64,000 nucleotides of DNA from Mycoemilia scoparia (lineage: Eukaryota; Kickxellomycota; Kickxellomycetes; Kickxellales; Kickxellaceae): contig JANBPU010000011.1 of assembly GCA_027575805.1 (NCBI GenBank), forward strand, positions 1 to 64,000. Reading direction: 5' to 3'. Made by a program: the position numbers and the translations under genes. A model generated the notes under the pieces. That model saw only the letters and a list, made by a program, of their open reading frames with translations. It was not told the DNA's origin and made no database searches. Positions 1 through 64,000 of this stretch are shown piece after piece. The stretch's first letter is position 1; every line of letters starts with the position of its first letter.

Positions 1-594
1 TTTTAAAGGGCTGCTGTGACCTCTTCTGGCTTTCAAGTATGCTTGTTATCTTTTCAATAAAATGCATTTTAAATATGTAGTTTAATAGTTAAGTATATTA
101 TAATATTTTTAATTAGGCCAAATCTTAATACTATAGCATTTTATTAAAAATTATGGGTAAATTCTATAGGGACCACACCCATACTAATTTGGTCTGCCAA
201 AAAATGAAAAGTGGCCATATCTATAATGATTGCATGGGCCAGTTTATTGCAATAAAATCAGCACTGGTTGTGTTGGTAGCCGTTTGCAGTTTCATTGTAA
301 ATGCCATGCTGGTTCACTCAAAATTGCTTGGCATAAATTATGAGGCAGATTTACAAGAAGTACACTGCTTATAGGGCTTCTTATTTATTTACTGCCAGGA
401 CCGGGTAATAATGTAATACTGCTTGGCTTCTTTATGCTAGTAGCTTGTTTTCGGGCAATATTGGTCATCCCACAAGTACTTTTCTTTCTTACTTTTGGTT
501 AAAGAAAGGGTCATCCTCAAAGGCTATTAAATGCATAGTTCTTCCTACTAAGCTCTGCCTCAGTTGTTTTTTGTACTTTTACATTTCCTTCTTT
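1..594. other. Left-edge intergenic sequence, no supported gene
   Basis: AT-rich sequence. A 73-codon frame at 153-374 has a real ATG but no recognisable domain, and nothing in its surroundings marks it as a gene. The frame of the next gene runs open back to 445 but only from a TTG, so this stretch is better read as promoter and 5' leader of the secreted protein that follows. Confidence 0.5.
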
Positions 595-1272
595 ATGATG
601 AACCTTTTACTTATCTATAATACCCTAATGGTCCTGGGACTTTCTTGCTGGGAAGTTCACGGGCACGCTATTAGGGTCAGAAAAATTGACGATTCTCCTG
701 ATTTCTTTAATAACGAACTTCACGCCCCAAAGCCACTTGAGGCCAATAAATCATCTTTCGGAAGTGACATCTACAATCCAAATAGCCAGTGCAAAGCTGC
801 AATTGAAAGTGCGGCGTCCAAATTTCCAGAACTTGCAGATTGCTATGCTGGTGGATCACTCTACTTTAGCAGCCCAAACACTGTTTGCTCCTCAAAGTGC
901 TACGACATTACTGTAAAGGCAGCGCAGATAATATCCGAAGGCTGTGGGTCTAAGCTTGATGGTAATACTCCAAAGCCTTTGAGAGCATATGGTGCCTGGT
1001 CCAACACGAAGCTGGCGTACTGGGCATGCAATGGTGGCACTGACTCTAGCAATAGCTGTATCCACGCCATACCTGGAGCACAGACATCGTTTGCCAATTA
1101 TGAGTCTGCGCCTGGTCTGCCAAGAAGTCAACTAAAGAAGGATGTTTGCTCCAAATGCATTACTGATTGGGCCTCTTTGGTTCAGGGCAATGCATACATG
1201 ACTCCTGCTCTCTACTATGCGGATGCCCTTGACCCGCCTGAGCTTCTCAAAAAGGTCGTCGATCTTTGTTGA
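595..1272 (+). CDS. Secreted 10-cysteine protein, paralog A
   Basis: Predicted small secreted protein of about 225 residues; molecular role unknown. The open frame extends upstream to 445 without an ATG. The paired ATGs at 595/598 start a good signal peptide (MMNLLLIYNTLMVLGLSCW, cleavage probably after the following VHGHA), which is why I place the start there. The mature part has ten cysteines, in contexts such as NSQCKAAI, ELADCY, CSSKC, YWACNGG, CSKCITDW and a terminal DLC. The next gene (1828-2415) has the same ten-cysteine order and the shared motifs CKAAI, GSLYF, WACxGG and PxLYYxxxLxPxxL, so the pair arose by tandem duplication. Five disulfides and a role outside the cell or in the wall are inference. 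No known family is recognised. The gene has a single exon. Confidence 0.75.
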   Translation: MMNLLLIYNTLMVLGLSCWEVHGHAIRVRKIDDSPDFFNNELHAPKPLEANKSSFGSDIYNPNSQCKAAIESAASKFPELADCYAGGSLYFSSPNTVCSSKCYDITVKAAQIISEGCGSKLDGNTPKPLRAYGAWSNTKLAYWACNGGTDSSNSCIHAIPGAQTSFANYESAPGLPRSQLKKDVCSKCITDWASLVQGNAYMTPALYYADALDPPELLKKVVDLC

Positions 1273-1827
1273 ATTTAGCCTTTTCAAATCCTCTTTGGTT
1301 TATACATCATCAGCATTCTGAATTAAGCCATGTTGTTTATCTTTTTCTTTGCTTCTCTTACGACTTTTCATTTGGGTTTCAATAAAAACATTGGCGCTTT
1401 TTGGGAGAAATTTGCCTTACATCACATTTGCTTTGGTATATGCAGCATCAGCACCATCAACCAAACTGAATGGTTTACCTTTAATATCCTATTTGCAGAA
1501 GTTAAATCCAAGGATTCCCTGTTGAACTTTTGGTGGGCAATTTATGTTTATAATTGTAGCTATTTTTAGATTTATTCCTCTTTTTTTGTATTCTACATAA
1601 GAAGGGAGTGGTCGGTTTGGCCAAAATAAATTAACATGTAGCAGCGTTTCACAGAATGTTATGGAATATCTGTTTGTTAAAAATATTTATGAGGTATTAT
1701 GTGGCGAGGTTTTATGGCTGTGGCCTACTGAGGCAGCATCTCATGGTTAACTGAAGTAAAAATAGAAGGATATAAAAAGCACTGTGTCCCTTCAGTATTG
1801 TTAAAGCAGTATCACTTCAATTCTTTG
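1273..1827. other. Intergenic spacer between the secreted paralogs
   Basis: About 550 bp with no supported gene; a 79-codon frame at 1330-1569 lacks conserved features. A good TATA-like box (TATAAAAAGC, 1771-1780) lies 48-57 bp before the ATG of paralog B and is the likely core promoter. Confidence 0.5.
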
Positions 1828-2415
1828 ATGAGCTCTTTTATCATGTACTGTAATTCAATTCTGTCACCTTTTTCTTTGGCGGTAGGCCTTTTTGCTAGTG
1901 CCGTTTGTGTTGCTGGAAGGTTTGGCTCTGACTTGGCTCTGACCGGCACACATCGGTGCAAAGCAGCTATCGATAAGGCCAATGCCAACAACCCAAAACT
2001 TGCAAGCTGTATTCCACAAGGGTCTCTTTATTTCACGAGCATTGAGACTGTATGTGAGAACAAGTGTAATATGATTATTTCCAAGCCATCCCAGGATATA
2101 TACGATGCCTGCAAGTCAGAAAATCAGAGCTTGAGTGACAATATCAACTCCTACAGGACTTGGGGCAACCCTTCTCTAGCAAACTGGGCATGCTCTGGTG
2201 GCAACTCCAGGTGCTTTGGAATACTTAATGATATATCAGGGCGAATCGCTAATGATCCCAGTCAAGCCATCCCCGAGGAAGAACTGTGTGGAAATTGTAG
2301 TCTCGACTGGCTGTCCAAAATCTCTGGCGATCCAAACAACACACCGGTTCTTTACTACGGGAAGCTATTGAACCCCCAGCAGCTATACGAAAAGATCAAA
2401 ACTTGTTCTCGGTAA
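1828..2415 (+). CDS. Secreted 10-cysteine protein, paralog B
   Basis: Second member of the tandem secreted pair, about 195 residues, single exon. The frame is open from a TTG at 1798, but the first ATG is at 1828. That start gives a hydrophobic leader (MSSFIMYCNSILSPFSLAV onward to SAVCVAG), read as a signal peptide. The mature sequence keeps the ten cysteines of paralog A in the same order (HRCKAAI, LASC, TVCENKC, YDACK, WACSGG, SRCFG, ELCGNCSLDW, KTC), plus the GSLYF and PVLYYGKLL blocks. Overall identity looks low outside these blocks, so the duplication is not recent. The TATA box is at 1771-1780. Function is unknown; extracellular or cell-wall localisation follows only from the leader and the cysteines. 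Confidence 0.75.
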   Translation: MSSFIMYCNSILSPFSLAVGLFASAVCVAGRFGSDLALTGTHRCKAAIDKANANNPKLASCIPQGSLYFTSIETVCENKCNMIISKPSQDIYDACKSENQSLSDNINSYRTWGNPSLANWACSGGNSRCFGILNDISGRIANDPSQAIPEEELCGNCSLDWLSKISGDPNNTPVLYYGKLLNPQQLYEKIKTCSR

Positions 2416-2707
2416 TCGTTGCTAGTTAGGATGTTTCAAATTCACAGGTAGCGGGAACAATTGCCATTTTTAGAATTCCTCCTAGATGTATCAATCTGCT
2501 AGACTTTAATGACAACACAAATTGCTACAGCGATTATTTAGATTAACGACATTCTAAATGGCAACCTCCATTAAAAGTGTATTAGAGTCTTATTAAAATA
2601 GTACCTTGGGATTTTCCCCTTAAGTGTTAATATCAAATAAATTTTTGCCAAAAATGTTTAAATAAATCCACAACTACGATAATACAATAAATTTATTACT
2701 ATAAACA

Positions 2708-2803
2708 CACGGGTAATAATTTTTGAAGAGTGAATATTTATAGGGGCAGCAATCACAGTCAAATGGATGACTATATAACCCTTCAAAAATTATTACCCAT
2801 ATG
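2708..2803 (+). mobile_element. MITE-like inverted-repeat element, subfamily A, copy 1
   Basis: About 95 bp. The left end GGGTAATAATTTTTGAAG (from 2711) is matched in inverted orientation by CTTCAAAAATTATTACCC (to 2798). The centre carries the subfamily A motif (TATAGGGGCAGCAATCACAG). This is a short version of the element, lying between secreted paralog B and the 3' end of the CLC gene. It has no coding capacity. Confidence 0.85.
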
Positions 2804-2980
2804 ATAACAGCACCAGATATCTGGGAGGATACAGGTATTTTGGGAAAACCTCGTTGGGATATAATTTTTATTGATGCAAGTATGTAAAGAGAGAGAGGGG
2901 TATTAATATGGATACATGATGATAGTGGAGTTAAAAGATAGGCTAATGTTTGTCAACTAAATCAAATCTCTATTCAAAAA

Positions 2981-5900
2981 TTAACTTTGCCTAAGCTCAA
3001 TGTATTCATCTTCAGACCGATTATTACTTGTTGATAATGACCAATTCCGAGAATAAAGGCCAGACCCGTCACCACTGCGTCTCACTCCCAAAAACATTTG
3101 GTTGCTGTCACTGGTTGAATGGATAATTGGCGAGTGTGATTTGGCATTGCAATGGAATATTGAACGCAAGATGTCTTTCCTGGTTATGAATCCAACCAAT
3201 ATGGAATCATCCTGCATAACATGAATAGCCCTTGGTCCCAGCTTCCTAAATATTTCCAGGACAGTTGCGGCTGGCATTCTCTGGTCGACACGCATAGGAT
3301 TGACATCTACCCACTGGCTGAGATCAATTACCATGTTGCCACTCGAGCTAGGTGCTACCACTTGGTCACTTATTGTTGGTGATGCATATGGCCCAGATGA
3401 TGGTACATTGGGTGCCGAGAGAGATGAGTTTATTTCTGGAATCCTGGGTTCAACATCACCACCACCACTGTTATTGCTGCTTTCCGTCCCAAAGCGACAC
3501 AGAACCTCTGCGGTTGGGGCACTCATGCTTCTGGCCTTTTCCAGGGCCTGTTCAAGCTCACGACGTGTGATATACCCTGATAAAACCATGTCATTTTTGG
3601 AAGAAACGATGGGGAATCCCTGGTATGCATTATCCTCAAGTATATTTTCAATATCCCGTATTTTTTGCAAGCCTGAAGTGATTACGACCAAATCCGTCTT
3701 CATTAGTGACTTTATTGGGATGTCAGGGAGGGTGGCTTCGTTGTCGAAAAATGGGATTCCATTGAGCAGTATCAGCTGCTCCGATATTCCACCATGTACA
3801 AAATAGTCGCCAACAACCTTTGCCACCATTACGACTATCATGGTCGGAACAATATAATTTAGAGCGCCAGTGAGCTCATACATAATAACTACTACAGCCA
3901 CGGTTACTTTTGTCACGCCGCAAAGTGCTGCTGATGCTCCAAGCAATGCATATGTTGCTGGCGTTATACATGGAGTATCAGGAGGACATTGCGAAAATAG
4001 CATAGACTTGGGATACGCGGTGTGGATCATTTGAACAATAATCCCAAGCATTCTCCCAAATGTTGCTCCAATGGCCATGCTGGGCACAAATATACCGCAA
4101 GGTATCTTGCATCCATATGCGACTATCGTCCCAATGGTCCGCAGCACAGTTGCAGCTGCAAGTAGCCATATCATTCTGCCGCTTAGATCGCGATCACATA
4201 TCTTTCCCCAGTTGCTCGATTTGCACTCTTGGAGCAGGATTGATAACAATTCACCCATATCTAGGCGAAGGAACATGTTTGTGAATGATATAAATGCTGT
4301 TCCTGTAGCTAGTAGGGTGACCTCCTTGACAGCATGGCTTTTGAGATAAAGTTTTCTAAACCTGGCCACCTTTACATTCAGGTGTGTCACCAGTGCACCA
4401 TACAAGCCACCAAATATTCCCAAGATCACAAAGAATATGATCTCGAAAAAGTGCCAGTCTTGGTCGTATTTTACTTGAAACATGACCAGCTTTCCTGTTC
4501 TGAAGGGGTTCATGGCCTACGTGGTTTGTTATAATTGGTTGATATTAGTTGCGAGATTCACAAGATATATCAGCAATCTCCTTATATAAGCACAGAAAGA
4601 AGCATGCGTGTACATATGTATTTATATTTGGTATATTTACCTGCAAACTAATCGTGGCGATAAGCGCACAGAAAAAGCTCCTCCACAGTGTTTTTAGCGG
4701 AAAGTATGAGCTAAGATCTTCAAGTGAAAACAGCACACCGCCTATTGGAGCGCCAAATGCCACTGCGATGCCAGCCGCCGATGAGGCTGAGAGGATTTCT
4801 CGCTGTTTTGCTGGAATTTACAATTGCAGACAGATAGATATCTTAGTTTCGAGGTGCATGGTTTGTAGACAATACTAGAGGATGAACATCAGTATCAATT
4901 TAGTGCCAACTTACAATGGCTATGCTTGAATTTGCTGAACCTTTTCGAGACGATGCTGCCAATACAGCAGCTCATATGTACTGCAGGACCTTCTTTTCCA
5001 ACACTTAAGCCAGAAGAAACTGACATTGCCTATACCAAGATTATAGCGCATTGTTGACATATTTAATATCCAAAACATGCAAATTGTGAACATATATAAA
5101 CACTTACCAAGCCAATGCTTTTTATCAGCAATGTCCATCCGCCCATAAACCCCTCAACAATAAATCCACAAAGTGTGGCCTTTATTTCAGGGAGACCTGA
5201 TCCCGCAGCATATGGCGAATACTCTCTTACAAGGTATGCGCACGACCATCCGATTGCCGTCTATAGCATGCAAAGTCATATGTCAGACAATCACCAACAT
5301 GCTGGTATGGCATGATTGTTAACATATAGATGATTATTTTTGAAGGGCGACTATTTGATAATCCACTGTGACTGTCCCTATAACCATTGGCCACAAAGGT
5401 ACCCTTCAAAACTTACAGCAAAGGTAATAAATAGTATCCAGTTGACTATATAAAAGTCCCTGCCGGTTAAAACATAGCTCCAGGAATGCCAATCGTCACA
5501 AGATCCGACTAATCACAACCATGTATAAATTAGTCAATATAGTAGTAGTAGTAGTAGGAATATTTACTTTGTAAGCAGAATATTCTTAATGCACCGCTTA
5601 CATTGGTCTTCGTTTTCCCAACAGCAAAACTTTTCGTTCAGCCACCAAGCTGTCGAGCAATAGCCAATTTTAAGATCACTGAGCCATTCTGTCACTACTG
5701 ATATCATTGCGGTGTCCAGACCGATGAAAGCGCCGGCCAAAAACGTGACAATCCATGCCTGTGCCGCTTCGTAAGCTAAGGTAAGCCAAGATAGCCAAGA
5801 CCCGGTAGCAAGTCGCCGCCTTATGGCAAGTGCTCGTGCCTTTTCGGTCATTGTGTCATATACCCAGTCTAACAAATAGCATAGATGATGTTATTCGAGG

Positions 5901-6124
5901 CCAGATCAAGAATCCAAGTGGTCGAGAATATGTGTGTAATCTATGGCTTTTATCTAAAAGCATGTGTTTCTCTGGTGGTTTATTCCAGCAGACCGCCTTT
6001 TGCACCTACCCACTGTGGTGAATTCGTCATAGCGTTCGGTTTGGGGCGAATCTTTCGTGGATTGAGGTCTGTGTTGCGTGAAGCTTCCACGAGACCCCCG
6101 CTGCCTCGGTTCAGCCGTGGTCAT
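2981..6124 (-). CDS. GEF1: CLC family chloride/proton exchanger with two CBS domains
   Basis: Predicted intracellular CLC transporter, about 815 residues, similar to fungal Gef1 and animal ClC-3/4/5, which exchange Cl- for H+ in Golgi and endosomal membranes. Exons (-): 6010-6124, 5602-5868, 5417-5508, 5108-5260, 4915-5029, 4641-4810, 2981-4516. Phases join cleanly. Family motifs: YDEFTTV-DWVYD at the N-terminus, [18 protein letters not shown], gating-glutamate motif [23 protein letters not shown] and [16 protein letters not shown]. Two C-terminal CBS domains follow at roughly residues 575-640 and 700-755, separated by a Ser/Gly-rich linker. The proton-glutamate position reads LED where ClC-3/5 have LEE. 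Intron 3 carries a MITE whose end supplies the splice donor. Transporter assignment is secure; organelle localisation is inferred. Confidence 0.95.
5324..5416 (-). mobile_element. MITE-like element, subfamily A, copy 2, inside CLC intron 3
   Basis: About 93 bp. The left end ATAGATGATTATTTTTGAAG and right end ACCCTTCAAAACTTAC form the inverted repeat. The centre has TGTCCCTATAACCATTGGCC, which is the reverse orientation of the subfamily A core. The element fills most of the 156-bp intron 5261-5416. Read on the minus strand, its right end starts GTAAGTTTTGAAGG, so the first six bases double as the intron's GTAAGT donor. Confidence 0.85.
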
Positions 6125-7562
6125 GATGTTCTAGCGTAATAAGTTGTGTCGGCAAGCAATACAGATTGGAGGCAGCGATTGTAATTTACAAAACTAAAGG
6201 AACCAGCATGAATAATAGCAAACATGGTAGCTCGTAAAGGCTCAAGAGCGGAGAACAGAAACAGCTAATGGGATATAGTTAATCTGCAAGCAACAGGCTG
6301 CGTGATCAACTTGAATCAAACATGCTGGTTCTGCTTTGCCATTGCATTGGTTGCAATAGAAGTGAGAGACCAGCTTCTGCTTTTGCTGGAAATAGGCAGA
6401 GGCAGAGGCAAAGTCTTGGCGCCAGCTTCCAGCTTTTAATAAGACTAGAGAGCAGCCCAAGTAAAATGATAGAATATTCCCTCTAATTTTGTGAGAAGGA
6501 TGCCTGGTGGAACATTCATTTCTCTGTAGGAAGATTGTAGTGGCTCGACTCTAGAAAAAAATGGCATTAAAAGTGATGCTGCCAATCTATGCAAGGGAGA
6601 CACACATTTAACCACATATTCTTCTCTAAAGGCACGAGCACCTTTTTGGATTCAGACATAAGCAAGTTTTAGCACATCACAAGTAACAGAAAAGGATTTT
6701 AGAGTGTTGTAGCACTGGAGCTTCAAATGCATCATCTTCTGACCAAGGATCCGCAGCCTTCTCACAAACGTGTGTATAGTTGATATAGTGTATGTATATA
6801 TGAATAAATGGGCACCAGATTTGTACTATTGCTGAGTGTAAGCAGGGGTGCGGACATCATGTACACAGAACAAATTATATCAAAGTGCAATTAGGTTTCT
6901 AATCATTCATAATCGAGCCATTTTGGCCTTGTTTTTAAAGTGGCGCCTGCTTGTCATGCTTGTCGAGGAACAAAGAAGGGATGGTGTATTGATTGCGGAA
7001 GCCAGCACAATTGTCATCCTCCGTGGTCCCTTGCTTTCCGAAAGTTCCGACGGGACCTGGCGGCACGATCTGGCATATCAAAGAAGGAGGACTGACGGTG
7101 TGTTTGTGTAAATGTGATGTATATGAATGGGGCAAGTGTTGGACGGCTAGCGGAATTTTCTTCTAGCGAAAGTTTGAGTTTTAGGTAATAAATCTGTATG
7201 GTTTCCGGCGCTACTACAAATTTCAAAGGAACCGCTTAGACAGTTCAGCTCTTTGGAAATGGGGCAGAGCACAAAGGCCAATGATTTTTAGGCATATCGA
7301 GATTTCAGCCAGAACTAAAGGCGCTGGAGAAAACGATCTCCCATCCTATGGTTCTGCTAAGAATGACCTTCTGCATTGGTCTTTAAGGCCCAGAATAAAT
7401 ATCCATGAGATCATGCTTGTGGGCCACACAATTTGGAAAAGGCATTTTTCTTGGCTAGTTATTTAAATGGACCCAAAGTGCCACCCACCTTTTGTCCACA
7501 ATCGCAGCTCCTAGATATTTAATTCCAGACCTTTACCTATTTATTATATTGATATAAACGAG
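6125..7562. other. Intergenic region between divergent CLC and DGK genes
   Basis: About 1.4 kb shared upstream region of two divergent genes. Open frames here (for example 6848-7111 +) are short, have no recognisable motifs and lack splice-supported extensions. I see no repeat or RNA gene. Confidence 0.5.
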
Positions 7563-10247
7563 ATGAGCATGTCAGAGGTTCCACCTGCCGTGCTTACTAA
7601 TGGTACAGAACATACTTCGAAGCATCTATCAGCCAAACACAAGAGCGTTGGGGTCGGCAGAAAGAGTCTCAAGCTATCGAGCGCAGAGGTTGAGCGCATT
7701 CGGCAGATAATGTCTCCAACCACCGTAACACCATCAGACTCTCCCAAGGCATCCCCAGATCGTCTCATTCGCCGTCGCCGTCGCCAGAATGGCATCAAAC
7801 ATAATAGCAACAACAACAACAACAACCACCACCACCAAAAGCCAGCCAAGCATGAGCCCCAAGCACCAGACACCACAAGGGTCGTAGCCGTGAGTGAGGA
7901 CTTGCATGCCAGAACCTTGTCTCTTACTTCGACTGCAGTAGTGGCCGACCCCACGACGTTCATATTCATCTTCGCCAATCCCAAGTCTGGCAACCGCCAA
8001 GGGCGTCAGATGATCGATATCGGCATCCAGAACTTTCGCCTCAAAGAGTTTCCAGACCTTCAAGTCCAGATATATGATGTAACGGACATAGAGAGCTGCG
8101 CAAAAGGCTTAGCATACCTCAAAAAGCTGCAAGGCAAGCAGCAAGAACAGCTCGTATGCGCCGCATTCCCAGAGGCAGTGCGGATTGCGCGTCACTTTTC
8201 GAACAAAAACGAAATCGAGGACATGTGCTTGGAGAGCGAATGCTCGGAGTCGAGGCAGCAATCACCGTCGCCAAGCGTGGGGGACGACAGCGACGACAAG
8301 CACAGCCGACCAAGTATGGAGCCTCCCGCACATGGCCGCCAGAGCACTGCTACTGAGGCTTCTGGTATAGACACTCATACATCTTCCAGCCGCAATGAGG
8401 GCACTAGCACAGTCAATGAGTCTAGATCGCGGTCCGAATCCGATGCATTCACTCCAGAAAGCTCGGTTTCTATTGAGGAATTTCAGAGAAAATTTGACAT
8501 AATGCTGCCAGAAGAGGCCCTGAGCAGGTTGTCTGCTGCCCAGAATCAGGCTATCAAGCTGCACGCTTGGAGTGCCGGTGGTGATGGCACAGTGTCGGCC
8601 GTTATCCAATTGCTCCTCGACGCTAAAGTCGACGTCAATAGGGTCTATTTTTCTTGCATCCCATTTGGAACCGGCAATGACTTTAGGTATGTATAGGCCA
8701 TCTTTTATTCATGCACCAGGGACTTTATCACTTGGTTTTAAGCCATTTATCACGCCCAACCGTGGACTAATGTTTTGCCGTATGCATACTGTTCTGTTGT
8801 TCTAGCGATGTTCTTGGATGGGGCCGTAACATAAGCGGACGTGTCATTGACTACCACGCCAGCGCTTTGACAGAAATTATTCGCCCCAGACTAAACGGAT
8901 ATACATGCAAATTGGATGTATACGAAGTATCAATACAAACTTATGAAGATGGCTATGTCAGGCCTGTATCAAAGAATGTGCACAATCTCGACAAGGTCCA
9001 ATACCACCGTTGCTTGATGATCGACTATTTTTCACTTGGTGTTCAAGGTAATGCAGAAGGATGTCTCTATGGTCAATCGCTTTGTTCTTTGGGAAACATG
9101 CATATGCAATAGCCCCCAACTCGTTATCATTGTGAAAGCAGGAAAACTGACATGAGCTTGGCTGTGTGAATTCTGCGAATATATAGGTTTCGTTGGTGGA
9201 AGTTTTGAAAAGAATAGAACGAGGAGTCGCTTCGGAAACATCCTTACCTACTTTTTGATGTCTAGCAAGTGGGTGTTTTTGCGTAAATTTCCGCCTATCA
9301 ACGAGTCCCTGGAGTCCATCGATGTTTTGCCCGACAGAATCGCCAACGATAAAACCATGACCGATGACGATAAGGTGGCGTGGCTGGAGCAAGCACCCAG
9401 GCATGATCGGAAAACCATCCTTGAATTCCGCCTAGCCGGTCCAAACCGCAGAAAGTGGGTGCGTAAACTATCATGGACTAAATCACCAAAAGCCAGTCGT
9501 ACCAGTACACTTTCATCAGGAAACATACCAATGCCAGAGGCCCCGGGCGCATCCACTCTAAATAGCAACCCAATCGAGGTTGATGTGCAAAACGTGGCAC
9601 GTTTGTGGGGAAGGGATATCGATGTTTGGAACAACTCAAACAAGAAAACCGACTCCAAGCTAAAATTGAATGCAAATGAGGAGACCGATCCAACAAAGTG
9701 GTCGCCACAGTATGCTGGGGACGGAAAGCTAGAGCTGTTCTCTCTGGATGGTGTCTTGGGCTATGCTCTTAACCAGATGCCAAATCGGGAAGACTACTAC
9801 ATTACCCGCCTAGCCCAGGCTCCAGCTCCATTCAGCATGCACTTCAGAGACCCAAAAGAATATCCATCGCGTGGTCGCAAGTTTCATCTTGGTGCACAGA
9901 GAGAGCTCAAGCCTGGTCTACTCTTTGCCATGATAGATGGCGAATTCTTTGAGATATACAAGCCAAAGGATATAATATTTAACCGAAAAGTCACACTTAA
10001 GGCCATTGGAAATTCTCCAGAGAAATCCAAGCTCGTTAGAGATACCATACGCATAGAAGGCGAAGAAGCCGCTCACATGCCAGCGACAATGGCCAGTCAG
10101 GCTTCTGGAGGTTCTAAAAAGGGCCCAAAAGCAGATACCAGTCATTATATGAACATCCCATTCATGAACTTTATTAGCAAACTAACAAACCCAGAAAAGG
10201 CATCAAAGATCAAGTCTGTTTCTGATATTGTCCGTCCTGAAGAATAA
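7563..10247 (+). CDS. Diacylglycerol kinase (animal-type DAGK), catalytic and accessory domains
   Basis: ATP-dependent lipid kinase predicted to convert diacylglycerol to phosphatidic acid; 808 residues. Exons: 7563-8686, 8806-9047, 9187-10247. The DAGK catalytic domain starts near residue 130 (FIFANPKSGNRQG), carries the glycine-rich nucleotide motif AGGDGTVSAV near residue 338 and IPFGTGNDFS just after it. The accessory domain follows (GNILTYFLMSSKW, then LFSLDGVLGYALNQMP and similar blocks). A Ser/acidic insert of roughly 110 residues separates the NPKSG block from GGDGT. The N-terminus has an Asn/His run coded by AAC/CAC repeats. No C1 zinc fingers or PH domain are seen. Budding yeast uses an unrelated CTP-dependent enzyme (Dgk1), so an animal-type enzyme here is informative about lineage. 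Membrane recruitment would need another determinant. Confidence 0.92.
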
Positions 10248-10980
10248 TCTACACTTTCGAAATTAATATCACTGTTTGTCTCCAATACACACTATGTCGT
10301 TGTCATTCCTTTATTACATTTATTGTATTTTAGTTCCACTTGATTAGAATTATCACTTTTTAGTCTTTTCTTTGTTTATAATGTGAGTAAAAAGTCGCGT
10401 AATATTAAACAAAACTATTTTATTACAAATGAGCATAATAGTAGGATAATAAACTACACTGCTAGGCTTGTTCAATTGTAAATTTCCGTAAATTTTATTT
10501 TTTGCTTTATTACAAATAAACTTTTTCAATGAAAATATTGTGTATTCTTTGCTTCAGTAGAATTCATTGCCAAATGTGTAGTTATTTTTGAATGGTGGCC
10601 ATTTGCTAATAGGCTGTGATCACACGTTTGACTGGAACTGCCCCTATAATCACTAGCCGCCAAAAGGTACCCTATAAAAACCACCATCTGCATGTACAAT
10701 GTATTAATAATAGTAGGTTTAGACTCCTAAAATAGCCGCAATTATTATTTGCTAAGCAAAAGGATGGTAAATTTAACCCTTTCATGGTATGATGAACATC
10801 CACCTTCTATCAATTCTTGCTTAATTGTTTTCAAAATCAAACAAAAAATAGAAATCCCCATAATAAAATGTACCAAAACAATGATTTTCATTTAAAGCAA
10901 AAAAAACTTTCAAAAATATGGTCATACATTAAATTGGAGTAATAAATATAGATATTTCGAACAATAGTAGATAAAAACTA
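10248..10980. other. Intergenic region with a MITE
   Basis: AT-rich 3' and 5' flanks of the DGK and RRP17 genes. Apart from the MITE at about 10574-10695 I see no gene, RNA or other repeat. Confidence 0.5.
10574..10695 (-). mobile_element. MITE-like element, subfamily A, copy 3
   Basis: Degenerate copy. The left end is GTGTAGTTATTTTTGAATGG. The core CTGCCCCTATAATCACTAGC is the reverse orientation of the subfamily A motif. The right end GGTACCCTATAAAAACCACC has lost the CTTCAAAAA block. It lies in the intergenic space between the DGK and RRP17 genes. Confidence 0.75.
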
Positions 10981-11992
10981 ATGGGAAGAGCTGGTAAAAA
11001 TAAACGTGCAGGTTCAGTATCCAATGCTGATATTTTATCATCGGGATCACAGGTATATGCCAAAAAACGAAAGTTTAAAAAGCAGCAAGTCCAAGAGATT
11101 GTATTTGATACCACAGCCAGAAAGTAAGAATAAAAGTTGTATATCGTTAGTGTTCATTGCAAATTGTAATGTCAACAAGTTGCTGTGGCTCACTTAATGA
11201 AGAAGTTTTATAACCAATTTTCCCAAATCACTCATAAAATAGTTGATACTCATCATCAACCAAATTTCACATATTTACTCCTTTTTAGAGAATTTTTGAC
11301 GGGATTCCATAAACGCAAAGTAGAAAGACAAAAGAAAGCCCAAGAGACAATCTTGGAGAGACAAAAAGAAGAGCGGCGAAAGTCCAGACTAATGGTAAGA
11401 CTTGCTTCTAACTGCATTCACATGGAATTATGTCTAAATGTTATACAGAAGATATATATATATATATATATATGGTCATTGGTGTATCCCAGTTGCAAGA
11501 AGGAAATGGGAAAACGACAGATGTTGATCTCAAATTCCCTCCATTGACTTATAGCATAAGGAAGAGCAAAAGGAGCGAGTAAAGAAGCACCTGGAGGCAC
11601 TAAGGATCGAACAAGGTAATTCAACAAAACACATCGGTAATATATACAGCATGCTGTGGAATTTGACAGGAGATATGTTTCTGAACAAAAATCAAAATGC
11701 ATTTAAATAAATAGGAATTGTGGATGATGATGATGATGACGATGATGACGACCAAGACAACAGTGAAGAAGATGGATCTGATACTAGCGACAAAGAAAAG
11801 TCAAGTGTATCAGTTCTCAAAGGTACAGATACCTTGACCACCGTAACTGTGATTGAAGACATTGATCCCACCTCCTTCGGGCTATCCACGGAGTTTGAGA
11901 AATCCAAATCTAAACAAAAGAAAATGAATCCCAGGAATTCCACCAATCGTGACAAAAATTCAAAGTCTAATCACAAAAAAGCCAAAAAATAA
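10981..11992 (+). CDS. RRP17: Rrp17/Nop25 (nucleolar protein 12) family ribosome biogenesis factor
   Basis: Nucleolar protein of about 195 residues. In yeast Rrp17 is a 5'-3' exonuclease acting in pre-60S rRNA maturation; the animal relative is Nop25/NOL12. Exons: 10981-11123, 11289-11394, about 11555-11615, 11715-11992. The first exon ends GAT ACC ACA GCC AGA AA, giving EIVFDTTAR, and joins the family signature KEFLTGFHKRKVERQKKAQ. A basic helix (ERRKSRLM, EEQKERVKKHLEAL) and an acidic run of ten Asp follow, then a Lys/Asn-rich C-terminal tail. The exact start of exon 3 (11555 or 11561) is uncertain but both keep the frame. Intron 2 contains an (AT)n run near 11453-11472. Confidence 0.85.
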
Positions 11993-12575
11993 ACCGCACA
12001 AAATCTCACATACACACCCTTTTTCTTTAAAAACATTATACAAAACACCAAATGAGCAAGTGTTTTTGATGGGTGGTTATTTACTAATAAATGTGATCAC
12101 TCATTTGGCTGTGATTGCCTCTATATAATCGTTGGCTACCAAAAGGCACCCTTCAAAAACTGTCACCCAAATAGCCATTTAATAATCTTGGTTTTTCTGC
12201 TTTTCTAATAAAAAATTCCATTAAACATTGTTGATCATCACTAACAGAAATATTTAACTCGTTGATTAGCTGGGAAAAATGACATTTGTTGATTGTAGAA
12301 TATCAAGGAAAGCTTTTCTTTTCGTGATAAAGTAGTACCTTAAAGTAATATCTGGATCGAGCATAAAAAGTAAAATTGGATTGAAAAAAGTTAAAGCAAA
12401 GGAGTTGAATAGTATGGGGTTATTAGCTAGGATGATAAGTGACCACCATTATAATAAAAGCATGTGTATAGTTTAAGTTGAATGTTGTTACGATGGTCAA
12501 TATAATAATTAATTCACACAGAGAATGGTATAATGGTAGGCGAGGGAGGAGATCTAAAATAGCGTATACGTAGTT
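11993..12575. other. Intergenic region between convergent RRP17 and EH genes
   Basis: AT-rich spacer between converging genes. It contains one MITE (about 12052-12172) and otherwise no feature I can support. Confidence 0.5.
12052..12172 (-). mobile_element. MITE-like element, subfamily A, copy 4
   Basis: Left end AGTGTTTTTGATGGGTGG, core GATTGCCTCTATATAATCG (reverse of the subfamily A core), right end CACCCTTCAAAAACTGTCAC. The left terminal repeat is partly eroded. Noncoding. Confidence 0.78.
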
Positions 12576-15500
12576 TTAGGCGGTGGTCACAGCCGAGGTC
12601 TTGTCTGAAACTACCTTCAACTCCTGCTTGGTATCAGATGGTGATGGACTCGATTCTTTGCTAGTTTGATCCTTTGATCCATCTTTTCCTTCGTCTGCTT
12701 TTTTATTATCATTGTCAAAGATCATATCATTAGCCGATTCAAACAGGTCGTCGAATGCACTGGGGGAGGCTTCCTTTCCTTCATTTTTGGAATCCGGGCT
12801 CTTTGTGTCATTAAAAATAAGTTTTGATGCGGAATCTTTGGTGTCTTGGGCATCAGTGAGGTCCATGTCACTAAAGGTATCATCAAAGTCCTTTTTGGTA
12901 TTCGAGGTGCCAGGTTTGCTATTGACAGCTTCAGAATTTGTTGGCGGTTTGAGATCTAGCTCGTCGATGTTAGGGAACTTGGAGTCAAAAGCCTTAATAT
13001 CAGTTTCAAACTTTTGGTTTGAAGAGGTAGCAGCGATATTTGTAGCTGATTTGGTTGTGCTAAAGGCACCATCAAAATCGGCCTTGAAGTCAGCAGTTGA
13101 TGCTACAGGTTGGCTGTTCTCTAACTTAGCATGAGGGCTTACAGACAAACTTTTAGTAGCGGACTCTTGGTTATCCGCAGATTTTGTCTTGGTGGTACTA
13201 ATAGCTACTGTAGTATGTGTTGATCCGAAGTCTTGACTGAAGGCATCGTCAAAGTTGGAGGTAGCGGATCCAAATATATCATCGGCCTGATTATCATTTC
13301 CATTGGAAGCTTGTGGTGCACTAAAATCCTTGAATATGTCGTCAAAGTTGGTTTTATTTGTAGGAGATATGGGCTTATTTCCTGTCTGCTTGGTTTCTTT
13401 GGCTCCTGGCGATGCCGAGCCTGTAGCCGTAAATGCTGACTTTCCTGACATGTTTTCGCTAAATATATCCAAGAATGGGTCATTCAAGGTTACCGAGTTT
13501 TTGTGATGGGACGATGGCAATTGTGAAGATTGGAATGGGGATGTAGTAGCAGCCCGAGCGGGAGGTGCTGTATTGAACACTGATGTGTCACTGGTTTTGA
13601 CAGATCTGAAGAGATCATCAGTGGCAGTGTGAGAGGCTGAAAGTCTTTTGTTGGCTTTGCTTTCTGAATCATCCTTGAGCTGTGGTTTAGCTGGCTCAAA
13701 AAGGAACTCTTCTTCATCCATTTCATCGCCACGTTCGCTTGATCCACCACCGAATATATCATCAAAGCTGGACGGATTGTGGTGCTGTGTCTGCGAAAGC
13801 TCTTCAGTTGTTTTTTCAATATCAGACTTTGCTTTATCTACCTTTTGTTGAATCGCAGCCTTTTCCTCCTTGGCTTTTTCTACTTGTCTCTGGGCTTCGC
13901 CACGCTCTTGCAAAAGTTGGTGATGCTGTCGCTCTAGTGAAGTCAACTCGGTCTGAATCCTTGCAGAATCGGTCTGAATTTGTCTAAATTCCATGTTTGC
14001 ATTAGATATTTCTTTGCGAGCAGTAGCAATGTCGTCTTCGATCTTTCTCTTTTGAGTAGCAAGCATGACCATTCTTTGTCTTGCGCTATCGACCTCCTTT
14101 TGAGCAAGTTGTGCCCTTTCTCTTTCCTTTTTGAGATCCTCTTCAAGCTCCTCATTGATCTTGAGCTCTGCATCATACGAGGCGCGCAGTGTGGAAAGAG
14201 TGACAGTTAGTTCTCGCTTGCGATTGGAAGTAGCGTTGGTCTGAGCAATAATGTCAGCCCTCTTTTCCTTCAAATCCTTCTCTGCTGTCTGAAGGTGGCT
14301 TATCTTATTCTGCAAGTCAGTATGATCGCTCGCTCCAGAGCTAAGAGGGAAATCAGCACTGTACACCGATCCAGCCTGGGATTCTTTGCGCTTGAAGGCT
14401 GCTATTGATGAAGCAGTGGTCTGTGTTCTCATGGATGGTGGAACCAAAAGTGGCGGCAGTTTAGCTGGAAGCTCTTTTCCACTAAGCTTCATATTAATCA
14501 AGTGCATTGCAACAGCAAATTCGTCTCTGCTGAGCCTTCCTGTGTGAGTAACATCAGAAAGGTCCCAAACTCGAGCTAATACAGTCTCAGGAAGCTTGGA
14601 TTTCAGGAAAAAGTTTACTGGCACCTGACCCTCAAGATAGCCATTTTTTGATGTGTCAAGATTGTCAAAGAAGCCGTAGTATTTTTGGCGCTCTGCAAGG
14701 GGAATGTCCCAGTTACCAGGGGACGCGGGTGAAACACTGGCTGAGGTTACTGACCTAGAAAGAACAGATGGGGAATTAAATCCACGCATAGGCAGGGGTG
14801 ATGCTGAGCGGCTGTCACCGCCCTTCAGGGACTTTAATATCGACTCGGGACAAACTGCTGGGAGTTCGGCAATCTTATTTTCCATCAGCGCACGGACATA
14901 GTGCATGGCAATGCAAAAGTTGTTGAGCCTGAACACACCGCTTCTCTCATAGTCAGCGATGTTCCTAATACATTAGTAATCCATTCATTAGACTTAACAG
15001 GCTGCATTTTAGTGATTGGATGTAGAGAAGTTGGTAACAGTGTCCTAGCCCTACCATATCTGTGCAAGCTGCTCATTCGTCAGCTTAGACTTCAACAAAA
15101 TGTTCCTAACTTCTTCCGAACCTAGAATGCCATTCTTGGGATGGTTGTTGTTGAATATCCTTGTGTAAGTTTGCTTCTCTGCCGAGGTTATTGTGTTGTG
15201 ATCGGTAGATACTTTGAGTCCCGACCAACCAATACTTGACGTTGTGGAGGCTCTACGATTATGGCTGGGTGCATCAACACCAAGGTTCGATGGTACTTTG
15301 ACTCCTTCAAATTCAGGGAGAGGGGAATCTGTAAGGACATCATGGCAATACCATATTCATTATAGCCGCGAGGTTGTTAGATTTGTGTATATCATTTGAG
15401 GTCATACCGATATAGCTATGATAGTAAGCTACTCACCATCCTTCAGGAAAGACATGCTTATGGTGCTGCCATTCTGGACTAATGAAATAAGCTTCATGGC

Positions 15501-15980
15501 AATGTAAAAGTCATCAAGGCTCAGGCTTCCTTTGCTTCCAGAGTCAGCGAGCTGCCATATCTGTTTTGCATGTACACAAAGCATAGACACATGTAAGACA
15601 GTCCTAAAAATTGTAAGCAGCTTGGTGATGAGATGGCTGGCTGTTGTCCTACCTTTCCAAGATCTGCGTCGGATAGTCCTGACTTTTGGAAGAATGGGAC
15701 GGCCTGCTGACCTGCTAGAACCCCCTTGCTATCTCTATCGGCCACGGAGAACAGGTGCTTGTATACCTGCTCCTCCTTTAGTGTTGGCTTCCAGGCGCTT
15801 GTGAACTTGGGCGAAGAAGAATTAGCTATCATTATGCAAAGGCAACAGAAGTGTAATTATTATGAAGTGGCCAACATGAGGAATAAATTGAGATTGAATA
15901 AATGGCATATGGTTCTGCGGAAAGGCGAACATTGGGAACAAAAGCAGCTTTCAAAGACACAATGCGCACTTACATGCCAT
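12576..15980 (-). CDS. EDE1: Three-EH-domain endocytic scaffold (Ede1/Eps15-like)
   Basis: Endocytic adaptor-type scaffold, about 988 residues. Exons (-): 15974-15980, 15653-15825, 15437-15560, 15055-15328, 12576-14964. EH1 (about 15-95) starts LKEEQVYKHLFSVAD and contains IWQLADSGSKGSLSLDDFY. EH2 (about 150-225) contains IWNIADYERSGVFRLNNF. EH3 (about 280-355) contains VWDLSDVTHTGRLSRDEF. A long coiled coil follows (about 410-590). The C-terminal third is acidic and disordered with repeated FDDIF, FDDAF, FDDTF and FDDLF motifs. EH domains bind NPF peptides of endocytic partners. Three EH plus coiled coil fits Ede1/Eps15, but no C-terminal UBA is seen. The first coding exon would be only 7 bp (ATGGCAT). 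An alternative is an unspliced start at 15832, giving MIANSSSPKF instead of MASNSSSPKF. Confidence 0.88.
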
Positions 15981-16670
15981 TAGCGGAAAAGCCAGAGCTA
16001 TGACTGTGTTTATTGAGATAAATGCAAATGTAAATTTGGTCAGAAAAGGTATGTGAAGTAAGCAGAGAAAAGGGCGGTGTTATGCTGAAGATAGGTTGAG
16101 GGCCATGAAAAATGAGAGAGGGTCTGAGAACGCACATACGAAAGGCTGTGATTCGCACAACAGTTGCAATATTTACACTCTCCGCCAAGCTGCATTTTGT
16201 CCATAGTGGAAACTGTTGTTATTCGACCACATAGCATATGGGGAGCTGAAAGGCCTGCTGATCATAGATCCTTGCTGGATTTCTACACACAGCCCCACAA
16301 ATTATTAGCTAGACAAAGTATAATAAAGCTCTTAGTTCTGGAACCTGGTACCAATATGACTGGCCAGGCCTTGCGTCTCTTGATGTATTGTATAATATAG
16401 TAAGCAACTCAAGGATGCATGATAACATACATAGGGACGATGGAGCACCTGAACATGTGGTGCTTTTGCCTGCAGCCATGCTGACTCAAGCCATGGCATA
16501 TTTGCCATTGTTGATTGATGCTGCTCCACACTTTGTAAAAGGAATCAGCAACCAGTAATAGTGACTAATTGGATGGCGGCGTGGTAATACTAATAGCCAT
16601 GATTGCTTGCTTGGTATAATAATAGTGACATGAATTTATAAATAATTATCAAGGTTATAAATAGAGCGTG
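15981..16670. other. Promoter-side spacer upstream of the EH gene
   Basis: About 690 bp between the EH gene start and the 3' end of the Zn2Cys6 gene, both on the minus strand. Short frames only. I see no repeat or RNA gene. Confidence 0.45.
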
Positions 16671-19493
16671 CTACCTCTGGGGCATAAATGGGTTGCTTGC
16701 TGAATGGAAAAGGGCCGATAGAAATACATTTGGGTCAGTGCCCCCAAACATCGATGTTTGAGCCGCCGCCGCCGCCGCCGCTGCTGCCTGGGCCGCTGCA
16801 CCCGGGGCGTAACCTTGGTTGCCCATCGCGTTGCTGAGGCCAGGTGCGCCGGATCCTCCCATCATGTATGCGCCAGACATATTTGTTTGGTTTGGCTGGC
16901 TTGCCTGCTGGTATATGTTCCTTCCGTTGGGCTGGTTTGTCACAATGGGCACCTGCTGTCCCTGGGAGGCCATGCCTTTCTGTGATTGATTACCAAAGTG
17001 GAGCTCATTCAGAGATGTCTGGTGAAGATTAGGAAATGCAGTCCCATGATTAAAAAGCCCGTTGTCCGAAGTTGCTCCGGTATTTTGTGCATGGCTAGAA
17101 AATATGGACTCCCACAGCTCGGGGTTAAATGCAGCTGGCGTGTGGTTTTGTGGGAAGCTCTCACCAGCATTGCTGTCTACCATTATATTGGCGCTTGTCG
17201 ATTCGTTTGGGCCCCACAGAGGATCCCCACGATCCCTGGTATTAGGCGAAATGCAGCACCCCGGGGGAGAGCCGAATTTTGACCCGTCTGCATTTTTGCG
17301 AACATTCTTTTCTGCCTGGTCCTGCGACATGTTTAGACTTTGGACAGATTTCGGTGACAGCTTCGATTCGAAGTCGCATTCAATGATCACTCGACGAAGG
17401 GCGCTTATGAGCTCATGTGAGAAACCCCACGATTTGGCAGTATACTCCATAAACTTGAATATCGCCTCAATGTCTGATATGGCTTTGCTGATAACTTCGG
17501 GCCGCGGATACCATTCGCACGCAAACACGCTAACCAACCCAGAGTAGTACATGCACAATGAAATGAACGGATAGAGTTTGTGGGTGCTGTATTGGTTCAG
17601 GACAGGGCAGAATAGCTGTATAATGTTGGACGATTCATACACAACGCGACGTGTCCATTCGAGCGTCTTCCTGTCCTCTTCGGATATCGAGCCGAGAGCC
17701 ATTATACTGTTGTCCTTGCGGAGACAAAGAGTGATGCGAGTAAAGTGGAAAATCAGGCAAATGTATATGGAGTGTATCCTGGCGTTCTGCTCTGAGTCTG
17801 AATCCTTAGGCTCCAGCTTAAGAATCGCGTCGTGGTCGATGTGCTCTGGCCATGATGTCTTCCAGGCCTCCAGGTCGCTGTAGCATTCATGGAACTTTGG
17901 TCCGAATAGGCCGTCCTTGCCAGGCTGGATCTGGTTACGGAAGCGGTTTATGCGGGAAAGCATAATTGCCAGCTGGTATTGGCTTTCGAGTGTGCCATTT
18001 GTGGGGCAAAATAATGCAGGAGGTCCCAAGTACGAGACCACTGCCGCCAACTCCTCATCATTCTTAGCATCGCTCTCTACCGCAGGCAAGTCACACTGCA
18101 CGTCTTCCGCATATATCTGGCTAGGCATAGTGCCAGCAGCAGATGTAAGCAGCTCGAGACAGAAAACCTGCCAGAAAACCCGCCTCTTCCATTCCAACTG
18201 TAAGCGCGTGTTGTCGCTAAATACGCATGAGAAGCGGACACCGTCCATAGCATAAAGACGCATTCGCAGCGCCATACGTATTGCCAGGGCGGGCATCAGC
18301 CAGGCCCGAGGAAACCCAGCCCGACAAATCACCAGCCCAAACACCAAAAGAGTCACGCAATTCTCGACAGAGTCATAGCGCATGCAATCAATAGATTCTC
18401 GATAAGCCTGTTCAAGAAACAGTGCTCGTGAGCCCTGGTGAGTGAAAGTCACAATACTAGGATGATCGCTGTACATGCAGGCATCGGCCATCATGGCATA
18501 TAAAAGGGATTTTGGCGCTCGCCCAATGGCTTTGAGTGAAAATAGGATTGAGCGTGGAATGAGTGATATGGTAGTTTCGTCAATATTTTTATAGAAAAGT
18601 TCAATCAGCTGATCGCCGAGCTTGGTGTCGTTCAGCAAGGTACTCCCCATCTGTGATATTGGGTGCGAGACATAGCCAGGCGGTAATTTGAATTGCGGGT
18701 ATGTATTGTCTAGCTGCTCTTCGAGCTTTCTCTTCTTCTCGGCCAATTCTTTGATATCGGGCGAATCGTCAGAAGATCGCTTTGGGATCATGTCGCCATG
18801 AATTATGTGGGCAAAGGACTTGGTGTTTTGGTCTAGGTCCTCATGCTTCCCACCCCCCTGAACACTTAAATTGGCCCCTGTGAGCAGATGCATCAACTTT
18901 TCCATCCGTGAGGCCAGGCTACTGAACTCTGTGCGCAACGACTTCATCTCGTTTCTCAGCTCCGTGAGCTCTTTTTCCTGGGAAGCATGAGGTTTGGCAT
19001 TAGCCTGGCTCTTGCTGCCATGGGCATTTGAGTCTGCCTCCGATACATTGCCTGGGTCGTGCGCATCATGATTTCCGCCATCGTTTGTTTGTGCGCTGGT
19101 GACACTGGATGCTAGAGACATGCCCTTGGCATCGCTTGAGGCTTTCTTTTTGGTAGTTCTGCGTCGAGGCACCGCCAAGGGACTATAGTGGCAGTTTTCC
19201 TTATGTCGAACACAGGTCGAGCATACCGGCTTGCCGCCGTCACACTTGACTTTCCGACGACGACAGAAATCACAGGACTGGAGCAATTTGACTTTTGGTG
19301 TGGTGCTATCAGTCGATGCCGGCCGTTGGTTTCCAGGAGAGATAGTGTTTGAATTATGCCCATGACTAAATAGGCTGCCCGGCTCAATCATTGGGGAGGT
19401 TGATTGTGAGTTCGACCTGGTTTCTGTGAAGTTGGAGGACGGAGAAAACCCCAAGGGCTGGCTCCTATTTGGTGACCAGTGGTTCATGGGCAC
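16671..19493 (-). CDS. Zn2Cys6 fungal-specific transcription factor
   Basis: Intronless 940-residue DNA-binding regulator. The binuclear zinc cluster is at residues 74-101 with cysteines at 74, 77, 84, 91, 94 and 101 (CDFCRRRKVKCDGGKPVC then STC and KENC), flanked by Ser/Pro/Asn-rich sequence and a basic RRRTTKKK stretch. A predicted leucine-rich coiled region (about 175-210) probably mediates dimerisation. The central fungal transcription-factor homology region spans roughly 330-600 (motifs such as WKRRVFWQVFCLELL and RIHSIYICLIFHFTRI). The C-terminus is Asn/Gln/Gly-rich with a run of nine alanines coded by GCG/GCC repeats (about 16757-16785). Family assignment is secure; target genes cannot be read from sequence. 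The neighbouring genes do not form a pathway cluster, so a local regulatory role is unlikely. Confidence 0.93.
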   Translation of the reverse strand: MPMNHWSPNRSQPLGFSPSSNFTETRSNSQSTSPMIEPGSLFSHGHNSNTISPGNQRPASTDSTTPKVKLLQSCDFCRRRKVKCDGGKPVCSTCVRHKENCHYSPLAVPRRRTTKKKASSDAKGMSLASSVTSAQTNDGGNHDAHDPGNVSEADSNAHGSKSQANAKPHASQEKELTELRNEMKSLRTEFSSLASRMEKLMHLLTGANLSVQGGGKHEDLDQNTKSFAHIIHGDMIPKRSSDDSPDIKELAEKKRKLEEQLDNTYPQFKLPPGYVSHPISQMGSTLLNDTKLGDQLIELFYKNIDETTISLIPRSILFSLKAIGRAPKSLLYAMMADACMYSDHPSIVTFTHQGSRALFLEQAYRESIDCMRYDSVENCVTLLVFGLVICRAGFPRAWLMPALAIRMALRMRLYAMDGVRFSCVFSDNTRLQLEWKRRVFWQVFCLELLTSAAGTMPSQIYAEDVQCDLPAVESDAKNDEELAAVVSYLGPPALFCPTNGTLESQYQLAIMLSRINRFRNQIQPGKDGLFGPKFHECYSDLEAWKTSWPEHIDHDAILKLEPKDSDSEQNARIHSIYICLIFHFTRITLCLRKDNSIMALGSISEEDRKTLEWTRRVVYESSNIIQLFCPVLNQYSTHKLYPFISLCMYYSGLVSVFACEWYPRPEVISKAISDIEAIFKFMEYTAKSWGFSHELISALRRVIIECDFESKLSPKSVQSLNMSQDQAEKNVRKNADGSKFGSPPGCCISPNTRDRGDPLWGPNESTSANIMVDSNAGESFPQNHTPAAFNPELWESIFSSHAQNTGATSDNGLFNHGTAFPNLHQTSLNELHFGNQSQKGMASQGQQVPIVTNQPNGRNIYQQASQPNQTNMSGAYMMGGSGAPGLSNAMGNQGYAPGAAAQAAAAAAAAAQTSMFGGTDPNVFLSALFHSASNPFMPQR

Positions 19494-21150
19494 AGGAATG
19501 ACTTATCTCTTTAGTGTGAACGTTAATTTGTGTATGTGTGGGGCTGTCTATGTAAAGTAAGCAATATGCCCAGAAGATACTAAGGGGCCGCAATATTAAA
19601 AGGGCAAAGATGATAAAACAGCAGTCTATTGAGTAGGTGGGAGTGTGGGCGTTAGAACAAGACCAGAGAATAAGCACGGCAGCAAATTATGGAATAGGAT
19701 GAAATATAGGACAATTATTGCGGAGAGAGCCACTTGGCTTAACAATTAGAAAAAGGTCAATAATAGTAGGGAAATTTAGTGGGTGATGGGTTCTTGGAGC
19801 TAGGCACCCAAGATTATAAATCGATTTTTACCAATGCCAAGACCAGCCTTAACTTCAGACACAAAACCATATTTTGGCAGACTGATGGCGAATGACTTAC
19901 TCCAATCTCAGTCTAGCTTTTTCCGTGTTGGTCGAGCCACACACACACATCGGGTTTCTACTCGGCTCAAACCGTCACCTGTACACCCGATCTTATTGGC
20001 ATGCCTTGGGCTTCATTTGGCTTTGTTCTTGGTCTGATTACGACTATCAGATTTCCGCAAGGTATTTTTTTCCGCGTTATGCTTGGTCACTTGTTACTAT
20101 ATTCGAGACCAACATGCCTCATGCTCCTCTCAGAGCCATGAATTTATACTTATTTGTCGTGTCCATGAAAGAAAGCACAACATCTCTTGGTGTCAGCATT
20201 GGGGGACAATATTGCAGATCATATATGCAAACGTATTTTATCACTTTTTCTGGGGACACAGTTTCTAAAACAATACCCCCTCCACTACAGTTGCCACAGG
20301 ACTGAATAGTGACAGTTCTTCAAATGAGTGCCACTTAATTTGTCAACTGAAAGAAACTCCTAAAAGGATACTGGGATATTTCCTTTGATACCAGCCAATC
20401 ATCACTGATACTCCAGCTAAAACGTATGGGTTATGGACTGATTTGCAGGAAATGTGAGAGAGTATTTGTCTGTTCCCTTTTGGTGAAGAACTTGCCAATT
20501 GTTAGTATTAGTCTTTATTAATGCGTGGATTGCAGGCTTGTTTTTCAACGCTCTTCCTGTCACAAGCATCATTTTGCCCATGGCGACTGTTTAAATATAC
20601 TCGATATTCAAATACGCTTCCTTGGATTTGGATGGAATTAAATGTGGCGAATAATTTCACTGTAGATATTTCTGTACAAGCTGTTATCATTTCCATCATG
20701 ACAGTTAACTCCCGAACTTTTCTGGTAAATGTCCTTGAGCACAAAAATATGCCATGTGGCTCAGAGATTGTCCAAGAAAAAGCTTTGTGTAGTCCCCCAT
20801 CGCAGATTGTCACATTCCACAATGAGTTTACCAGTGATTAAATTTCTAGAAAAAACATGTGTATCAATTGAACAGATGAACAATTTGTTTTTGTAATAAG
20901 ACGAGATAGAAGATTTCATAAGCTTTGTCATAAGGTAGTGCTTTTTGATTAGTGGCATGCAAAACGGTAGGCTCATTTTGCAATGGGACTGCTAATGCCC
21001 AATAAAGCACGTGACTGAAATTGGTGCTGCCAGGTTTCCCATAATCGATACATAGTACCAAAACAATACCAAAATTTAGAAACGAGTGACGTTTGTATCA
21101 AAGCAAGTTGATGATAACTACCTTATATTGATTTTGGCTAGTATTAGAGG
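19494..21150. other. Intergenic region upstream of VPS16
   Basis: About 1.65 kb between the divergent Zn2Cys6 and VPS16 genes. Frames at 19892-20305 and 20521-20841 have ATGs but no recognisable motif and no splice-linked partner. I treat them as chance. A CA run (19939-19950) is the only simple repeat I note. Confidence 0.45.
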
Positions 21151-24100
21151 ATGGCTGTCGATTCTGTTCACCCCACAAATGAATGGTACCAACTACAAGA
21201 TGTCTTTTATAGGTAGGTAAATGGTGATATCCTATTGGAGTATGAAAATCTGAATGTAAAAGGCTTACACTTTGGCATCACACATTCTGTAGAAAACATG
21301 ATGTATACAAAATGCAGTGGCCCCATACAGATATTTCAAAGTTCTGTGTCGCAGCCGCCTCTTATGGTGGACCTATTGGTGAGTACCGATGTGTAGAGCT
21401 AGATACTTTTAATAGCAACATCGGCAAGGGGATCCTATGTTAACAAAATATATGAAATTCGTAGCCTTGCTTCGCGACAACCAGCAATTGCTTGAAGCAG
21501 ACCCAGATCAGGACATAGATTCATTCATCCACATATATTCGGCCAATGGGCTTGATATTGGCAAGATCGAGGTACTGTGCTGTTTCTTCCGAAAACTATA
21601 TCGATTTGAAATAAGAGCAGAGTTTAACGAAAGATTTGTTAATATATAGTGTGATGGAGTCCATATTGTCGCAATGCAATGGACCAACAAGGAAGAGCTT
21701 GTGTGTATACATGAGGATGGCCAAGTGCGTTGCTTTACCTTATCCGGAAAATCAAACAGTTTTACACTTGGAGATGTAAGCCTCAGATTTAATTGGAATG
21801 CTTACACGTAATAACTTGATAATTAAATAACAGTCCTAATGAATATGCAGGCGGCTCGAGACAAAGGAATTATTGATTGCAAGTTCTGGGATAATGGTCT
21901 TGTTGCCATGACATCAGACTACCAACTCATAGCTGTGGATGACTTCCGTGAACCAAAGCCTCACAGCTTGGCCGAATGCAGTGAGTATATCAATAATACT
22001 TTGCTATATACTTTAGCATAAACCACGATATTCTAGCTAATGAATAAATGCTTGAAATAGACCTCGACGAGGCTCCATCTAGCTGGGCAATAATTCCGCC
22101 ACACCTCACTCTCAGTCACCATGTTGAGGTTTTGCTATCAGTAAATAGTACAATATTGATTGTGGATTCTATCAGTGTTCAAGATCAAGTAAGATCTAGT
22201 TTTATGCCATCATGATAAATTTCACAGGTGCCTGTACTAAGCACACGATGTTTATTATCAGTTTTTAAACCAAGGACCATTTAGCAAGATTGCCATTTCG
22301 CCAAACGGAAGGCTCGTTGCGCTCTGTACCAGCTTTGGCTTGATCCAAGTTGTGTCGTCTAACTTTGAAAAATCGTTTTCAGAGAGCACGCCAATGGATA
22401 TACCTCCAAACGATGCAGTCTGGTAAGTTAAATTGTCGGCATAGTTTCCTGTATTTTTCATTTTCAGCAGGGTCCTAAGTCGCTAAAATGACAACTTAAA
22501 CATATAGGTGTGGTACGGACGCGGTTGTTGCTGCATACGACAGCTTCGCCGCACTCATCGGTCCATTTGGTGATATATTAAGGTGAGGCATTAGTTGCCA
22601 TTTCGTGAATAAGCCAAGATTTTTAGTTTGAATGTACTTATGCTTTGCGTTTATTTATATAGTTTCGAATATGACAGCAGGATATTCCTTGTTCAGGAAA
22701 TGGATGGTGTCAGAATATTTACAAATACCGAGCATGACTTCCTTTACAAGGTCCCAGGTATGCGCCTTGTCTCCACATATTTTTCTAGAAAGGTGTCACA
22801 GAGAAATTGCTTGAAACCATAAACTTGGATTTTCTCTATAGAGTCTTCAAAAAGCATATTCCAAATCGGCTCGACTTCCCCAGGCGCTTTGCTTTACGAT
22901 GCTTATGAACACCTTACAGGTCATTCTTCAAAGACAGACGAGATAGTCCGGAGCATAAAGCATGATCTTGCTTCTGCCGTTGATGCTTGCATTGCAGCTG
23001 CAGGCCACGAGTCTCTTCTTGAATACCAGCAGTCGCTTCTAAGAGCCGCGTCTTTTGGGAAATCATTCATAACTGTGTACAATGGCGATAAGTTTGTTGA
23101 CATGTGCCGCCACATTCGACTTCTAAACACCTTCAATTCTTATGATCTCGGGATACCCATCACCCTTGTACAGTATGTTTCCTACTTGCAATCGAGATGT
23201 ATGAGCGTCAGCATGTAACTATACATATATTGAACTTTATTTATAATGTTTTAGATTTCAAAGTCTTCCACTTGAAAACTGGATTGATAGGCTAATTAAC
23301 AGGAATCAGCATCTTTTGGCCATCAAGATTTGCGATTACCTGGATGAGCCCAGGGACAAGATATATATCCACTGGGCATGCTCCAAGGTAAGGACACCAA
23401 TTGCAGTCTCAGCATTTGTTTACGATTATTTATTTTCGCCAATTTATTTATAATATCTGAAATCTCTTGCTTTTTAGATACGCTCTGCAAATGAAGAAGA
23501 AGACAAACTTTATCACATACTCATGGAAAAACTATCTACAGTTGGTGGTATTTCATATTTCGAGATTGCCGAAGCCGCCAATGACAATGGCTATTCAAAG
23601 CTGGCTGTCAAGGTAAGTAATGACCACAATAATACCTTAAATACTATGTATGATGATGATGCAGCAGCCTGGTTGACAACATTTGCCCAATTCCTACTTA
23701 TTTTATCTATCAAGCTCTTGAAACATGAGCCAAAGGCCGGAAATCAGGTGCCATTGCTCCTTTCCATGAATAATCCATCTCTTGCACTCGAAGAGGCCAT
23801 CATTAGCGGCGATGCTGACCTAGGTAACTATACCATACATTTACTTGACTACCTCACTAAATATTTTGGCTGCCTTTTCTGATCAAACACAATTTGTGTC
23901 GGCATTGTAGTGTATTTCGTGATCCTTCATTTATATAAAACACAAAATCTTGGTGACTTTTTCCATTTGGTCAGCAATAACATTGTTGCAACCCGTTTCT
24001 TTGAGAAATACTGTCGTGAACAGGGATCGTCTATCCTTGAGGACTTTTATTTCCAGAACGATGCTTTCAACAAGAGCACAGAGCTTATTCTGATTGAAAA

Positions 24101-25280
24101 TTTAACAGAAAGGGTAACATTGCTGTGACTTATACAATTATGAACACGTTCATGATGAACAAACGCTGGGTCTTACACTTTGCTCTCTATCACTTCATTC
24201 TTATAGGATCCAAACAAGCTAATCGCAAACCTCAAGGTCATACACAGATTGCTTTCAAAGAACAAATCGCACGTATTTGAAGCAAATGTAAGCAATGAGA
24301 CAACAAGCCATATAATCACGAAATTTGTAAATCTTGTTGTCTAACTGAAGGTGTTGTCAAAATAAATACAGGTTACAAGCAACGAAATAAAGCTCTTAAA
24401 TGAACAGAGAAAGCTGGAACAGGATCTGGGCGAGATTGTAGTTGGAAAGACCCTAAACGAAACTGTGTTTACATGTGTAATGTCTGGTCAAATGAACAAG
24501 GCTAGCAAGATCCGTAGTGAATTCGGAATGTCAGAAAAGACGTAAGTTTATCAATTTTCATAACTTCAGCAATCCATATTGATCTTCACAACTAACACAC
24601 ATTGCTTTTGTATATAGCTTTTACTGGATTAAACTCAGAGGACTTGTCCAAAAGCGCGATTGGACTGAACTCGACAAGTTTTCTCGATCTAAAAAGCCGC
24701 CTATTGGATTCAAGGTAAACATTAGTCTTGTTTCGCAAAATATATACTTTATAAATATTGTGTGCTTTAATTTCAAATCATCATACTTCACCATGACGGA
24801 ATAGCCATTTGCGAGCGAATGTATCAAGGCACTTCAATATACAGAAGCGGAAAAATATATTTCGAAATGTGATCCCAAGATACAACCTCAGCTTTATATC
24901 AAGATAGGGAGATACAACAAGGCATTTGAGGCAAGCTTAGTAGTAAAAGATTATGACGCAATGAGGTAAATCATTAAATATCATCAGCATTTTTAACACA
25001 GCAAGCAATTTGCCAAATGGGAAAATGTCACTTGAGATCAAGTGTCTTGTAGATAGAAACGGGCCCACATCAGACTTTGGCCCAATTACAAGCCATTACA
25101 TATGCAACTCCTGGGGACCCATTTTGCCCAAGGTCTTGTAAAATATGACCAAATTGTAATTTTTGAATCCATGATTCTGATATGAGCATTTACTTTCCTA
25201 ATTTTAGAATAATCGCTTCAAAGACTCAAGATACAGGGTTGAGACTCGAGATTGAATCTCGACTCAACCAAGCACGTTAG
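21151..25280 (+). CDS. VPS16: Vps16, core subunit of HOPS/CORVET tethering complexes
   Basis: Vacuolar protein sorting subunit, 820 residues, predicted to act in membrane tethering at endosomes and vacuole with the class C Vps proteins. It is the most intron-rich gene here: 19 exons at 21151-21212, 21293-21378, 21465-21571, 21650-21775, 21851-21980, 22061-22188, 22262-22422, 22508-22582, 22663-22757, 22842-23172, 23255-23387, 23478-23612, 23715-23823, 23911-24113, 24207-24287, 24372-24541, 24618-24714, 24805-24965, 25208-25280. All phases join to one frame ending LNQAR. The N-terminal half is beta-propeller (VFYRKHDVYKMQWP, KIAISPNGRLVALC), the C-terminal half alpha-solenoid (AASFGKSFITVYNGDKFVDM, LAIKICDYLDEPRDKIYIHW, YWIKLRGLVQKRDWTELDKF). 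The last intron (242 bp) is longer than most others and contains a dispersed repeat. Confidence 0.95.
25040..25145. repeat. Dispersed repeat, copy 1, in the last VPS16 intron
   Basis: The segment from about 25062 shares GGCCCACA-type sequence and, near 25111, CTCCTGGGGACCCATTTTGC followed by CCAAGGTCTTGTAAAATATG with a copy at about 63508-63602. The best-matched stretch is about 60 bp with roughly a dozen differences. It has no terminal inverted repeats like the MITEs. Confidence 0.6.
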
Positions 25281-25473
25281 TAAACACCAGTGCAAATATT
25301 TTGGTACAACATCTTTTTTAGGAATATGTGTTTTAGTTTTGTTGTTAATATTAAGCATTTTGCCAAAAACAATTGACATTAAAAACAGCGAGAGTGATAT
25401 ATCTCTTTTCTCAAACGAAAAATCAATAAAGTTGTCAAATGTTGGCAATATTAAACTAGCTATATTGGGTTTA

Positions 25474-26500
25474 TCACATTTCCTCCAGATCATCGTCATC
25501 ATCACCAAGCAAATCCTCCTCAGGGAAGTCGCCAACAATGACCTTGTTTGGTCTTACAAATGAGCCATGATTATTTGGGCATGTAAAGTAACGAACGCCT
25601 TCTGCGCTACCGTCGTTCTTTCCAAAGGGCTCGTCATAGTGTATTCCCACCCAGTACCCAGGCCTGAAATTTGTTTTCCCAACATACTTCACAGTTCCAC
25701 GGCGCTTCATGACACCAGATTCATGAACATCGACCTCGCATCTGTCACCAACCTTGATCTTGCTAGCCTCTTCGCTAAATGCCTCAGGATCATTCAACTC
25801 GCTCTTCTTTTTCTCTGCTTCTTTGGAAAACCTCCCAATCTGGTTGCGCTTTTTGAATGCAAGCACAGAATCTATGACACAATGTCATTTTGTGGTCAAG
25901 TATATATGTGCGTATGCATGAGGATGTGTATTATACACAAAGCAAGCCTGACATCACGGGGGACTTACCTCCCAGCTTATTATAATCGGCATCTGACATC
26001 TCATACTTCTCAACGGCAGAAAGGTCATTGAAATCGATGGCATTGGGAGCATTGGGGTTGCGGTTGTCAACCTATTTTGTAGCCGGCATTATCGCCATTG
26101 TCATAGGAGTAAGGTTGTTAGTATTGGCCACGACAAAATATGTGCATAGAATTGGCAATTCTCTGTTCATATCAGAAACATCTACTTACGCTTAGGATGT
26201 AGTAGTCTTGGGGCTGGAACAAACCAAGCAATTGGGTGTCGTCCTCAAGCTTAGCAATAAGCTGCTTTCCGTTATACAGAGCCAGGATTTGGTCGCCGAC
26301 AGGGATTCCAACCACGGGTTCTAGGCGTGACTTAATGAAACAATACAGGGGCGTTTAGCAACAGCACTCGTCTATTGATAATAATGCGATCATCGACTAA
26401 CAGAGCCCCATACCTTTATTTGCCCAATAGTATCGTCCAAATTGAGACGCCGCTCAGAACTAGAATTGGAGCTTTTAACAAATAATTTGACGATAGACAT
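25474..26500 (-). CDS. TBCB: Tubulin-folding cofactor B (ubiquitin-like plus CAP-Gly)
   Basis: Alpha-tubulin folding/dissociation factor (yeast Alf1), 242 residues. Exons (-): 26414-26500, 26190-26330, 25969-26071, 25474-25871. An N-terminal ubiquitin-like domain (SIVKLFVKSSNSSSERRL, DDTIGQIK, KLEDDTQLLGLFQPQDYYIL) is followed by the NKLGDSVLAFKK linker. The C-terminal CAP-Gly domain (about 155-225) contains GTVKYVGKTNFRPGYWVGI and the binding-groove motif FGKNDGSAEGVRYF. Unlike many homologs, which end in a short acidic tail with an aromatic residue, this one ends in an acidic run DDDDDLEEM. It is convergent with VPS16, 193 bp apart. Domain order and length match the family, so the call is firm. 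Confidence 0.94.
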
Positions 26501-27346
26501 TTTCCTGTAGATTTCCGTGTAAATTTTTGAATTACCTCAAACGGTATTTTAGATCGTTTATCAGACAAACATTTGAAAACGAATGGCTGTCTTATGGGTG
26601 ATGTGGCGTTCTGCCAACCCATAAACAAAAGTCTGTGTCATCTCGAGTTGTAGCGACCTGGAAGAATAGACTCGACAGATAAAAAATATACAATTTGGGA
26701 AGTGATGAAAATCTTAAGCCGATTCTTAGTACTCTACTACCGCTAATGCATATAAAATGCTGTCATGATGGACGGATAGTCCTGGATAATTGACCACTTG
26801 GCCATCTTTCGCGGACTGAGATGAGTGATGGAATATATACAGATTCAACATTATCTCAGGTTCTATGGAAAGTGGCCATGGCTTGCACTCCGGATTGACG
26901 TCTTGAGGTAGTGGCGTACAATGAAGTCACTGAGAGGCCTGATCTCATTTTGTTTCTCACTTAGTATAACCCGTCTGCTGTGATAGATTTCCCTTTAGTA
27001 CAAAGCTTCCAATTCAAATAAACTCGAACTACAAAGACACATGACTTCAATTTTAATCGTGAGAAAACAATAGTACAGAAATGCACATTTATCTAGTGAG
27101 AATCTTGTGGGGACACAGGATGCTGTGCCCCGATCCGTAGAGAGCCTTTGGCAATATATCCTTTTTAGCCCTTGGCATCATTTCACAGCCCTCACACACC
27201 CATCTGTCTATCTATCTTCTGTCACTTGTACTATTTCTATACATATAACTATACTCCACTTTTATACTGTAGCTAACTAAAGCCTATTCCCCTAAATACG
27301 CACGAACATAATATAGCCATTATAAGGAAGAGGTATTGCCACTAGT
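26501..27346. other. Shared upstream region of TBCB and striatin
   Basis: About 850 bp between divergently transcribed TBCB and striatin genes. It contains no supported gene and no MITE. Confidence 0.45.
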
Positions 27347-30300
27347 ATGGCTCCCAACACAAAGCCTGAAGCTGAGAAGCATTCTGTTGAATCGGCACAG
27401 CCTCCAAAACGGCAAAAGGAAGCCATGAATTTGACATTTCCAGGAGCCCTAGACTATCTTTATTCTACTTGGGAGAGCTTTAAGATCCAGCAAGAATCAT
27501 GGGAAATAGAAAGAGCGAGGTTGAAGGTTAGTTTAGTAGCCAGCTTCTATATTTGGGCATAAAAGTAGAATGAACCAGTATATTATTGAATTTAACGCTG
27601 TCGAGGTACTGACACTAAATTACTACTTCTGTATATATGCTTTTAGACGAAAATAATTTTCCTCACAAAACAGAACAAGAAGCTCCAGGATATCTACAAA
27701 TCATACCAGCAAAAAATATCGTTTTTGGAAAGTGCGTTGAGACAATCCAGGTGAGCTTATATTTATGTTCAATTTGTATTTAGCATTCCACGCATATTTA
27801 ATCCCGCTATATCATCTTTTTCTCTTTAAAGAAAACAACTGCAGGACAAAGCTTTCAAGGAGAAGGAGCAACCTTCCTCTACTGAGGCACGGAAACAAGA
27901 AGATGAGCGATCACCGCTGGTAGATTTTGATATTGACCGTATAATCGAAGTGACTAAGCAGCAGCGTGGTTTTAGCGAAGACATTTCAAAGTATGGATTG
28001 TTGATATGCATTCATATATATATTAACACTATCCAAAAAGGTCTAACAAAGTAAAAATTGTTTGGAAATGTTTTATATTCATGTAGGAATATGGCAGAAA
28101 TTTTGAAAATGTATGACATGACCCCCAGCAGTAGTGATAGCGGCGATTCGACTTCCAAGGATTCCACTAAAGACAAAGAGAAGGACAAAGAAATTATGAA
28201 TACCATGGATGACGCTAAAGACATTGCTGGCACTAATGATGTTGAACCCGATGTATTGTATAACCCTCCAATGTTAGATCACACAACAAACAAACATAAA
28301 GAGCTAGGAAATAATGAAAAAGCAAACCCAGAAATGACAAGGACTATTCAAAAAGATGACAGAGAAGAGCATCTAAGGAGTGTTATGGAGCCTTTCCCCA
28401 CTCTTCATCAGAAAGCTCAAGATAGAGATCCAATTGCTAAACCACCTACTAGTGCGAATGAGCATAAGCGTAGAGCTAGAGCCCAATCACTAGATTCTGA
28501 TAAAACGCCGAGCCATAGTGATAAACAGCCAACTCATCGGGGCAACGATATGATACACAACCAAAATACCATATTTTCTGGGAATATTAGACGTTCATCA
28601 TCGTCGATGCAGGATAATAAAAGCACCGTCGAGCATAAAGCACACTCCGATGAATCTACCAACCCAAGCAGCAGGGGCGAAAAGAGAGATGGTCAAACTA
28701 ATGTGCCACCGGAAAAAAAAGATAAACCATCCAGTACTCGATCTCTCTCCAAGATCAGCAGGCGGACATCGCTCCCAGCGACACTCATTGCCACTACAGC
28801 TACCAAAAACATGGATTTAAGGAAAAGCAGGACAGATCCAATACCAAGTACGCACTTTGGACAAGAGAAGTCTCTCTCGGAGCTGAAGGCGCCTATAAAT
28901 GCTGTCATCAATTCAATAAAATTTGGCACTCAGAAAAAGCAAGTGGTCCAAAATCTAATCACAATGGGATACAAACCTATCCACCCAGAAGGCAGAAGAT
29001 CCCTTGACTCGGCTCTCCAAAGTGTCTCAAAATCTCAAAAATTGCATGTGGATAAGCCAGCCAGACCATCATCGATAAGCGGTAGAAGTTTTGACAAGAC
29101 TAGTCTTGCTGCTGACGGCGGCACCATACCCATGGGCAAGAAAATTCTGCACCCAATCCCTGAACTACTTCATTGGTATGGCTTAACTTTATGCTTGTCA
29201 GTTATATCCTATTTCCCTAAAACCGACCACGGTTTAAGCTATATAAGCATTGCTGTTTTGTAATTTGTATAGTCACCTGGATACTGTGAGATCTGTCGAT
29301 CTAAGAATTGCCGAAAATGGCCATACACAGCTCATTGTGGGGTCAGAGGACGGGCTAGTAACCCTTTGGGACATTAAACAAACTGAGAACCTGGAGCCAA
29401 GGTACGACTCTTGCCTATAGCTACTTGGCTGTACAAAATAATAATGGCTCTACTACTGGAAATAATACATAATATTGAATTTTCACTAAATACATGTAGG
29501 CTCAACCCCAAAAGTTCCTTTGTTCCACACAAGATGTTCAGAGGCCACAAAGCAGCCGTCACTAGTGTGGTGTTTGATACAGACCATATCTGGGCATACT
29601 CTGCAGGAATGGATGCAGGAATCCATGTTTGGTCCCTTAACACCACTTCCCAAAGAGGTAAACAGCAAATTTGCGGTTTAGCATAGCAGTCTGTACATGC
29701 ATACGGTTCTGGGCATGCATATACCATCCATGGGCTTTATTCATATTTGTAGATATGAACCTTTGCTCCGATTTCTCCGATCGAGTATTGACTGGGCACA
29801 GAGATGCGATCTGGGACCTCTCGTTGAGCAAAGACAAGAATTGGCTTGCATCTGCATCGGCAGATGGAACATGCGCGATATGGAACACGCATTCGACAAG
29901 CCTTCGCCCGGTTACCTATCTTAGATATAATGAAAGCAGCAAGAACACGATTACAAAAGGTGGTGAGTATTTAGCCTGGATACACAATGTTATTATGTTT
30001 GCAAATGCTTTGAAAGAACTATTATGCTGAAATCTTTTTGGGCATAATCGATAGCCCCCGTCCCAACAACGCTGTGCTTTTTGCCAGAACAATACTGTGG
30101 ACTGGTAGTAGGATTTTCATCTGGAGCCGCGCAATTGTTTAACCCAGAGACCAGCCAATTGTTAGTGTCGTGGACGCCAAAGTCTAAAAGTGAGTTTACA
30201 AACCACATTATACAATGCAAACAGCCATAGCGTTGCTTAGAGTCAATTGATAGCTACATTGTCTACATCAAAACAAATAGGTCTCCTCCCGGGAGATGCC

Positions 30301-30660
30301 ATAAATAAGGTTGCGGCGGGCAGATACTCGAAATCAATTGCTTTTGCGTGTTCTGAGAATGGTCGGGTTCTTCTTCTGGATACTAGATCAAGCAAAATTG
30401 AGCACAGCTGGCAGGCCAGCAAGCAGGCAATTACAGCACTTGATGTGGATACTGAGCAGATGCAGCTAGTGACGGGCGGAACTGACTCAGTACTCCGTTG
30501 GTGGGATGTTCGCGCCCACAACTGCTATGCAGAAGACATCTCGTATACTAACAAAGGCGGGGAAAGCATTAGCAGTGTTCGCATCGGTCCGCAGAAGCAT
30601 TTCGTAGCGACAGGGAGTGCAGATGGGGTCGTGAGGCTTTATTCAGATGACCTCCGTTAG
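27347..30660 (+). CDS. STRN: Striatin-family WD40 scaffold of the STRIPAK complex
   Basis: Homolog of striatin / Pro11 / Far8, the regulatory scaffold that links PP2A to GCKIII kinases in STRIPAK, controlling cell fusion, polarity and septation in fungi. About 847 residues. Exons: 27347-27526, 27647-27750, 27832-27990, 28087-29175, 29273-29401, 29500-29657, 29753-29962, 30055-30189, 30281-30660. The N-terminal signature reads FPGALDYLYSTWESFKIQQE then WEIERARLK, running into the dimerising coiled coil (to about residue 110). Residues about 150-505 are low-complexity and charged. The C-terminal WD40 propeller starts HLDTVRSVDL and includes GHKAAVTSVVFD, TGHRDAIWDLSL, TRSSKIEHSW and SVRIGPQKHFVATGSADGVV. 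The intron at 30190-30280 is set by reading frame, since the nearer AG at 30240 breaks it. Confidence 0.93.
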
Positions 30661-31819
30661 TTTCAGCCTCCAACAACCCTTACTGCTTCTATCCAGCCAT
30701 CATAAATAAAACCTTATACACACTGCTCACATCTGCCCTGCTGCTTGGACGGCGGCAACACATTGTAGATGCCCCAAACATTTCTTTGGTGCTTGCTTTC
30801 AAGATCTCGATCAATTGGTATAATAAATTCATTTTGAACCGAGTAGTAAACAAACATGATGCAATCTAATGGGATACAAGATCAATGTTGAAGAGAACAA
30901 GGGCTTTACACTACTTATACAAAGCATCGCCACATCGCTTGTACCACTCAGATCCAAAGACCATTTCAAAATAGCCAAAAATAAGCAGAAATAATGATAG
31001 ATTCAATTTAAAATAAAAGTTGCATATACACATATGGGAGGCTATTTTTGAAGGGCCAAATTAATATTATCAATGATATTATAGGCTGGCTAATATGCTA
31101 GTTGAAACTGGCCTACTGGTAAAAACTGTCCCTTTAAAATAACTACCCGTATGATGTAGTTTCTCAGTAGATTTCGACCCAACCCAACCGATAAATAAAG
31201 TAGGAAAGAGATTACAGAATTCATTTCTGTAATCTTGGATTGATGGATTTGTAAACAAAAGAAAGGACTACTTTGACGTAGACAGTGTTCAAAATGTGCA
31301 TGTGTGTGTGGTGCATGCTGAAGAGGACCGTAATATTCCAATGAAACAATGGTTCGAATGCAAGTAAAACAGTAGAAGAAATACGAGTAAAGATGTGTGG
31401 TGGTGGATGTCATAAAAGGCTATAAAAGCCAGTATAGTCTTTTCCACAACTGTTTATCCAATTGCTCTCAGCGGCAGGAAGAAACAAACAAAATCTTGAA
31501 AGTGTGGCAACCCTATGTCCTGCATATTTTATTCCACTTATTTCGGCTGGCTTATTTGGATTTGGGTTTGAGCCTATTTTTGGGCCAAACACAATACGCT
31601 TGTAAAGTGGACGCTGCAAGGTATATAAACAGTAGTAGCTCTCGTGCTTTGTAGGCTGAACTCATCTAGCGATATTTTATACCAACAACTTTTCTCTTGG
31701 CCGACCTTCCCGTCCTCTTCCTCTCCCTATTCATTTATTCTTTCATTTATTATTCCAGCCGTTCTTTTGGCTGCTATTTTCATTTTATCCATAGTACTTC
31801 ATTACGAGACATCATCATC
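30661..31819. other. Intergenic region with a subfamily B MITE
   Basis: About 1.15 kb. Apart from the MITE at 31031-31153 there is no recognisable gene. The frame that leads into the next gene is open from a TTG at 31697, but its first ATG is at 31820. Confidence 0.5.
31031..31153 (-). mobile_element. MITE-like element, subfamily B, copy 1
   Basis: Left end CATATGGGAGGCTATTTTTG, right end CCCTTTAAAATAACTACCCG then TATG. The centre, read on the minus strand, has CCAGTAGGCCAGTTTCAACT and TATAATATCATTGATAA, matching the copies at 50663 and 63871. It lies between striatin and the orphan gene. Noncoding. Confidence 0.82.
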
Positions 31820-32476
31820 ATGCCCGTTAAAACTAGATTAGCTAGGATTGTGCTAAGGCTTAGGAGACTTGCCACATCAGCAATAATAAGAATTCGCCAC
31901 AAAAAATATCACCGAGAGTCAACACATCCCAAAGATACACCGAGACCGTCATTTTCAATACCATCTGTCGAGAGCTTCACTGTGGTTTCTGCTCATGATT
32001 ACGGCATGCCAAACATAAAGATAAACCCTAGAAATGCCCTGAGTGCCGAATGGCTAATGCTGGTTGAAGAAGGCGCGCCGCAAAAGAAAATGTCGCGGTG
32101 GGCATCCCTGCGAACAAGAACCATGAAACCCCAAAGGCTTAGGAGAAGTCGAAGTGTTATGTCGCAGCTCAAGTCATCGTCAGGTACGAGAGCAGACATT
32201 AACAATGTCAGGAAGAGGAGAGCATCTAGCTTGGTTTACAGTACAATTCTTCGGCGCCATAAATTCGAAGCAAAGGCCAGTCGAGAGCCTTTGTTCGATG
32301 CGAGCACAATTCAAGATAAACCAGAGGAAAAGGAGGTGGCTCTTGATGTATGCCCAAAGATAAAGATACCCTTGCATTTCAGCAGTCGGGCGACGATTGG
32401 TTTCTCGTATGAAGAGGAGGAAGAGGAGGACCAGATACCCTTTTCCCCAGAAGGTTATACTCCTTTCTCTCTATAA
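31820..32476 (+). CDS. Orphan basic protein, 218 residues
   Basis: Unrecognised single-exon frame starting at the first ATG (MPVKTRLARIVLRLRRLA). The N-terminus is a strongly basic, possibly amphipathic helix (RLRRLATSAIIRIRHKK), which could be a mitochondrial presequence or a membrane- or nucleic-acid-binding helix. The middle is Arg/Ser-rich (MKPQRLRRSRSVMSQLK, RKRRASSLVYSTILRRHK) with many potential phosphosites. The end is acidic (EEEEEEDQIPF). The open frame continues 41 codons upstream without an ATG. Its size and balanced composition argue for a real gene, but there is no homology I can name and no intron to support expression. Confidence 0.55.
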   Translation: MPVKTRLARIVLRLRRLATSAIIRIRHKKYHRESTHPKDTPRPSFSIPSVESFTVVSAHDYGMPNIKINPRNALSAEWLMLVEEGAPQKKMSRWASLRTRTMKPQRLRRSRSVMSQLKSSSGTRADINNVRKRRASSLVYSTILRRHKFEAKASREPLFDASTIQDKPEEKEVALDVCPKIKIPLHFSSRATIGFSYEEEEEEDQIPFSPEGYTPFSL

Positions 32477-33128
32477 CAAGCACATCTATAAAAATAGCAT
32501 AATAGTATTATCAACCAAGTATTTGGTTTGTCCTGCCATAACTCCTAGTTATTACTCTATGTTCAATAGTCATTAATGTAAATAAACAATGTGAATAACA
32601 TTTAATCCAATATAAAAGTGAGGCATATGATATTTCATGCTTATAATCAGGCAGTGTACCACGCTGGCTTGTTGAAGTAATCAAAACTGCTTTATGGCCC
32701 ACTCATACTTCCTCCCATACGATAATGCATTATGTAACTTGTTATAGTGGGCCGATGATGATGATGGGTATTTATGACAGGTACCCATCCACTACAATTT
32801 TGTTCTGATCGCAAGGTTCCTTGCTCTAATTTAAAGCAATTAAGCTTTAATACTATTCCGCTTGCTAGGACAAAGCTAACTGTGTGTCATCACAGTTGTT
32901 TTTCTTGTTTTGTTTACCTCTTGATCGTGGCTCGGCTTTCTCTTCTTTTAAAAGCTTGTAGGGCTAATCGAGTTTTTGATATTGTGGTGACGTCAATGCC
33001 ACACTTGCCATAATACACTTCGAAGCTTTATTTCGGTCAAATAGACTTTGTTAAACAGGTACGTGTACATTCTATTTCGGATGTATTTCCACATTAGCAT
33101 ATTTATCAAATTCCGTAGTTCCCGTTAA
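32477..33128. other. Intergenic region upstream of the PI31-like gene
   Basis: About 650 bp. I looked here for exons encoding the missing N-terminal domain of PI31. The open frame at 32774-33013 does not resemble it. No repeat noted. Confidence 0.45.
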
Positions 33129-34143
33129 ATGAGCCAAAGAGACAATTCACAACACGACCGCGGCAAGCCAAGTCAGACTGAGGATGATACTCCATCAGGT
33201 CCACCGAGGACTACAGGGCAGGAAGATAGGCCTCCCACTGCGCTGACAATCGAAGGAAACGTACCGCAACATCCAGGAACGCTGTTACAGGGAAGAAACT
33301 CAGACTCAAACTCCCAGGAAAATAGACACCAAATTGGAAGAAGTGACCTTGATACCATTGCTAGCCAATTGTAGGTACAAATATACCGGAATTACATGCA
33401 GCCGATATTAGTAGTAGACTTTGTAAAGGAAGACATGTTGTTTTACTTATAAACATATTTGGCCAATTATTGTATAGACATAATCCAAATAACAACCCAA
33501 GCTCTGGTGGCATGTTCGTGGGACCAAATCATCCATCATTCGGAAGCGTTGATCCCACCCGTCCCTCATTCGATCCTGGGCTTGATTATAATTCCGGGTA
33601 AATTGAACAGTTCAACATTGTAAACCAGACTTTATCAATTATCATACAGCAATGGTTAAGATCTAACGCCATTTTTTCTCTAAATAAAAGTGGTTCTACA
33701 CACATTCCTCCACCTCCTCCTGGAGCAAGATTTGACCCCGTAACACCATTTGGACACTCAAGGCAAGTATTATATATATATATATATGTTTATTCCTAAC
33801 TCCTGTAACCGAAACGCCTTTGTTAAGCTAGTTATTGTATGCAAAATTCATTTAGTCTGGAGCCAAATCCCGATCATCTTCGCTACCAAGTAAGTGATTA
33901 TCCACAAAAACAGGTTCTTTGTATAATTACTATTACCACTATAGCACAATCCTGACCCACAAACATTTTTCTTGTTTTGTGTTATAGGCACCTTTGGGTG
34001 AGGACTATGATGGCCTGCAAGACCAACAGAGAAGACCTCCTCGTCGGCAGGATCCTAACAACCCATTCGGCTTTCAACCTGGTCCTGGAGGATTTGGTGG
34101 ACCAGGAGGAGGAGGAGGAAGAGGCCCACCCTCCTTCCACTAA
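33129..34143 (+). CDS. PSMF1: PI31-like proteasome regulator lacking the N-terminal FP domain
   Basis: Predicted 207-residue protein matching the Pro-rich C-terminal region of PI31/PSMF1, a 20S proteasome-binding regulator. Exons: 33129-33370, 33478-33597, 33691-33762, 33856-33889, 33988-34143. Matching blocks are GGMFVGPNHPSF, PPPPPGARFDPVTPFG and EPNPDHLRY, ending in a GGFGGPGGGGGRGPPSFH tail. The first 80 residues are polar and disordered, without the roughly 150-residue FP domain of full PI31. Intron 3 (33763-33855) uses a GC donor (AG/GCAAGT). The nearby GT donor at 33767 would put the PNPDH block out of frame. Either an upstream exon set was missed or this is a genuine short form; I saw no FP-like frame upstream. 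Confidence 0.78.
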
Positions 34144-34282
34144 CACAACGGAGATCCGACATAATCGGTTCTTGGGTCGGCAAAACCGGCCTCCATTTTA
34201 TTACAACAAGAAATATTCAAAATTTCATAAATGATTTTTTTACATATTTGATTACAGCTTTTATACATTTAAATGCATGGTT

Positions 34283-34387
34283 CATATGGGTAGTTATTTT
34301 AAAGTGTTACCATGTTGCAACAAACTGTGATTGCCCCTATAATCTTTGGCCACCAAAAGTCACCCTTCAAAAGTTATTGCACATATG
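34283..34387 (-). mobile_element. MITE-like element, subfamily A, copy 5 (first of a triplet)
   Basis: Left end CATATGGGTAGTTATTTTAA, core GATTGCCCCTATAATCTTTG, right end ACCCTTCAAAAGTTATTGCA running into CATATG, which is also the start of the next copy. Confidence 0.82.
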
Positions 34388-34504
34388 GATCATAATTTTT
34401 GAAGGATGAATTTTGGTGACCACTGATTATAGGCGCAATGACAGCCAAATGAATGTCCAGTTTTACTAGTAAACTTTCACCCTTCAAAAATTATGATCCA
34501 TATG
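34382..34504 (+). mobile_element. MITE-like element, subfamily A, copy 6 (middle of a triplet)
   Basis: Terminal repeats look perfect over about 24 bp: CATATGGATCATAATTTTTG then AAGG at the left, and the exact inverse at the right. The core is TGATTATAGGCGCAATGACA. The inner end TTTTACTAGTAAACTTTCAC shares TTTTACTAGTA with subfamily B. It is very similar to copy 8 at 53635. Confidence 0.9.
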
Positions 34505-34620
34505 GATAGTTATTTTTGAATGGTGACTATTTCCTAACAAATGGCGATCACCCATTTGGCTGCGATTGCCTCTATAATCATTGACCACCGAAAGGTGTAC
34601 CTTTCAAAAATTGTTCATAA
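34498..34620 (-). mobile_element. MITE-like element, subfamily A, copy 7 (last of a triplet)
   Basis: The left end CCATATGGATAGTTATTTTT overlaps the last bases of copy 6. The core GATTGCCTCTATAATCATTG is inverted relative to copy 6. The right end CTTTCAAAAATTGTTCATAA is partly eroded. Confidence 0.82.
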
Positions 34621-34749
34621 ATTGGTGCTATGTTTGGTGAAAAGTTTAACCAAATGAAATAAATTGTAGACAGTGAGAAAATGAGAAAAATGCTATTAAA
34701 TAAGTATTGCGGTAGTTAAGATATAAAAAGAACGATGATATGTATGTTT

Positions 34750-36489
34750 CTAAACAAGAATTTCGCTGACCAAAGCATCGTCAGGGTTCAATGCACGGAA
34801 CAACTCAAAGTTGAATTGACCGTCTTCACCCATCAGCCGATGGCACATCTTGTCAATAGCAATTACGCTGAGTACTGTTTGGATGTAGGCATCGATGAGG
34901 TCGTCAACACCAACACCGAGTTGGTTGAAGTCCTTGCGGTCCATCAACAGGAGTCTCTGGGACTCGGTCGAGAATGACCCATCCGGATTCTTGACTGACA
35001 AGTTAGTGCCAAGCATTTCCCATGAAGTGACGGTGGGATCGTCCTTAATATTTGTCAATAGGGGTTTGCGGGCTCTGCGGGCATAAATGCAGACTGGCCT
35101 GAACCCATCTGCATCACCAGTGATCATCAGTCTCAAATCACTGACAAATGTGTGGTTCTTGCGGTTGGGAACAGTACCAACATGGAAGAACTTTCCAGCA
35201 CGGGTGTTGCTGGACCAGGAAGCATTTCCAACCAGGCTTTGGACAATAAACTTGTCGTAATAATGGTCCTGGGCCATGAAATCCTCAAGCTCCTCCTTGC
35301 TGGTGATCGTGTATACGCCCTGACCAGCGTTACTGTAGGGGACTTTGAGTACAGCATGATTACCCATGGTGTCGAGCCACAAGGGGATTTCGTCCTTTAC
35401 CACGTTGTTTATTGTTTCAGGAACTCTGACAGAGAGCCCGGACCCAGAGAGCTCGGCATTGAAAAATTCGTAGGCACGGTTTGCCATCATTTTATTGCGG
35501 CCACCGGCAAGGCATGAGATGATGGTATTGAGAATACGGGTTCTTGAATAAAGAGGTATCCGATTCCAAGGTTTTTGTGTTACATATCTGAAGCATGCCC
35601 TGATGCTATGCCACTGACCCTTAGGATCACGAATCTGCATGATGCGGTCCTTCCAGCGAACTGGGGGATCCGGATCATTATGCTTGTATGGCACAAGCCA
35701 AACGGGTTCGCCGGTCTCTTCGGCCATAACGGCGGCATAGCCAGAGGCCTCCATATGATTCTTGTCGTAAACAACAGCCAGCTCTCCATGAGCAGCATCA
35801 GGATCCAAATCTCCAAGCAATTCTCTGAAGGCTGAGCGCAAAACGACTCTGTAACCACCGCATTCGTCGTTGTCGTGCAAAAGAGGCATCGACTTTTGGC
35901 CAGATGGGCAAGAATTTGTTTCAATGACAACCATCTGGCGTCTTCCTGATGCAGTCGTGACGTTGAAGAGATCGGATCCGGCCCAGCGGAAATACTTTGG
36001 CTGGTATTTGAGGCATTCGCGCAACTTTGTTACTGAAACTTGGGGATTGAGGTGAGAGTAGCGAGCAATAATGCGCTCGTGGCCAAGATTAAAGAATGAA
36101 GAGACAAGAGGGTGAATTTGGGCATTGAGAACTCGAGGATAAAAGTGGTTTTCTTGCTCAAAATCAGTGGGATAAACTTGCTTCGATTCGCTTAGGATCT
36201 TTACGAATATGGTTTGGCTTTCAGCAATAGATTCTTTGGGCTCCTTAGAGTCCTTGCCATTATCTTCTTTACCGGCATTTCCCGATTCGCGAGCCTGAGT
36301 CTGACTGCTAGTACTGATATCAGAATTGCTCCTATTGCTGTGGTTAGTCTCAAGTCCATTCTCCGCGTTTTCCTGCAAAGAATTGCCCTGAGCATTGCCC
36401 TTGGATTTGGTGGGTGCGCTGGCACTTATGATATCCTTTTGCTTCTGGGTTGCGGCAGCCAGAGCATCGGTGTGAGAGTTGGAAACCAT
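34750..36489 (-). CDS. ATP-grasp-like protein of unknown substrate
   Basis: Intronless, 579 residues from the first ATG at 36489 (the frame is open further from a TTG at 36516). Residues 1-90 are polar and disordered (Ser/Asn/Lys-rich). The folded part contains ETNSCPSGQKSMPLL, AVVYDKNHMEASGYAAVMAE, a likely nucleotide-binding stretch NHAVLKVPYSNAGQGVYTIT, then FIVQSLVGNASW and FVSDLRLMI. The lysine-strand plus Gly-rich-loop arrangement resembles ATP-grasp ligases (glutathione synthetase-like fold), in which a carboxylate is activated by ATP and joined to an amine. I cannot name the reaction or the exact family. No signal peptide or membrane segment is seen. Treat the fold assignment as an inference; the gene itself is well supported. 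Confidence 0.8.
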   Translation of the reverse strand: MVSNSHTDALAAATQKQKDIISASAPTKSKGNAQGNSLQENAENGLETNHSNRSNSDISTSSQTQARESGNAGKEDNGKDSKEPKESIAESQTIFVKILSESKQVYPTDFEQENHFYPRVLNAQIHPLVSSFFNLGHERIIARYSHLNPQVSVTKLRECLKYQPKYFRWAGSDLFNVTTASGRRQMVVIETNSCPSGQKSMPLLHDNDECGGYRVVLRSAFRELLGDLDPDAAHGELAVVYDKNHMEASGYAAVMAEETGEPVWLVPYKHNDPDPPVRWKDRIMQIRDPKGQWHSIRACFRYVTQKPWNRIPLYSRTRILNTIISCLAGGRNKMMANRAYEFFNAELSGSGLSVRVPETINNVVKDEIPLWLDTMGNHAVLKVPYSNAGQGVYTITSKEELEDFMAQDHYYDKFIVQSLVGNASWSSNTRAGKFFHVGTVPNRKNHTFVSDLRLMITGDADGFRPVCIYARRARKPLLTNIKDDPTVTSWEMLGTNLSVKNPDGSFSTESQRLLLMDRKDFNQLGVGVDDLIDAYIQTVLSVIAIDKMCHRLMGEDGQFNFELFRALNPDDALVSEILV

Positions 36490-38954
36490 TTTTCGGTTAG
36501 AAAAAGGATCTCGCAAAAGAAGAATGTGTAATTATAGTAGGCTGTGTAATAATAAAAGGGAGTCAAGAGGTGCAAGCCTATTACAACCACTGTCCAGTCA
36601 AAGCTAATTTCCTTTTATGGAAAAGAGGGACGGCTAGCGATCAGGCGGAAGAGAGGTAAGATAGAGGATCAACCCTTCGTTGACGAGATAGATAGGAGGT
36701 CCGGGCTACGTGGGCGAAGATGCCTTGGAAAACAGTGTGTGAAAAGAAAAAACGATCAAGACAAGAGTAGCTTGAGGGGGGCGAAATTTGGAGAAAACGT
36801 GGTCAGATTTAAAGGATTCTGGAGCCCACAGAATGTGGTAAAGAATGGGTGGTGGCATCTGCTCGTACGGACTACAGAAAAGAACGCGACTCTGGGACAC
36901 AAATCCAGAGGACTCACGTATAGGACAGAAATACAGCATATTTTTTGGCAAACAAAAGCAGCAAGCGATTTGCCTCACAATGGCCTTGCAACCACGGGTA
37001 CAAAGCAGAGGTCAGAATTGGCTGATGACGCTACGTCTATCCGACCAGGCATTGGCAGCAATACAAACGAGGTCCACTTGGCCACTCTTGATGCAATGCA
37101 AAGGCTAATCAGAGTCGCCTTTCACTCCTATTAAGTGCCCCACTTCTTGGCCTGGGATTATTCTTTAGCTGACAAAAAGTAGGGCCATTGTGTGATGCGA
37201 CCCTCCATAAAAAACGCCCGTTGATCAATCCCTCCAGCCATCAGAAGGCGTGTCTTCTGACGTTGAACAAACGCAACCATGGCCCCCGTTAATTTGCCTC
37301 CCGACCAGCTTTTTCCGGGAATGTCAATAGATCTTACCAAAGATTCTGCAATGCCTCATGACATGCACAGCCAGGCAATATCAAAAATCCTCTTTGCCAG
37401 CACATTTTTCTCTGGGCTATCAGTTGTTCTGGTCCGCGGTTTTCTTTTACCGCCCTGCCATGCGGGCGATGCTGTCCTCCAGTCTGTGCTGAGACAAACA
37501 ATTCACAAACATTGATCAAAAACCGAATCTTGAGATTACTAATATCAACCTCCAGCAGGAAATCCAGCTGACAAAACTGAGGACAAGAGATGGTCTTGTC
37601 ATATAGACTCAGCTATCATAAATCTGCACACCTGCAAAAAAGTGGTGACTATCTCCATCACAATGGCGACTAGCGTCTAAACAAGAATCAAAAGTGCTGC
37701 CAATTTCTACATTGTATCCTGGGTCAAATCGGGGGGCCATTGGCCAATAGTGCCCATCACATCCTTTGCCTGTCATTCCCAAAAGATGGAAAGGTTAACC
37801 TTTCTTGGGCTAACCTTTAACCACATCTTGAACACGGCTATTTTATACTACATATAACATATGGATTTTCTGGACAGATATTATTGTATCCAGAGACCAC
37901 TTCTGTATGCTAGATATAGTTGGGCACATATAACTTTCTCAAACAAAAAATCCTTTTATCACGAGTCTTCCCCACCTAAATGCCAACCATACATATTTGA
38001 GTGACAATGTTGTATGGCAAGGCCACGTTTTTGTTTAACCACAGGACCAAAGGCACTGGATGATAGACAGCGCCAACTCTATCGGCATTAGCCCTGTAGC
38101 TTTAACCATAGCTTATCAACTGTTGCTTTTAAAGCTAGCATTGGTAGTTCTTGGTATATAGCTCTCTAAAAGAATGCTGGGGCTCAAGACTCTTAATAGC
38201 TTTATGCTGTCTTGGATACCCGGTTCACCCAGCATAAGAATTGCCTATCAACCTGTGTGGCGACTAGCAGCCAACCAGTGGAGGCTCATATGGCTATTGT
38301 GCTTGTGAACAACAATGCTGATATTATATCGATGACCTTTATTTTACAGCGCATAAACAAAAATCACTCTGTGGGGCTGCGATCAGACTTGGGCTTGTGA
38401 ATCCATTTGTCTGAGCTGCCTCTTACTTTCCTCCAACCGATAAAAGGGATTCGCTTGAATAAAATTGGCAAGCTCTCCACCAAAAAGGTACAGACAGATA
38501 CGCTCGTACATTCCCTGAAAATTGGCCTATAAGCTATACATTTTAGCTGGAGTCTCAGTGATGATTGGCTAGTATCCAAGGAGATATCCCAGCACCCTCT
38601 TAGAGTAGACTGCTCTGCCAATTTATAGACCTCCCGCACTCACATCCCAGAAAACCTTTTAGAAGCCGTATTCAATGCCACGGGGGTCTACTGTCTAAAC
38701 GAGAATGTGTGATGATTAATTTTATGATGGATTAAGGAGAGACACCGTCCAGCATACCACACATGACAGTTTAATATGCGATACTGAGTGGATTATGCTC
38801 GATAAAGTTTGAATAACAGGGCATGGCCAACGTAATAATAACCAGCCAATACGTTGATGACACCAGGATGACTTGCCTTTCCTTTCTCTTGTCTTCTTAT
38901 TATTTCTATTGCCCTTCTAGGCCTTGACGATTGACTTATTTCATCCGATTCAAA
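36490..38954. other. 2.5-kb region without a firmly supported gene
   Basis: Lies between the ATP-grasp-like gene and PHO88. A 131-codon frame (36739-37134 +) and a 78-codon frame (37279-37515 +, reading MAPVNLPPDQLFPGMSIDLT) have ATGs. The second has a good ATG context (CAACCATGG) and could be a small or broken gene, but neither matches anything I know. The rest is of mixed composition with no clear repeat. Confidence 0.4.
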
Positions 38955-40048
38955 ATGGCAGGACTTAGAGATCAGGTAAATATGCCTGACTATACATTTG
39001 ACCATCTAATTTGAAATACCAATTATTCACGCGCATGCACATATTAATACCAAATCTATGAATTATCCTAGGCTATCCAAATGGGCCTCATTTTTGGTAC
39101 CATGCATCTTGTCAAGAAGTTCAAACTAGACGACCCAGAATATGTCCAGTAAGGTCACTGCTAGATAGCATATGGCGATATATATATACAATAATACTTA
39201 GTGCTATATATGTTAAACAGCTGTTGATGCACTTGCAAACATCGTAGATACATCCAGGGTCTTTATGGTGCTGCTACTTGCTTGTTACTCGCACTTTCCT
39301 ATTACTTTAAGGCTGTAGCCGAAAGCAAGAACGGTAAGCATGTTTTTCCCTAAAATGATGACACCTTGTTTGATTTTTGCTTTTTATTAATACATTCTAT
39401 GATGATTTATATTTTACAGACCAAACTCCCCTTGAATACGACGAGCCACAACTTGGGTATGTATTTGCAGATTCATGGCAAATGAAGACATATAGAACCG
39501 ACATCAGTGTCATTTTCGTTTTGCCAACGCTGACACCCTTATCTTTTACCTTTTGCCAGTAGTCAGGGTAGCACTCATGTTGTAACAACCGTTAAGGAGC
39601 ACGATCTCAAGGAGATCACAAAGAATCGCAACACCGCTTTGACCACTGCTGCTGTTGTAGTATTTATGTACTGGAAATTCCAATTTATCCAGCCCATGAT
39701 CCTCCAGTCCATTCTGCCAGTTTTCAACCTGATCAAGACGCCACTTTTCCAGGTCTACCTTCTTGGAAAACCCGCTACTGGAGAGCTTGCACGCCCCTGG
39801 CGCCCAGAAAACCCATTTGCTTCGTAAGTAAAATTGACTACATTTATTTGCACTTTTCAGACTGCTTGATCCGCTGTTTATTTACAAAGATATTTTGTTT
39901 GGCTTTTTGCAGAGCACAGCCATCTGCTCAGGAAGCAGCCCCAGAGGCGCGTTCCGATTCTCCTAGCCGCATCGAGGAGGTGACAGAGTCCGAATCTGGC
40001 TCTGATGTCGACTCCGAAGATGAGAAGGAAATGAAGTCAAAGAAGTAG
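38955..40048 (+). CDS. PHO88: Pho88/Snd3, ER membrane protein-targeting factor
   Basis: ER integral membrane protein, 205 residues, homologous to yeast Pho88/Snd3, which works in the SND route targeting proteins to the ER and was first linked to phosphate transport. Exons: 38955-38975, 39072-39148, 39248-39333, 39420-39456, 39563-39823, 39913-40048. The first exon encodes only MAGLRDQ. Family blocks: IQMGLIFGTMHLVKKFKLDD, YIQGLYGAATCLLLALSYYF (first membrane segment), HDLKEITKNRNTALTTAAVV then VFMYWKFQFIQPMILQSILP (second membrane region) and ELARPWRPENPFAS. The acidic/Lys tail ends KEMKSKK, compatible with ER retention. All splice phases agree. Confidence 0.95.
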
Positions 40049-40285
40049 ATCTTACAGCTTCAAAGATAATATAACAGCATCCATAAATTTACTTTTTATT
40101 GAATATTCGTGAATCACAATTACTAGTCGGATGGCTATGTGTGATTCTACGCACAATTTAAATAATAAAATTTAGTACATATTTATTGAAATTTTAACAT
40201 TCTTCTTGTTTGGGCTTGTGGCCTAATAAAAGTAGCTGAGAAATCAAATGGACCTCCCCCACATGAGGATGTATGACATCGATAC

Positions 40286-42398
40286 TTAGTCGACAGTAAT
40301 GGACCATTCATGAGGGATTTCGCCATACTGAATCTTGGACAGTGTGTCATACAACCGTTTCGTCAATGGTCCAGTTTCGGAGCTGGGATCGTTGGGATTC
40401 AAGGGGACATCGTAATCCTAATATAAAATATCAGAAATATTTGGAAGATTAGTGATCTCAAACCAAGATCCCCCCATATGCTACATATTCTTTTAATATT
40501 TGATATACAATGCTTACCTTTCCCTTGAAGTGGATGGCCTTAACAGGTGTTACAACGCAAGCAGTGCCAGCACCAAAGACTTCGTGAAGCTAAAGTTTGA
40601 ATGTAAAAAAACGCAAAATAAATCAGTTAATCAATCGAAGGGCAGCATCTGATATTACTACAGCTTTGTTGTATAAATCAGACTTACTCTGTTTTCATCA
40701 GAGGCCTTGGTGATCTGTTTCATATTGATCTTGCCCTCAGTGACCTTGAATTCACCCCAAGACTTTGCTAGCTTAAGAATCGAATCACGGGTAACACCGG
40801 GCAAAATGGTTCCATCAAGTTCTGGAGTGATAAGTTCCTTCTCTAATAAAGTAATCCGTCGGGATAAAACAAATGTCAATACAGTTAGTACACAATCGCC
40901 TTGTTTTTTTCAAGCTTTTTAAAAAACCTCGATACAAATTGCAGTTTGCTAACCTCCTTTCTCATTTGTCCAGTAAACGAATAGGTTCATGGTTCCGACT
41001 TCCATCAGTTCGTAGTCTTCACCAATGGTCCACAACACTTGCTGGTAACCCTTGGCAGCTGCCTCGACCTGGGGCAATACAGATGGTGCATAGTTTCTAC
41101 AGGTGTTGCAAATAGGTATGTTAGTTTACTTATATCCAACAGCTGACCTCAAAACCGTACATCCAAGGCCTTGTGTATAGCAATTTAATAGATACTTACC
41201 CTCCAACCTTTCTGTTGCCCATACCACCCTTCCAGGCCCTTACTCTTTCTGTGTTGGCAAATAGCTTAACGGCTGTGAATCCAGTTGGGAAATAGGGACC
41301 GCAGGGCGAGCAGATGCAAAAGAATAGCGCGCTACGAGACTCGTGTACTCCAAGCGTGGGCTAATACGAGTTTAAACAAGGATTTAACTGTTAATGACAT
41401 TGGCGTCAAAATTGTTTAGGACAGATCCAAAAGCATATATAGCCATGACAGTCTGCTTACCTCAGTAGCAATCACGGCAGGTCTAATGTAGAGAGAGTAT
41501 CCAGGCTTAGAGGGAATCCATCTTTTATCAGTTTTGATGAGCTCCTCAATGCACTTGAGCATCTCATCGCCATTAAATTGCTATTAACCAATGCATTAAC
41601 AATTAGAACAAAAGCTGATCCGGATAGAAACAATGACCCTTGTTGTGTTTTAAAGTATTTGCAATCTAAATAAATAGCTTACCGGAAGATTGAGGCTCTG
41701 TGTAGAGGCATTCATTCTGGCCATATTCATGTTGGGGCGGAACAACCGGATCTTTCCATTGGCATCTTTATAAGCCTTCAGGCCTTCAAAGCACTAATAA
41801 GTGTGTGAAAGCAAATCATGATTCTCTGTCAGACAGATCATGTCGAAGTCGCATCTTAAATTGAAACAAAGGTAACTACCAACTTACCTCAAAGGCGTAG
41901 TGGAATACAGAGCATGAAGGATCAAGCGAAAGGGGGCCATAGGGCTTTATTTGTGGTTTTCCCCATCCATCGGACTTTGTCCATGGAACAGTCAGCATAT
42001 GATCGGTAAAGGTGTGGCCGAATATCAAGTCCTTATCGGCTACCAATGGCTTGGGATTTTTTGTCAACGTCTTTTCGATAAGACTTGCCTACAAATACAC
42101 ATTCATGGAAAATGAAATAAGGGTGAGGCTGAGATACTTGTAAATATAGCCACGTTGAAGTCACTCATACACGCTTCTTCAGGCACCTCTTCGAGAGGGT
42201 CGACAGTGCATCCAAAAACCAATATTGGTCTGTGCGCATCCTTACCTGTACGGGCTTCTGCTGCTGGCGGGGCTGAGAGAAAGAAGAGAACATGGCTCTT
42301 CCCAAGTTGGGGCGAAGGCCCTCGTGAATTCGCAATCGCATTAAAGTGCTTGCGGGAGAATTCAACCTAGTCAAACAGGAGCGTGTAGCTGGGAGCAT
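40286..42398 (-). CDS. BAT1: Branched-chain amino acid aminotransferase, mitochondrial type
   Basis: PLP enzyme interconverting leucine, isoleucine and valine with their 2-oxo acids; 415 residues. Exons (-): 42246-42398, 41888-42088, 41683-41793, 41461-41580, 41200-41360, 40954-41096, 40688-40842, 40518-40589, 40286-40417. The N-terminal 35 residues ([20 protein letters not shown] onward) are Arg/Ser-rich without acids, a typical mitochondrial presequence. Class IV aminotransferase motifs: [59 protein letters not shown], the PLP-lysine block [44 protein letters not shown] and [10 protein letters not shown] at the end. It is divergent from the acylphosphatase gene, with about 530 bp between starts. 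Confidence 0.96.
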
Positions 42399-42929
42399 AT
42401 TGAGGATCTATATGACAATGTTAATGTCGATAAAGACAGGTATTTTAAATCAAAAGAAATAGTAAAGTAGGGGTACATTCTCCAAAGCAAGCGGCTCAGC
42501 CCTTTTAAATACGTTGATGGTGATTCCCATATATAATAACAAAATGTGACAGAGTTAATCCAAAGGTGACTCAGCTGTAAATAGGGTATCACTGAATCCG
42601 GCCAAGCGAATCCCTATGATGATCATTGGTTGTTTGTGCCTTTGGTCTCTTATCAAAAAGACTGAATCATCTAAAATGTTAGTAAAAATTGGTCACATTC
42701 CTTTTTTGCCTACCTGCCCCATTCGAAGATACCCAGGATTCGGTGGTACAGGCTGTATGGCAAACAATGAAGTCTCAATCGCCCTATTTTCTGGAGCATG
42801 CTGCTTTGCCACAAACAAAAGTCACTTATTGGTAACAAGCTCAGCTATACATCAATGTACATCCCATAGATCATGTAAGATAAAAGCTAAAGCCACATTG
42901 CTCACATCATCATCACCACCACTTCACAA
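42399..42929. other. Divergent promoter region of BAT1 and acylphosphatase
   Basis: 531 bp between two divergent ATGs. A 105-codon frame at 42616-42933 overlaps the next start in another frame and has no recognisable content. No repeat. Confidence 0.45.
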
Positions 42930-43536
42930 ATGACACAGGGTAGTAAATTTGCCAGCATGGGTACTTTAAGAAGCTTCAACTTTGAGATTGCCGGCTTGGT
43001 TCAAGGTAAAATCCCACTGTTGCCACTTTATCACATGCCCACGTATATGCTGTTTTTTGGCTCCAGCCCCAATACATCGCGTCTTGTCTTTACATTAGGC
43101 GTCAGCTTTAGATACTACACAGCCAAGAAGGCAGCCGAGCTAAACATTGTGGGATGGGTTCGCAATACAAGCAAGTGCCACCATCAGTAGTAGCAGCACA
43201 TGACCACTGGATCTACACACAATTAGACAACTCTTTTCTAATGACCTGTGCGTTTTTGCATTGTAGGCCGAGGCACTGTTGAAGGCATTGCCCAAGGCAA
43301 TACAGACAATCTAAGCAAAATGCAGGTATCTGCTGAGATAGTAGCAGATCGGACTTCAAATATACCGATTCCTGTCACGTTGCCTGGTGCTTAAATTAAA
43401 AATGCGTGTTTCTTTTGTTAGGAAAATCTGGCTAGAAACCCAAGGAAGTCCTTACGGAAGGATAGACAGGGCGGAGTTTGACAAAGAAACCAAGATTGAC
43501 AAGCTGGGATACAGCAAATTTGAGATCAGACATTAA
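42930..43536 (+). CDS. Acylphosphatase
   Basis: Small cytosolic hydrolase of carboxyl-phosphate bonds, 105 residues. Exons: 42930-43005, 43099-43170, 43267-43321, 43422-43536. The family signature is split by intron 1: EIAGLVQ/GVSFRYYTAKKAAELN, with the catalytic Arg in VSFRYY and the catalytic Asn in VGWVRNTS. It continues RGTVEGIAQGN, then KIWLETQGSPYGRIDRAEF and ends YSKFEIRH, the usual end of the family. Introns 2 and 3 need GC donors: A/GCAAGT at 43171 is strong, AT/GCAGGT at 43322 is weaker. Using the GT at 43326 instead leads to a frame ending KDRQGGV and loses the conserved C-terminus. The product is clear; the exact intron 3 donor should be checked against RNA. Confidence 0.88.
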
Positions 43537-43683
43537 CTTTATTTTTTCTGATCCCGTAATCAACAAAGTTTCCGTCCCACTAGCTAACATCCTTACACAT
43601 CCCTCCCACAGATAAACTGCCCACTATCTATATTCAGTCCTTCGATCTTCCAATATTTAAAGTTCAAATTAAATCCAAAAAAC

Positions 43684-44104
43684 ATGTCTTCGGCAGAAGC
43701 TATCAGGCTGTATCGAAACCTCTACCGCCAAATTAATAACCAGGTAAAACATACGTCCATTGTGTATATCGCCTTTTTTCCGAATATCTAGCCCTAAACT
43801 GCAGCACGCCAAACAATGTCCAACTCTTTACATCTGACTTATATAGTTCACGTCTGTTAATGGAAACCTCATGTGGAAAAACCAGCTTCAATCCGCCTTT
43901 AGAGCGGCATCAGCAAAAACCGAAGCAGAGAGGGCTTCGGCTCTTCGTGATGCTAGAGATACACTCAACTTCCTGACAAGCACAAAAAAATACCAAGATT
44001 TATACAGCGAGTTCAACCCCAAGATGTCTGATGAGGATCGTATCAAGAGAAGCGCTAACAGGGTTGGACTGGGTCTTCCAAAAACAGTCGAACCCAAAAG
44101 CTAA
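43684..44104 (+). CDS. FMC1: Fmc1-type LYR protein (ATP synthase assembly factor)
   Basis: Mitochondrial LYR-family protein of 105 residues. Exons: 43684-43743, 43847-44104. The N-terminus carries the LYR motif (AIRLYRNLYRQIN). The last block, RSANRVGLGLPKTVEPKS, resembles the conserved SAxxVGLxLP ending of Fmc1/FMC1 (human C7orf55), required for F1-ATPase assembly in yeast under heat stress. Other LYR proteins (Sdhaf, Isd11, complex I subunits) lack this ending, which favours Fmc1. It is convergent with RPB7, 184 bp apart. Confidence 0.85.
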
Positions 44105-44288
44105 ACCACTCTATATTATAATTAGCCTATTTGAATTGACTGTAGTTGTTTCCTTTGGAATAGATGTTGCACAGTTTTTATTAACAAAATTTAGAGATGA
44201 ATGTGTTTAAGCGTCTTCTTTAAAGTGACAGTATCAAAGATTTGCTAGGCCAGTAAAAGTGTATCTGAAGAAGCCTATCAAGCCTGGC

Positions 44289-45321
44289 TCACTGGATCAC
44301 ACCAAGATAGTCCTCTTTTATTGTTCCAATAGCAAACTACATGTGTTACAAATGCAATGTTAATGGGTCTAACATTTAATGGATGGCATATGCCTTTTTC
44401 TGAACCTGTGTTTTGAGAATAAAAAATGACTTACCAACTCCGTAGCATCAACACGAGTACCCACGATCTTTAGGCGAACGCGCGTGTCCTTTTCTATTTT
44501 CTATTATTCGACAAGAGCGTGTATATATATATATACATTTAGAAATCCATAGCACTAATGCTCAAAGTTTGTCCGATTCAAAAAATATATCAAATACCTA
44601 CCTGGTCTTCAGATTGATATGCTGGAGGGTTGCTATTTGGCTCAAACTCAAAATCGGAAGGAATCAGCTATTTCCATAGTTAATAATTGGTTGATAAAAA
44701 CGCAGCTTATTAGTATTAGTTACTTGTACCAAAGATCCAATTGTAAAACTATAAAATTTATCTAGTTGACTTGATCATACTTACATGCTGTGAAACAAAA
44801 ACTTGCAACGGGCCAATATCCACGAAAATGCCCATCTATAATACAGACATGGCATATATTTGGTTAATATATCTAAAAATGCTTGGTAGGCACACAAAAT
44901 AAGAATATTCATAACTATGACATGAGACATACCTTGTTGACAATGCTGACTGCACCATCGCAAACTTCTCCTTTAAATGGCCGGAACACAATGGCCTTGT
45001 ACCGCACTTGAAACTCTGCACTGCCAATTCCAGGAATAACCTTCGCCATACCAAAATCTTGAAGGGCCAACACAGTCACAATATAGCCATATCTTCCCGT
45101 ACATGTACCCTCCACATCACGATACAGCTTTTCTGTTACGTGATGCCGTAGCTGTGGCCCCAGGAATGATGGGTGTAGCGATATTGTGTGAGTGAGCTCT
45201 TTCTACATACAAGCATATACAATAAATAAAAATAGAGCACGTTTATGCTTAAATATATTGCCTCTCTTTAATATAACTTTAAATACATCAAACACTGGAG
45301 CATACGTACCAGAAAGAACAT
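44289..45321 (-). CDS. RPB7: RNA polymerase II subunit Rpb7
   Basis: Stalk subunit of RNA polymerase II, pairing with Rpb4; 170 residues, the normal family length. Exons (-): 45310-45321, 44933-45202, 44785-44835, 44602-44667, 44435-44500, 44289-44336. The first exon is 12 bp (MFFL). Blocks: FFLKELTHTISLHPSFLGP, VEGTCTGRYGYIVTVLAL, GIGSAEFQVRYKAIVFRPFK then GEV, MGIFVDIGPLQVFVSQHLIP (start of the OB/S1 half), DTRVRLKIVGTRVDATELFA and the terminal IGTIKEDYLGVIQ. These match Rpb7 rather than Rpc25 or Rpa43. All phases close. Confidence 0.96.
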
Positions 45322-45628
45322 GTTGCTGTAGGTTACTGAACTGCATGTCTTTGTTTGTTCAAAGACTCTAGTAAGCTTTGAATTTATTATGGAAAAAAAT
45401 TATGGGCTCATGGAGGTTTTATGAGAAATATTATACAAAATTCCATTAAGGGTTAAGCAGTACTAAATAATTCTGGCGAACATCAAAACCACAAATGGAC
45501 TGCTCAAAGATCAATGAAAATAATTATAAAGTATCAACAATATTTCTTTAATATCTCATAGTCAGCGAGATGAAGAATTCAAAGCTATTATCTCAGACTA
45601 CCATATGGGATCTCTTGAATTAAATAAC

Positions 45629-47138
45629 CTAGCGCCGTTTCTTGGAACTGCTACCATGGCTGCCAACATTGTCCTTCAAGCCACCCATTTTCTCCAAAGC
45701 ACGCTTGCTAAGCCTTCTGTCCTGGTCCCACAGAGAATCTTGGACAGACGTGTCTTCTTTTTTCAGAGTTGTCCACTTGGTTCGCCCGGATCTTCCAAAG
45801 TTTTTGGCTTTTGCAATATCTGGTATCTGGTCATTCTTCAAAACACTTGAATCGCCTGTATATACTGTCCTCTTCAGCAGACGCTCATCAATATCTTGGT
45901 AGAACGCACCTTTGTGATAATATCTTTCACTTGATCCTTTAGCTCCCCTCTCCAGATTCTTTTCTTCTCTTTTCTGTCTAGCCAATTCCATATCCTCACG
46001 CAGCCTTTCCTCTTCTGTCATGTTTGCTCGACGCTCTCTTTCTTTTTCCTCCAGCTCATTTGCCATCCGTTCTTCTTTATAGGCTTTGATGCGCTTCAAT
46101 TCTCTTAGCTTCCATGCATTGTATTCGGCTTCTTCGTCAATTCCATCAGTATCATCGACCTCCAGTACATTGATATCATCGACATCTGGAACAGTCATCT
46201 CATGCTTAACTTGCTCAGCAGCCATCCTCTTTGACTCTTCACGGCGCTTCGTTTGAGCCTTAAGTTTATCCTCCAAAGTAGCGTCGACGTAATCGTCGGT
46301 ATCCTCCTTTGTTGTAGCTGGCACAGCATTGCGTTTATTCTTTGGTATAAATACCGGTTTTATCATTGGAATGGTTGGAATGTCGTCACCACTGCTCTCG
46401 CTTTCATCGCTGGACTCTTGAGAAGTAGATGACTCCTATAACAAAAAGAAAACTTAGAAAGATTGTTGGGCTTCAAACTGTAAATGCAATAATATATACC
46501 AACCTCTTCGCTATCATCACCGCTGGCATCTTCAGATTCTGATACCTCTTTTTCCAATTCCTTTTCCTCTTGCCTTCTTTTAAGAAGTGCTTTTCTCCTT
46601 AAAGCTGCTCGACTATTTTCCTCATCATTACTTTCAGATTCACTTTCTATCGACCAGAATTGCAAAAAAATATTCATCAGAGAAATTTCTAAAAACAACA
46701 TGACCACTGATGCAAAATCACTGACGTAGTATAGAATTCCATACCTTCAGAAGAATATTCACGACGCCTTGCACTGCTTACGTTCAAAGATGCTGTGGAT
46801 GGCTGCTTGTTATCGTCTTGGTCACTGTCTATACTGCTCTCGCTATCGCTACTATGTTCTTCCGATCCGATATGCCGATGTCCTTGCTGCTGTTTAGTAA
46901 AACTAATATTTATTGGTAAATGTCTTTGCGGTTGTTGTTGTTGTTGTTGTTGTTGTTGCTTAATCACTGATATCACCTCCTTTCCATGGTCTTTTGTATC
47001 TCTTGGCTCGTGCTCTGATTCTGATTCTGATGATGCAGATAAATCAACAGCACTTTCTGGTGCCTTTCCAGGAAAATACCGACGTATTTTTGTGCCGGAT
47101 GTAACAACGGACGCTGATGATTTAGGTGCCTTGCTCAT
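45629..47138 (-). CDS. MFAP1: MFAP1-like spliceosomal protein
   Basis: Homolog of microfibrillar-associated protein 1, despite its name a nuclear component of the spliceosomal B complex. 447 residues. Exons (-): 46745-47138, 46504-46646, 45629-46435. The N-terminal half is acidic Ser/Glu-rich (ASSESESEHEPRD, SSDSESSIDSDQDD) with a run of nine glutamines coded by CAA repeats. It continues with RRKALLKRRQEEKELEKEV. The conserved C-terminal half includes IPMIKPVFIPKNKRNAV, EYNAWKLRELKRIKAYKEE, MTEEERLREDMELARQKREE, YYHKGAFYQD and SGRTKWTTLKKEDTS. The end is DNVGSHGSSSKKRR. Family assignment is strong. Confidence 0.93.
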
Positions 47139-49305
47139 TATTTATCGCGGTCTTGTCTAGAAATACACATACACAGTCCTACCAGATCCGAACCCCCCTT
47201 TTGTTTTGGCAAATGAGCATTTGCATTGATCTGGGTAGGGCCGATCGATAACGATCAAGTTTTACAAGAATATTTTCACAATCTCGGAGCGGTTATGGGT
47301 GAGCATTGATGTGATAATACATGTGCGTCAACCTTTTTTATTATATATGCTACTAGTATATAGGTCTAAACATGCTCCTTAGAAGAATAAACACTATATA
47401 ATTATCGCCCATCTTTTTATTGTAACAAATAGCAACAAAGGCTTGTAGTGTATTTAAATAAATAGGCTGTGAAGTGCCAGGAGTGCTGGACCAAATAGCA
47501 AGATTGAGATGGTAGGGTTGGTCTGGTTGAAAGGAAAATATGGGGAAAAATCAGTAGAAAAACACTATGACTACATGACGGACAAAGAAACAGGTTTTTG
47601 CCAACAAAGAGTAGCATAAAACGATCAGTTTTATGCGAAATACATAGGCAAGCAGCATTCACTCGTTGCTGAATGACGACATATATGCAAGATACCTGAC
47701 CTAACGGGCATGGTTGATGGCAACAAAGATGATGATTTCTAATAGGAGTTATTCACTAGGCAACTCTGCTATCCTTTCCTGCGGAAGTAGCCAAAAGATA
47801 CATTTTCCCCACACTAAGTAAGCAATTAGACAAACAAATGGCGGCTGGTCTTAGTGCTATAGCAACATGATTAGAGACCTAGATTGTGACCAAATGTTGC
47901 AAGCACAATTGGAAGAGTCTCCTCCAAAAGTGTACCAGAATAATCACTCCAACGCCAGCCTAAAATGTTTGGCTTGTGGGCCAAATCTGCTGGAGAGGCA
48001 GAACAGTGCAATTAGGCTCACTTTTGATAAAGAGCCCGCCAATTGGTGCAGAAAAAATCGACTGCCATCTTGCTATGTTCCCATTAGCTTACAGGGATGG
48101 ACGCAGATTTCTAGATAAGGGCACCCGGTTCGGCTAGGCAACTGGAAAATAAGGACAACCACGATGGTGCTGTAAGGGGCTCTAGCTCAAAAGTCCAAGA
48201 CACCAGTCTCGACTCTTAAGGTAGGCTGATGCCCAAACACGTGCAGGTCGTGACACATGGCGGCTTCAAGATATAGAATGGCAGATGTGTATCAAACTAA
48301 GATGTGGAGGGATACATCCAATTACCTCCAAGCCCATCCCTTTGTAACGACTGTGGCAAACATGCATGTGTGTTTGGAGATGCCTTCAGCTAATACTGAA
48401 ATATCTTGGCACTGCAAGTCCATAAGCCAACAACGAACCGGAAAGAATGCCACAAGGGCTGAGATCAGATATTTTGGGGTAGTTGGAACTTCATTGGTCT
48501 GCTCACAGACAAAGGCTGAGACTTGGCTAGCCTTCATCCACAGCCTTGACTGGGCTTTCCGATTATTACAACGGCCTTTTCTCGCCCTGGGGTCTACACA
48601 ACAATCTCCTTGATAGTATTAACTGCTGGCTTATATTTGTGGCATTCTGCACGACTCAACGTAATAAATGTCAGCTAGAGGCCGCCCCCTCCTGTTAAAA
48701 GACACACGAAGTTTTAAAAATTCCTAACTCCTATCCTTCTCCCTCTCTCTTTTTCTCTCTTTGAATTCCTTCAACTTGCATTATATATTTACAACTTTTT
48801 ATACATTGTAGCAACCAATCCCCTGCTTGGCCAAAGGAACCATATATCCGCCACAATATACTATCATACCCATACAGCGAAGCTTCTTCCAGCTCGGATT
48901 GGACAAAATACGGGGTGATCTCAAGACAGCCGAACTCTCTCTCTCTCTCTGCCACTTGTGTCCAGAACTACCCCGACAGCCCGCCTAATCTCCTTATTTT
49001 ATTTGTCTAGAACATTGGCAGTACCTTTCCGTCTTTTCCCTTCTTCTTTCTGGCTACGGTTAAAAGTTGTGCTACACCCTCATATTTGCTACGACTCTGC
49101 CACAATCATCTTCTCCACCTCTCTCTCTCCCCTCTTTCTGCATAAGGTTTTATTTTAAAAAGCCATTTTACTTTTTTTGTTACTACCAAAAACCTAATCA
49201 CACCACTTCACGGCACAGCAACATCATAGCATTGCCGCTGATATTACTGTTTCGTGATACACTCCAACATAGCATACCACACCACCAACCCCGCCATCCA
49301 ACAAA
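47139..49305. other. 2.2-kb intergenic region upstream of the mannosyltransferase
   Basis: Divergent space between MFAP1 and the GT15 gene. Frames at 47867-48118 and 48257-48613 have ATGs but no recognisable domain. From 48720 to 49140 the sequence is rich in CT tracts (CTCTCTCTCTCT at 48937-48950, CTCTCTCTCTCCCC near 49120), typical of a pyrimidine-rich fungal promoter or 5' leader. Confidence 0.45.
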
Positions 49306-51219
49306 ATGATAAACAGGGTTAAGCTATTCATTCTCCTGGCGGTTTGCTCTTTGCTTTTAATATCAACCAAGCTTTTCTATTCGGCGGACCATATTCCCAT
49401 TGACGCCGATACGATCAACCGCTATATACCTCTGAAAAAGGCTGCTGTTCTTGGTGATTACCACCAAAAGCCCGAAGCCAATGAAAAAGAAACCACAGCC
49501 TACGAAAGCGAGTCGCCTTCTACACGGGTAAATGCTGCCTTTGTGGCCCTTGTCCGCAACTCGGAGCTCGCTGGCCTTCGCAGCACTGTGCGCCAGATTG
49601 AGGACCGTTTCAATCGCAAGTACAAGTATCCCTACATATTCCTTAACGATGTGCCCTTTACCGAAGAGTTTAAGCGGGGCATGAGTTTTGTTACCGACAA
49701 TGAAATTCGCTACGGAATGTTGAATGCCTCGGACTGGAGTATCCCAAAACACCTCGATCCCGCCAAGGTCTTTGCTGCCCTGGAAAAGAACAAGAGTCGC
49801 TATATCTATGGCGGCAGTCTTAGCTATCGCTACATGTGCAGGTAAGCATTATCATTTTTCTGGACAATATATGATTGACTGTTGGTTGTGTGTTTGTGTG
49901 TGTGTATGCGAAGCTTTTGTGTTGGGTCTTTTCCCCAAGACTTTTAAAAGCGCCACAGTTTTTAAATCCTTAAATTCTCTCATGCATACGCATGCACAAA
50001 GACAAGTGAATGGCAAGATAAACTTTCCTTGCTTTTTCTTCTTTGTTACTGCAGTGTCCTCTAAAATGTTTTTGTTGACACTGCGCCTTCTTCGCCCTCC
50101 CCTCAAAAAAAGCCGATGTTATTGATAATAGATAAAATATTTTTGGGCTCTATCTTGATCAAGTCCACACAATGACTTTCCCTGTGTGCACTCCCCACTA
50201 TCATCAATGCAAAGTAGAGGCATATGTGTGAGCCCATTACACAGCGATGGGGATCTAATAATAGGAGACACTAAATTTATTTGTATATAAAATATGATAG
50301 GTTCCAGTCTGGGCTGTTTTATGATCACCCACTGCTCAAGGATCTCGAGTATTATTGGCGAATTGAGCCTGATGTAAATTACTACTGCGACCTGGACTAC
50401 GACCCCTTCGTATTTATGAAAGAAAATGGAAAGCGCTATAGTTTCACAATTGCCCCGCTTGAATGGGAAAAGACCGTTGAGACTTTGTGGCCAACCACGC
50501 TTACTTGGATCAAGGAAAACCCCCACCATCTGCCTGAAGAGTCCATGATCAACTGGGTAATGGGGAACAACGGCGACTACAATATGTGCCACTTTTGGTC
50601 CAACTTTGAAATAGTCGACCTATCTCTATACAGGTATGTGAAAGCACTTTGTTTGGTCTATCTATATGGGTGATTATTTTTGAAGGGCCAAGTTTTACTA
50701 GTAGGCCAGTTTCATCTCGCATACCGGTTAAGCCTATATTATCATTGATAAATGTAGTCTGTTTTTAGCCCTTCAAAAATAACTACCTATATGAGTAACA
50801 GTGGGGCGGGGCTCTCTCCACTTATTAATATCAAATTCACTAACAAACACATAACTACTTACCTGTGCCATAGATCCGAGGCATATCGGTCGTATTTTGA
50901 CCACCTTGACAAATCTGGCGGTTTCTTCTATGAAAGATGGGGTGATGCGCCCATTCACTCCATCGCCGCCAGCATGTTCTTGAAGAAGTCCGAGATTCAC
51001 TGGTTTGAAGACATTGGCTACAAGCATCCCGGCAACGAGCACTGCCCACGCCCCGAAGAAATGGCCCTCAAGTGTGTATGTGATAGCAGCCGCTCATACA
51101 CCTACAGGTCACGCTGCCAGAGACGCTTCTCGCTAGTGCAAGATGTCAAGAAGGAAGAGCTCCTACAAAAGGTTGCGCAACGACTAATCGATGTCCCTCC
51201 TGCCAGCCCACAACCATGA
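49306..51219 (+). CDS. GT15 alpha-1,2-mannosyltransferase (KRE2/KTR family)
   Basis: Golgi type II membrane glycosyltransferase using GDP-mannose to extend O- and N-linked mannans; 404 residues. Exons: 49306-49841, 50301-50633, 50874-51219. A short cytosolic tail (MINRVK) precedes one membrane anchor (LFILLAVCSLLLISTKLFY). Catalytic-domain blocks: VNAAFVALVRNSELAGL, YPYIFLNDVPFTEEFK, YWRIEPDVNYYCDLDYDPF (conserved EPDV motif), KENPHHLPEESMINWVMG, YNMCHFWSNFEIVDLSLYRS, GGFFYERWGDAPIHSIAASM and GYKHPGNEHCPRP. Intron 1 is 459 bp, long for this window. Intron 2 (240 bp) contains a subfamily B MITE. The paralog within the KRE2/KTR/MNT group cannot be decided from sequence alone. Confidence 0.94.
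50663..50794 (+). mobile_element. MITE-like element, subfamily B, copy 2, inside GT15 intron 2
   Basis: About 130 bp. The left end TATATGGGTGATTATTTTTG plus AAGGG is matched inverted by CCCTTCAAAAATAACTACCT then ATATG. The interior has TTTTACTAGTAGGCCAGTTT and TATTATCATTGATAAATG. It makes up over half of the 240-bp intron; the intron's own splice sites lie outside it. Confidence 0.9.
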
Positions 51220-51651
51220 TGAAATCTCTCTTTTCTGTACAAACCTACTACTACATACTTTACGATTTAAACAGCAATACTATATCCATTCTAGATTTAA
51301 AATCTCGCTTTAAATTATAATACATGAAATAGACAATACCAAAATGACCCATACAATGAAGAGTTATACTGCGTTATTTCCCACAATATTTTGCTACACG
51401 CGTGCTATGCTGCTTTAACTTGAGCTCGAAATGATTCACAGAGGACACTTTAGGCGTTAGAGTAGACAATATTGGAGCGGAATTAAAAAGACAGTTTATT
51501 GAAAATGCCACAGAGTAAATAATATATTGGAGGAAGTTGGACGCTGAAAATACAAAGTTTAATCCTTTAAAATAACATTGGGTACTGTTTAGGATACTAA
51601 GCTAAAAATAACCAATAACACGAAATAGATGTGTATGATAGAGAGAAAGGC
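51220..51651. other. Convergent 3' spacer
   Basis: About 430 bp between the converging GT15 and SCD6 genes. AT-rich; nothing supportable. Confidence 0.45.
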
Positions 51652-53176
51652 TTATGCTGTGGCTTGCGATTGATTAATGGTGTTGTTGGGTGTGGGGTTG
51701 ACTTGGGCGGTGCTGCTGTTACGGTTATAATGCTGGTGTCCATTATATCTATTATTATTATTGTTGTTGTTATAGCGGGGGTTGTTGTTATTGTAGTAAC
51801 CACGACCGCGGCCACGACCTCCTCTTCCTCTACCACGCCCATAACCTCTATGATCAATAGATACCTGACCAAAAGTTTCTACGTTCTGGCGACGCTCTTT
51901 CTGCATACGGGCTCTTCCATCAATAGAATTGCCCTGTGCTTGATTTTGTATGCGCTCCTTGACTTCACACGAGATATCGTCAAAGAAGGACTTTTGTTTG
52001 TCATAAAATGCATCAGCCTTTGGCTGAGTAGAAGTTTCAGCGACGACTTGGTCAACAGCACTAGTTTCTGAATCACCGACAGAGAGGCCGGAGAATTCCT
52101 TCATTAGCTCATCCTTGTTGAACTTGGAGTTAGAAGACTCAAAGTCAAAATCAGAATCGGGGACTGGGATTCCATGTGGTCTACGGAACCCTCCCCTCCT
52201 GATATTGTGACCTCTATTGTAGCCGCCGCGGTGACGATTCTGGTTGTTATGAGAAGGATATGAGCGGTGGGGCTCTAGGGCATCCGAGTCCTTGGCTTGA
52301 ATAGTGGCAAAGTCGGTTGTTGACTCAGAATCTACAGTCTTTTCTTCTACAACAGGCTTGGGTTGAGTCTTTGGTTCGGGAGTCTATTTGTAAACAGAGT
52401 CAATGGTTAGCATTAACGCTATGATAATGTGATAAAAGGGGTTATTTGCAAAGTGGTACATATCAGTAGGAAGGCATGCAGTGTTTTAAATCCGTCATTA
52501 TAATCGGTTGCGCTTTTGCAATTCATCATTATACAAAAAGCTATTGGGGTAGGATGGACACAAAGACAAGTCTTACTTTTATCTTTTCGACAACTGGTTC
52601 GGCAACAGGCTGTTGTGGCACTGGCTTAGGCTTGACAGATTCTTGCTGTGCCTTTTGAGCAGGCTGTTGTATAGGAGCTCCGGCCTAAAACAATAAACAA
52701 TTAGTTAGTATTTTGTGATATTTACAAAAACAAAATAGTGATTGCTATGATTAATCTCAGAAGGAAGGCAGTATCGATTTTGTCCCCATTAACAATAGCT
52801 TCGGGTTATAGGTTCAAGCGATAATCATCAGAGTCAAAACTATAGTTACAAGAATATATGAATTTGAACCTACATTAAGAATAGCGGGGTCGGCTGGTGG
52901 AGGAGGAGGTGGTGGTGGCTGCTGTTGCTGGGTTTCACTTTCAAATTGAACACTGATGACATCAGTTGCTCTAAATTGTATATATTCGTAAACATCGTTG
53001 GAAGGAGGAATCTCTTCAAGTGGGTTTTGCTTGCGGCCCTCAGTTCCCATGGAACGGACTTGTTCCAGGGCTATCGTCTGCTCTTCTTCGTTGACATCTT
53101 TCAAGGTACCAACATAACGAATGTTGCTCTTTGAAATGAGGCTTATACGGTTTCCATATGGTGATTCCCCGCTCAT
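51652..53176 (-). CDS. SCD6: Scd6/LSM14 mRNA decapping activator and translational repressor
   Basis: P-body RNA-binding protein of 380 residues. Exons (-): 52874-53176, 52577-52684, 51652-52383. The N-terminal Lsm domain (about 1-80) reads PYGNRISLISKSNIRYVGTL, then VNEEEQTIALEQVRSMGTEG and IQFRATDVISVQFE. A Gln run, a polyproline run and a Pro/Gln linker follow. The C-terminal half has the diagnostic boxes in family order: FDF box (DSDFDFESSNSKFNKDELMK), FFD box (FYDKQKSFFDDIS) and TFG box (RRQNVETFGQVS), between RGG/RG-rich segments (RGRGRGGRGRGRGYYNNNN) that likely bind RNA and eIF4G. The terminal Asn run is coded by AAC/AAT repeats. Identification is firm. Confidence 0.95.
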
Positions 53177-53906
53177 CTTGGACAGATGGTCGCTCTGAAA
53201 ATAGATTCAGAGAAAGAGGTGAATATTATGCGTATATGAATGGAAAAGTGGGATGTGGAAGCTTCCTGTATGGGCAGCAAACACACAAATAGCCGAAATT
53301 GAGGATTTAAAGGGAGAAGGATGATAAAGAGTCGTAAGGACTCAATGGATGGTTTTTGGTAATTACCTTTGGATACGGATGCGAGGCTTGTAGAGAAAAC
53401 ACAGCTGCATTTCTGTTGTTGATACGGATGCGCTAACAACTGCGTGATGCAGACGTTGACGTAAGCACCTGAAATATCTGATTTGATCTTTGATCATCCA
53501 AGTGTGAAAGTGATGTATGGGAATCAAAAGAAACTCTAAAATGGGGTTATTTATGATTAAACAAGAAAAGCATGTTTTTTGGAAACTTGGAGTACTATGT
53601 ACTTGGTGACTTATTAACTCTATGTTATCAGGAATATATGGATCATAATTTTTGAAGGATGAATTTTGGTGACCGGTGATTATAGGGGCAATCCCAGACT
53701 AATGGATGTCCAGTTTTACTAGTAAACTTTCACCCTTCAAAAATCATGATCCATATGTGTAGGCAATTAAAGGCCACTTTTCAAACAATTTCATTTTATT
53801 TAATAGGTCGACGTTGTTGAAGGATAAAGTGTATTTTAGGAAATAGTATATTGAAAAAAGATAGCCTTGAGTCTAGCCTTGGTTAAAATGCATGTTGTTC
53901 ATCATA
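53177..53906. other. Spacer between SCD6 and PRE6 with a MITE
   Basis: About 730 bp. Apart from the MITE at 53635-53758, no gene or RNA is apparent. The part next to 53177 is the SCD6 promoter/leader. Confidence 0.5.
53635..53758 (+). mobile_element. MITE-like element, subfamily A, copy 8
   Basis: Ends TATATGGATCATAATTTTTG and CAAAAATCATGATCCATATG. The interior GATTATAGGGGCAATCCCAG and CCAGTTTTACTAGTAAACTT match copy 6 (34382-34504) nearly base for base; I count roughly ten differences over about 120 bp. Confidence 0.9.
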
Positions 53907-55166
53907 TTATAGGATAAGAGATTGCCTGGCCTTCTCCTCCTGTTCACGCTTTTTCTCCTCAACAATTTTAACAAGAGCATCGATTATATCTTTTGATACG
54001 TGCTATTTATAAAGATATTTTATATTGCACTTAGCATTTAGATGGTTGTTGTCAAACAACATAGGCAATTATATAATAATCTATTAGATGGTCTCACCTC
54101 GACAACTGGCTTTCCATTCTGAGCATATACAGCAACAATGCCAATATCATCACAATGGGCACCCTAAGAAGCAAGTCAATAAATACAAAGCATGTTTTTA
54201 ATAGTGAGGTTATATAATTGATTGATAGATCGTTTAAAAGCATCTCTTACCTTATCTAATGCTTTGATCGCAAGTTCGCCAAAGAGCTTCTTGGTCTCTT
54301 CAATAGATTCTGGCTCACTTTCAGCTACTTGTTCATATTCAGCCTCAAGCAATTCTCTGATATCATCGCTTTTACCTCCAATTGCAGTAGCCTATATTTC
54401 GAAACGTTAGATTTAGTCCACTGTACAAATGCTGATATACCCCAATATCACGCTAGTAAAATATATACTTACAACCCATTCATTATATATTCCTGATGGT
54501 TGTGTATGGAATAGTCGTGGGGTTCCATTGGGATCTATGCCTGCAAGTAGAGTAGAAACACCAAATGGTCTCCGACCACCACTTTGAGTATATTTCTGTT
54601 GGGTATATGCGACATGCCTTGCGATCATTTCAACTGTTGGTGGATCGTCAAGATTCAATCTATGGCTTTGAGCTTCCAAACGTGCTTCATTAGAAAGGAC
54701 ACGAGCATCAGCATTCAAACCTATATATAAAATTTATTTGTTTGTATGGGTTCAAAAATGGGCCATTATTACAAATATTCAATTCAAAAATAACTGTAGT
54801 AGTAAATATGACCTTGTGCATACCTGAGAAAGCCATGAAAATATGTTCATCAATGTTGTAAACCTTTCTGATAGTGCGTGGATCCTGAAGTTCTGGTGTT
54901 GTTTGCCTCCCATATGCGATTAAAACAAGTTTCTTTGAACGTACGCCAACCTAACAATATTTACAAGAAAAAGCAATATCAATACGCAAGCTCCTGCTTT
55001 CTCAAGATTCGAAAAGGTATTTGAAATATTTATTTATTCAATAATCGCCAATTTAGCAATAATTACGTACCACAGGGATTCCTCTGCGAACTGCCTCCTC
55101 TGCATATTCAACTTGAAATAAGTGACCGTCTGGTGAGAATACAGTTAGTGCAGTGTCATAGGCCAT
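53907..55166 (-). CDS. PRE6: 20S proteasome alpha-type subunit, alpha4 (Pre6/PSMA7)
   Basis: Alpha-ring subunit of the 20S proteasome, 257 residues, noncatalytic, shaping the gate. Exons (-): 55071-55166, 54824-54950, 54473-54720, 54251-54391, 54098-54163, 53907-54002. The N-terminal alpha signature is [20 protein letters not shown] then EEAVRRG. Further blocks: [78 protein letters not shown]. The sequence and charged tail ([15 protein letters not shown]) fit alpha4 best. It lies head-to-head with the ubiquitin-eS31 gene, 530 bp between starts. Confidence 0.92.
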
Positions 55167-56158
<992 letters not shown>

Positions 56159-56721
56159 TTTGCTTTTAATCAGCAAATATTTTTTATTCATCCATTAAAT
56201 GGAACATTAACTTCAAAAACAATTTATTATCACTGCTGTTGTACATTTATTATAAAGTATTCAAATATCCTTTTCCATCGCATTTGTCCCAAACGTTGAA
56301 AATTCTATATTAATGTAATGTGGGGATTTTGTAACCTAATTTCCCCGAATATCATTTACACTAATTCGCTTTTCATTGGGATATATTTGGCATTGGCATA
56401 CAGGTAATTTTCATTTTAATGGATTTTCCCTCAAGCCATTCTAAGTATTAAAAAGTCTTAACTTTATGCATTTACTTGAGACACGTTTATCCACTTCAGA
56501 GCTGCTCCTTGCACCTAAAATCCAAAGCCCTTATACCACTAAAGGATAAAGATACTGCTTTTTAGTTCATGTATAGAAATTGCTGATCAAGAAAAAATAT
56601 CACTGATTTGATTATAATTTTTTATTGCTTGTTGAAAAAGAACCAAAAGAGCTACAGAACACTATTTTTTCTACGTTTTTGTTTTTTTTTCTTTTATAGC
56701 TACATATATAAAACACACGCC
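56159..56721. other. Spacer upstream of ERB1
   Basis: About 560 bp, AT-rich, no gene. The ERB1 frame is open upstream to 56608 without a suitable ATG. Confidence 0.45.
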
Positions 56722-59034
56722 ATGGTAACGAAAAGGCATGGCTCCAAAGGAAGCCTAGCTTCAACAAAAAATTCCAACAAAAGCACAGGTATAAAGCGTC
56801 AGCATCCTGAAAAAGGAGTGAGAGAAGGAGAGACAGAATTTCCAGAACTGAATCTTGAAATGCCAACAGATTCAGAGTCAGAGAGCGACGATGGACTTGA
56901 TGAAGAGGAAATTGACGAGCATGACAGTGATTTTGATACGCTTTTACAGGCAGTTGCCCATGATCAAGGGTTGGGATCCGGGGATGATTCTGATGATGGG
57001 TATATTGAAGGCGACAGCGTAGATGAGGACGAAGAGGACGAAGAGAGTACAAATATTGACTCTGAAACTGAGAGTGGTTATCTGACAAAGCATTCGTTCA
57101 AAGATGACATGGACGCATGGAAAAATGAAAGAAAGGAGCTTGCAAACATCGATCCTGTCTATGATAGTGATTCTTCGACCGAAGAAACAACAAACACCAT
57201 TGGAAACGTTCCCATTGAGTGGTATGCTGACTATCCCCACATTGGCTATGACATTGATGGAAAGAAGGTTCTAAAGCCAATGACAAAGGACCAGCTGGAC
57301 ACATTCTTGTCCAATGCAGATGATCCTGATGCCTTCCGCACAGTTCGTGATGAACTAAACCAGACAGACGTCAGACTCACCGATAAGGAAGTAGACTTGA
57401 TTAAGCGTATCCAGTCTGGTCAGATCCCAGATGCTGAGTACGATCCATATGAACCAACTGTCGAATGGTTCACCTCGCAAAAGATGATCACGCCTCTTAC
57501 AGGTGCCCCGGAACCCAAGAGCCGCTTTATTCCCTCCAAATGGGAGCATAAGATGGTTATGAAGCTCGTACGGGCTTTCCGTAAGAATAAATCGACTCAA
57601 AAGCCACGACCCGAAGCACCAAAATACTATGATATCTGGGCGGAAAATGAAGATCAGGAGCAATCCGATGTGAGAAGCCGTCTTCCTGCACCTAAGATGA
57701 AGCTTCCAGATCACAGCGAATCTTACAATCCACCAGGAGAGTATCTTCTCACTGCTGAGGAGGAAAAGGAGTGGCTTGAGACCGATCCAGATGAACGGAA
57801 GCGTAACTTTTTGCCAAAAGCATACAACAGCCTGCGTCTTGTTCCTGGCTATGACCGATTTGTACAAGAGAGATTCCAGCGTCTACTTGATTTATATGTT
57901 GCCCCCAGAAAAGAGATAAAGAAGAATGATATTGACATTGAGTCTCTTATTCCTAAACTTCCCGATCCAAGAGACCTGCAGCCTTATCCCACACAGCAGT
58001 CACAGCTATATGCAGGACATACTGGACGTGTTAGATCGATATCTGTAGATCCATCTGGTCTCTGGCTGCTTTCTGGGTCTGACGACAAGACAGTAAGGCT
58101 TTGGGAAATTGTCACTGGTCGCTGCGCCCAAATATGGAAGTTCGATGATGTTGTCCAGAAAGTCGCATGGAACCCAGACAAGGACCTGTGCCTCTTTGGC
58201 GTTGCTGCAGGCGACAATGCTTATATTGCTATACCAGATGGCCTCTGTGATCAGACCCGCTTGACTGTGACCGAGGAATTTGTTAAGGCTGGATTTGGAA
58301 ACTCCAAAGATGCTGAGCAAACAGCATCTGTATCATGGAATAAGCCAACGTCGGCTCAACAAGAGGCAGGAATAGAGCTGGTTCTACAGCTAGGTGGAAC
58401 TGTCAAGGATCTTTCATGGCACAAGAAGGGCAACTACTTTTCAACCATGCATTCGCAGACAGGCAATACAGCAGTAATCATCCACCAGATATCAAAGCAC
58501 CAGTCTCAAATCCCCTTCCGCAAACTGAAGGGCCTTGTCCAGAGAACAATGTTCCACCCTACCAAGCCCTGGTTCATAGTCGTTACTCAGCGGTATGTTC
58601 GTATCTACAACTTGATGCAGCAAGAGCTCGTCAAATCTTTGGACCCCAGCGCCAAATGGATATCCAGTATCGATGTTCACCCACAAGGCGATAACGTCAT
58701 TGTTGGTACATATGACAAGAAGCTCGCATGGTTTGATCTTGACCTGTCCACCAAGCCTTACAAAACCATTCGCTACCACACCCAGGCAATCAGACAAGTT
58801 CACTTCAGTCGGAAATACCCGCTCTTTGCATCCTGCTCAGATGACGGGACCATTCAAGTGTTCCACGGAATGGTGTACCAGGATCTCCTACACAACCCAC
58901 TTGTCGTTCCACTCAAGATTCTTCGCGGTCATGAGACCGTGGGACCACTCGGAATTCTGGACTGCACTTTCCATCCAACTCAGCCATGGCTATTTTCATC
59001 GGGTGCTGATCAGACCATTAGGCTTTGGACATGA
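56722..59034 (+). CDS. ERB1: Erb1/BOP1, pre-60S ribosome biogenesis WD40 protein
   Basis: Intronless, 770 residues. Erb1 (BOP1 in animals) forms the PeBoW complex with Nop7 and Ytm1 for 27S pre-rRNA processing. The first ATG of the frame (56722, context CGCCATGG) starts MVTKRHGSKGSL. The N-terminus is highly acidic (DSESESDDGLDEEEIDEHDS). The BOP1N domain (about 160-420) has IPIEWYADYPHIGYDIDGKK-like sequence (here VPIEWYADYPHIG), LIKRIQSGQIPDAEYDPYEP and RFIPSKWEHKMVMKLVRAF. The C-terminal WD40 propeller (about 430-770) has GHTGRVRSISVDPSGLWLLS, GSDDKTVRLWE, VDVHPQ-type blocks and ends FSSGADQTIRLWT. Length and architecture match the family. Confidence 0.97.
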   Translation: MVTKRHGSKGSLASTKNSNKSTGIKRQHPEKGVREGETEFPELNLEMPTDSESESDDGLDEEEIDEHDSDFDTLLQAVAHDQGLGSGDDSDDGYIEGDSVDEDEEDEESTNIDSETESGYLTKHSFKDDMDAWKNERKELANIDPVYDSDSSTEETTNTIGNVPIEWYADYPHIGYDIDGKKVLKPMTKDQLDTFLSNADDPDAFRTVRDELNQTDVRLTDKEVDLIKRIQSGQIPDAEYDPYEPTVEWFTSQKMITPLTGAPEPKSRFIPSKWEHKMVMKLVRAFRKNKSTQKPRPEAPKYYDIWAENEDQEQSDVRSRLPAPKMKLPDHSESYNPPGEYLLTAEEEKEWLETDPDERKRNFLPKAYNSLRLVPGYDRFVQERFQRLLDLYVAPRKEIKKNDIDIESLIPKLPDPRDLQPYPTQQSQLYAGHTGRVRSISVDPSGLWLLSGSDDKTVRLWEIVTGRCAQIWKFDDVVQKVAWNPDKDLCLFGVAAGDNAYIAIPDGLCDQTRLTVTEEFVKAGFGNSKDAEQTASVSWNKPTSAQQEAGIELVLQLGGTVKDLSWHKKGNYFSTMHSQTGNTAVIIHQISKHQSQIPFRKLKGLVQRTMFHPTKPWFIVVTQRYVRIYNLMQQELVKSLDPSAKWISSIDVHPQGDNVIVGTYDKKLAWFDLDLSTKPYKTIRYHTQAIRQVHFSRKYPLFASCSDDGTIQVFHGMVYQDLLHNPLVVPLKILRGHETVGPLGILDCTFHPTQPWLFSSGADQTIRLWT

Positions 59035-59804
59035 TCGCAATATTTTCCACCAGAGATCTATATATAGAACTATAAAGCATCAAGCCAAGCATATCTTTTT
59101 AAGAGTAATAGATCGCTGAGAGATTTCCAATTATAGTTACAAAAAGGCTTTATTTGTTTTGGTTTCACAAAACAAGACCATACTTATAATTAGCCAGAAT
59201 CACCATTATACTAATAAATAGTCTATAATAACAAGTGTAACATAGTGCACGCACAATTACAAATGATCCATCTCCATCAATCAATGGCCCAAATGGGCAA
59301 TGCTATAGTCTTTAATAGCACATGTCTATTTTCTTTCCCAAAAAGCATCAATTAAAGAGAATCAACAAGAAGGGATCGAGGCACAAGAATTGGTGATAGA
59401 TAATCTGTGTCAAGGCTTGAATAAACAAGTACAATATGATACATTAAAATCAAATAAAACAAAGGGTTGCTGCTAGCTGGATGATAAAATGAATGAGTAG
59501 TGAATGGTGTGGTATATACTAAGGGACGGGTTACGGTGTGTGAGTGTGCGTACAGAGACAACAAATGTAGCAGTAGAAAAGCTGAGAGATCCTATCTACG
59601 GCCAGAACCACTCGTAGAGGTAAAAAAGGTGCATGCAATAAAGACGTTTCATCAGACACAAGCGCATACTCATAGCAAACCACACTCGAGAGCGCCCTCG
59701 TACATTGATAGATAGGAATAAAGACAAGGGAGAAGGATAGTCGGAGCGAGAGAATGAGTAGTGAGAGCTCCAAAGAAGAAAATAAAATGATGAATCGGCG
59801 CATT
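59035..59804. other. Convergent spacer, ERB1 to C2H2 gene
   Basis: 770 bp between converging genes; AT- and GA-rich. Short frames only. No repeat recognised. Confidence 0.45.
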
Positions 59805-61060
59805 TTAGCGAGATACTTTTACGGCCATCATGTTGATCAAAACTTGGGCAGCCTAGTAGTAATAAATCACAACAGCAGCAAGCACCACAAAAACAATAAT
59901 TTGTTAGTTACATGCGGTGGCACTGTGGGCACAAATGCGTATAATAAATGTTTCCAGTGATGGATGGGCACAAAGAAAGCAAAATGTTGTGACTGGAGAT
60001 AATCAAGGGGCTGTAGAGAAAATATATCATTAGTATCTGCTATACTAATAGCAAGAGACCATTGATACGAGACAAAGGGGGGAGGGAAGAGGATATAAGG
60101 TCTGAGAAGGAATGAAAGTAAGAGATGGTGGCGTAATAGAGAAGATAGTTTCCAGCATATTATTTGTAAATCAGCACACACACACACAACAATATAGAGA
60201 GTAGAAAACGGAGATCTGAATAGTAGTTAAAATAAAAACTATATAGTAGTAGTATGCATACCTCCATCATTTGAACTTGCTGGTGTTTCGTGAGATTATA
60301 CTTGAGACAGGCATCCCAGGCTTCGTGGTGCTCCCACATATGCTACATCAACAGCAAACATACAAGAGGAGGGCCAGAAAAAGAGCCGAAATGAGCTCAG
60401 GTTAGAATCAAGTGTAACACAGAGACAGATAAAACTCATGTGCATATATAAAAGATAAACGTTTTGAAACAAAACATCGCAGCAACATTTAGCAATGTTT
60501 TGGATATGCCTCAACAGCATATCTGGGTTTAACTATATGCTATCATGTTCTCTGAAACGTTTAGAGGAGCCAGTATCGTTGGGAGCGCCCTGAACTCACC
60601 TTTTGCAAACAGCTGTGATGCTTGTATTTTTTGCCGCACACGCTGCAGACAGCTGTGCTGCGTCCAGAGAATTTCCGGTCGCTGCCATAGCTTCCCAGCT
60701 CAAGTGGGCTGTACTCTGGGGAGCTGCTGCTGCTACAGGCTCTGTTGTATTTGTAGTCATCGATGCGGCGACGAAGAGGGTCTTGGTTGTAGTCTATTAT
60801 TGGGGATAGAGGGATGGCCACATTAAATATGTATCGATATATGCATTAAATATATGCGGATACTATCGTGCCCATAGGCGGTGGCCTGACACACAAAGCA
60901 AAGCAGACTATATGCAAACCAGCAGGCCCAGGAACAGAGTTCCCCTCCAGCCAATGAGTCCATTGCTGGACCGGCGATTGGCAGGAACAGAGATGGGCAA
61001 AGCCGGAGAAAGTAAGCACCACTTACACTTTGGCTTTTCAGAGGACTTTGTGTTATACAT
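59805..61060 (-). CDS. Small single-C2H2 zinc finger protein with HQQVQ motif
   Basis: Predicted 118-residue protein. Exons (-): 61027-61060, 60600-60793, 60262-60342, 59805-59852. It begins MYNTKSSEKPK, continues with Arg/Tyr and Ser-rich sequence, then a classical finger CX2CX12HX3H (VCSVCGKKYKHHSC then LQKHMWEHH) whose last half is on the next exon, and ends LTKHQQVQMMEAAQVLINMM followed by AVKVSR. The KYKHxxCLxKHxWEH...SKHQQVQxxEAAxxL arrangement occurs in fungal C2H2 proteins of unknown function, in which the HQQVQ helix follows the finger. Three exons are well supported by this match. The last exon, after a 409-bp intron, is short but continues the EAAQ helix, so I accept it with caution. 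Nucleic-acid binding is inferred. Confidence 0.68.
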
Positions 61061-63870
61061 GGTACTGACAGAAGAAATAAAAAGATGGTTGAGGTAGTGG
61101 TGTAGTAAGTAATAGTAAATAAATCGGAGCAAGAAATAAAATAGAAACAAGATAAAGGACCCCACTTAATAGATGAACGGGGACGCAGTCTTAAATATTC
61201 ACAAAAATGGATATCACATAAATTTGAAATATCAGCTGCCAGATGTGCTAATATTATTAGTAGTAGAACACAGAGCGGCTCGTCTATTCTCTTTCTAACA
61301 AAGCCAAGGAAACTTATTTTCCACAGGCTGTGCGCCGATGAAACGAGGCACAGTGTGAGCCAGGAATTTCGACAATGGCCACAGTGCTCTTTGCAGAATT
61401 TAAATGGAGAGCTGTGTGGGCCGACAGTCAGAGTGAAAAGTCACGTTTTCTTAAACCTGGTAATCATCAGCTCTCCCTCTTTTAGCCTTGGCCTATCCAA
61501 TCTCGTTCTTAACCTTCCTTCTACTGTAGGTAACACACGGCTACCATGACTTTCAACCAATTCATACTCCTCTATCCAACCCCGCCTCTTCTTTAAACAG
61601 AGGCAGCTCATGGACACACTCCCATGACAGCTCGACATTACTACCATGGCCGCTGCAGTGGTCCTACTACTCCCACCATCATCTCGCTATCTACAAAACA
61701 TCTGGAAGCTATGTACAAATTACTAGTTGCCTCACAAGAAAATATAAATATACAAAATATAGGCCAATCCTTCTTTTCTGATAAGCACACATACTCAGAT
61801 CTCACCCTAAAATGCTGAAGTGGCCAAGAACAGCAGCAGCAGCAGCCAGCTGTATGCCGGCCAGTGTGTTTGCATTTTCAGCAATCAATGACAAAAAGAA
61901 TTCTATATGAGAACGCCTTTACACTCTTTGTTTTTCCACTTTGATCTCTTGTATAAAAAACAGGGCGCATCCTTTATGCGGAAAGATAGGTGGGAATATA
62001 GTAGTATACTGGCTGGTAGCTGGGACAATCAGCGCAGCTGTACGAATAACTGAACTTGTATATCTAGTATACTGGAAAAATCGTTCAATATTCTTTATTT
62101 AGATTCTCTGTGTGTCTATGTTTCAGATATTTTTAAAGTAGTAATGACAAGCCATCTGGTTTTTATGTGACCTTTGCATTCCCTAATGCCTTTAATGTTT
62201 TTGGCTACTACCCAGTAATCGCTTTGAACCCAGGGCAAATGAAACACGGCCTGGCCCATCAGACAGTAGCACCAGCAAATCAGCCGGTCCAGCTACCGCC
62301 GGCTGTTTACTCAGCATTATGATAAACATTACTCTGTCCCTTTAAATATGACGTGAGAGCACCACTCTCTAAAGCCAAATAGTATTATTTGATTTCACAC
62401 CCATGGCCTGTTTATTCTAATTACGCCCATTTGATGGTTTAGCACAGCACTATTTGTCGATGGTGACTCCTGATATTCCGAACGACCCTCGTTGTTGGCC
62501 TTATTGCTATTGCTGCTGCTAATATCACCACTATTTGGAGACTAGGTTATGGCTACTTGGCAGCCATTGTAGCAGCTGCAACAATAGCTACAGCAGCGTT
62601 GACTGTAGATATCAGGGCAGTAGTTCAGCCTATTCTGATTCACCACATCTTACCCTTATTATACTGCTTTTTCCTTGTCCTTATCACCAATATTTTCGTA
62701 AAGCAGCGCGGGCTTGTCCACCATAGAAAGTGGGGCGGTGTGCTTTCAGAGTATAAAAATATATCCAGATGCTGCTGTTGAACTGAACCGCTCCACGCAT
62801 AACTGAACATCTTTAATTAAGGGGCCAAAATGTACCAATGCATGCAAATTCACCACAACCACAATCCGACAATGCACTATTCTACGCTTAGCGGTATTGT
62901 CTATGTGTATTGGTTTGGAACAAAGCTGCCTTCAGTTGGCAGCACAACTCTTGACCTTGTTCTTGGTCACAAATGCACCTTTCTCGGCTGTTTCGACAGC
63001 AGGCCCATTATTCAGACATCCAAAAGGCCTTTGGACTGGATGGCTATACTATACATTCCCAGAGAATATTCCCAACATAAAGCGATCTGGATAACAGTAT
63101 ACCTTTTTGTTCATATGATACTCCGGACCATCCAGGTCGTCGTCGTCGTCGTCATCGTCATCAAATCAGCTATTTGGCGGTCAGACTTCCTTATGGCAGT
63201 TCTCAGTATTTGTTTTCTTGGAAAATGAGTAGAATCGTAGTTGGTTTGTATAGTCTATTTGTGATTGCTGTTGCTGCTATAATGTCTTGCGTGGATGTGT
63301 ATGCTGCCCTCAACTAATGGCCATTTATTTACATGGGCACAATGCATTGGGATCATATCTCGTGATGCTACAGACCCAGCACAAATAGCTGCCTTAATTC
63401 GGTCACTTGAATCGTATAGATAGCCAAATGGGCCTGATGACCCTCTCGTTTTTACTATTACTAAATGGGATGGTTTCCCTAGTGACCGAATCTATGGTAG
63501 GCAGAAGTGGCCCACAGATTTTAGTTCATGATTGAGCTGATCCATATGCGGCTCCTGGGGACCGATTTTGCCCAAGGCCTTGTGAACTTTGACCAGATAA
63601 TAAAACACTTGTCAAACCCAGTCTTCCCCTTATCCAGATACTTTTTGACTATTTTATTTTTGACTACCATCCATTTAAGATGCTTTGATCAAAAGTAACA
63701 GCCACCATCTAATTCTGGATAAGCAGTAATAATGAAATCCACCCATCGTTCCATCCCTGTCATATTACCATAGACGCTTTTAACCATTGGGGGGCAATCG
63801 AGGACTGGATCTACCTCCGGAGCTTCCTGTCGCTGCCGGAGGTTATTGCGTGCTTTATCCTTTGAGTCGC
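61061..63870. other. Right-edge region without a supported gene
   Basis: About 2.8 kb. The longest frame (62830-63228 +, 132 codons) is Ile/Val/Tyr-rich at its end because of GTC repeats (63135-63160) and has no recognisable domain. Other frames (62535-62781) are Ala/Leu-rich and overlapping. The stretch holds one copy of a dispersed repeat near 63508-63602. I see no RNA gene. Confidence 0.45.
63508..63602. repeat. Dispersed repeat, copy 2
   Basis: Contains GTGGCCCACAGATTTTAG, then CCATATGCGGCTCCTGGGGA and TTTTGCCCAAGGCCTTGTGA, matching the last VPS16 intron (about 25062-25145) with spaced substitutions. The best match is the 60 bp from about 63548. Confidence 0.6.
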
Positions 63871-64000
63871 TTTATGGGTGATTGTTTTTGAAGGGCTAAT
63901 TTTTACTAGTAGGCCAGTTTCATCATGCACGTTTGTCAGCCTGTATTATCATTGATAATATGCATTGGCATGTATAGTCTGCTTTTAGCCCTTCAAAAAT
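63871..64000 (+). mobile_element. MITE-like element, subfamily B, copy 3, cut by the window edge
   Basis: Starts TTTATGGGTGATTGTTTTTG then AAGGGC. The interior TTTTACTAGTAGGCCAGTTT and TATTATCATTGATAATATG match the copy at 50663. The right end is reached at CCCTTCAAAAAT and stops at the last base of the window. Confidence 0.88.

Follow-up and report, generated by a model that had tools for sequence, protein, structure and literature searches.

A dense MITE family in the genome of Mycoemilia scoparia with a target duplication best read as 4 bp, usually ATAT

In this study, we report the characterisation of a family of short inverted-repeat elements, here called F1, in a 64,000-nucleotide stretch of Mycoemilia scoparia DNA (the window) and across the genome assembly. 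F1 is best explained as a MITE family that a cut-and-paste transposase very probably mobilised in trans, an explanation that is joined to a target duplication of 4 bp. Of the features expected of such a family, short elements with inverted ends, a high and dispersed copy number, a target duplication and precise pre-insertion sites are present; an autonomous relative with the same ends was not seen in the 15 DDE_3 loci fetched. We are likewise highly confident that the duplication is 4 bp long and usually ATAT, the support from rare targets being strong, not unanimous. As far as the searched literature shows, the F1 family, its host lineage and its choice of ATAT are new: no report on MITEs in Kickxellomycotina or Zoopagomycota was found (the latter judged by title and start of abstract), and nothing on point was found for 4-bp or ATAT duplications, judged by the search listing.

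The assembly searched comprised 21,160,063 bases (21.16 Mb) in 466 contigs. Terminal ends were counted by a position-wise scan, using the reversed pattern as control. With up to three mismatches, the window contains 14 TATGGRTNATNATTTTTGAAGG ends and C1:1-200000 contains 37, the reversed control giving none in either region; with up to two mismatches, 2219 + 2260 = 4,479 ends were found assembly-wide against 0 + 0. The large genome-wide population anticipated from the window alone is thus borne out, and the inverted ends are not confined to this locus, being present in C1 and elsewhere as well. After merging, a search of the window with a 59-copy profile yielded 11 elements and no more, at the 11 places listed in the original prediction, so that the 11 MITE-like copies described there match one profile. 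In C1:1-200000 the profile gave 27 merged intervals, two of which belong to a single copy that an F2 element (see below) interrupts, making 26 elements in C1 and 37 in the combined 264 kb. Profile matches cover 3,972 of 264,000 bases (1.5%). Scaling by density gives about 2,750 copies (from C1) to 3,640 copies (from the window), and the same exercise on ends, with 37 elements for 41 ends at up to two mismatches, gives about 4,000. The F1 total is accordingly estimated, by scaling from 264 kb, at about 3,000-4,000 copies or about 1.5-2% of the genome.

All 11 places in the window hold an F1 copy, while the extents first given for them needed revision, since the last element runs beyond the window end and decay has affected the left end of the copy at 2708, the right end of that at 5324 and the copies listed at 10574 and 12052. 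The first two copies, neither assigned a strand, are a short form with A-type interior at 2711-2798, whose left flank is decayed (ACAC) and whose right flank is ATAT, and a degraded copy at 5328-5415 with a decayed right end and hence an approximate boundary. On the minus strand follow a degraded A-type copy at 10577-10688 and a degraded copy at 12055-12168, both with approximate ends, and a copy with B-type interior at 31036-31148, which is overlapped by a short frame at 31090-31413. A three-unit tandem array comes next: unit 1 lies at 34288-34382 (minus strand), the A-type middle unit at 34387-34499 (plus strand) and unit 3 at 34504-34613 (minus strand, far end decayed and approximate), with a single ATAT at 34383-34386 common to units 1 and 2 and another at 34500-34503 common to units 2 and 3. 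A B-type copy on the plus strand at 50668-50788 has its target duplication ATAT at 50664-50667 on the left and at 50789-50792 on the right. This copy lies inside an apparent intron (50634-50873, judged by eye) of the plus-strand gene at 49306-51219, which we take to resemble a KTR/MNT1-type mannosyltransferase; the end of one frame overlaps the copy by a few bases. The A-type copy at 53640-53752 (plus strand), whose terminal repeats equal the pattern with 0 mismatches, is bordered by ATAT at 53636-53639 and 53753-53756. The last copy, with B-type interior on the plus strand, occupies 63876-64000, is cut by the window end and continues to about C13:64008 (locus L006), with flanks TTAT and TTGT.

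The anatomy of F1 was analysed on a set of 59 paired copies, defined as pairs of ends with no more than six mismatches over both ends together; degraded copies such as those at 31036 and 34288 in the window are absent from the set because of this cut-off. Ends were paired over distances of up to 300 bp, wider pairs around genes were judged by eye, and 18 solo F1 ends remained in the sample. Both ends are GGRTNATNATTTTTGAAGG in inverted orientation, often followed by GTGAA, and the length between the outer GG and CC is 83-133 bp, too short for a transposase gene, in agreement with the lack of coding capacity noted previously. Positions 10-18 were the most constant among 146 ends, a constancy that is partly due to selection, since a match to that same core, with up to three mismatches allowed, was what admitted an end to the sample. 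The proposed division into two subfamilies with one terminal repeat also held, the interior being A-type in 41 of the 59 copies, B-type in 15 and neither in 3. Among the 41 A-type copies, an outer variant, GATCAT, was found at the left end in 29 and at the right end in 8, including 3 copies with it at both ends; outer end variants are thus shuffled relative to the interior, in numbers biased by the copies fetched by similarity. Median pairwise identity was 81% among nine A-type copies of 110-118 bp with well-kept ends from the window and C1. No two of the 59 copies were identical, and the closest pair, L046 and L051, which have different flanks, differed by a 3-bp insertion only. Judged from this divergence, the F1 family is mostly old, with some younger copies.

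A second MITE-like family, F2, is present in the window at 20322-20527, 38432-38625 and 47898-48065. Its ends, in inverted orientation, read TGGCARRGTCTCC...AAAAGGG, giving the form GGCA...TGCC. Both ends were located in 18 copies, and the length between them was 127-154 bp in 17 of these and 99 bp in the remaining one. In the automatic frame, identical flanking 4-mers were found in 6 of the 18 copies (ATTT three times, AAAT, AATT and ATGT), compared with 3 when the frame was displaced by one base and 0 when it was displaced by four or more. The left end of the ATGT copy matches poorly. In four copies the automatic left border was 3 bp off; when it was moved by eye, two matched (AATT and AAAT) and two did not, and 10 of the 18 copies were without an exact flanking 4-mer even after this shift. 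The varied 4-mers of F2 and its GG...CC layout, the same as in F1, lend support to a 4-bp stagger.

The flanking 4-mers of F1 were the same on both sides in 48 of the 59 paired copies (ATAT in 46, ATCT in 2), and flank identity ended after 4 bp. When the frame was shifted by three or more bases as a control, at most 3 of the 59 copies had identical flanks; shifts of 1 or 2 gave 9 to 25, because ATAT overlaps itself. Mismatched flanks were GTAT/ATAT in three copies (L049 included), ATAT/ATAC in two and other combinations in six, among them the TTAT/TTGT of the window's last copy. A 3-bp direct repeat is incompatible with the flanks of the symmetric ends, ATAT before GG and ATAT after CC. Comparison with empty sites, which had been suggested as a check, yielded three precise pre-insertion sites among the matches listed: the L038 copy lies inside a Tc1-type transposon whose relatives at L034, L035 and L037 are uninterrupted, and the copies at C1:11840 and L053 lie inside F2 elements, the F2 relatives being uninterrupted. 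The base outside the 4-mer was C in 35 cases, T in 29, A in 16 and G in 2 (41 non-tandem copies, both sides pooled), against a background before ATAT of T 768, A 666, C 468 and G 430. The preferred context is Y-ATAT-R, with C or T outside the 4-mer and G rare.

Since ATAT cannot separate a duplication of TA from one of ATAT, copies at rare targets were fetched. Among ends with an exact core, the first target base was not A in 14 and the fourth was not T in 12, so that both outer target positions show similar strictness. For 8 of the 14 ends with a rare first base the far end was retrieved as well; the pieces for C130 and C138 contained just its outer part. The same rare 4-mer was present on both sides in 3 of the 8, namely GTAT at C130 and CTAT at C198 and C212. 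The other five did not match (GTAT/ATAT at C331 and C445, GTAT/ATAA at C452, TTAT/ATAT at C138 and C46), and neither did L049 (C95), another of the 14, with GTAT/ATAT. Under a model of TA duplication, the 3 matches among these 9 rare ends have a probability of about 0.002 if 3% deviation per end, itself an estimate, is assumed. The mismatched rare-flank copies are compatible with mutation, or else with a TA duplication within a favoured A-TA-T context. In the ATCT copies the two middle bases are duplicated, and these copies alone do not separate 2 from 4 bp.

In the search for a transposase, DDE_3 transposases were found at 15 places in the assembly, and all 15 loci were fetched. At least four Tc1-type families are among them, their long ends (about 210-250 bp) starting with TACAGT or TACACT; at L041, a DDE_3 frame of 402 aa is associated with 29-bp perfect ends, TATCGTGATG. 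F1 ends were not borne by any transposon in the 15 fetched loci, within which inverted repeats were examined in 13 (L042 and L043 excepted) and the ends were visible in part. The transposase with matching ends that the original prediction had proposed to look for was thus absent among the ends visible in these loci. F1-like ends in several DDE_3 loci are neighbouring MITE copies: at L041, complete F1 copies stand on both sides of the transposon, outside its own ends, and at L040 an F1-like end and a chance-level match with five mismatches bracket the transposon, again outside its own ends. DDE_1 was found at 1 place and MULE at 4 places in the assembly. DDE_Tnp_4 gave 0 matches in the genome, the control matching in 1 of 14 genomes, and piggyBac PF13843 (DDE_Tnp_1_7) gave 0 matches, with a control that was silent too.

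Several candidate groups were rejected on these data. A Tc1/mariner partner was set aside because the ends visible in the DDE_3 loci, with inverted repeats examined in 13 of the 15, are of the TACAGT/TACACT or L041 type and differ from those of F1. PIF/Harbinger was discounted for want of a DDE_Tnp_4 match and of a 3-bp duplication, and piggyBac because its target is TTAA, whereas ATAT stands on both sides of 46 of the 59 F1 copies. Chapaev (CMC) ends are CAC...GTG and those of F1 are GG...CC, and the duplication of MULE elements is 8-11 bp, while flank identity in F1 stops after 4 bp.

The original prediction had suggested TA target sites as in Tc1/mariner-type MITEs. On such a reading, F1 would be a Tc1/mariner (Stowaway-like) family with a 2-bp TA duplication in a strict A-TA-T context, the terminal T and A belonging to the element. 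Tc1 targets resemble the palindromic Y-ATAT-R context that F1 favours, DDE_3 transposases are present at the 15 places described above, and the far end keeps the A or T of the ATAT-like form in 6 of the 9 rare-first-base copies with an exact core (the five of eight, and L049), which is what element-owned bases would give. The copies with GTAT/GTAT and, twice, CTAT/CTAT would nevertheless each require that the element's own end had mutated to match, two F1 copies sit at ATCT and not at a TA, and the Tc1-type ends found in the DDE_3 loci begin differently. Weighing the copies that carry a complete rare 4-mer on both sides (GTAT once, CTAT and ATCT twice each) against the non-matching ones, we regard a TA duplication as improbable; the varied 4-bp duplications of F2, along with the rare F1 targets, also argue against Tc1/mariner.

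Two further readings dispense with transposition as the source of the family or give the copies a role in the host, and both fare worse. F1 could consist of introner-like, intron-creating elements or of regulatory hairpins kept for host function, as one copy does lie within an apparent intron and the three copies that were folded form hairpins by their ends (-26.7 to -39.5 kcal/mol, without a shuffle control). The intron at 50634-50873 exceeds the copy, however, and its splice sites, judged by eye, lie outside it; F1 copies are also found in a transposon and other repeats and are decayed, as the median identity given above indicates, and Rfam gave no match at gathering score in the window, so that we consider this reading very unlikely. 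Tandem F1 arrays exist, as would be expected if dispersed repeats had been spread by recombination or segmental duplication in place of transposition, but the sharp ends with flanks that differ among copies and the three precise pre-insertion sites leave this with hardly any plausibility.

For a MITE family with a 4-bp duplication, the following mechanism can be proposed. A cut-and-paste transposase would recognise the F1 ends and act in trans, and a 4-bp stagger, which is well supported, would duplicate the whole 4-mer, usually ATAT and rarely GTAT, CTAT or ATCT. F2 may use the same enzyme as F1 or a sister enzyme. Each insertion would leave CATAT or ATATG borders, that is, half of Y-ATAT-R, by which existing copies may become good targets, and new insertions at old borders could then give tandem arrays with one common ATAT. 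A more speculative proposal, to which we give rather little weight, is that F1 and F2 are remnants of a eukaryotic cut-and-paste superfamily, undescribed or not matched to date, with 4-bp A/T duplications and GG...CC ends. F1 would then prefer ATAT much as piggyBac prefers TTAA, and self-targeting borders would lead to tandem and mixed arrays.

The clustering of copies was examined in 20 A-type copies fetched from the best genome matches, passing over C191 and C427 (both with neighbouring F1 matches) and the window copies. Ten of these were flagged for a neighbour directly at the target, F1 in five cases and F2 in five, and eight of the ten were clear by eye: L048, L051, L055 and L061 next to F1, and L054, L056, L057 and L059 next to F2. 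Over all 59 copies, with insertions inside F2 counted, 23 had an abutting neighbour and 36 had none. About 5% of ATAT sites are at F1 or F2 ends (an estimate from 2,331 ATAT sites), and 10 abutting copies in 20 have a probability of about 1e-8 at this rate and of 4e-4 at 16%, the rate when eligibility is restricted to Y-ATAT-R sites. The 264 kb read without selection contained 4 F1-F1 junctions, one of them not clean; 0.6 would be expected if all ATAT sites counted (p 0.003) and 2.0 once the Y-ATAT-R preference is taken into account (p 0.14). The junction excess is weaker in this unselected sequence, and the fetched copies contribute more to the enrichment. The frequent abutment of F1 on F1 or F2 ends probably arises because half of the preferred target remains at each border after an insertion, and self-targeting borders of this sort would account for tandem MITE arrays simply, at the level of sequence.

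F1 can be compared with several known systems. Elements of the piggyBac/Kolobok type also use a palindromic, all-A/T 4-bp target that is fully duplicated, which is TTAA in theirs and ATAT in F1. Tourist-like (PIF/Harbinger) MITEs, the ends of which often begin with GG, are short and abundant, as F1 is. Stowaway-like (Tc1/mariner) MITEs share with F1 their small size, lack of coding capacity, inverted ends, many copies and a T/A-rich palindromic target; F1 differs in its duplication, best read as 4 bp of ATAT, and in ends that begin with GG. The duplications given in Table 1 of PMC4405373 are TA for Stowaway-like MITEs, 3 bp for Tourist-like MITEs and 10 bp for MULE. Chapaev (CMC) transposons and MITEs, for which passages of PMC4079192 give a 3-4 bp duplication and CAC...GTG ends, are like F1 in duplication length and unlike it in their ends.

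In its 4-bp ATAT duplication F1 does not fit the MITE groups common in fungi, and the duplication points to a transposase yet to be found. For Mycosphaerella graminicola, the portion of PMC4522978 that bears on this gives duplications of 2 bp, 5-6 bp or 8-9 bp for 12 of the 13 MITE families, none of these being 4 bp. Unclassified MITE families with 4-7 bp duplications are described for Nosema in sections of PMC4405373, so that elements of this kind are already known. The most abundant MITE family of Nosema bombycis has 122 copies according to the same sections, compared with the 3,000-4,000 estimated for F1, and by the figures in these parts of PMC4405373 and PMC4522978 such a number in 21 Mb is dense for a fungus. 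In Epichloe, passages of PMC6218096 place MITEs mainly in the gene-rich part of the genome. Additionally, the ERB1/BOP1 protein encoded in the window, which places the genome in or near Kickxellomycotina, had its closest named match in Spiromyces aspiralis (68% identity), with Coemansia species next among the named matches.

Among the 59 measured copies of F1, the MITE family under study, the end variants were found to be shuffled relative to the interior, a pattern that resembles the outcome of inverting the interior or of swapping ends among copies.

A further abundant MITE-like family, F2, with ends GGCA...TGCC and A/T-rich 4-bp duplications, was identified in the window at 20322-20527, 38432-38625 and 47898-48065. 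Roughly 20 F2 copies were present in the first 200 kb of contig C1 (C1:1-200000, loci L009-L028), where 30 profile matches were obtained at E ≤0.1, several of them being fragments of a single copy. One copy, at C1:121131-121374 (locus L021), is nested in an F1 copy with ATTT at either side, indicating that F2 was mobile later than the arrival of its F1 host. A third dispersed repeat, ATGGCTTTATTTCA...AGGCATAAAAGC, adjoins or surrounds an F1 copy, and was located in locus L007 around 1450-1700 and, within loci L009-L028, at C1:63673, 127050 and 134754.

Several families of Tc1-type transposons, with terminal repeats of 210-250 bp and matches to the DDE_3 transposase family, were found in loci L030-L040; similarity between copies reaches up to 98%, and these families may therefore have been recently active. 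Locus L041 (C313:1500-6400) contains a 1.3-kb transposon-like unit (2034-3356) with a 402-aa DDE_3 frame uninterrupted by stops and perfect 29-bp ends, TATCGTGATG..., and a complete F1 copy lies on each side of the unit. Candidates that may carry F1 or F2 ends are one DDE_1 (pogo-type) transposase place (C287:64-339) and four MULE transposase places (C134:24142-24441, C219:6667-6966, C422:67292-67582 and C85:6917-7090).
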